A stretch of DNA of 34,733 nucleotides from a virus, in IMG/VR virus record IMGVR_UViG_3300035034_000344, positions 1 to 34,733 of that record; one strand, written 5' to 3'. The number at the start of each line of letters is the position of its first letter. Positions within the stretch are counted from its first letter, which is position 1. A model generated the notes under the pieces. It worked only from the letters and a program-made list of their open reading frames with translations, was not told the DNA's origin and made no database searches. Below are positions 1 to 34,733 of the stretch, piece by piece. The position numbers and the translations under genes were made by a program.

Positions 1-354
1 AAATTTAGTGCTTTTTTTATTTTTTGGTGGAGGTTGATAGATGGTTTTGCTGCTAGTATAGGTCATATATTATTCGAAACAGCTGTTGGATTAGATATGA
101 GTTGGAATGTAAATGGTGAGATAATTGAAGATATGGTTACTGCTAAAGAGGATACTATGTTTTCCGAAAAAAATATAACAGTTTCTGCTAGTATTGGTAA
201 ATTAGAATTATCTGGAGATTTAAATAAGTTTGGTCGTTTACTAAGTAGGTTATTAAATTTTGTATTTAATCAGAAATCTCACGCAATCGATTCTTTTTAT
301 TATCACATTGAAAATAAAAAATTAAATAAAACTTATTTCAAAAAAAGAAAATAA
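1..354 (+). CDS. C-terminal part of an unrecognised protein (cut by window edge)
   Basis: The frame is open from base 1 to the TAA at 352-354, so the gene probably begins before the window. A TTG at 34 is the first possible internal start, but GGAGG lies directly against it with no spacing, so it is a poor start. The visible part begins with a hydrophobic, aromatic stretch (FFIFWWRL, then a small-residue segment) that could be a membrane-associated or buried helix. A mixed, mildly acidic region follows, and the C-terminus is Lys-rich (KTYFKKRK). I do not recognise a family. Its stop is immediately followed by the stop of the convergent minus-strand gene, so the two genes abut tail to tail with no visible terminator between them. 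The position before the sheath gene makes a virion role possible, but nothing in the sequence shows it. Confidence 0.55.
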   Translation, partial: KFSAFFIFWWRLIDGFAASIGHILFETAVGLDMSWNVNGEIIEDMVTAKEDTMFSEKNITVSASIGKLELSGDLNKFGRLLSRLLNFVFNQKSHAIDSFYYHIENKKLNKTYFKKRK

Positions 355-507
355 TTAATCTTCATCATATAAATCTTTTTTTGGTGTACATGCATCTCTA
401 ATTAATTTTTCAACATACGCAAACATTTTAAGACCATTTTTTTCACAATGTTTTTTTAGTAATATATGTGATTGTGGTGTAATTTTTAAGTTTTTATCAC
501 GTTTCAT
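355..507 (-). CDS. Small ribbon-helix-helix-like putative DNA-binding protein
   Basis: Reading the minus strand gives a 50-residue ORF starting MKRDKNLKITPQSHILLKKH and ending KKDLYDED. The pattern fits ribbon-helix-helix (Arc/CopG-like) proteins: a short basic beta-strand (KNLKIT), helix 1 (PQSHILLKKHCEKNG), a Gly turn, helix 2 (MFAYVEKLIRDAC) and a short acidic tail. Such proteins dimerise and place the paired strands in the DNA major groove, often to repress their own gene. It is the only minus-strand gene in the window. Three perfect 11-bp repeats lie 16 bp upstream of its start and overlap -7-like boxes (TACTTTTA on the minus strand), as expected for an autoregulated gene. No good Shine-Dalgarno is visible, as for most genes here. 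The fold call is inferred from pattern only. Confidence 0.6.
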   Translation of the reverse strand: MKRDKNLKITPQSHILLKKHCEKNGLKMFAYVEKLIRDACTPKKDLYDED

Positions 508-522
508 GTAGGTTTTTACTAT

Positions 523-555
523 AAGTATGATAAAAGTATGATAAAAGTATGATAA
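523..555. repeat. Three perfect 11-bp tandem repeats, candidate operator
   Basis: The unit AAGTATGATAA occurs three times without a mismatch or gap (523-533, 534-544, 545-555). The last copy runs into AATACATACTT, which makes an imperfect inverted repeat (AAGTAT...ATACTT, 545-566). The period of about one helical turn puts each copy on the same face of the DNA. Read on the minus strand, each repeat junction contains TACTTTTA, similar to the -7 element (TACTTTTG) of host-type promoters elsewhere in the window. This is a plausible multimeric operator for the adjacent RHH-like protein, between it and the divergent sheath gene. Confidence 0.6.
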
Positions 556-612
556 AATACATACTTAAAAAGATATATTTTGTTTTAAGACATTACTTTT
601 GGATTATTGTTA

Positions 613-627
613 ATATTTATAATAAAG
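613..627 (+). promoter_or_regulatory. Late-promoter-like motif upstream of sheath gene
   Basis: ATATTTATAATAAAG lies 42 bp before the sheath ATG. It is one of nine related ATATTTAT...TAAA motifs found in front of virion genes in this window and is nearly identical to the one at 6917-6930. The leader that follows is very A-rich. The promoter role is inferred from recurrence and position. Confidence 0.45.
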
Positions 628-669
628 AAAACTATAAAGTAAATAACATAAAACAAAAAAAAGAAAACT

Positions 670-3513
670 ATGCCGAACAAAGTATTTGTGAGTCCAGGAG
701 TATATACTTCAGAGAAAGACTTATCGTTCATAACACGTCAAGTTGGTGTTACAACATTGGGATTAGTTGGTGAAACAACTATAGGACCAGCGTTTCAACC
801 AATATTCGTAGGTAACTACGGTGAATTCACATCTTTCTTTGGTGGTCAAAATGCCACTAAAATAAAGGATAATGGAGCACCAAAATATGAGTTACCATAT
901 ATTGCTAAATCATATTTAACACAATCTAACCAATTATTCGTAACAAGAGTATTAGGTTTTTCTGGGTTTCATGCTGGTAAAGGATGGGGTCTTACATTGG
1001 ATGCTGCTTTAGATACCTCAACAACTGGTATTACATCAACAACTAATATTAACCCATTAATTTCATATACTGCAACATCTGCAAATACAAATGTTACACT
1101 TGTTAGTACTGATGTATTAATGCAAACATTAATTGATGAAGGATTATTAACTGCATCTTTAGCTACGTTATCAACGTTAGCAACTGGTGGTACTTTATCA
1201 GTGTCTAGAACATTCACTAAATCTGGTGATGTATTTAGTGGTCTATCAACTACTTTATATGTAACAGCTACTGGTAATGATGTAAGTGGTGCCTTTATTA
1301 CTGGTACAACTTCTGGTGTATCTTTACATTGTTCTGGTTCTGGTTATTCAGACGTAGAAAATAAAGTGGTTGCTTTATTACGTTCTAGAGGTTCTGTAGA
1401 TGTATCAACACAATTACCTTCATTTGAGGTGACTGGTGCTACTGGTATTACATTTGACCCAAGTTTAACTGGTTCTATAACTGATGTTGATGGTAACTTT
1501 GGATTAACTGGTGTTTCAACAACACAAGGTAATTTTAATTACCAATTATCTTTAGATAAAACAAAACAAAATTATTTAACAAGAGCGTTAGGTAGAGGTG
1601 CACAAGATGGTAACACTGCCTTATATGTTGAGGAATTCTACAATAAAATGTTTGAATCATTGGTTGCTGCTAACAAAGTTAGAGGTATTAATCAAGTAAC
1701 TGTTGATTATAATGAGGAATACGATGATTATTTAGCACAATACCAACCAGCGGTAACACCTTATGTTGTTTCTGAATTACGTGGTACTAAAGTGTTGAAA
1801 TTGTTCAGATTTTGGACAATATCTGATGGTAATGCTGCAAATGAGCAATTCAAAATATCAATCAGAAATATTAAATTAGATACTAAAGAATTTGATGTAG
1901 TAGTTAGGTCTTACGCAGATACAGATGCACAACCAGTAGTGTTGGAGTCATTCTCTAAATGTAGTTTAAACCCAACATCAAATAATTTTATTTCTAGACG
2001 TATTGGTACTTTAGATGGTGAATATCCTTCAAAATCTTCATTCATATTAATTGAATTAGATGATACTTCTGATATTTCTGATGCTTTCCCATCTGGGTTC
2101 GTTGGAGTTCCAGTAAGAGATTATCAAGCAAATAGTAATACTACTGTTGTTGACCCTAAATTGACATATAAAACAGAATATGGTGCTTTTGAAAATAAAC
2201 GTAAATTCTATTTAGGTTTATCTGAAACTGTAGGTATTGATTCTGATTTCTTTGACTATAAAGGTATACCTTCAAGTGGTTCATTAGATTTATGGACTGG
2301 TATGACACATGGATTCCATATGGATGTTGATGCTAGTGCTGCGACTATTGATAATGTAACTATTGCATATGATACTAACGGTAATACTTATGTACCAAAT
2401 TATTCATTTGACGTTGGTGATGCTACTTTCAGAACTGAAGCTGGTGTTGTTGGTGGACCATATGAAAAAATATATGCACGTAAATTTACATTCGCACCTT
2501 ATGGTGGATTTGATGGATGGGATATTTATAGAAGTAGAAGAAGTAATTTAGATTCATTCTTAATAAATGGTGTTAATGGTTCTTCTGGTTTACTTAGTGG
2601 TGCATTCTCAAATAAAACTTTATCAAACGGTGATATAGGTATTAATTCTGATTACTACGCTTATTTAGAGGCTATTTGGACATTTAGAAACCCAGAAGCT
2701 GTAAATATTAATGTATTTGCAACACCAGGTATCGATAATGTAGATAACTCTAACTTAATTGAAGGTGCTATCGATATGATTGAACAAGATAGAGCAGATT
2801 CATTATACATAATGACTACTCCAGATACTGATGGTGGTGGTGCTATAAGAACATCTGAAGATATCGCTGATACTTTAGACGGATTATTCGATAGTAATTA
2901 CTCTTGTACTTACTGGCCATGGATTCAAGTAAATGATACTGAAAATAATGTATATATCTACATGCCACCTACACGTGACGTAGTTAGAAATATAGCATTA
3001 ACTGATAACATTTCATTCCCTTGGTTCGCAGTAGCTGGTGTACAGAGAGGTGATGTTGATGCGATTCAAGCAAGAAAGGTACTTACTTTAGAAGAGAGAG
3101 ATACTTTATATGAAGCTAGAATCAACCCAATTGCTACATTCACAACGGATGGTGTTAAGATTTGGGGTAATAAAACACTTCAAGTTAAAGATACTGCTCT
3201 TAATAGAATTAACGTTAGACGTTTACTATTACAAGCAAGAAAATTAATTTCTGCTGTTTCAATCAGATTATTATTTGAACAAAATGATTCAGTAGTAAGA
3301 AATCAATTCTTATCACTTGTAAACCCAATATTGGATAACATTAGAAGTCAAAGAGGTTTAACAGATTTCCGTGTGGTTCTTTCAAACGACCCAGAAGACT
3401 TCGATAGAAACCAATTAACTGGACAAATTTTCTTAAAGCCAACAAGAGCTTTAGAATTTATTCAATTAGAATTCGTAATCATGAATACTGGTGCATCTTT
3501 TGATAACATCTAA
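670..3513 (+). CDS. Contractile tail sheath protein (T4 gp18-like)
   Basis: This 947-residue protein forms the contractile sheath around the tail tube. The N-terminus (VFVSPGVYTSEKDLS) has the sheath hallmark of an SPGVY segment followed by a conserved T-x-G-L-V-G-E-T-x-x-G-P-A strand. The C-terminal part, with runs such as RINVRRLLLQARKLISAVS, then a residue-800s helix-rich region ending in RALEFIQLEFVIMNTGASF, matches the conserved sheath core that links neighbouring subunits. It is much longer than T4 gp18 (659 aa). Much of the extra length is a Ser/Thr/Gly-rich beta-type insert at roughly residues 110-230, probably surface-exposed. The gene is followed by its own terminator, and a tail tube gene lies one gene downstream, as in other myoviruses. 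Start: the ATG follows a long A-rich leader; a longer out-of-frame ORF across the start is not credible. Confidence 0.93.
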   Translation: MPNKVFVSPGVYTSEKDLSFITRQVGVTTLGLVGETTIGPAFQPIFVGNYGEFTSFFGGQNATKIKDNGAPKYELPYIAKSYLTQSNQLFVTRVLGFSGFHAGKGWGLTLDAALDTSTTGITSTTNINPLISYTATSANTNVTLVSTDVLMQTLIDEGLLTASLATLSTLATGGTLSVSRTFTKSGDVFSGLSTTLYVTATGNDVSGAFITGTTSGVSLHCSGSGYSDVENKVVALLRSRGSVDVSTQLPSFEVTGATGITFDPSLTGSITDVDGNFGLTGVSTTQGNFNYQLSLDKTKQNYLTRALGRGAQDGNTALYVEEFYNKMFESLVAANKVRGINQVTVDYNEEYDDYLAQYQPAVTPYVVSELRGTKVLKLFRFWTISDGNAANEQFKISIRNIKLDTKEFDVVVRSYADTDAQPVVLESFSKCSLNPTSNNFISRRIGTLDGEYPSKSSFILIELDDTSDISDAFPSGFVGVPVRDYQANSNTTVVDPKLTYKTEYGAFENKRKFYLGLSETVGIDSDFFDYKGIPSSGSLDLWTGMTHGFHMDVDASAATIDNVTIAYDTNGNTYVPNYSFDVGDATFRTEAGVVGGPYEKIYARKFTFAPYGGFDGWDIYRSRRSNLDSFLINGVNGSSGLLSGAFSNKTLSNGDIGINSDYYAYLEAIWTFRNPEAVNINVFATPGIDNVDNSNLIEGAIDMIEQDRADSLYIMTTPDTDGGGAIRTSEDIADTLDGLFDSNYSCTYWPWIQVNDTENNVYIYMPPTRDVVRNIALTDNISFPWFAVAGVQRGDVDAIQARKVLTLEERDTLYEARINPIATFTTDGVKIWGNKTLQVKDTALNRINVRRLLLQARKLISAVSIRLLFEQNDSVVRNQFLSLVNPILDNIRSQRGLTDFRVVLSNDPEDFDRNQLTGQIFLKPTRALEFIQLEFVIMNTGASFDNI

Positions 3514-3535
3514 ACGATTATAAACTTAAACAATT

Positions 3536-3563
3536 AAACCTTCGAATTTTCGAGGGTTTTTTT
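3536..3563 (+). terminator. Rho-independent terminator after sheath gene
   Basis: AACC-TCGA pairs with TCGA-GGTT around a short AT loop, with single-base bulges, and is followed by seven T residues. It lies 23 bp after the sheath stop and should isolate sheath transcription from the next gene. Confidence 0.75.
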
Positions 3564-3573
3564 GTTTTAATAG

Positions 3574-3590
3574 ATATTTATTAGTAAAAG
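3574..3590 (+). promoter_or_regulatory. Late-promoter-like motif
   Basis: ATATTTATTAGTAAAAG sits between the sheath terminator and the ATG at 3594, only 3 bp before the start codon. If it is a -10-type element the transcript would have little or no leader. It belongs to the recurrent ATATTTAT...TAAA set. Confidence 0.4.
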
Positions 3591-3593
3591 AAA

Positions 3594-3983
3594 ATGATAA
3601 AGTTAATTATAACGGAAAATCAATATAAGTCTATATTATTATTTGAGGAAAAAGAAAAAGAATTTAGTAACTCAAACGATATTTTATTAGGTTTTGCAAA
3701 AGTGATGGGATTAAAGCTGACTGGTCAAAATGAGAATATAGCAAACAATGCTGTTAAGAATAAATCTATTATGAACTCAATCAAAAATGCGTTAGAACAT
3801 CCTAAAAAAAGAGAAGAATTTATTGAGGATTTAACTAATAAAGGTATGATTGATGTATCTAATAAATTATTACATAAAACTGATAGGATAGCTGATAATT
3901 TTAATAGATATTCAAAAGAGAATAATTTAGGTTATAAATTAGATATGTTAAATGTAGCTAATAAAATGCTTAAAGATAAATAA
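3594..3983 (+). CDS. Small protein with KLIITE N-terminal signature, possible virion component
   Basis: This is a 129-residue, Lys/Asn-rich, mostly helical protein that I do not recognise. Its N-terminus MIKLIITENQYKSILLFEE closely resembles that of the 479-residue protein at 6943 (MNKKLIITEAQYSKL...LLLEG). Both have K-L-I-I-T-E, then x-Q-Y, then a Leu-rich helix ending in LxE. T4 internal head proteins and Alt carry short N-terminal capsid-targeting sequences that gp21 protease cuts after [LI]-x-E, and both ITE and LFE here fit that rule. The body is polar with no membrane segment. It lies between sheath and tube with its own upstream motif but no clear terminator. A virion or tail-assembly role is inferred from context and signature. 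Confidence 0.6.
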   Translation: MIKLIITENQYKSILLFEEKEKEFSNSNDILLGFAKVMGLKLTGQNENIANNAVKNKSIMNSIKNALEHPKKREEFIEDLTNKGMIDVSNKLLHKTDRIADNFNRYSKENNLGYKLDMLNVANKMLKDK

Positions 3984-4017
3984 ATTAATAAAAATATATA
4001 GAAAACATAAAAACTAT

Positions 4018-4036
4018 ATATTTATATATAAATAAA
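4018..4036 (+). promoter_or_regulatory. Late-promoter-like motif upstream of tail tube gene
   Basis: ATATTTAT runs directly into TATAAATA (4027-4034), which equals the T4 late promoter -10 consensus, then AAA. It lies 25 bp before the tube ATG, with an A-rich leader between. This is the best match in the window to a classical T4-type late promoter, although one such octamer is not rare in AT-rich DNA. Confidence 0.5.
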
Positions 4037-4061
4037 ACAAAGAAATTAAAACGAAAAGAAT

Positions 4062-4550
4062 ATGTCTGATTTATTAATGAAAATGCCATTACCATACGAA
4101 CCTAAGAAAAAGAATCGTTGGTTAATTACTTTCCCAGCAGATTTAGGTATCCAACAATGGTGGTTATCTTCTGCATCTAGACCTTCAATTACACAAAATG
4201 AAGTTGAGATTCCTTTCTTAAACACTTCTACATGGGTAATAGGTAGATTTACTTGGGAAGCTATTGATGTAACGTTTAGAGACCCAATTGGACCATCTGC
4301 TGCACAAGCAATTATGGAGTGGGTTCGTTTACATTCAGAATCAATTACGGGTCGTCAAGGTTATGCTGCTGGTTATAAACGTCCAGTTGAATTAGAAATG
4401 CTTGACCCTACTGGAGTTGTTATTGAGAAATGGTTACTAGATGGTACAATGTTAACAAATGTTGGATTCGGTGACTTATCTATGGATGATGATGGTATCG
4501 CTGAAATCACAGCTACTATGAGATTCGATAGAGCTATATTATTATTCTAA
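4062..4550 (+). CDS. Tail tube protein (T4 gp19-like)
   Basis: At 162 residues this matches the length of T4 gp19 (163 aa), the subunit that stacks as hexameric rings to form the inner tail tube. The sequence is beta-rich with the tube-family layout: an N-terminal arm (PLPYEPKKKNRWLITFP), then alternating strands including SASRPSI and EVEIPFLNTSTWVIG, a conserved strand with an aromatic (GRFTWEAIDVTFRDP), an amphipathic helix (SAAQAIMEWVRLHS) and a C-terminal strand pair (EITATMRFDRAIL). It lies two genes after the sheath gene with its own motif and terminator, as expected for a gene expressed at very high late levels. The ATG follows an A-rich, SD-less leader. Confidence 0.93.
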   Translation: MSDLLMKMPLPYEPKKKNRWLITFPADLGIQQWWLSSASRPSITQNEVEIPFLNTSTWVIGRFTWEAIDVTFRDPIGPSAAQAIMEWVRLHSESITGRQGYAAGYKRPVELEMLDPTGVVIEKWLLDGTMLTNVGFGDLSMDDDGIAEITATMRFDRAILLF

Positions 4551-4566
4551 AAAAAAAACAATAAAA

Positions 4567-4593
4567 AAAACCACTCTTTAGGGTGGTTTTTTT
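4567..4593 (+). terminator. Rho-independent terminator after tail tube gene
   Basis: CCACTC pairs with GGGTGG (one T-G wobble) around a TTTA loop, extended by A/T pairs and followed by seven T residues. It ends the tail tube transcript. Confidence 0.8.
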
Positions 4594-4604
4594 ATTTAAT
4601 AAAG

Positions 4605-4619
4605 ATATTTATAAATAAA
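4605..4619 (+). promoter_or_regulatory. Late-promoter-like motif
   Basis: ATATTTATAAATAAA, which contains TATAAATA, starts 12 bp after the terminator and ends 6 bp before the ATG at 4626. It belongs to the recurrent set. Confidence 0.45.
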
Positions 4620-4625
4620 AATAAA

Positions 4626-5207
4626 ATGAGAAGATTTGATAAAAAAAAGAATTTAGCTAAAGTTAATTTATTAACGGAGCAAAGATATCTTCAATCTAAA
4701 GGTTTGGTTACTGAAAATCTAACAACTGAAGATGGTTTAGTAGCACAGATAAATGATGCTTTTAAAAAAATAGAAAACGGTACACCAAATAATGAAACTG
4801 GTATTGGAGCATTATTAACAAATTTAAAAGATGTTAACCCAGAAAAACATTCATCTATGATTGAAAAATATAGGGAGGTTGCAAGTTTAAATGAAGATTA
4901 TAAATTTACTGATTTAAAATATATAACATTTGTTTGTGATGGTGTAGCGTATGGTGTTGGTGAATTAAAAAATAAAGAAGAATCTTCAAATGGTGTTACA
5001 TATACTTTTGGTTTGGATAAGTATAATGGTAATGATAAGGTTGCTGTTGGTGGTCAAATTATTTATCAATTAGATAAAGAAAACCCACAAGAATCTAAGT
5101 TGTTCATTAATTCAAATTATCATGGATTAAAAGATATTAAAACGAAGGTTGAAGATGGTGAGGAAGTATTTAACAAAATGACTGAATATATTCAACATAA
5201 TCCTTAA
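4626..5207 (+). CDS. Unrecognised protein with LLTE signature, possible virion component
   Basis: This is a 193-residue hydrophilic protein of no family I recognise. After a strongly basic start (MRRFDKKKNLAK) it has VNLLTEQRYLQSKGLVTEN, a variant of the [IL]-[IL]-T-E-x-x-Y-x-x-L signature seen at the start of the 3594 and 6943 products. The middle (about residues 25-80) is polar and helical. The C-terminal half is beta-rich with alternating Tyr/Gly/Asn (YITFVCDGVAYGVGELK, VAVGGQIIYQL), suggesting a small compact domain. It forms its own transcription unit, with a motif upstream and a terminator downstream, between the tail tube gene and the chaperone-like gene. A minor virion protein or tail-assembly factor is a reasonable inference, but the function is unknown. 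Confidence 0.6.
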   Translation: MRRFDKKKNLAKVNLLTEQRYLQSKGLVTENLTTEDGLVAQINDAFKKIENGTPNNETGIGALLTNLKDVNPEKHSSMIEKYREVASLNEDYKFTDLKYITFVCDGVAYGVGELKNKEESSNGVTYTFGLDKYNGNDKVAVGGQIIYQLDKENPQESKLFINSNYHGLKDIKTKVEDGEEVFNKMTEYIQHNP

Positions 5208-5226
5208 TATAATATATTATAAATAA

Positions 5227-5254
5227 AAAACTACTTTAACGAGTGGTTTTTTTT
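5227..5254 (+). terminator. Rho-independent terminator
   Basis: AACTACT pairs with AGTGGTT (one wobble) around TTAACG and is followed by eight T residues. It lies 20 bp after the stop of the 193-residue protein gene. Confidence 0.75.
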
Positions 5255-5290
5255 ATTTATAATAACATTTACAAAAAAACTTTTATTTAT

Positions 5291-5305
5291 ATATTTATTT
5301 ATAAA
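5291..5305 (+). promoter_or_regulatory. Late-promoter-like motif
   Basis: ATATTTATTTATAAA, in an almost pure A/T stretch, ends 28 bp before the ATG at 5334. It belongs to the recurrent set. Confidence 0.4.
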
Positions 5306-5333
5306 TGTTATAATTATTTAAAATAAGTTTTAT

Positions 5334-6617
5334 ATGAGTGAAAAACCAAAAGTATTCCCTACTAATGTAAATGTAGGTTCGAATGAAGTTAATTTAACGG
5401 AGCAACAAAAAATAGATGCATTCAATGCTGAAAAAAAAGCTGCTACGAAAGAAATATATGTTAGTGCATCAACACCAGAGGATACACCACAAGAACATAT
5501 GACGGCTGTTGAGCAAATGCAAAAGAGGACGGCAGAACAAATATTAACTCGTGACACTAAAGGTGTTGTTAAACATCCAGAATTAGCTGAAAAAGGTGCT
5601 TCAAAAGTCTTTAAACAACCTTCAGCTGAGATAATTGAGGAGCAAATGAGATTACGTGATGAACAATTACGTAAAAATAAAGAGGATACAAGAAGATATC
5701 ATGAGCAAAGTGAGGCATCAATGTCTCAATTAAATAACCCAGTTAAAAATATTTATGAAATGGATAATACTAATCAAGTACCAGTTACACCACCACCAGT
5801 TACACCACCAGTTAATAATGGTGATAATCATGGTAAGAGTCCTTCTAATGTAAACCCATACATATTGGAGATAAGTCAACCAAACTATAATGCACCGTTT
5901 GACGTTATTCCATTACCTTCTGAAGGTAAAGTGTACAGAAATAGAAAAGCTAACATTAGAGTTGCTTATATGACCACTGCTGATGAAAATATACTTACTT
6001 CCCCAAATTTATTAGAGAGTGGTGAGTTTTTAGAGATTCTTATTAATCGAAAAATTTTGGAACCAGAGTTAAGATATAAAGATTTAACGATTGGTGATAG
6101 AAATGCTATAATGATTTGGTTGAGAGCTACTGGTTATGGAGAGATGTATCCTATAACTCTTTTAGATGAGTTGGATGAACCTTTTGAGACAGAGGTTAAT
6201 CTTAATGATTTAAAAACAAAAAATTTAGGAGTTGAACCAGATGAAAATGGATATTTTGATTTTTTATTACCTATTACTAAAAACCAAATTAAATTTAAAT
6301 TATTAACATGTGGTGATGTTGATACTATAGAATACATGGTTGATAATGATACGGCAAAAGATAAAATAGTTAATAACTCAACAACATATAGATTAGAAGC
6401 TATGGTTGTTGAAGTTAATGGTGATAAAAATAGAAGTAATATTAGGGAATTCGTTAATTCGATGAGAATTGGTGATGCTAAAGCATTCAACACTTATTAT
6501 ACTGAGGTTGAAAGTGGTATTGATTTAAATATCAATATTGGGACTCCAGGGGGAGGGTCCATTAGTACATTTCTTCCACTTAACTTCAACTTTTTTTGGC
6601 CTAACTATAGAGTATAA
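5334..6617 (+). CDS. T4 gp26-like baseplate hub / tail assembly chaperone-type protein
   Basis: This 427-residue protein has a long low-complexity, charged N-terminal half (residues 1-180; Glu/Lys/Gln-rich helices, then a Pro-rich VTPPPVTPP linker). A conserved domain follows, resembling the T4_baseplate (gp26) family: IPLPSEGKVY, then an R/K-rich strand with YMTTADENILTSPNLLESG, the LINRKI segment, DLTIGDRNAIMIWLRATGYG, and a second strand set with LPITKNQIKFKLLTCGDVD. It ends in ...TPGGGSISTFLPLNFNFFWP, a C-terminus I associate with this family. Placed between tail tube and tape measure, it occupies the slot of the tail assembly chaperone. A second ORF in the +1 frame overlaps its last 89 bases and continues 259 bases further, so a frameshifted longer product is possible. 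The N-terminal half is longer than in T4 gp26. Confidence 0.75.
   Translation: MSEKPKVFPTNVNVGSNEVNLTEQQKIDAFNAEKKAATKEIYVSASTPEDTPQEHMTAVEQMQKRTAEQILTRDTKGVVKHPELAEKGASKVFKQPSAEIIEEQMRLRDEQLRKNKEDTRRYHEQSEASMSQLNNPVKNIYEMDNTNQVPVTPPPVTPPVNNGDNHGKSPSNVNPYILEISQPNYNAPFDVIPLPSEGKVYRNRKANIRVAYMTTADENILTSPNLLESGEFLEILINRKILEPELRYKDLTIGDRNAIMIWLRATGYGEMYPITLLDELDEPFETEVNLNDLKTKNLGVEPDENGYFDFLLPITKNQIKFKLLTCGDVDTIEYMVDNDTAKDKIVNNSTTYRLEAMVVEVNGDKNRSNIREFVNSMRIGDAKAFNTYYTEVESGIDLNINIGTPGGGSISTFLPLNFNFFWPNYRV
6541..6560 (+). other. GC-rich hairpin with G5 run inside the chaperone-like gene
   Basis: In strongly AT-rich DNA this 20-bp stretch is mostly G/C. GGACTC can pair with GGGTCC (one T-G wobble), leaving a loop with five consecutive G residues (6549-6553). 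It lies inside the 89-base window where the zero frame and +1 frame are both open, so it could act as a slippery site or a pausing structure. It also encodes the TPGGGS segment, so protein-level selection may be the whole explanation. Confidence 0.4.
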
Positions 6618-6642
6618 AGTTCCTTTACTTGAGGAAATTTAT

Positions 6643-6876
6643 ATGTGTACTCAGTACTTAAAAGGATTCACATATAATGATGTTCTTAGTATGCCTACTT
6701 ATGAAAGAAGATTCTTTATAGGTATGTTAACTAAGGAGGCTGGTGAGAGAGAAGAGCAAATAGAAAAAGATAAAGAGCAAACAAAAACTAATGGTTCTAA
6801 AGGAAATAGAACAACAACTGTTAGTGGTGATGCACTTAAATCTAGAATTAATAAAGGTGACTTACCGTTATCATAA
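6643..6876 (+). CDS. Tail chaperone C-terminal-type ORF, separate gene or frameshift extension
   Basis: The +1 frame relative to the upstream gene is open from 6529 to the TAA at 6874-6876. From the first ATG (6643), which has GAGGA 7 bp upstream, it encodes 77 residues: MCTQYLKGFTYNDVLSMPTY, then ERRFFIGMLTKEAGEREEQ, then a charged Lys/Glu/Gln tail. The Y-x-x-x-x-x-x-D-V-x-x-M-P-x-Y-E-R-R-F-F pattern is typical of short proteins next to tail chaperones in T4-like phages. Reading starts further upstream (TTG 6538) only if the ribosome shifts frame. Two routes exist: independent translation from 6643, or a +1 (or -2) shift at GGGGG (6549-6553), TTTTTTT (6591-6597) or the GTA-TAA stop. The position just ahead of the tape measure unit matches the lambda gpG/gpGT arrangement. 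The ORF is real; its mode of expression is undecided. Confidence 0.65.
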   Translation: MCTQYLKGFTYNDVLSMPTYERRFFIGMLTKEAGEREEQIEKDKEQTKTNGSKGNRTTTVSGDALKSRINKGDLPLS

Positions 6877-6878
6877 CA

Positions 6879-6908
6879 AAATACCTACTTTATTGTGGGT
6901 ATTTTTGT
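6879..6908 (+). terminator. Rho-independent terminator
   Basis: ATACCTAC pairs with GTGGGTAT (one wobble) around TTTATT and is followed by a T run. It starts 4 bp after the stop of the +1-frame ORF, so both ORFs share one transcript end. Confidence 0.75.
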
Positions 6909-6916
6909 TTTGTTCG

Positions 6917-6930
6917 ATATTTATAATAAA
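6917..6930 (+). promoter_or_regulatory. Late-promoter-like motif
   Basis: ATATTTATAATAAA, identical in its 14 bases to the sheath motif at 613-626, ends 12 bp before the ATG at 6943. It is the likely promoter for the 479-residue protein and the tape measure gene, which has no motif of its own. Confidence 0.5.
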
Positions 6931-6942
6931 CATTTTTGATAG

Positions 6943-8382
6943 ATGAATAAAAAACTAATAATAACAGAAGCACAATATAGTAAACTAAGAGGACTTTTGT
7001 TAGAAGGTTCTTTCAGTGAGGTAATTACTGATGCGATAAAAGGTGATACAATAAAGATAGATTGGAAAAATAATGTATTAAATTTTAATGTGTTAGATTC
7101 TATAAATGGTCAAATATTAATGGATAATATTGATACTGGTGTTTATAAAAATTATAGATTTGGTATTACATCAACATCTCTAGTTGATGATAAATTAAAT
7201 ATTTCATTTTTACATAAAAATAAAATTTCAGATACCAACAAGATGGATATTGGTGAGATTATTAAGGATGGTAAAAAACAAACTTGGGACGTTAATTCTA
7301 TTGAATTATTTAGAAATAATAAAGAAGTAGATTCAACTGGTAATCTTAAAGATAATCAAGATGGTCAAGAATATGAGATTTCAGAAAATTTAATTACAAG
7401 TATTGATGAAACGTTATATATGCTTTTATCAAAAGTTAAAACTGGTAACGGTATTAAATTTATAACAACTGAAGGTGATATAGATTTTTGTTGTTATGAT
7501 GTATCAAATGGAGTTTATGTAACTCAGATAATTTCCGATGAAACTAATAAACTTAAGGGTGATACGTTTGTATTTAAAATTAATGGTGATTTAAGTGATG
7601 ATGAAGCTGAAGATTCTTTATATGAATTAAATAAAAAAAACTGGTACAGTTCAAACAATAAATTTTTAACCGTAAGTGTAGAAGTTAGAAGTTCACAGAG
7701 GAGTAAAGTTATTAATTTAACAAACATTAAAGATATTGAATATATTAAAACATGTGAAGATGTTGATGAACCAGAAGAAGAGTCAGAAAAAGATTACACC
7801 AACGATGATGAAAAACGTAAGGAAGCTGTTGAGGTGACTGTTGAGATGTTAGCTAAAGATAAAACATTACAAGCTGCGTTTTATACTCAACCAAATTTTT
7901 GGCAACTATTAAGGGTTGAACTTGAGGGTGGTAAAGCTGTTGGTACTGGAATTGTACCAACATTAAATTTAGTTGGTAGGTATGCTGATAAATCAATATC
8001 TGATAGATTAGGTGATAATTTTAGTGTTGGTGGTAAAGTTTCATTTGAACCTCAAGAATCAGTATCTATAAGATATTATAATAAGAAAGGTGAACCAACA
8101 GATTTTATACTTAAATCTGGTGAAATATATGAAGGTGATTATGCTGTAACAGTTAAAAGGTTTAGTTTTGATGATGATTTAACTCAAAAAAATAAAGTTT
8201 TACAAAATGGTTCTATGGGTTTCAAAATAATAGTAAAGGAATCAACCGACCAAGAGAATATATTTTTGTGTGATATAATTAAAATATATTATATAGAAAA
8301 TACAAGTAAATCATCTACAGAAGAAAATATTTATATTAGACTTTTAGATTCACAAGGTTATAACACAAAAGAAAGAAAATAA
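6943..8382 (+). CDS. Large unrecognised protein with KLIITE N-terminal signature, ahead of tape measure
   Basis: This 479-residue protein matches no family I recognise. Its N-terminus MNKKLIITEAQYSKLRGLLL, then EG, shares the KLIITE-x-QY signature with the 129-residue protein at 3594 and contains two [LI]-x-E sites (ITE, LLE) of the kind cut by T4 prohead protease. Residues about 25-270 are beta-rich with many Asp/Asn/Lys. An acidic linker (EDVDEPEEESEKDY) follows. The C-terminal 200 residues begin with a helix (KRKEAVEVTVEMLAKDKTLQ), include TQPNFWQLLRVELEGGK, and continue as strands. It is co-transcribed with the tape measure gene, 9 bp downstream, and probably has a tail role or is a protein carried inside the particle. 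This is inference from position and signature only. Confidence 0.65.
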   Translation: MNKKLIITEAQYSKLRGLLLEGSFSEVITDAIKGDTIKIDWKNNVLNFNVLDSINGQILMDNIDTGVYKNYRFGITSTSLVDDKLNISFLHKNKISDTNKMDIGEIIKDGKKQTWDVNSIELFRNNKEVDSTGNLKDNQDGQEYEISENLITSIDETLYMLLSKVKTGNGIKFITTEGDIDFCCYDVSNGVYVTQIISDETNKLKGDTFVFKINGDLSDDEAEDSLYELNKKNWYSSNNKFLTVSVEVRSSQRSKVINLTNIKDIEYIKTCEDVDEPEEESEKDYTNDDEKRKEAVEVTVEMLAKDKTLQAAFYTQPNFWQLLRVELEGGKAVGTGIVPTLNLVGRYADKSISDRLGDNFSVGGKVSFEPQESVSIRYYNKKGEPTDFILKSGEIYEGDYAVTVKRFSFDDDLTQKNKVLQNGSMGFKIIVKESTDQENIFLCDIIKIYYIENTSKSSTEENIYIRLLDSQGYNTKERK

Positions 8383-8391
8383 TTAAAAATT

Positions 8392-10860
8392 ATGGCAAAA
8401 AAAAATAAATTAGATTCGGCTGTTGAAGCGTTGGAAAGACAAGCAGCTTTACAGTCAGAGGTTAATTCAAGTTATGAATCTTTTCTTGCAAATGTTAAAA
8501 AATATAAAGCATTACAAGATACTATAAATAGTAATTTGGCTATTCAGCAAAAACTAGATGCCGAAATTAAAGACCCTTCAAAATCAACCGCTGAAAAAAA
8601 ATTAGCACAAGATAAGTTAAATATAATGAAGCATCAAAATAAAAGATTAACTGAACAAGTTAAGTTATATGGTGATGCTTTAAAGACGGTTAACAAATTA
8701 AAAATTGTTAGTGCTAAAGCTTTCGCTTCTTCAGCTAAAGGTTTGGTTAAGGGAGTTGATAAACTTAAAAAAGGTTTTAATGATATTAAAAGTGCTGGAT
8801 TATTCCAAATGGAGAAATCAATAAAGGGTTCTGCTTTGTCAATGGGTGTTTTTAGTAAACAAGCTGATTCGTTTAGAAGTTCGATTATTAGTGCTGGTAA
8901 ACAAACTAACATGATTGGTGTTGGTGTTGAAGAACTAGCTCAGATGCAAGGTGTTTATAGTGATGAATTGGGAAGAAGTGTTCTATTGGGAGAGAAAGGT
9001 TTAGTTGCTATGGGAGAGATGGCTGCTGCAACTGGTTTAGGTGCTGAAGGTGCTGCTAGGTTAGCTGCTTCTATGGAGACTCAAGGACTATCTTCTGAAC
9101 GAACGTCTAAGTTTATTAATCAGACTATGAATGATGCTCATAGAATGGGTTTAAACGCTTCTAAGGTTGTTAAGAATGTTAGTAATAATATGAAAATGCT
9201 TAACAAATATAATTTCAAAGATGGTGTTAAAGGTTTGGCTAGTATGGCTAATACAGTTGCTAAATTAGGTGTTGATATGGAATTTGCCTCTAGTTTCTCA
9301 GATAAGCTTTGGAATGTTGAAGGTGCTATTGATATGTCGGCTCAATTATCTGTTATGGGTGGTCAATGGGCTAAAATGGCTGACCCGTTCAAATTAATGT
9401 ACCAAGCTCGTAATGATATGGAAGGTTTGGCTAAAGAAATAGGTCATGCTGCTGCTGCTTCAGCACAATTTAATAGTAAGACTGGAGAGTTTGATTTACA
9501 AGCTAAAGAGATGCATAGGTTGAAGATAATTGCTGAACAGACTGGTATTGCTTATGATGATTTAGTTGTTGCTGGTAAGAATGCAGCTAAATTTGCAAAA
9601 CTTAAGACACAATTATCATTTGATGTAACACCAGAGCAAGAAGAGTTTTTAACAAATACAGCTAAGTTGGATAAAAATGGTAAGGGTAAAATTTTAATTG
9701 GTGGTGAACCTAAATTTTTGAGTCGATTAACTAAAGAAGATAAATTAACTATTGATGCACAGATTAAACAGAAAGAAACAAATAGAGAAATGGCCACTCA
9801 AGCTCAAACGTTTGATGAAACAGTTACTAATTTAATTAATCAAATTAAGGTATCTGTATTACCTCTTGTTAAGATGATAAATGATAAGTTGGTACCTAAA
9901 CTTCAGCGTTTTGGTGATACATTTTCAGCTAAGGGTGGTTTTGGTGAAAAAATTGAATATTTTGCATCAAAAATAGGTACATTAGTTACAACTTTAGGTG
10001 GTTGGATTATTGATAATCCTATTACTGCTGGTTTAACATTTTTAACCGCTAAATTAGCACCAACAATTGCTAGTGTGTTTGGTGGTATGTGGGATAGTAT
10101 TAAATGGTTTAAGAATGGTATTATTTTATCTAAAGGTTTTAATGCTGGTACTACTGGTGGGTTAGGTCTTGGTAAAAATTCAATGATGGATAAGGCGAGT
10201 TTTGGTAAAAGTGGTAAAACTGGTTTTGCTAAAAAAATGTTACCTAAGTTAGGTAGAAGTGGAACTAAGATGGCTATGGGTGGTCTTAAACTAGCCACTG
10301 GTGCTGCAACTTTAGGTGCTGGTTTAGTTGGTGATTGGGCTGGTGGTAAGATATCTTCAGCTCTTGGTAATGATGATACTGTTAGTGGGGACATAGGTTC
10401 AACTGCTGGTGGTATATTGGGTGGTATATTGGGAAGTTTTATTCCAATACCTGGTGTTGGAACTGCTATAGGTGCCGCATTAGGGTCAATGGCTGGTAAG
10501 GCTATTGGTGATTGGATGGGTACCGATAAGAAAGGTGTTCAGAAGGTTGAAGATGGTATAGCTAAACCAGGTAATGGACCTTTTACTATTTCAGATAAAT
10601 ATGGTAATATGGCTATAACACACGCTGGTGATGGTGTAGCTGTTTCACCTAATATAGATACTAAGAGTAAGGGTGGGTCTGCGAATGGTGGAACTATGAA
10701 GATTGAGTTTGGTAATATATCTATAAACGGTACTGTTAGGTTAGATACTGGAAGTGGTATCGAAAAAATTGAAATAAATGAGTCTACTAGAAGAAAAATT
10801 ACCAGGTTAGTTCAAGAAGAAACAATAAAAGCAATGAATCAAGGAAAACCAAGAGGTTGA
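8392..10860 (+). CDS. Tail tape measure protein
   Basis: This 822-residue protein has the usual tape-measure layout. The N-terminal 115 residues are Lys/Glu/Gln-rich coiled coil. A long Ala/Gly/Met-rich helical body follows (for example AAATGLGAEGAARLAASMET). Two hydrophobic segments lie near residues 544-568 and 667-710, the second a Gly-zipper-like run (TAGGILGGILGSFIPIPG...). The C-terminus is a small beta region (MKIEFGNISINGTVRLD) with a basic helix. Tape measures set tail length and are ejected with the DNA; the Gly-rich segments could insert in the host membrane. At about 0.15 nm per residue the tail would be roughly 120 nm, slightly longer than that of T4. The position after the chaperone-like gene and before the baseplate genes is the standard order. 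It is followed by a perfect hairpin at 10864-10880. Confidence 0.88.
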   Translation: MAKKNKLDSAVEALERQAALQSEVNSSYESFLANVKKYKALQDTINSNLAIQQKLDAEIKDPSKSTAEKKLAQDKLNIMKHQNKRLTEQVKLYGDALKTVNKLKIVSAKAFASSAKGLVKGVDKLKKGFNDIKSAGLFQMEKSIKGSALSMGVFSKQADSFRSSIISAGKQTNMIGVGVEELAQMQGVYSDELGRSVLLGEKGLVAMGEMAAATGLGAEGAARLAASMETQGLSSERTSKFINQTMNDAHRMGLNASKVVKNVSNNMKMLNKYNFKDGVKGLASMANTVAKLGVDMEFASSFSDKLWNVEGAIDMSAQLSVMGGQWAKMADPFKLMYQARNDMEGLAKEIGHAAAASAQFNSKTGEFDLQAKEMHRLKIIAEQTGIAYDDLVVAGKNAAKFAKLKTQLSFDVTPEQEEFLTNTAKLDKNGKGKILIGGEPKFLSRLTKEDKLTIDAQIKQKETNREMATQAQTFDETVTNLINQIKVSVLPLVKMINDKLVPKLQRFGDTFSAKGGFGEKIEYFASKIGTLVTTLGGWIIDNPITAGLTFLTAKLAPTIASVFGGMWDSIKWFKNGIILSKGFNAGTTGGLGLGKNSMMDKASFGKSGKTGFAKKMLPKLGRSGTKMAMGGLKLATGAATLGAGLVGDWAGGKISSALGNDDTVSGDIGSTAGGILGGILGSFIPIPGVGTAIGAALGSMAGKAIGDWMGTDKKGVQKVEDGIAKPGNGPFTISDKYGNMAITHAGDGVAVSPNIDTKSKGGSANGGTMKIEFGNISINGTVRLDTGSGIEKIEINESTRRKITRLVQEETIKAMNQGKPRG

Positions 10861-10863
10861 TAT

Positions 10864-10880
10864 TGACTGATTATCAGTCA
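10864..10880. terminator. Perfect hairpin directly after tape measure stop
   Basis: TGACTGA-TTA-TCAGTCA is a perfect 7-bp stem with a 3-base loop, starting 4 bp after the stop. Only TTT follows, so it is a weak terminator at best. It may instead be a 3'-end stabiliser or, being palindromic, a protein-binding site. Confidence 0.45.
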
Positions 10881-10915
10881 TTTATAAATTAATTTAAAAA
10901 TAAACGATTTATTTA

Positions 10916-10946
10916 TTGACAATGTACGATTAAAATAGTACTTTTG
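10916..10946 (+). promoter_or_regulatory. Host-type (Bacteroidota sigma) promoter in the 10.9-kb spacer
   Basis: TTGAC at 10916, a 20-bp gap after TTG, then TACTTTTG (10939-10946) fit the Bacteroidota primary sigma consensus TTG-N~19-TAnnTTTG. The same -7 octamer and spacing occur at 21956-21986. The predicted transcript start is near 10951-10955. No gene starts until 11150, so it drives either a short RNA ending at the 11059 terminator or, by readthrough, the baseplate genes. Confidence 0.65.
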
Positions 10947-10963
10947 CATGTTGAATTGCTAAA

Positions 10964-11006
10964 AATATATAAATAATATATAAATACAATAGATAATATA
11001 TAAATA
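10964..11006. repeat. Three AATATATAAATA repeats, each containing TATAAATA
   Basis: Perfect 12-bp copies start at 10964, 10975 and 10995, and a truncated fourth starts at 11006, giving spacings of 11, 20 and 11 bp. Each full copy contains TATAAATA, the T4 late-promoter octamer. The near-helical spacing could place them on one face of the DNA as protein-binding sites. They may equally be AT-rich drift. Confidence 0.5.
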
Positions 11007-11058
11007 ATATATATGATAGTTAATTTTAACAATTTTATATTTATCGTTTTTTTAAAAT

Positions 11059-11086
11059 AAGGGGTTAGAGATAACCCTTTTTTAAT
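11059..11086 (+). terminator. Rho-independent terminator in the 10.9-kb spacer
   Basis: AAGGG-TTA (one bulged G) pairs with TAACCCTT around a GAGA tetraloop and is followed by a T run. It lies 200 bp after the tape measure stop and 64 bp before the next gene, so it could end the tape measure transcript, a small RNA, or both. Confidence 0.78.
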
Positions 11087-11124
11087 ATATAAACATTTAT
11101 TTTAGTAAAATTTATATTAGTTTA

Positions 11125-11144
11125 GTATTTATATATAAATAAAG
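11125..11144 (+). promoter_or_regulatory. Late-promoter-like motif upstream of the 1445-aa baseplate gene
   Basis: GTATTTAT followed by TATAAATA (11134-11141) and AAG ends 6 bp before the ATG at 11150. It is almost the same as the tail tube motif at 4018-4036. A weaker relative (ATTTATTTTAGTAAA) lies just upstream near 11096-11110. Confidence 0.5.
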
Positions 11145-11149
11145 TTAAT

Positions 11150-14100
11150 ATGGCAATTTTTTATAACACAGCACTACCATCACCATCAACTAAAAATACT
11201 ATAAATAGTGTTACGGTTGATTATGGTATTAGGGATTTTTTATTGAATTTAAATATTCATGATTTATATCCACAATTATCAACATCGATAAATGGTAGTC
11301 CAAGAGTAGGTGAACCAGTATTAGATACAATGTTACCCAACTCAAGTGTTGTAACACCTAATGGTTTACCCTTAGAGATTAATGGTATATTATGGAAAGA
11401 TATAAATACTTCAACGAATACATTTCAAAACCTATCATCAACAAATAATGATTTAAAGTCAGTTGATTTTATTGGTACTATTGGTAATAGTGATTTTATA
11501 GGTGCTTCAGTAATGGTAGGTACATATGATTATCCAACTAATTCTGAATCTGAGTATATTAATAATTATGGTATATTAACTAAAACAAGTACTGCTTCAT
11601 TCAAGAAAGATAATGTTATTAAAAATCTATATTTAGATGTTGATAAACAAATTGATGCTTCTTCTTTATTTGATTACTCACCACCAGATATAAGTCAACA
11701 AACAAAAGGTTATTTAGATACCTACGGTAATTTAAATCTAGGTGGTTCACAAACTGTTGAAGCTGCTAATGTAATTGGAAGTATTTTTAGTGGTCAAGGA
11801 TTAGGTTTAGCAAAAGGTGGTATAGTCACAAACTTCGATGTAAGAGCTTCTTTAGCTGGAAGGGTACTTGGAGCTACTGGATTAATAAATGATACCAAAT
11901 TAGGTCTTATAGGTGGTCAACAACTAGCTTTAGCTTTAGCAAATAACGCTGCATTTAATATTCAACAAGACTTACTAGGTAAACTTAACATTAAAGACAA
12001 CATATTAAGTATCGTTAAAAACGGTACCACAGTCGGTTTAAGACCAGATTATAAGATTACGGTAGCAAATGATGGTTTAGGTAGAGTAGCTGATTACACG
12101 GCAAGTATATTAGGATTCACGTTACCAAAAAGTTATTTGAGTGAAGATGGGTCCATTTTTGCTAGTGAGAACGGAAATGTAGATAATATAACTAGAGCTA
12201 ATTCAATGTTAGTTAATACTGGTAATGGACAAATTGCCGCATTGATTGCAAATGTCAAATCAAATTTAGATGGTACTGGTGAATATGATAATCCATCTAC
12301 TCCATCTTCATTATTTAGGAGTGGTTACGCTGCTGGATATCAGACAGTATCTAAAGACCCTAACAACCCAGATGAAGCCTCAACACCAATAAAAGGTAAT
12401 GTTTACGCTTATAGTACTGATAATAAGATAGATGTTTTAGGTTCAGCTGATGGTATAATACCTAATTTAAGTTATAATAGACTAGAAAAAACAGTAACAT
12501 CTGGATTTAAAGGTTTAGATGATTTATACTTGGAACCAACCACTTATTTAACTAACCATATAAAAAGAAAAGATTTCAGTTGGGGTGCAACTGAAGGTGG
12601 TAGGGTTAATTCAGATGCAGCTGGTGTTGACCAATACTCTGAATACTATACTGATGCCTATAGACCAGTTACTGGAGATAAGAAAAGTCTTTTAACTAAA
12701 ACTCAACAACTATTTAATAGTGAGGGTATGTTAAATATTGTATCTAGAGAAGGTGATATAGGTTTATATGGTAGTCAAATACAAACCGTTAACGGTGGTG
12801 GTATATCCAAAGGTAGTGCTGTATTAAGTGAAAGTGTTTACAATACAAATACTGGTACCGTTGCTAAAGGTTTCGACCAACCAGAGAATACATATTGTAG
12901 AGCTTGGACAACAAAGAATAGATATGACAGCATTCAAAAACTAATTAGAAACGATGGTTTATATTCTAAAGATGGAAAAAAAGTTCCTTATAGAAATATT
13001 ACAGATAATTCAGTATTAGAAGATACTGGATATGTTAAGATAGCACCATATAAAACAGATTTTGCTGATGGTGCAATTAAAAATTATATGTTTTCAATTG
13101 AAAACTTAGCTTGGGCTGACAACGTAACAGATTTACCTAAAGTTGAACAAGGGGCTGGTGATAGATTATCTGGTAAAAGAGGTCGTGTAATGTGGTTTCC
13201 TCCATATAATATTCAATTTAGTGAGTCAACAAATGTAGACTGGGAAACAAATAAGTTTATCGGTAGAGGTGAGAATATGTACACTTACAATAATACTGAA
13301 AGAACTGGCCAATTATCATTTCAAATTATTGTTGACCACCCTAGTTACGCAAATACATTTAGAGGTTCTTTAGCTTCTGGTGGTCCAGAGGATAATTATG
13401 TTGCATCATTTTTTGCTGGGTGTATTGAACCAGATAGTGTTTGGACAGATAAATTAACGGCATCACAATCTAGTGATTTAGTTTCAAATACTATAACTAC
13501 ACCACAAAAGAAAGTTGCACCTAAACCAGAAACACCACCAGACCCAATAAAAATTTATTATCCTAATGATAATGAAAATCTTCCAGATACATATGAAAAT
13601 GGTTTAAGTGGTTCAACCACAGCAAATAAAATTGATTATTCTGTTTATATTAGTCCTAGTTATTCTGGAGAAGGTTTTGGTTTAGGTTCTTACCCATCCA
13701 ACTTTACTCCAGGTGTTCATAACGATGGTAAAGGTGATGATACTTGGCCAGATAGAAATAATTACGGTCTAAATTATAATGGACCATATACAAAAGAAAG
13801 TAAAGTAGGTGATGAGAGTTATAAAGGATATTTAAATAGTAATTATATTATTGAATTATCTTTATATATAAAAGATAAATGTCCAAACTGCCTAATTGAG
13901 GTTACTGGATATGCTAGTCCACAAGGTTCAGCAACTTATAATCAAAAACTAGCAGATGCTAGGGCTGATTTAGCTATAACTGGTATTAAACTTAAACTTA
14001 AAGCAACGACAAACTTAAGTAATGAAAAAGTAGATTCAATGTTTATAAAAAAACCATCTAAACCTATATCTCAATCGGAGTCTAAATGTGCTGTATGTCC

Positions 14101-15487
14101 TCAATCAATGCCAGTAGCTGAAAGGATGATTAAATGTCCACCAGATGCTATTGGTTGTAAAATGGATAGATATGTTAATATTAATTTTGTTTATGATGCT
14201 GATGCTGCATTGGCTGCTATTTCAGAACCAGAACCAATTAAAACAACAACTAATACTAGAGTTAATCCAAAAATAGTTAGTAAATTCTATAATGAATCTT
14301 TATATTTTGAAAAATTAAAGAAAAGTGATGAGTTTATATTTGATAAATTTAGTGAAAAGATTAGATATTTCCATCCAGGTTTTCACTCAACAACGCCAGA
14401 AGGTTTAAACTCACGACTTACCTTCCTACAACAATGTACTAGACAAGGTGCTACGAATGAAAAACAAGGTGCTAATAATTTAGCGTTTGGTAGAGCTCCT
14501 ATATGTATTTTAAAAATTGGTGATTTTTATAACACCAAAATAGTTATTGATAATGTAAGTTTTGACTACGAACCATTGGTTTGGGATTTAAATCCAGAAG
14601 GTATTGGTGTTCAACCAATGATAGCCAATGTTCAAATGTCGTTTAAATTTATTGGTGGTGAATCTTTACAAGGTCCTATTAATAAATTACAAAATGCATT
14701 ATCATTTAATTTCTTTGCCAACACTCAAACATATGATACTAGAGCTGATTATTTATCAGAAGAGAAAGGACAAGTTAAGAATGATAAAGGTGAATTAGAA
14801 GACGAACCTTTATCAAAAGGTGATATGTATATTAAAAATGGTGCATCAACAATACTTAATGAGGAAATAATTGAGAGTTCAAATATAGAATCAGTAGTTA
14901 TTGAAGGTGACCAAGAAAAGGAAAACGAAAAAGTTAATAGTGGTAAAGTTATAAACAAGGTAGATACCACAAGTGGTTCCACAAGTGGTTATACTAATCT
15001 TGATATAATATCAGCACTACATATTGAATCAGTTGGTTATATAAAAGAAGATTCTGATGATATAGAAGTCCAATTAAAATTAAGGTTTAACCCAACTATT
15101 GATGTTAAAGATTTTTTATTATCTGAAAAATTAGAAGGTCAACTATATTTAAAAAATGGATATTTACAAGAGCGACACATGAAAATATTTGGTAATATAA
15201 AAATGGAGCAATCTGGTAATGATAGAGTTAATGTTACTAGCCAATCTTTTGGGTCAACATCTACAACTAGGTTAAGTGTTAGTAGTCTAAATGAAGTATT
15301 ATCTGCGAGTGAACCTAGAGATGGGTTTTTAATTAGTATATACCTTAATGATAAGGATGTTATTGAATTTTTTAATGAACATATGGAAAAGGGTGAATCA
15401 CTTTTTCGTATAAAATGGGTTACTGACACCTACTCAACATTTAACGTACAGTTTCCCTATCCAAAAAATAATAAAATTATAATATAA
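11150..15487 (+). CDS. Large baseplate structural protein with OmpA-like domain
   Basis: At 1445 residues this is probably a baseplate/tail-tube junction protein. Residues 1-800 are Asn/Ser/Gly-rich and of unclear family. About 895-1025 form an OmpA C-terminal-like domain: IEVTGYASPQGSATYNQKLA, then DARADL, ending DRYVNINFVYD. The N-x-x-L-x-x-x-RA pattern is clear, but the usual TD before the Gly-Ser turn is AS, so peptidoglycan binding is uncertain. Inserted in this domain are clustered cysteines (CPNC, CAVC, a later Cys and CPPDAIGC). About residues 1075-1190 (RLTFLQQCTRQG, ICILKIGDFYNTKIVID, WDLNPEGIGVQPMIA, MSFKFIGG) resemble a baseplate domain common in T4-like marine phages. The last 250 residues are charged and beta-rich. 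It is followed 6 bp later by the gp53-like gene. Domain calls are by motif reading. Confidence 0.75.
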   Translation: MAIFYNTALPSPSTKNTINSVTVDYGIRDFLLNLNIHDLYPQLSTSINGSPRVGEPVLDTMLPNSSVVTPNGLPLEINGILWKDINTSTNTFQNLSSTNNDLKSVDFIGTIGNSDFIGASVMVGTYDYPTNSESEYINNYGILTKTSTASFKKDNVIKNLYLDVDKQIDASSLFDYSPPDISQQTKGYLDTYGNLNLGGSQTVEAANVIGSIFSGQGLGLAKGGIVTNFDVRASLAGRVLGATGLINDTKLGLIGGQQLALALANNAAFNIQQDLLGKLNIKDNILSIVKNGTTVGLRPDYKITVANDGLGRVADYTASILGFTLPKSYLSEDGSIFASENGNVDNITRANSMLVNTGNGQIAALIANVKSNLDGTGEYDNPSTPSSLFRSGYAAGYQTVSKDPNNPDEASTPIKGNVYAYSTDNKIDVLGSADGIIPNLSYNRLEKTVTSGFKGLDDLYLEPTTYLTNHIKRKDFSWGATEGGRVNSDAAGVDQYSEYYTDAYRPVTGDKKSLLTKTQQLFNSEGMLNIVSREGDIGLYGSQIQTVNGGGISKGSAVLSESVYNTNTGTVAKGFDQPENTYCRAWTTKNRYDSIQKLIRNDGLYSKDGKKVPYRNITDNSVLEDTGYVKIAPYKTDFADGAIKNYMFSIENLAWADNVTDLPKVEQGAGDRLSGKRGRVMWFPPYNIQFSESTNVDWETNKFIGRGENMYTYNNTERTGQLSFQIIVDHPSYANTFRGSLASGGPEDNYVASFFAGCIEPDSVWTDKLTASQSSDLVSNTITTPQKKVAPKPETPPDPIKIYYPNDNENLPDTYENGLSGSTTANKIDYSVYISPSYSGEGFGLGSYPSNFTPGVHNDGKGDDTWPDRNNYGLNYNGPYTKESKVGDESYKGYLNSNYIIELSLYIKDKCPNCLIEVTGYASPQGSATYNQKLADARADLAITGIKLKLKATTNLSNEKVDSMFIKKPSKPISQSESKCAVCPQSMPVAERMIKCPPDAIGCKMDRYVNINFVYDADAALAAISEPEPIKTTTNTRVNPKIVSKFYNESLYFEKLKKSDEFIFDKFSEKIRYFHPGFHSTTPEGLNSRLTFLQQCTRQGATNEKQGANNLAFGRAPICILKIGDFYNTKIVIDNVSFDYEPLVWDLNPEGIGVQPMIANVQMSFKFIGGESLQGPINKLQNALSFNFFANTQTYDTRADYLSEEKGQVKNDKGELEDEPLSKGDMYIKNGASTILNEEIIESSNIESVVIEGDQEKENEKVNSGKVINKVDTTSGSTSGYTNLDIISALHIESVGYIKEDSDDIEVQLKLRFNPTIDVKDFLLSEKLEGQLYLKNGYLQERHMKIFGNIKMEQSGNDRVNVTSQSFGSTSTTRLSVSSLNEVLSASEPRDGFLISIYLNDKDVIEFFNEHMEKGESLFRIKWVTDTYSTFNVQFPYPKNNKIII

Positions 15488-15493
15488 TAAAAA

Positions 15494-15814
15494 ATGGCAA
15501 CATATATAGATAGATATAACAGTTTTAAAGGTAACGCTGAAATGAAACCAGTAATAGGTGTTAAATTAGAACCTAGTGATAATGATTTAACATATGTTTA
15601 CAAACAAGGTACCACTAGACTTGACAAATTGAGTAATATGTTTTATAATAACCCTTACAGTGGTTGGTTAATTATGTTAGTTAATCAAGAATATGGTGGA
15701 TTAGAATTTAACATACCAGATATGTCAATTATAAGAATACCATATCCATTTGATAGTGCGGTAGAAAGATATGCAACCGCTGTTAGAAAACATAAATTAT
15801 TATATGGAGAATAG
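15494..15814 (+). CDS. LysM-like baseplate wedge protein (T4 gp53-like)
   Basis: This 106-residue protein has the layout of LysM-like phage baseplate proteins such as T4 gp53. A short N-terminal segment is followed by TYVYKQGTTRLDKLSNMFYN, then NPYSGWLIMLVNQEY, then an IPDMSIIRIPYPF strand. The family pattern is a helix with xxIAxxxYGxPxxWWLIxxxN followed by an exit strand with I-R-I-P; Trp, Asn and the RIPYP strand are all present. In T4, gp53 stabilises wedge contacts around the hub. Its start lies 6 bp after the previous stop, and its last 11 bp overlap the start of the hub gene, so the three genes are translationally linked. Confidence 0.75.
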   Translation: MATYIDRYNSFKGNAEMKPVIGVKLEPSDNDLTYVYKQGTTRLDKLSNMFYNNPYSGWLIMLVNQEYGGLEFNIPDMSIIRIPYPFDSAVERYATAVRKHKLLYGE

Positions 15815-18800
15815 AGGAAAAATAGGTTGTAGTGCTGGTAGGGTTAGAATTTTAGACCCTAACGATTTCAATGGTGTTAATTCATCTGAAAATCAACCAG
15901 TACCATTGGAAGATTTAAATATATCTGTAGTTTTAAAAACATACAGAAAAGGTAGAACAATATTAATTGCTGAAGGTGATAAGAACACTACGGAATCTAG
16001 TGAAACTGTTAGTATAAATTTTATTGAAGGTACGAATCAAGGTGGTAAAAAATCGTTAACTACAAAATATACTGATTTAACTGCTGTTGGTGGTGATGAA
16101 CAAAACGAGGAAACTTTAGGTATTACAAATATCGATATTGAATTTAACGCTTCTATGGCACCATTAGTGACAATAAATTTTATTGATGTTAGAGGTAGTT
16201 CTATCTTCCAAAACGAAGAGAAAACTATAAATAGTGAAAATAAGTACGCAACATTATTTCAATTACCTTATCCACTATTTGAATTAGAAGTTAAGGGATA
16301 TTATGGTAGACCAGTTAAATATTGTTTACATTTAACTAAATTTAGTTCAAAATTTAACGCATCTACTGGTAATTTTGAAATTACGTGTAATTTTATTGGT
16401 CATACATATGCAATGTTTTCAGATTTACTTATTGGTTATTTAAAAGCAATACCATATACTAAAATAGGTCAAGAAAGATATGATAAATATAATGAAACTA
16501 GAGTTGCTGCTGGTGGTACACCAGTATTAAAACTAAGTGAATTAAGTACAAAAATATCTAATATAAATACAACACTAAGTAGGGTAACAGCAAACGATTC
16601 AAGCTCCACTACACTAAATTCGATTAGAGAAGGTCTAGATAAGATAGAAAATATTCGACAATCAATAATTAATTTAGGTTCTTTAATTTCAATAGATAAA
16701 GAATTAGACAATTACAAATATATAATTATGACAGATAATTCAGTTTTCCCTAAAACTGAGGATAAAGAATTTGTTGATTCTTATATTGAAAATGTAACCA
16801 CTATTATAGGTGAATTTAATAATTTAACCGATTCATATAAATTTAATTTAGATGATTTCATTAAACTAAGTAATTCAAAATCATCTGGTGCTAGATTTTA
16901 CGATTCAATAACTAAAAGTGAGTTAAACCCAAATTTTAGTGAATATGATGTAAATGTTAAGATAAAATTAGGTGCTCCTAATGATTTATTTGAAAAGAAA
17001 AAAGAAATATATAATTTTATAAATTCTATTTATCAAGACTCAATAAGTAATGATAAAAAAATAGATATTTTAGACATGTCTTCTTTATTCGATATTTTAG
17101 ACTCACGCAAATCAACGTTAGAAATTTCTGAAAATCAAAAAAGTGAGGAATTAGCTAATAAAATGAAAAATGTTGTTACTGAAGAATTTGGTTTTGAACC
17201 AAATGCTAGAAATATAATTGAAACATTCACAGCTGCTGCTGAAATATTTATGGAATCAATATATTCAGTATCTGAATCAGCAGAAGGCAATTCAAGTAGA
17301 CACACTGAATTAATTAAAGCTTTTGCTGATTTTAAAAATACCGACCAAACTAAAACTAATTTTAATGATAATAAATTCTTACCTTGGCCAGAATACAGAA
17401 AAAGAGACGATGTTAAAAGCGTATATATTGATACATATTTAGGTGAAAACGGTGTTTTAAATAACCCATCAAACGTTGACGAATTGGTATTTATTGAAGA
17501 CTTATTAAGGGCTTTTCATAAATCAAAAGAAGTAGAGGATAAAATTTATCCAGCTTTGGATTTAGAATCCGACACTACATCTTGGTACCCAGTAAATGCA
17601 TTAGATACAACTTTATTTACAAGTATTGAACCTTACTCTAGAGATGAGATAAAAACTAAAGAAGATATAGTTAGATTATTATTAATAAGAGCAATAACTT
17701 TTTTAGGTTACTCCAATATTGATAATTCACTAAAAATAGATGAAATAGAAAATATGGCAAATTTAGAATCTGAGGCGATAATAAGGGTTGTTAAAGATAA
17801 TGTTATTAGACAATCTCTTTCTAAATTAGATGTCAAATCAATATTAGATAGTAAAGGTACTATAAATGGTTTTGAGCGAAAAATACTTGGAAGTGAAACA
17901 GTGACAACATCACCTACAACAACAATTAATTTATCTAGTTATGATTATATATTCACACCTAAATCTGGTGATTGGAGAATATTACCAATAAATAAAGGTT
18001 TTAATAATTTTAATTGGGGTAACGCAACTAAGGAAAATTATATTAATTTAAGGTATTTTAGAGATAGTCTAGGATATGTATTTTCAAGTAATTTTAAATA
18101 TCTAAGTTCATCTAGTTTAAAATTAGATGATGGTTCAACATATGTTAAAATATTAAATCCTAATAACATACCTAATAGACCAACACTATTAAATGATGTT
18201 GATATAGATACAACTAATTTAATAAGTTTTAATGGTTTAATTAGTGATGGGTATTTAAAAAATGCTGGGTTCAACCAATTTGGTGGTGAATTTGGTATTC
18301 AAGAATTCAAACATATGGATTGGGGTGAAGAAACATTAAAAGGTTTACCATTAATGAATATTTTCTACGGTTCCAAAACAAATAGTGGTTTAGCTCTATC
18401 TAGGATATCATCTGGCTCAAAACAAGGTTTAGGAGATGGTAAATCAACCTTTTCTAGGTTTGATTTAAATGATGATAAAGTAGTTGTTAATCTAAAAAAT
18501 GATGAACCATATACTATGCTTGATGGTAAAGATATCCATACCAATTTAGGTGAGAATAGACTATTAATGAATCATTTAATCAATGGTAACCCTAAAGAAA
18601 TAACTTATCCATACATAGAACAAAATAGTACATATGGTTCATTTAGTTTATTTGGTAGTTTATTTTATTATCAACAAAGTTATGCTGAATGTATTGACAA
18701 TAATAATAACGTTTTAATTAACTGTAGTAAATATAGTAAAGCTATGGCATTTTTACACACTATGCCATTCAATTACGTTGAAGACAATGAGGACCCATTT

Positions 18801-21800
18801 TTCCAAAATTCGATTAATAGATTATTCAATACTAAAAGTGCTTTAATTCATGTACCTAGATTATGGTGTGCTTGGATTGGAAGTATATTTTGGAGAAAAG
18901 ATAAATCTTTACCAATAATAGAAGATAATAAAATTGTTGGTGGTGGTTCTGGTAATGGAGACCCAATGATTTGGGGTTATTATTTCTCAAATGGTGCTAT
19001 TGTTAAAAATAGTGCATCATCTTGGACAAATTTTTCTGTTCCAGATTTAAACGAATATTATCCAAGCATATTAAACTCAAATTCTTACGCAAATATAGAA
19101 GATAATCAATTATTATCAACATTACCACTCCAAGTTAAAACACAATTTAAGGAAATATTTTTAGATTTTGTTAATGGTGATGAATCAACAATTAATTTTG
19201 ATGATATAAAATCACGTTTAGAAATATGGAATGGTGATGGTGAAAGTTTTAGAAATCATCTAACACAAGTAAGGGGAGATATTGTATCAGATAAGGGTGT
19301 TTCTTCAGTATCTAAATCTCAATTAATTTCTAGTAATGAATTTAATATTGATAATATTAAATATTATAATATAATCTCACCCTCTTTAGATACAAACGAT
19401 TTATATAATTTATTCTTAGAATTAAAAGGTGATTATAAAAATAATATTGCTATTAAAACTCTAATTGATAGCATGAAAGAAGAGGTAATAATTGTTAACT
19501 CATCACCAATTATTTGGGGAGATAAAGATTACCAAAAACTATCAGTAAATACTTTAATTTCTAGTAATATACCTAGAGAACCTATAACTGTAGAACCAAA
19601 AATACTTGAAGACTATCTAACTAAAATAATTGAAAAATTAAAAGTTGATGCCGATTCTTTATCACCAAATAAAAAAGATAAAAAAGAAAATAAAGAAATA
19701 TTTGGAACATCAAATAAAGATGTTATAAAATTACAATTATATAGACACTGTAAAAATATTTATGATAAATGGTTAGGTGGTTCTGAAAGTATAGATGATA
19801 CCATATTTCAATGTGGTGGTAGAAGTAATGTTGATAGTAAATTAGCTAAACAACACGGAAATACTAAGACTAGATTAATCGATAGTTTTAGGTTTGTAAA
19901 TAGAGCATTTAGAGATATTGGTTCAGAATTATATTTAAACCCAATACCAATTAATAATTATTTAACAAATGATGTTAATATGAGTCTATATGATTCAGTG
20001 TCAAGTTTATTAGCTGCAAATAATTTTGAGTTTAATGTTTTACCTAACTTCATTAATTTTAATGATGATGAAAATTTAAAATCAGTATTTACACCATATA
20101 GTAATTATGCTGATGCTATTGAAGACGGTTCATGTGGACCATCTTTTGTTGCGGTATATATTGGTCAAGGCTCTAAACACTTAGATTTTCCTAGAGCAAA
20201 TTATCCAAACGATGGTTTTGATTTAAGATGTGATGATGGAGGGGTTAGTCTAGAAGTACCAACAGATTTTACATCGCAAGAGGTTAAAGATTACGAAGAC
20301 CCAATAGGTACATTTGTTGTTAAATACGGTCAACAAAATCAAAATATTTTTAAGGATGTTAAATTAGACCAAAGTGAGTTTTCTGAAACAGATGAATCAT
20401 TACAAATTCAAGATGAAATTTCTCAATTAGGTTCGGAAAATAATAGAGGTATAATTGGACAAAATCTTTATAATACATATGCCGTTAGAAGTTATAATGC
20501 TGAGATAGAAATGATGGGTAACGCTATGATTCAACCAATGATGTATTTCCAATTAGATAATATACCTATGTTTCATGGTGCTTATTTAATTAAGAGTGTT
20601 TCTCACTCAATTAAACCCAATCATATGTCAACATTATTTAAAGGTACTAGAATTAGATACCCAGAGACACCTTTAATTTCTTCTACAGACATATACATGG
20701 ATTTATTAGAAACAATGGATACAAGTAGTGCTGGGATAGGTAAGATTGGACGTGTGAGTGGTAAATTAGCTCCTATTATGAGAACAATTGATGAAAATGG
20801 TGGTTCTAACGGTAATATTGCTCAAGGTAATATAACCACAACTGGTATACCTAAAATTGATGGGGTTTATAATAAAAAATTAGGTAATGTAAAAGAGAAT
20901 AAAATGATAACAAATGCTATAATACCCTTAACTGAAATGTTGAAAGCTTTTGTCTCTTGGATGAAGGTTAATGATTTTAAAGGTGATTCTAATGGTTATT
21001 ATACTTATATAACATCTGTATTTAGAGATTTTGATAAGCAAGTTGCTATTAAAGCTGAATACAAAGATGCTGCTGCAACACCAGGAATATCTGCACACGG
21101 ATGGGGTATAGCTTTTGATATACAATTTTTAAGAAAAGATGGTGTTAAAATTGAAAATTATAAAAATACTAAATCATCATTCAAAATTGATACAAATCCA
21201 GCGATACAATGGATGTATGATAATTCTTATGTTTACGGTTTTATAATACCAGCATCACTTAGAGATGGTAAACCATTAGATGAGCACTGGCACTTTGAAT
21301 ATCACGGAACATCTGCTATTTGTTTAATAAAAGAAACTCCAAACATATATGGTTACACCATCGATACAACAAAAGAACAAGACGCTTCAGTTACCAACCC
21401 TAAAAAATTAAACGGTGATGCATCTATATATACTGATTGTGAATATAAATTAGTTAAAGATAGTGGTGATGGACTTGATGATTTAGAAACTAGTAATGTA
21501 AATGTAACAGCTAAAGTTGCACAACTTAAAGTTAAGAATTTACTAAAAGCAGATGGTTTAAATAAACAACAAGTTGCTGGTGTTATGGGTAACATTTATT
21601 TCGAAAGTACGTTTAACCCATCAGCATTAAATAAAGAAGATAACAATGGGTTTAGTTCTTATGGACTTATACAATGGAATCAAAAATATCATCCAGATAA
21701 AACAAAAATAGGTACATCCGTAGAGTCTCAAATTAAATATTTAATTAATGAAACACCTAACTACGAAAAATGGAAAGGTATTGCGTTAGGTAAGAAATTT

Positions 21801-21962
21801 TCTAATTCAGCTGCATATGAATTTGCTAACATTGTTGAGGTTTGTGAACTTTGTAACAAAGGGTATCAAACTTATTATACTAGTTATCAAAATAAAAGGT
21901 CATCATTCGCTTTGGATTTCTTTGAAAGATTTAATGACCCACAAGACGAATTATATTGGTAA
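15804..21962 (+). CDS. Giant baseplate hub with M15 peptidase and tail lysozyme domains
   Basis: About 2052 residues from ATG 15804 (MENRGKIGCSAGRVRILDPN); an in-frame ATG at 15771 would add 11 residues but overlap the previous gene more. The N-terminal 230 residues (INFIDVRGSSIF, YPLFELEVKGYYGRPVKYC, HLTKFSSKFNASTG) resemble hub proteins. A long unrecognised middle follows, then a gp27-like segment near 1550-1640 (GNAMIQPMMYFQLDNIPMFH). At about 1705-1850 is an M15 zinc peptidase: SAHGWGIAFD gives the first His and Asp, and EHWHFEYH supplies the last His. At about 1915-2052 is a phage tail lysozyme-like domain (VAGVMGNIYFESTFNPSALN, SYGLIQWNQKYHP) with a likely catalytic Glu in YFES. The particle would thus carry peptide- and glycan-cutting activities at its tip. 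It is the last gene of the baseplate unit; a host-type promoter overlaps its 3' end. Confidence 0.88.
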   Translation: MENRGKIGCSAGRVRILDPNDFNGVNSSENQPVPLEDLNISVVLKTYRKGRTILIAEGDKNTTESSETVSINFIEGTNQGGKKSLTTKYTDLTAVGGDEQNEETLGITNIDIEFNASMAPLVTINFIDVRGSSIFQNEEKTINSENKYATLFQLPYPLFELEVKGYYGRPVKYCLHLTKFSSKFNASTGNFEITCNFIGHTYAMFSDLLIGYLKAIPYTKIGQERYDKYNETRVAAGGTPVLKLSELSTKISNINTTLSRVTANDSSSTTLNSIREGLDKIENIRQSIINLGSLISIDKELDNYKYIIMTDNSVFPKTEDKEFVDSYIENVTTIIGEFNNLTDSYKFNLDDFIKLSNSKSSGARFYDSITKSELNPNFSEYDVNVKIKLGAPNDLFEKKKEIYNFINSIYQDSISNDKKIDILDMSSLFDILDSRKSTLEISENQKSEELANKMKNVVTEEFGFEPNARNIIETFTAAAEIFMESIYSVSESAEGNSSRHTELIKAFADFKNTDQTKTNFNDNKFLPWPEYRKRDDVKSVYIDTYLGENGVLNNPSNVDELVFIEDLLRAFHKSKEVEDKIYPALDLESDTTSWYPVNALDTTLFTSIEPYSRDEIKTKEDIVRLLLIRAITFLGYSNIDNSLKIDEIENMANLESEAIIRVVKDNVIRQSLSKLDVKSILDSKGTINGFERKILGSETVTTSPTTTINLSSYDYIFTPKSGDWRILPINKGFNNFNWGNATKENYINLRYFRDSLGYVFSSNFKYLSSSSLKLDDGSTYVKILNPNNIPNRPTLLNDVDIDTTNLISFNGLISDGYLKNAGFNQFGGEFGIQEFKHMDWGEETLKGLPLMNIFYGSKTNSGLALSRISSGSKQGLGDGKSTFSRFDLNDDKVVVNLKNDEPYTMLDGKDIHTNLGENRLLMNHLINGNPKEITYPYIEQNSTYGSFSLFGSLFYYQQSYAECIDNNNNVLINCSKYSKAMAFLHTMPFNYVEDNEDPFFQNSINRLFNTKSALIHVPRLWCAWIGSIFWRKDKSLPIIEDNKIVGGGSGNGDPMIWGYYFSNGAIVKNSASSWTNFSVPDLNEYYPSILNSNSYANIEDNQLLSTLPLQVKTQFKEIFLDFVNGDESTINFDDIKSRLEIWNGDGESFRNHLTQVRGDIVSDKGVSSVSKSQLISSNEFNIDNIKYYNIISPSLDTNDLYNLFLELKGDYKNNIAIKTLIDSMKEEVIIVNSSPIIWGDKDYQKLSVNTLISSNIPREPITVEPKILEDYLTKIIEKLKVDADSLSPNKKDKKENKEIFGTSNKDVIKLQLYRHCKNIYDKWLGGSESIDDTIFQCGGRSNVDSKLAKQHGNTKTRLIDSFRFVNRAFRDIGSELYLNPIPINNYLTNDVNMSLYDSVSSLLAANNFEFNVLPNFINFNDDENLKSVFTPYSNYADAIEDGSCGPSFVAVYIGQGSKHLDFPRANYPNDGFDLRCDDGGVSLEVPTDFTSQEVKDYEDPIGTFVVKYGQQNQNIFKDVKLDQSEFSETDESLQIQDEISQLGSENNRGIIGQNLYNTYAVRSYNAEIEMMGNAMIQPMMYFQLDNIPMFHGAYLIKSVSHSIKPNHMSTLFKGTRIRYPETPLISSTDIYMDLLETMDTSSAGIGKIGRVSGKLAPIMRTIDENGGSNGNIAQGNITTTGIPKIDGVYNKKLGNVKENKMITNAIIPLTEMLKAFVSWMKVNDFKGDSNGYYTYITSVFRDFDKQVAIKAEYKDAAATPGISAHGWGIAFDIQFLRKDGVKIENYKNTKSSFKIDTNPAIQWMYDNSYVYGFIIPASLRDGKPLDEHWHFEYHGTSAICLIKETPNIYGYTIDTTKEQDASVTNPKKLNGDASIYTDCEYKLVKDSGDGLDDLETSNVNVTAKVAQLKVKNLLKADGLNKQQVAGVMGNIYFESTFNPSALNKEDNNGFSSYGLIQWNQKYHPDKTKIGTSVESQIKYLINETPNYEKWKGIALGKKFSNSAAYEFANIVEVCELCNKGYQTYYTSYQNKRSSFALDFFERFNDPQDELYW

Positions 21963-21986
21963 ATTAAAAAATTATTAGTACTTTTG
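21956..21986 (+). promoter_or_regulatory. Host-type promoter overlapping end of hub gene
   Basis: TTG (21956-21958, inside the hub's last codons), a 20-bp gap, and TACTTTTG (21979-21986) repeat the -7 octamer and spacing of the promoter at 10916. The ATG at 21991 starts 5 bp after the -7 element, so the transcript would begin at or within a few bases of the start codon, giving a leaderless mRNA. Confidence 0.65.
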
Positions 21987-21990
21987 TTAT

Positions 21991-22629
21991 ATGAAAATAG
22001 GTAACATAGTTTCAAGTATTGATGTTAAAATATCAAACGAATTTAATTTGGTTAAAAATATGGATGAAATTATCCAAGGTTTACCAACATTAATAGTTGG
22101 TTTTGACTACGTTAATAAAAATTATCCAGATTTTAATATCTTAGATAAAGAGATTGAACCTAACATTTATTGGACTTTTAAACGAACAGAAAAACGTGAT
22201 AAATTTGAGGAAGATTTATATTGGTTCAAACAAAAAGTATATGATGATTTATTTAAACAAATAGTTTATATATTCGTTGACCCAATATATTATAGGGGTT
22301 ATGTTATGATTAAATTGTTAAGAAAAATTATAAATATTGAAAATAAATATAGTTTGATGTATAATAATATGATTTATATTTATGGTGATAATTTTATTTT
22401 TGGTTTTGATTTAAACCTTTTAAGGTTCCTTAAATTAGATGTTAATAAAATAAAAAATAAAATTAAGTCAGTAAGCACTGTGTTTTTGGATGATGAGAAG
22501 ATACTTATAGAATATAAAAACAATATTGAAGAACTAAATGATAGAGTTCGATTTATACCTTATTTATTTTCTATTAATAATGAACAAAAATATACTTCTA
22601 GCTTCATTCATATTCCCAGAGAGAGTTGA
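21991..22629 (+). CDS. Unrecognised 212-aa protein, probably non-structural
   Basis: This is a soluble-looking protein rich in Ile, Lys, Asn and Tyr. Notable blocks are MKIGNIVSSIDVKISNEFN, GLPTLIVGFDYV, YPDFNILDKEI, YWTFKRTEKRDKFEEDLYWF and VYIFVDPIYYRGYVMIK. The layout (a strand-turn IVGFDYV, then WTF and a charged ExDLxxF helix) looks like a compact alpha/beta domain; I cannot name the family. No membrane segment or signal peptide is evident. It is read from a host-type promoter rather than the ATATTTAT motif, suggesting earlier expression than its structural neighbours. Its last 50 bp overlap the next gene, so the two are probably made together and may form a complex. Confidence 0.7.
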   Translation: MKIGNIVSSIDVKISNEFNLVKNMDEIIQGLPTLIVGFDYVNKNYPDFNILDKEIEPNIYWTFKRTEKRDKFEEDLYWFKQKVYDDLFKQIVYIFVDPIYYRGYVMIKLLRKIINIENKYSLMYNNMIYIYGDNFIFGFDLNLLRFLKLDVNKIKNKIKSVSTVFLDDEKILIEYKNNIEELNDRVRFIPYLFSINNEQKYTSSFIHIPRES

Positions 22630-22981
22630 ATGGTTTTTAAGCTACTTAGAGACAAAATTTAAAATAACAAAAGATAATGTTTTTTGTTATAAAAACTTAG
22701 ACGATGAATCTAAAGTTATAATGACGTTTAAACTAAGTGTACCAGAAGACAAATCTTTAAATTTAAAAGATTTATTTCCTAACGCCATACCAATACATAA
22801 AAGAGGTAACTGTATTTACACTATAAATGCGTTAAATAGAATGATTGAAAATCTACATCCAGAATCAATTGGTAATATTGATAATAAGTCAATAAAAATA
22901 GATTGGGATGAATATCAGAATAAAATGATAATAATAAACGCCTCAGAACTCAAGATTTTCAATATAATTAAGGTTTTTTAA
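22580..22981 (+). CDS. Unrecognised 133-aa protein overlapping the previous gene
   Basis: I chose the start at ATG 22580 (MNKNILLASFIFPERVEWFL), because a longer frame from 22538 would add 14 hydrophobic residues lying wholly inside the upstream gene. The 133-residue protein has KVIMTFKLSVP, DLKxLFPNAIPIHKRGN, then YTINALNRMIE and IKIDWDEYQNKMIIIN. The FPNA-I-x-x-HKRGN-x-x-YTINALN block looks strongly conserved, as if it were a catalytic or RNA/DNA-binding patch (His, Lys, Arg together), but I cannot assign a family. It overlaps the upstream gene by 50 bp in another frame, implying coupled translation. No terminator follows before the next motif. Confidence 0.65.
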   Translation: MNKNILLASFIFPERVEWFLSYLETKFKITKDNVFCYKNLDDESKVIMTFKLSVPEDKSLNLKDLFPNAIPIHKRGNCIYTINALNRMIENLHPESIGNIDNKSIKIDWDEYQNKMIIINASELKIFNIIKVF

Positions 22982-22990
22982 TATTATATG

Positions 22991-23007
22991 ATATTTATAA
23001 CTATATA
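22991..23007 (+). promoter_or_regulatory. Late-promoter-like motif
   Basis: ATATTTATAACTATATA ends 22 bp before the ATG at 23030. It diverges in its second half (TATA in place of TAAA) but keeps ATATTTAT and its place ahead of a probable virion gene pair. Confidence 0.35.
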
Positions 23008-23029
23008 ACGTTATTAAATTAATAAAATT

Positions 23030-23212
23030 ATGGAGAACGAAAAAAATACTAAAGATTTAAATAGTGCATTAGATGGATATTTAGATAACCCAGCACAAGA
23101 CCCTAACTTAGATTGTAGTTCTGGTACTTGTATAATAAAAGGTGATAAAAGCCTTGTTGAGAGAATCAATAAAAAAATAATAACAGAAGACGGTAGACAA
23201 TTATTATTCTAA
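23030..23212 (+). CDS. Small 60-aa protein ending in KKIITEDGRQLLF
   Basis: This 60-residue acidic protein has an N-terminal disordered part (MENEKNTKDLNSALDGYLDN), a CSSGTC pair of cysteines with CIIKGDKSL, and a C-terminus VERINKKIITEDGRQLLF. The KKIITE segment is the same short signature found at the N-termini of the 3594 and 6943 products, here at the other end of the protein. Its TAA overlaps the ATG of the next gene (TAATG), so the two are translationally coupled and may work together. I recall similar small proteins in T4-like marine phages but cannot give a function. A head or scaffold accessory role is possible. Confidence 0.6.
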   Translation: MENEKNTKDLNSALDGYLDNPAQDPNLDCSSGTCIIKGDKSLVERINKKIITEDGRQLLF

Positions 23213-23925
23213 TGAGAAAAAAAACTAAATTTAATCCAGAATTACTGAAAGAAGAATTGAAGAAATTCAACACTATTAATGAATATACATTTGGTATTGG
23301 TGAAGATGAAGATTTATTATTAGGTAATAACTATGAAATATCTGAAGTGGATGAAGACCCAACAGATAATAATGAAGTAGCACCAGAACCACAACCACAA
23401 AGTGATAACGGTTTAGATGGTGTTGCTGATGAATTAGGTCTTGATGAACCAGAAATGGAAGAACCAGAAATGGAAGAACCAGAAATGGAAGAACCAGTTG
23501 ATGATTCTGTAGAATTAGATGTTACTGAATTAGTTCAAGGTTCTGAGGAAGCTAAAGAAGCTGCTGATAAAGCAACACAAAATACTGAAATTTTATTACA
23601 AAAATTAACAGATTTGGAATCTAAGATTGCAAATATGGATAAAATAACAAATAAGATAGATAATTTAGAAAAAGAAATTGTTGAGAGAAACCCAACTCCA
23701 GTTGAGAAATTAGAGATGCGTTCATTATCATCATTTCCTTATTCACAGAAATTAACTGATTTTTGGGCTGATAAAAAAGGTGCTTATGATGTTATGGACG
23801 GTGACCAAAAAGAAGAAGAGTATTCTTTAACTCAAGACGATGTTGACCAATCTTACTCAGAGGGTGATATTAAAAAAAGTTTTGGTATTGATAAAGATGA
23901 TGAATACGAAGAAGAAGACTTCTAA
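23212..23925 (+). CDS. Very acidic 237-aa protein, possible scaffold/virion core component
   Basis: The N-terminus is basic and Leu-rich (KFNPELLKEELKKFNTINEY). A strongly acidic low-complexity stretch follows, with the five-residue unit EPEME repeated three times, encoded by three perfect 15-bp repeats. Residues about 110-160 are a heptad-like coiled coil (LLQKLTDLESKIANMDKITN, then KIDNLEKEIVER). The C-terminus mixes a short conserved-looking block (MRSLSSFPYSQKLTDFW) with another acidic tail (DDEYEEEDF). The acidic/coiled-coil make-up resembles phage scaffold or prohead-core proteins, but no family is recognised and a tail role is equally possible. Translation is coupled to the 60-residue gene through TAATG, and a strong terminator follows. 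Confidence 0.6.
   Translation: MRKKTKFNPELLKEELKKFNTINEYTFGIGEDEDLLLGNNYEISEVDEDPTDNNEVAPEPQPQSDNGLDGVADELGLDEPEMEEPEMEEPEMEEPVDDSVELDVTELVQGSEEAKEAADKATQNTEILLQKLTDLESKIANMDKITNKIDNLEKEIVERNPTPVEKLEMRSLSSFPYSQKLTDFWADKKGAYDVMDGDQKEEEYSLTQDDVDQSYSEGDIKKSFGIDKDDEYEEEDF
23446..23490 (+). repeat. Three perfect 15-bp coding repeats
   Basis: GAACCAGAAATGGAA occurs three times in tandem and keeps the reading frame, giving EPEME three times. Identity at the DNA level suggests recent slippage or expansion. The copy number is probably variable between related phages. Confidence 0.85.
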
Positions 23926-23943
23926 GATACACAAAAAAATATT

Positions 23944-23969
23944 AAAAGGGTCCTTTCGGGCCCTTTTTT
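23944..23969 (+). terminator. Strong Rho-independent terminator before replication genes
   Basis: AAGGGTCC pairs with GGGCCCTT (one T-G wobble) around TTTC, followed by a six-T run. It separates the acidic-protein unit from the SSB promoters and marks the border between structural and replication modules. Confidence 0.85.
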
Positions 23970-23987
23970 ATTTATTTTACTTTTTTA

Positions 23988-24018
23988 TTGCATTATGGTT
24001 ATTAAGATAGTATATTTG
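23988..24018 (+). promoter_or_regulatory. Host-type promoter P1 upstream of SSB gene
   Basis: TTG (23988-23990), a 20-bp gap, and TATATTTG (24011-24018) match TTG-N~19-TAnnTTTG. The start would be near 24023, giving a 140-base leader for the SSB mRNA. Confidence 0.65.
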
Positions 24019-24063
24019 CTTAAATCACGTGTGTAAAAAAGTTAAAATAGTTTTATATTTTAC

Positions 24064-24093
24064 TTGACTTTTGTGAATAATATCGTATATTTA
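24064..24093 (+). promoter_or_regulatory. Host-type promoter P2 upstream of SSB gene
   Basis: TTGAC (24064), a 19-bp gap after TTG, and TATATTTA (24086-24093) form a second, slightly weaker match in tandem with P1. The start would lie near 24099, leaving a leader of about 65 bases that ends in a run of A residues before the ATG. Confidence 0.6.
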
Positions 24094-24164
24094 AATATGT
24101 TAATGAATTCATTAATATGTATGAAAGTAAATAAATAAGTAAGTAAATTAAAAAAAAAAGTAAA

Positions 24165-25079
24165 ATGAGTAAAGAAAAATCAGCATTAGATGCAATGTTA
24201 GAACAGTATGAGAAAAATAACGCTCCTAGGTTCGAAAAGAAAAGTGATAAAGTATATGATTTAGCTAACTATTTCAATACCTATATCGAGAAGGAAATCA
24301 AATCAGCAACAAAAGAAATCAGAATTTTACCATCACCAGACGGTTCTCCATTTGTAGAATTACATGGTCACAAAATCCAATTAGATGGTCAGTGGAAAAC
24401 TTTCCCATGTTTAAAACATATGAAAGATGAAGCATGTCCATTCTGTGAGGCTCGTGAGGCTTTATTAGCTACTGGTGAAGCTTCTGATAAAGAACTAGCG
24501 AAGAAATACAATGCACGTAAAATGTATGTAGTTAAAGTAATCGATAGAAATGCTGAAGAAGAAGGTGTTAAGTTTTGGAGATTTAACCATGATTATCGTA
24601 AAGAAGGAATTTTTGATAAGATTCATGGTGTATTAACAGCACTTAAAACTAATAGAAACGTTACAGACACTGAAAGTGGACGTGATTTAGCTATTAACAT
24701 TCAAAGAAACCAAAATGGTATTCCAGTTGTTTCTTCAATTGTTTCACAAGATTCTGGATTATTAACCGATGACTCTGTTAAAAAAGAAGAATGGTTAAAT
24801 GATGTTAGAACTTGGGAAGATGTTTATTCTATCAGAACTTACGATTATTTAAAAATCGTAGTAAAAGGTGGTTTTCCAATTTGGGATAAAGATGAAAATG
24901 GCTTTGTTGATAGAGATGCTGAGAAAGAAGTTTCACCAGAGGAAGACGAAATTACTATGGGTATTGATAACGTAAAATCTAACATTCAAGCTTCTACAAC
25001 TACAGAAGGTTCAACAACAGATTCTAAATTAGAAGAAAAAAAAGATTCTAAAGAAGATGATGATGATTTACCATTCTAA
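24165..25079 (+). CDS. Single-stranded DNA-binding protein (T4 gp32-like)
   Basis: At 304 residues it is close to T4 gp32 (301 aa). A zinc-site pattern is visible: H69, C82, C91 and C94 (C-L-K-H-M-K-D-E-A-C-P-F-C), with the T4-like spacing H-x12-C-x8-C-x2-C. A basic, cooperative-binding N-terminus comes first, then the strand-rich OB region (KEIRILPSPDGSPFVELHGHK; FWRFNHDYRKEG). The C-terminus is a long acidic tail ending DDDDLPF, the usual contact for recombinase, helicase and polymerase partners. It coats single-stranded DNA during replication and recombination and neighbours UvsX. Two tandem host-type promoters precede it and a terminator follows, which fits high early expression with partial readthrough into uvsX. 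Confidence 0.92.
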   Translation: MSKEKSALDAMLEQYEKNNAPRFEKKSDKVYDLANYFNTYIEKEIKSATKEIRILPSPDGSPFVELHGHKIQLDGQWKTFPCLKHMKDEACPFCEAREALLATGEASDKELAKKYNARKMYVVKVIDRNAEEEGVKFWRFNHDYRKEGIFDKIHGVLTALKTNRNVTDTESGRDLAINIQRNQNGIPVVSSIVSQDSGLLTDDSVKKEEWLNDVRTWEDVYSIRTYDYLKIVVKGGFPIWDKDENGFVDRDAEKEVSPEEDEITMGIDNVKSNIQASTTTEGSTTDSKLEEKKDSKEDDDDLPF

Positions 25080-25099
25080 TTAGTTTAGATGAAATTAAC

Positions 25100-25128
25100 A
25101 AAAAGCAGTTTGAAAGAGCTGCTTTTTT
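25100..25128 (+). terminator. Rho-independent terminator between SSB gene and uvsX
   Basis: AAAAGCAG pairs with CTGCTTTT around a 10-base loop and is followed by a T run. No promoter is visible before uvsX 35 bp later, so it probably works as a partial terminator that keeps SSB mRNA above that of the downstream replication genes. Confidence 0.7.
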
Positions 25129-25162
25129 GTTCTAAAATAACGAGAGAGTAAATTTAATTTAA

Positions 25163-26266
25163 ATGGCTAAAAAACCAGAGAAAAAAACTATTGAGAAACA
25201 AGAATTTGATTTAGATGCGTTCTTAGAAGCTGAGAATATCAGTTCAGAACCAAAAGATAAACCATTAACGTGGGTTCCATTATCAAAAGCTTGGCATGAT
25301 GCTTTAAAATTACCAGGTTTTCCAAGAGGATTTGTAAGTCTTGTTAGAGGTTACTCAAATACTGGTAAATCAACAGCGTTCTATGAAGGTATTGCTGGGG
25401 CACAAAAAATTGGTGATATGGCAGTTGTTATAGAAACTGAAGGTAACTGGAATTCGGAGCACGCAAAACAAATTGGTGTTAAATTTAAAGAAGTTACTAA
25501 TCCAGAAACTGGTGAGGTAACTGAAAAACCAGATGGTTTTATCCTTATTAGAAGTAAAGATTTATATGCTAGATATAAAAATTACAATCACCAAGATAGT
25601 AAAATGATGTCTAAACCAACACGTTTAGAACCAGTTATTGAAGATGTTTCATTATTTATTTCTGAAATGATTCAAAAACAAGAAGAAGGAACAATTAATA
25701 AAAACATGGTATTTCTATGGGATTCAATTGGTACGTTAAACTGTTATAAATCAGCTGTTTCTAATTCTTCTAATAATATGTGGAATGCTGGTGCGATGGG
25801 TGCTTTTCAAGCAATCGTTAACTTTAAGATTCCAGCTAGTAGAAGTGAAGAAAGTCCATACACTAACACAATGATTTGTGTTCAGAAAATATGGTTAGAT
25901 TCTATGAATGGTGTTGTTATTAAACACAAAGGTGGTGAGTTTATGTTCTTTAATTCTAGACTTATAGTTCACGTTGGTGGTATATTAACACATGGTACTA
26001 AGAAATTAAAAGCAACTGCATTGAGTCAAGACTTCCAATATGGTACAGAGGCTAAAATCAGATGTGAAAAAAATCACGTAACTGGTATTGAGAGAAATGG
26101 TGTTATTGCATCTACGCCTCATGGGTACGTTAATCCAGCTGAGTTAGAGAAATACAAGACTGAACATAGAAAGTTCATTCACGAAGCTTTAAACGTTGGT
26201 TACGATACGGATATTCAGTTCGGTGAAGAAGAAGGTGGGTTCGAAGGTGATGATACCAACGAATAG
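25163..26266 (+). CDS. uvsX: UvsX-like RecA-family recombinase
   Basis: This 367-residue protein loads on SSB-coated single strands and catalyses strand exchange, feeding recombination-dependent replication. Walker A is G63-Y-S-N-T-G-K-S70. The Walker B-like strand is MVFLWD187 followed by SIG. The catalytic-loop region RGFVSLVRG and the VIETEG strand (Glu after the second strand) are also present. The C-terminal part (GTEAKIRCEKNHVTGIERNG) resembles the RecA-core end of phage UvsX. The N-terminal Lys-rich stretch and the acidic tail (EEEGGFEGDD) could contact SSB and the loader; no UvsY is visible in the window. T4 UvsX is 391 aa, so the length fits. A short A-rich leader precedes the ATG. 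Confidence 0.9.
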   Translation: MAKKPEKKTIEKQEFDLDAFLEAENISSEPKDKPLTWVPLSKAWHDALKLPGFPRGFVSLVRGYSNTGKSTAFYEGIAGAQKIGDMAVVIETEGNWNSEHAKQIGVKFKEVTNPETGEVTEKPDGFILIRSKDLYARYKNYNHQDSKMMSKPTRLEPVIEDVSLFISEMIQKQEEGTINKNMVFLWDSIGTLNCYKSAVSNSSNNMWNAGAMGAFQAIVNFKIPASRSEESPYTNTMICVQKIWLDSMNGVVIKHKGGEFMFFNSRLIVHVGGILTHGTKKLKATALSQDFQYGTEAKIRCEKNHVTGIERNGVIASTPHGYVNPAELEKYKTEHRKFIHEALNVGYDTDIQFGEEEGGFEGDDTNE

Positions 26267-26289
26267 TATTAATTATTAAAAATGAAGAG

Positions 26290-27339
26290 GTGAATAAAAG
26301 ACCACCCAGAAATGGGGAAATTCAAGAAAAAAAACAACATACATTATTGGTAGACGGAAATGCCCTCTTTAAAACGGGGTATTTTGGTGCCAAAGATATG
26401 TATAATTCTAAAGGTGAACATATTGGTGGAATATATCAATTTTTTACAATCATACGAAAATTATTAACTGAAGATTTATACCATAGAGTATATATATTTT
26501 GGGATGGTAAATTTAGTGGTAAATTAAGATATGATTTATACGAAGACTACAAGAGTGGTAGAGGTAAAGATTACATCAATGGTTCAACTCCAGAAGAAAA
26601 TGAATTAAGACAACTAAAGAAAATTTGGAATTATCTTAATGAATTATATGTTAGACAATTAAGAGATGAAATTATCGAAAGTGATGACTTTATAGCTTAC
26701 TATTGTAAACACAAAAAATCAAATGAAAAAATAACTGTATGTACAAACGATACAGATATCGCACAAGTTATTGATACCGATATTAGAATTTATTATCTAC
26801 ATTTAAAGCAATATGTTGATATATCTAACTTTTCTTCGTACTTTCGCTATAAGTTAGAAAAAACTGCATTGGTAAAAATCATGATAGGAGATTCTGCTGA
26901 TTCAATAAAAGGTATTAAAGGGTTAGGTTTAACCACTTTATTGAATCATGTTCCAGAATTAAATGAGAGAGCAATGTCGTTAGATGAAGTTATATTAATT
27001 ATTAAAGAAAAACAAGATGAAAGGATAGCTAATAAAAAGAAGCCTTTGGCTGTATTTAATAACATTATTAATTCGGTTACGGATGGTATTCAAGGAAATA
27101 AAATATACGAAATAAATGAAAGTATAGTTAGTCTTGAAGAACCAAAAATGACTAAAAATGGTATTAATGCATTAAAACACTTAATGGAAAATACCTTAGA
27201 CTCATCGGGTAGGGAAATTAAGAAAGTTTATGAGTATTTGAAAACAGATGAGATAGACAAATCAATTGGTGAATTTAGGATGGAGGATTATTTAGTCCCA
27301 TTTAAAAACCTAATTGGTAGAGAGAAGTTAATTTTTTAA
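26290..27339 (+). CDS. rnh: Flap endonuclease / 5'-3' exonuclease (T4 RNase H-like)
   Basis: This 349-residue protein matches the T4 RNase H/FEN layout. Metal-binding acidic residues lie at almost the T4 positions: D22 (LLVDGN), D72 (FWDG), E130, D132 and D133 (ESDDF), D154 and D156 (NDTD), D201 and D204 (GDSADSIKG). The helix-three-turn-helix KGIKGLGLTTLL follows. The enzyme removes RNA primers and flaps from Okazaki fragments. The start is GTG 26290; no in-frame ATG exists upstream, because a TGA at 26251 closes the frame. Its GTG overlaps the stop of a three-codon ORF (ATG AAG AGG TGA, 26282-26293), so translation could be coupled by reinitiation. The neighbours are UvsX upstream and an unknown gene downstream. 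Confidence 0.85.
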   Translation: MNKRPPRNGEIQEKKQHTLLVDGNALFKTGYFGAKDMYNSKGEHIGGIYQFFTIIRKLLTEDLYHRVYIFWDGKFSGKLRYDLYEDYKSGRGKDYINGSTPEENELRQLKKIWNYLNELYVRQLRDEIIESDDFIAYYCKHKKSNEKITVCTNDTDIAQVIDTDIRIYYLHLKQYVDISNFSSYFRYKLEKTALVKIMIGDSADSIKGIKGLGLTTLLNHVPELNERAMSLDEVILIIKEKQDERIANKKKPLAVFNNIINSVTDGIQGNKIYEINESIVSLEEPKMTKNGINALKHLMENTLDSSGREIKKVYEYLKTDEIDKSIGEFRMEDYLVPFKNLIGREKLIF

Positions 27340-27362
27340 AAACAACAACAAAAAAAGTAAAA

Positions 27363-27851
27363 ATGAGTGAAAAAGAAAGAACACCAGTAAGAAAATTTGA
27401 AGATGAGAGATTTGAATTTGTTTTATATATCAATAACCACATTATCTGTCAGAGATTTTTTAAGATTCGTGACTATAATGAAGATTCTATAAAGTCTTAT
27501 GAGATGAAAGAATTAATGGATAATATATGTGGAATGAATAACGGAACATTTGGTTCATTAGGTATAATTCCACAATATTTACAAAAAAAATCTAGAGAAT
27601 ATCTTTGGAGTAATTATAACCCTTATTACATCCAAAAAGATGAGGTTTCTAAAGACATTTTCGATAAAGAAGACAACTTTCAATTTGAAATTAAGGTGGA
27701 TAAAGTTTCTGTTGGTAAAAGCCAATTTTCTGGTAATTTTTTCCCACCTAAAGTTAGATACGCTGTGGATGTTAGGGAAATTATACCATCTATAATGTCT
27801 GAGATTAGATATTTTATGGGTCAAAAAAATTATTCACTTGTTAGTGAATAA
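27363..27851 (+). CDS. Unrecognised 162-aa protein in the replication cluster
   Basis: A strand-rich, soluble protein of no family I recognise. It has an acidic/basic start (SEKERTPVRKFEDERFEF), a conserved-looking core (VLYINNHIICQRFFKIRDYN), an internal NNGTFGSLGIIPQYLQKKSR and a C-terminal FFPPKVRYAVDVREIIPSIM followed by a helix. Its place between the flap nuclease and the replicative helicase, with an A-rich leader and short gaps on both sides, suggests a replication accessory (for example a clamp, loader or helicase partner), but no motif confirms this. The last codons form part of a perfect 8-bp hairpin. Co-transcription with the neighbours is likely because no terminator or promoter is visible. 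Confidence 0.6.
   Translation: MSEKERTPVRKFEDERFEFVLYINNHIICQRFFKIRDYNEDSIKSYEMKELMDNICGMNNGTFGSLGIIPQYLQKKSREYLWSNYNPYYIQKDEVSKDIFDKEDNFQFEIKVDKVSVGKSQFSGNFFPPKVRYAVDVREIIPSIMSEIRYFMGQKNYSLVSE
27831..27850 (+). other. Perfect hairpin across stop region of the 162-aa gene
   Basis: TATTCACT-TGTT-AGTGAATA is an 8-bp perfect stem with a 4-base loop at the very end of the gene. No T run follows, so it is not a normal terminator. It may mark an RNA processing or stability site between this gene and the helicase gene. Confidence 0.5.
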
Positions 27852-27855
27852 TTGA

Positions 27856-27874
27856 AATAAGTTACATACTTATT
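27856..27874 (+). other. Second hairpin upstream of helicase gene
   Basis: AATAAGT-TACAT-ACTTATT is a perfect 7-bp stem 5 bp after the previous hairpin and 33 bp before the helicase ATG. Two adjacent hairpins in a 55-bp spacer are unusual in this window. The function is unknown. Confidence 0.45.
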
Positions 27875-27906
27875 ATAACAACGTTTCTAAAAATATAAAA
27901 AAATAA

Positions 27907-30438
27907 ATGGCAAAAATAGATAAAAATAGTTTAGGTTTCTTAGGGTATGACTACCAATTACGATTAGTTGCACAAATATTAACAGATAAAAGATTTGCAA
28001 ATAACATATTGGACATCCTAAATCCTAACTACTTTGAAGACCCATATCTAAGAGTTGTTGCCGCTACGATAAAAGAAGCTAAAGATAAAGACGATGTTGT
28101 TCCAGATATGGGCAGCATCGAATTTAGATTATTGGAGGATGCTAAGGATGATGTACGACAAAAATACATAATAGCACAACTTCGTCAGATAAAAGAAGCT
28201 GATTTAAATGATACCGAAAAGGTTCAGAAAATTGCAATGACTTTTTGTAAGCAACAAGAAATGAAGAGGTCAGTATCTGAGATTACTAAAATTATAAATA
28301 AAGGTAACTTAGAAGATTATGAGCAATGCGAAACTATACTTAGAAAAGCTTTAGAACATGGTGACAATAGAGATGATGGTTTAGATATATTTGATGATAT
28401 AGCATCTGTTTTAGAGGAAGACTTCAGAAAACCAATTAGAACTGGTATAGAAGGTTTAGATGATGTAATGGATGGTGGTTTATCTAAGACTGAATTAGCA
28501 ACTATATTAGCACCATTTGGTGTTGGTAAAGCACAACCGTTAAAATCTAAGATTCTAACACCAAACGGATGGGTTACTATGGGTGATATTAGTATTGGTG
28601 ATGAAGTAATTGGTCGTGATGGTAAAAAAATTAAAGTTATTGGTGTTTTCCCACAAGGTATTAGACCAATATATAAAGTAAAATTTAATGACAATACTGA
28701 AACGTTATGTGATGAAGAACATTTATGGTCTGTAAATACCATTAACCAAAGAAATAGAAAAACTAAGAAAAATGGTACAACTATTCGTTTAGAGTCTGAT
28801 GATTCATATAAAACAATGAAAACGATTGACATGATTGGTAATGTTAAAGTATGGGGTAATAGAAGATTAAACTATAAAGTACCAATGGTGTCACCAGTTG
28901 AATTTAATAAAAATGAATTAATTATTGACCCATATTTATTAGGTATTATTCTAGGTGACGGGTGTATTACTAAATCTAATCAACCACATTTTGTTACTAA
29001 AGATGAATCAATTATAACAGATATTTCTAAAATATATGATAATATATTAATATCAGAACAAGTTAGAGAGTTTGAGGTCGAGAAAGATGGTGATTTAGTT
29101 TTAGTTACTCGTTCATTAAAAAAGGTTTCACTATTAGGTATTAAACCAAGTTTGGAGAGTTTAAATCTATATGGTTGTGGTTCAGAAACTAAATTTATAC
29201 CTAATGAATATTTATTCTCATCAATTGATGATAGGGTAAGTCTTTTACAAGGTTTAATTGATTCAGATGGGTATATCGATAAACATAGAATTGAAATAGT
29301 AACAGTATCTGAACAAATGAGTAAAGAAATTAAAGAATTGGTTATGTCATTAGGTGGTACTTGTAATATATCAAGTAAAATTGGTTCATATAAAAAAATA
29401 GATGGTACTAAAATAAAATGTAAAAAAGCTTATAGAATTTATTTTAGTTTTCCAGAATCAATTAATTTTAATTTATCTAGGTTAGAACGAAAATTAGATA
29501 AGTTAAAGTTAAGGGATAAATACTCATCAAATAAATTTATTTCTTCTATAGAATATTATGGTAAAGAAGAAGCTAAATGCATCATGGTTGATAGTCCAGA
29601 ACATTTATATGTTACTGATGATTATATAGTTACACACAACACAACGATGATGACCAAATTTGCTAATACTGCTATGAATGATGGTAACAATGTCTTACAA
29701 ATATTTTTTGAAGATAACCCAAAGGTAATTCAACGAAAACATTTATCATGTTGGTCTGGATATGATTTGAATAGTTTATCCCTACATAAAGAAGAGATAC
29801 AAACTATGGCTGAAGACATGAAAAAAAATAGTAAGGGTCAATTGAAACTTAAAAAATTCTCTAGTGATGGTACAACAATTCCAATGATTAAACAATACAT
29901 TAGAAAAAAAATAGCTGGAGGTTTTAGACCAGATTTAATATTATTAGACTATATTGACTGTGTAACTCCATCGAAAAAATTTGATGATGTAAATGCTGGT
30001 GAAGGTAGTGTTATGAGAGAGTTTGAAGCTATGTTATCTGAACTAGATATGGCTGGTTGGACGGCAATTCAAGGTAATAGAAGCTCAATTAAAGCTGAGG
30101 TAGTTGAAGCAGACCAAATGGGTGGTTCAATTAAGAAAGCACAAATAGCTCATTTTGTTCTATCTGTAGCTAAGACTTTAGACCAAAAAGAAGCTGGAAC
30201 AGCAACAATTGCTATTCTTAAATCACGTTTTGGTAAGTCTGGTATTATATTCGAAGATATAACATTCGATAATGGTACTATACAAATAGATATGGGTAAA
30301 AGTGTTGGTGGTAAAACTCACTCCCAACATAAGGTACAAAAAGGTGTTAATGACCAATTAAGAGTAAATGATATACTTTCGGGTGTTGACAAAAGAAAAG
30401 AGGTTTTAAATGGGTTGACAGTACCAACCGACAAATAA
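27907..30438 (+). CDS. Replicative DnaB-like helicase (T4 gp41-like) with intein
   Basis: The 843-residue precursor is a helicase of about 473 residues (T4 gp41 is 475) interrupted by a 370-residue intein. Exteins: an N-terminal domain with the DnaB-type helical bundle (residues 1-150), a linker, then RTGIEGLDDVMDGGLSKTEL and the Walker A strand APFGVGK | T. After the intein come TMMTKFANTAMNDG, the Walker B region RPDLILLDYIDCV, a RecA-like AIQGNRSS and a KAQIAHFVLSVAKTL strand. The intein separates Lys and Thr of Walker A, so no ATP site exists before splicing. The spliced helicase unwinds the replication fork. It lies in the SSB-UvsX-flap nuclease cluster and leads into nrdB-nrdA. No promoter is visible directly upstream. 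Confidence 0.9.
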   Translation: MAKIDKNSLGFLGYDYQLRLVAQILTDKRFANNILDILNPNYFEDPYLRVVAATIKEAKDKDDVVPDMGSIEFRLLEDAKDDVRQKYIIAQLRQIKEADLNDTEKVQKIAMTFCKQQEMKRSVSEITKIINKGNLEDYEQCETILRKALEHGDNRDDGLDIFDDIASVLEEDFRKPIRTGIEGLDDVMDGGLSKTELATILAPFGVGKAQPLKSKILTPNGWVTMGDISIGDEVIGRDGKKIKVIGVFPQGIRPIYKVKFNDNTETLCDEEHLWSVNTINQRNRKTKKNGTTIRLESDDSYKTMKTIDMIGNVKVWGNRRLNYKVPMVSPVEFNKNELIIDPYLLGIILGDGCITKSNQPHFVTKDESIITDISKIYDNILISEQVREFEVEKDGDLVLVTRSLKKVSLLGIKPSLESLNLYGCGSETKFIPNEYLFSSIDDRVSLLQGLIDSDGYIDKHRIEIVTVSEQMSKEIKELVMSLGGTCNISSKIGSYKKIDGTKIKCKKAYRIYFSFPESINFNLSRLERKLDKLKLRDKYSSNKFISSIEYYGKEEAKCIMVDSPEHLYVTDDYIVTHNTTMMTKFANTAMNDGNNVLQIFFEDNPKVIQRKHLSCWSGYDLNSLSLHKEEIQTMAEDMKKNSKGQLKLKKFSSDGTTIPMIKQYIRKKIAGGFRPDLILLDYIDCVTPSKKFDDVNAGEGSVMREFEAMLSELDMAGWTAIQGNRSSIKAEVVEADQMGGSIKKAQIAHFVLSVAKTLDQKEAGTATIAILKSRFGKSGIIFEDITFDNGTIQIDMGKSVGGKTHSQHKVQKGVNDQLRVNDILSGVDKRKEVLNGLTVPTDK
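28531..29640 (+). mobile_element. 370-aa intein with LAGLIDADG homing endonuclease in helicase gene
   Basis: The insert starts at Ala209, directly after GVGK, and ends with THN before Thr, so splicing gives GVGK-TTMM. Block A is AQPLKSKILTPNGWVTMGDI, with Ala as residue 1, then IGDEV. The block B His is in DEEHLWSV (precursor residue 272). Two LAGLIDADG motifs appear: LLGIILGDGC (Asp near residue 351) and LLQGLIDSDGY (Asp near 454), about 103 residues apart. Blocks F and G give SPEHLYVTDDYIVTHN, with the +1 nucleophile Thr. Ala at position 1 means it probably uses the pathway that attacks the N-terminal peptide bond directly (class-2-like). The complete endonuclease motifs suggest it can still home into intein-free helicase genes. 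Confidence 0.93.
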
Positions 30439-30460
30439 CAATTAAAAAACAATTAAAATT

Positions 30461-31414
30461 ATGTATTTAAAAGATAAGACACTTAAAAAAAGGTATTCTA
30501 TATTTCCAGTAATTCACAATGATTTATGGCAAATGTATAAACAAGCAGAAGCTCAAACATGGGTGGCTGAAGAACCAGATTTAAGTAAAGACCGTTTTGA
30601 TGACTTGAAAGACGAAGAAAAAGTATACCTTAAAAACATCTTAGCATTTTTTGCTATATCTGATGGATTAGTTATTGATAATCTATGTACAAACTTCTTA
30701 AATGAGGTTGAGATTTTAGAAGCACAATACTTCTATGGACATCAAACATTTGTTGAACAAGTTCACGCTAATGGTTACTCATTACTTATTGAAACTTATA
30801 TAACAAATTTAACTGAAAGAGAAGAATTATTTAACGCAATGGATACGAATATTGCTGTTTCAAATAAAGCATCTTGGGCTGAAGACTGGATTAATCATCC
30901 ATCATTTGGACACAGATTAGTTGCATTTGCATGTGTTGAAGGTATATCATTCGCTAGTGTATTTTCTGGTGTATTTTGGTATAGAAGTCGTAATAAAATG
31001 CCTGGTCTTGGAGCAATGAATGAATTGATTTTAAGAGATGAGACATTCCATTATGAGTTTGCACTTAATTTATATAAAAATTACTTAAAAGACGAATATA
31101 AACTTTCAGTTGATGAATTAAAAGAAATAATTTTAAGTTGTTGTAAAGTAGAAGAAGTATTTGTTAATGAAAGTATGCCAGATGGTTTACAAGGTTTAAC
31201 TAAAGCTGATATGATTAAATACGTACAGTACGTTACTGATATCGTATTACATGATTTTGGTTGTCCTACTGAATTTAAAGTTAATAATCCATTAGAATAT
31301 ATGTCTAGAATTGGATTATCTAGTAAAAACAATTTCTTTGAAAAAAGAGAGGGTGAATACACAAGAGTTGAGATACCTACTTCAATTGATGGTATGTTTG
31401 ATGAAGAATTTTAA
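30461..31414 (+). CDS. nrdB: Class I ribonucleotide reductase small subunit
   Basis: This 317-residue protein holds the di-metal site and radical for dNTP synthesis. All six expected ligands are visible: D40 (EEPDLSKD), E99 and H102 (VEQVHANGY), E160 (VEGI), E194 and H197 (RDETFH). The radical Tyr is Y106 of HANGYSLLIETYI. The C-terminus IDGMFDEEF is the flexible tail that docks on NrdA. It is shorter than E. coli NrdB (376 aa), as many phage versions are. It lies 22 bp after the helicase stop and 18 bp before nrdA, so all are likely read together. Phage-encoded RNR boosts dNTP supply independently of host regulation. Confidence 0.95.
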   Translation: MYLKDKTLKKRYSIFPVIHNDLWQMYKQAEAQTWVAEEPDLSKDRFDDLKDEEKVYLKNILAFFAISDGLVIDNLCTNFLNEVEILEAQYFYGHQTFVEQVHANGYSLLIETYITNLTEREELFNAMDTNIAVSNKASWAEDWINHPSFGHRLVAFACVEGISFASVFSGVFWYRSRNKMPGLGAMNELILRDETFHYEFALNLYKNYLKDEYKLSVDELKEIILSCCKVEEVFVNESMPDGLQGLTKADMIKYVQYVTDIVLHDFGCPTEFKVNNPLEYMSRIGLSSKNNFFEKREGEYTRVEIPTSIDGMFDEEF

Positions 31415-31432
31415 TTAAAAATATAAGACATT

Positions 31433-33589
31433 ATGAGAATACAAAAAAGAGACAAATCAACACAAGCATTTACACCCAATAAAATATTGACTAGGATTAA
31501 AACCCAAGCCAAAGGTTTAAATGTTGACTGTGATATCTTATTTCAAGAGGTTATTCCCTTGATTAATGATAATATAACAACAACTGAAATTGATGAGATT
31601 ATTGCATTTAAATCTGCTGATAAGATTATTCAACATTCACACTATTCATTATTGGGTGGTAGAATATTACTGTCAAGACAATCAAAATTAATTGGTAGAG
31701 AATTACAACCAGTTGATTTAACATATGATTTCTTTGCAGCTACAACTTTTTTAACTAAATATTCGTTAAAAGATAATACTAAAGCACCAACTGAGTTACC
31801 TTCATGTATGTACAATCGTGTATCTAATTTTTTACATGATGACAATGAAGCTGACCGCTTAGAATTATTAGATGAACTTTCCTTAAAGAAAGGTAATTTT
31901 GCTACACCAACATATACAAATGCTGGTGTCCCAGAAAGAAATGGGATGATTTCTTGTAATCTTACACACTTGGAAGATGATTCATTTGAAGGTATTGAGA
32001 ATACTCTTACTAAGATAGCTTCGGCATCTAAAGAAGGTTCTGGTATCGGATTATTAATCGACCCTCTTAGAAGTAAGGATAGTATAGTACAATCGTTTAA
32101 AGGAAATGCTGGTGGTGTTGTAAGATTAGCTGACATGGTTCAATCTAAGATGAGATTTTATAAACAAGGTTCTCGTTCTGGTAGTTGTGCTTTATACTTA
32201 TCGGTTTGGCATCGTGATATATTTGACTTCTTACATTTAACATTACCAATTGGTGATGAGCAATTAAGAACTAGAGATTTATTCACATCCGTAATTATAA
32301 ATGATTTATTCATGGAAAAATTAAAAGCAGATGAACCATGGTATACTTTCTGTCCAAACGATATTAAGAAAAATGGGTTAAGACCATTTCATGATTTACA
32401 TGGTGAAGAATTTGTTGCTGAATATAATAAGGCTGTTGATTTAGGTATAGGTAAGGCTGTGAGTCCAAAAGATATATTTGATTCAATTATAAAATCTCAA
32501 GTAGAGAGTGGTAAACCATATGTTATGTTCAAGGACAATGCTAATAAACGTAATATGCAAAAAAATATAGGTGTTGTTAAACAATCTAATTTATGTATAG
32601 AAATTATTCAAGCATCTAAACCTAAATACACACCACAATGTACTTTGGCTTCAGTTAATTTATCTGAACACACTAATTTGGAATCAATTGCTAAAACAAC
32701 TAAAATTTTAGTTAAAGCGTTGAATAAAGTTATCGATAAAAACAAATGGTCTGACGATTGGAGTGAGGTTGCTGGAATGGACCAAAGAGCCTTAGCTATT
32801 GGTGTTGCTGGAATGGCTGACTTCTTCGCTAAGAATAAAATATCATACGAATCAGAAGAAGCTAAACAATGGAATAAAGATATCACTGAAACAATGTATA
32901 AATCTGCTATTGAAGAATCAATGAGATTAGCAATTGAAAAAGGTGAAAATTATCCAGCATGGGAAGGTAGTCCATATTCAAAAGGTGAAACTTATATTGA
33001 AGGTTGGTCACCATTACCAGAAGGAGAACCAATTCCTTTATTAAATAGTTTATTACTAGGTCTTATGCCAACAGCTTCTTCGGCTATTTTATTAGGTGTA
33101 TTTGAATCATTTGAACCAGTTACCTCTAATTTATTTACTAGACGTGTTGGACAAGGTGAGTTCTTAGTAGTTAATAAATATATGGTTGAAGAATTAATTC
33201 AAAATGGTCTTTGGGATGCAAAATTAATTGAAAAGGTTAAGAAAAATAAAGGTAGTATTCAAACAATTACCGAAATTCCTTCAGACATTAGATTCCGTTA
33301 TAAAGATGTTTGGGAAATACCACAAAGAGTATTGTTAGATTTGGCAATTATTAGAAATAAATATGTTGACCAGTCACAATCTTTAAATATTTATCATGCA
33401 GATGCTAAATACGGTAAAATAGCCTCAGCGTTAATGTATGCTTGGAAAGGTGGTTTAAAAACTGGTGTTTATTATACTAGAACTAAATCTAAATTAGAAA
33501 CTAACACTAAACTAGCTAGTAATGCTGTGATTGAAGAGGTTGAAAAACCAAAAGATTCACCATTTGACTGTTTTGGTTGTTCAGCTTAA
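31433..33589 (+). CDS. nrdA: Class I ribonucleotide reductase large subunit
   Basis: This 718-residue protein reduces ribonucleotides with NrdB. Residues 1-85 form an ATP-cone (RIQKRDKSTQAFTPNKIL onward), suggesting allosteric control is kept. Active-site residues: C175 (GMISCNLTHL), N386, C388 and E390 (SNLCIE), and C403 (PQCTLASVNL). The Tyr pair of the radical path is in GVYYTRTKS. The C-terminus carries the CFGC pair (C713, C716) that is re-reduced by thioredoxin or glutaredoxin. The length is slightly below E. coli NrdA (761 aa). It directly follows nrdB, as in many phages (order B then A), and closes the DNA-metabolism unit with a strong terminator downstream. Confidence 0.95.
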   Translation: MRIQKRDKSTQAFTPNKILTRIKTQAKGLNVDCDILFQEVIPLINDNITTTEIDEIIAFKSADKIIQHSHYSLLGGRILLSRQSKLIGRELQPVDLTYDFFAATTFLTKYSLKDNTKAPTELPSCMYNRVSNFLHDDNEADRLELLDELSLKKGNFATPTYTNAGVPERNGMISCNLTHLEDDSFEGIENTLTKIASASKEGSGIGLLIDPLRSKDSIVQSFKGNAGGVVRLADMVQSKMRFYKQGSRSGSCALYLSVWHRDIFDFLHLTLPIGDEQLRTRDLFTSVIINDLFMEKLKADEPWYTFCPNDIKKNGLRPFHDLHGEEFVAEYNKAVDLGIGKAVSPKDIFDSIIKSQVESGKPYVMFKDNANKRNMQKNIGVVKQSNLCIEIIQASKPKYTPQCTLASVNLSEHTNLESIAKTTKILVKALNKVIDKNKWSDDWSEVAGMDQRALAIGVAGMADFFAKNKISYESEEAKQWNKDITETMYKSAIEESMRLAIEKGENYPAWEGSPYSKGETYIEGWSPLPEGEPIPLLNSLLLGLMPTASSAILLGVFESFEPVTSNLFTRRVGQGEFLVVNKYMVEELIQNGLWDAKLIEKVKKNKGSIQTITEIPSDIRFRYKDVWEIPQRVLLDLAIIRNKYVDQSQSLNIYHADAKYGKIASALMYAWKGGLKTGVYYTRTKSKLETNTKLASNAVIEEVEKPKDSPFDCFGCSA

Positions 33590-33612
33590 AATATAATATA
33601 ATACAATATAAT

Positions 33613-33639
33613 AAAGGGGTTTAACGACCCCTTTTTTTT
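33613..33639 (+). terminator. Rho-independent terminator after nrdA
   Basis: AAAGGGGT pairs with ACCCCTTT (perfect 8 bp) around TTAACG and is followed by a T run. It is the only terminator seen after the one at 25100, so it probably ends the replication/nucleotide transcript. Confidence 0.85.
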
Positions 33640-33675
33640 ATTTACCATATTTACTTATAAAAATAATTTATTATT

Positions 33676-33692
33676 ATATTTATCTAATAAAG
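33676..33692 (+). promoter_or_regulatory. Late-promoter-like motif upstream of gp25-like gene
   Basis: ATATTTATCTAATAAAG ends 6 bp before the ATG at 33699 and matches the set found upstream of the sheath and other virion genes. It restarts structural transcription after the RNR genes. Confidence 0.45.
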
Positions 33693-33698
33693 AAAGTT

Positions 33699-34085
33699 AT
33701 GGCCAACGGCAAATTTATAAATATTGATTATCCATTCAAAGATAGTAAGGACGGGTTTTTCTTAAATTTAAATAGTGAGAATAATCAAGCAATAAAAGCT
33801 GATTTATTACATTTAATATTAACTAGGAGAGGTCAAAGACTATATAACCCAGATTTTGGTACAGATTTATTAAGATTTATTTTTGAACCAAATGATGAAT
33901 TAACACTAGAAGGTGTTAAAGGTGAGATAAGAGACGTGGTTAAGAAATTCTTACCAAAATTACAATTAAATGAGATTAATATTTATGATTCAGAAGAAAG
34001 CGAATATGCAGCTGTATTATCTATTACTTACACAATAACAGATGATGTTTTTACAACATCAGACACATTAGTGGTTAAACTATAA
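33699..34085 (+). CDS. Baseplate wedge protein (T4 gp25-like)
   Basis: This 128-residue protein has the gp25/lysozyme-like wedge-fold signature. FPF-type start segments (NIDYPFKDSKDGFF) are followed by AIKADLLHLILTRRGQRLYN, then PDFGTDLLRFIFEP, a helix with GVKGEIRDVVKKFLPKL and a terminal strand (YAAVLSITYTI). The R-G-x-R-x-x-x-P-x-F-G-T-D-L block is the family hallmark. In T4, gp25 connects the wedge core to sheath polymerisation. Its length is like T4 gp25 (132 aa). The next gene (gp6-like) starts 4 bp later, the usual gp25-gp6 order. Confidence 0.93.
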   Translation: MANGKFINIDYPFKDSKDGFFLNLNSENNQAIKADLLHLILTRRGQRLYNPDFGTDLLRFIFEPNDELTLEGVKGEIRDVVKKFLPKLQLNEINIYDSEESEYAAVLSITYTITDDVFTTSDTLVVKL

Positions 34086-34089
34086 AATT

Positions 34090-34733
34090 ATGCCAATAAA
34101 TTATACATCTAGAAATTACGCAGACATAAGAACAGACCTTGTTAATTTAGTTAGACAATACTATCCAGACATATTCAACGACTATAATGATGCATCAGTA
34201 GGTATGATGCTTTTAGAGTTAAATGCTGCGGTAGGTGACATGTTATCATTTAATACTGATAGAATGTTTCAAGAAACACAAATAGATTACGCACAAGAGC
34301 GTAAATCTATATTATCTATGGCTAGAACATTTGGATTAAAAATACCAGGAAAAAGAGCATCAGCTACAATCGTTGATTTTTCAGTAACACTTCCAGTATT
34401 TGGTGATACATTTGATATTTCATACGCACCAATAATTAGAGCTGGTTCACAAGCAAGTGGTGCTGGTAAAGTATTTGAGGTTGATGAAGACATTGATTTT
34501 TCAAGTCCATTCAATATAGGTGGTATTCCAAATAGAATAATTATACCTAATTTTAATTCTAATGGTACTCTAATAAACTATACTATTACCAAAAGGGAAA
34601 TGGTTACAAATGGTTTAACAAAGGTATTTAAGAGAGTAATAACAACATCTGATATTAAACCATTTTTGGAAATAATCTTACCAGATGATAATATTATATC
34701 GGTTGATTCTGTTATAACACTAGATGGTACAAA
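34090..34733 (+). CDS. Baseplate wedge protein (T4 gp6 / baseplate J-like), partial
   Basis: The ORF starts at ATG 34090, 4 bp after the gp25-like stop, and is open to the window end; 214 full codons are visible. The N-terminus NYTSRNYADIRTDLVNLVRQ, YYPDIFNDYNDASVGMM and LLELNAAVGDMLSFNTDR carry the gp6/baseplate-J start pattern: a helix with R-D-Y/F, D-x-x-x-x-S-V-G-M-x-L-x-E-L-x-A-x-x-G-D. The helix QERKSILSMARTFGLKIPG and a repeat-like beta region follow. In T4 gp6 dimers form the inner ring of the baseplate wedges. The C-terminal part lies outside the window. Confidence 0.88.
   Translation, partial: MPINYTSRNYADIRTDLVNLVRQYYPDIFNDYNDASVGMMLLELNAAVGDMLSFNTDRMFQETQIDYAQERKSILSMARTFGLKIPGKRASATIVDFSVTLPVFGDTFDISYAPIIRAGSQASGAGKVFEVDEDIDFSSPFNIGGIPNRIIIPNFNSNGTLINYTITKREMVTNGLTKVFKRVITTSDIKPFLEIILPDDNIISVDSVITLDGT

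Follow-up and report, generated by a model that had tools for sequence, protein, structure and literature searches.

The window analysed here is a 34,733-nt fragment of a viral genome (IMG/VR record IMGVR_UViG_3300035034_000344) with a G+C content of 29.5%. PHROG profiles recognized T4-like contractile tail genes (sheath, tube, hub and gp25) as well as a replication/RNR cluster of SSB, UvsX, nuclease, helicase, NrdB and NrdA genes, whose order is the same as in Flavobacterium phage immuto. The tail sheath gene (670–3513; phrog_23, E 1.3e-59), the tail tube gene (4062–4550; phrog_4542, E 1.8e-25), the gp25-like baseplate wedge gene (33699–34085; phrog_261, E 2.4e-19) and the SSB gene that opens the replication/RNR cluster (24165–25079; phrog_1192, E 1.7e-10) all lie on the plus strand. 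A search for Rfam elements found none. The DnaB-like helicase (27907–30438) carries an intein-like insert at approximately residues 210–578, which interrupts the Walker A motif and ends in VTHN before T; a 482-aa helicase of the relative G003 could be aligned on both of its flanks.

A search of viral contigs with the tube protein gave at least 549 related stretches, on contigs of up to 368 kb. The contigs searched include near-duplicates, and the best 80 of these matches were 95–100% identical. Three large relatives of 306–368 kb (G001, G002 and G003) were fetched for comparison, and their ORFs were called with a simple home-made script that gives approximate starts.

An 8-mer, ATATTTAT, termed here the class A box, recurs upstream of the tail genes. 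All nine sites listed in an earlier sequence-only reading of the window were present on the plus strand, eight of them exactly ATATTTAT and the one at 11125 the variant GTATTTAT. The boxes precede the tail sheath gene (box at 613–620, ATG at 670), ORF 3594–3983 (3574–3581, 20 nt from box start to ATG, with the T-tract GTTTTTT upstream), the tail tube gene (4018–4025, ATG at 4062), ORF 4626–5207 (4605–4612, immediately after a terminator-like hairpin with a T-run), a baseplate-hub-like gene (5291–5298, ATG at 5334), ORF 6943–8382 (6917–6924), a 1445-aa ORF (11125–11132, ATG at 11150), the gene pair 23030/23212 (22991–22998) and the gp25-like wedge gene (33676–33683, ATG at 33699). As the same reading had held, no box was found ahead of the SSB, UvsX, nuclease, helicase or RNR genes. 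Of the eight exact sites, the one at 22991 lacks the TAAA it described; at the other seven, and at 11125, it follows within 1–4 bases. Its spacing of 3–42 nt to the ATG became 20–57 nt when measured from the box start and 12–49 nt from the box end, a difference that arises because the value depends on the chosen end of the element. An additional plus-strand copy at 11037–11044, missing from the earlier list, is probably not a functional promoter because the next ATG is 113 nt away and a terminator-like hairpin follows the copy.

The spacers of the window (1692 nt) contained nine copies of ATATTTAT in the forward direction, on the gene strand, and none in reverse. Dinucleotide shuffling of these spacers yielded a mean of 1.2 copies, with 0 of 1000 shuffles reaching nine or more. 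Within genes (∼32 kb) we counted 10 forward and 7 reverse copies, which are background. Motif discovery against a composition-matched background had been suggested as a check, and ATATTTAT exceeded expectation both in the window and in the three relatives, where 48–92 copies compared with 6–8 expected. Blind 8-mer discovery upstream of genes ranked it first in G002 and G003 and fourth in G001. Ahead of the tube gene, 78 of 79 related loci with divergent flanks also retain the box within the preceding 90 nt; after dereplication it was present in 17 of 18 loci, the remaining one having GTATTTAT. The motif is thus real.

The same blind discovery returned TAnnTTTG words, defining a second class (B) of the form TTG-N17-21-TAnnTTTG with the TTG approximately 20 nt upstream of the box. 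This form matches the published consensus of the Bacteroidota sigma-A promoter (PMC7366714), and class B is that promoter; the hosts are therefore most likely Bacteroidota. Three class B promoters were located on the plus strand of the window: TTGAC...TACTTTTG (10939–10946), TTG...TACTTTTG (21979–21986) and TTG...TATATTTG (24011–24018), the last upstream of the SSB gene (ATG at 24165). At the second of these the box start lies exactly 12 nt before the ATG at 21991, making the gene leaderless, and this layout recurs in the G003 ortholog. Class A shares the 12-nt register of the Bacteroidota promoter (TTTG at −33, TAnnTTTG at −7) but does not have its form: the terminal G of the box is missing, a T-tract 13–17 nt upstream takes the place of the TTG, and TTG occurred at a frequency of 0.29 at class A sites as against 0.73. 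The virion genes are thus preceded by a promoter-like element, as claimed before, and it is distinct from the promoter of the replication genes.

Genes carrying both classes were rarer than expected in all three relatives (7, 17 and 4 observed versus 21, 34 and 23 expected), demonstrating mutual avoidance. Among orthologs that were 57–70% identical, 94 pairs were A-A, 67 were B-B and one had swapped, counts that are pooled over three genome pairs not independent of each other. Promoter class is inherited gene by gene. Functions were assigned by PHROG scans of ∼60 G003 genes, only a minority of which had a family of known function. Class A preceded the terminase (TerL), prohead protease, sheath, tube, tail fibre, gp25 and endolysin genes, whereas class B preceded DNA polymerase, SSB, primase, exonuclease, RNA ligase, tRNA nucleotidyltransferase, sigma and other genes. 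The ratio of virion, packaging or lysis genes to DNA, RNA or transcription genes was 7:2 in class A and 1:10 in class B (Fisher p 0.0045), a split that, with so few functions assignable from PHROG families, rests on ∼20 genes. Class A thus stands ahead of virion genes with few exceptions. The non-virion genes under class A were a DnaB-like helicase, an HNH nuclease and PhoH, of which PhoH falls outside both categories counted in the Fisher test. This gene content suggests that class A genes would be expressed late. When a third motif was sought among genes with neither class, mostly tRNA T-arm words (GGGTTCGA) were returned. Enrichment of these words in the spacers of G001–G003 suggests that the large relatives carry many phage tRNA genes.

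Alignment of 198 class A sites on the box (positions 0–7) revealed a T-tract spanning −17 to −13 relative to the box start, present at 0.73–0.76 of class A sites versus ∼0.2, and A-rich positions 12–14. Measured from the box start, the ATG lay most often at 20–27 nt, with a separate spike at 12 nt exactly; class B boxes displayed the same spike. Several of the leaderless genes, with the ATG at 12, retain the layout in orthologs, and a G002 protein that shares its N-terminus with window ORF 6943–8382 is also leaderless, its ATG standing 12 nt downstream of the box start. Mapped transcription starts of Flavobacterium psychrophilum place TAnnTTTG at −12 to −5 (PMC9723704). An ATG at 12 nt combined with this published position would make the ATG the first transcribed base, and we infer a transcription start 12 nt downstream of the first box position. 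Leaderless late genes offer a clean case: their start codon coincides with the predicted transcription start. As positions 12–14 are A-rich and hold the ATG in leaderless genes, the TAAA is best read as the putative transcription start or leader. The suggestion that the element is partly palindromic did not hold up: reverse copies are rare, the T-tract is on one side and the A-rich start on the other, and the distance to the ATG is fixed. The box is directional, and the palindrome does not belong to the signal.

The tight distance to the ATG, with its peak at 20–27 nt, could be expected of an element in translation initiation or the mRNA leader, and Shine-Dalgarno sites are absent from Bacteroidota mRNAs. 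However, the box tends to be absent where the host-type promoter is present and has a phased T-tract upstream, and in leaderless genes it stands 12 nt before the ATG, the register also seen for the host box. Moreover, phage Mel-JY01 retains the box at a distance of typically ∼40–48 nt from the ATG, with GGAG in the leader. These features speak for a promoter element and against a ribosome site, and we consider a role in translation or in the leader very improbable.

The T4 late octamer is TATAAATA, located at −13 to −6 (PMC1524935), and the sequence-only reading had noted that some sites continue into it. Indeed TATAAATA follows some boxes (4027, 4610 and 11134), but these are very few, and away from the box it numbered 7, 16 and 6 in the three relatives compared with 7.0, 9.8 and 7.5 expected from shuffling. 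It was rejected as a true signal on these counts, and for the same reason the element is filed outside the T4 type by sequence. That the box reflects chance in AT-rich DNA, or the T4 octamer read on either strand, is hardly credible: the spacers are very AT-rich and the reverse complement of TATAAATA is found inside ATATTTATA, but chance is contradicted by the outcome of shuffling, by the bias to one strand and by the phasing of the flanks, and the near-expected frequency of TATAAATA contradicts the octamer. The predicted recognition sequence differs from the known T4 one. Giant phages of a widespread group almost certainly use ATATTTAT as their late-gene promoter signal.

The window, a 34.7-kb fragment, contains no sigma gene. 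A gp55-like sigma gene, which the sequence-only reading had proposed looking for elsewhere in the genome, was found in the relatives: phrog_234 matched a 242-aa protein in all three (E 1.3e-4 to 0.01), whose orthologs are 80–88% identical. A profile of 40 such proteins had gene 55 as its only match in the whole T4 genome (E 0.0015), and hhalign against T4 gp55 gave E 0.001, pointing to remote homology. The profile also had a single clear match each in immuto, Mel-JY01 and LR756508; in immuto and Mel-JY01 the protein is annotated as hypothetical. No match was found to phrog_12791, another late-sigma family, or by a PDB sequence search with the gp55-like protein. An AlphaFold model of middling confidence (pLDDT 74) aligned with sigma region 2 of sigma-E (4lup; Z 9.2, 91 residues, 2.9 Å) and with T4 gp55 (7d7c_F; Z 8.7), and nearly all structure matches listed were sigma factors. 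The protein as modelled has the fold of sigma region 2.

Sigma factors of the gp55 type lack region 4 and have a short C-terminal tail. The protein described here is longer than T4 gp55 (242 versus 185 aa) and has a helical C-terminal part that T4 gp55 does not have. No clear case emerged for assigning this part to sigma region 4: whole-model alignments spanned it, but modelled alone it had no clear match. Some gp55-like genes are longer still (G008:C1:113599-114528, L176:4043-4996 and L177:2025-2978), and in the 318-aa G008 frame the match is split after approximately residue 39, as if by an insert of ∼65–75 residues.

G001, G002 and G003 each also encode two conserved sigma-A-like proteins with regions 1.2, 2 and 4, and such a primary-sigma-like pair beside a gp55-like sigma in one phage is unusual. 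In G003 the pair is encoded at L122:7999-8871 and L116:16521-17342, with orthologs in G001 and G002. Region 2.4 of sigma-2 is unusual, reading WWVRKLMME versus WWVKQSIIQ in sigma-1. One of these duplicated and diverged primary sigmas might read the late promoter in a cascade resembling the one in Bacillus phage SPO1. Besides the conservation of both proteins and their domains, this would fit the class B promoter upstream of the sigma-2 gene in G002 and G003, the T of TAnnTTTG that class A boxes lack, and the loss (by eye) from sigma-2 region 2.4 of the glutamine that in E. coli sigma70 contacts position −12. We nevertheless regard it as unlikely, since phmmer found no sigma-A-like protein in immuto or Mel-JY01, and both have the same box and a gp55-like protein. 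In immuto, [AC]TATTTAT boxes precede the terminase, sheath, tube and hub genes, and in Mel-JY01 the tube gene along with further genes for head and tail; Mel-JY01 further differs from the large relatives in its long leaders with GGAG.

Among 80 gp55-like loci ATATTTAT was the top 8-mer, with 170 copies versus 20 expected. LR756508 encodes the protein, but the box is not enriched in 240 kb of its sequence; a gp55-like protein therefore does not guarantee this box, and the association is good but not strict. Since immuto and Mel-JY01 carry the box and no sigma-A-like protein was detected in either, the gp55-like protein is probably the best candidate reader, an assignment based on co-occurrence and remote homology. 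A phage sigma factor with a related but altered site had been anticipated; the gp55-like sigma of the relatives agrees with this, while the supposed tie to the T4 octamer was not borne out. A host alternative sigma, for instance of the ECF type, is a poor candidate to which we give very little weight. Bacteroidota possess several, and minor promoter motifs other than the sigma-A one occur in F. psychrophilum (PMC9723704), but those motifs (TAnnTTGY and CGT) differ from the box, which tracks the phage lineage rather than one host group, occurring in a Flavobacterium phage and in one whose deposited record states Microcystis as its host.

Taken together, we consider it likely that the late promoter is read by a phage gp55-like sigma on the RNA polymerase of a Bacteroidota host, with replication genes on sigma-A. 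ATATTTAT would form the core box (−12 to −5). The gp55-like sigma would reprogram host polymerase to bind the box together with the T-tract 13–17 nt upstream, and RNA would start 12 nt downstream of the box's first base; the resulting leaders would be very short, ∼8–45 nt in the window and 0 in leaderless genes. Replication and nucleotide-metabolism genes would stay on the host sigma-A promoter, TTG-N17-21-TAnnTTTG. A more specific version, in which the gp55-like protein reads T-tract and ATATTTAT without a clamp, through DNA- or polymerase-contacting surfaces of its own C-terminal part and within a cascade with the two sigma-A copies, is put forward tentatively and is itself rather doubtful.

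The element thus appears to work like a T4 late promoter without being a member by sequence. Both have an AT-only 8-mer at −10 ahead of virion genes and a phage-encoded gp55-type sigma, but the box here is ATATTTAT and not TATAAATA, and class A has a phased T-tract where T4-type late promoters have no second upstream element. T4-type late promoters require the sliding clamp gp45 and the co-activator gp33. Neither phrog_223, scanned in five relatives, nor a phmmer search with T4 gp45 that covered the big relatives and immuto detected a gp45 clamp, although a diverged one could escape detection. A gp44-like clamp loader is present in Mel-JY01. Aeromonas phage Aeh1 sets a precedent, with a diverged gp55 accompanying a changed late box, CTAAATA (PMC1524935), although that box is still near the T4 octamer and ATATTTAT is not. 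The present case would illustrate drift of a gp55-type system away from TATAAATA. Literature searches found nothing on late promoters in Flavobacterium phages, and nothing relevant on ATATTTAT as a phage promoter among the matches listed, which were mostly chance matches.

With the two promoter classes, early and late genes could be mapped in a large group of giant Bacteroidota phages, most of them uncultured, and a conserved 'hypothetical protein' can be named as their likely late sigma factor. The proposal is testable in an isolated phage, immuto. Immuto (L154, L153) has no TAnnTTTG promoters at all and an enriched early-type word, TTTAGGTATCAATAAT; it encodes DNA 7-deazaguanine modification genes, and a link between modified G and its promoter is conceivable. 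In Rhodothermus phage RM378 (L158) a profile search gave no gp55-like match, and a different word, TATTTAA/TTTAAATA, was enriched ahead of genes in the neighbourhood of the tail genes.

Several proteins have a similar N-terminal peptide (MKxxIKQLLREAL or MxxKLIITEAQ), including the products of window ORFs 3594 and 6943 and of G003_209, G003_211 and G003_223, among others. The peptide holds an (L/I)xE(A/G)-like site of the sort that the T4 prohead protease cleaves, and it is possible that these peptides are capsid-targeting tags. Their excess was clear only in G003, at 16 of 332 versus ∼1% in internal windows.
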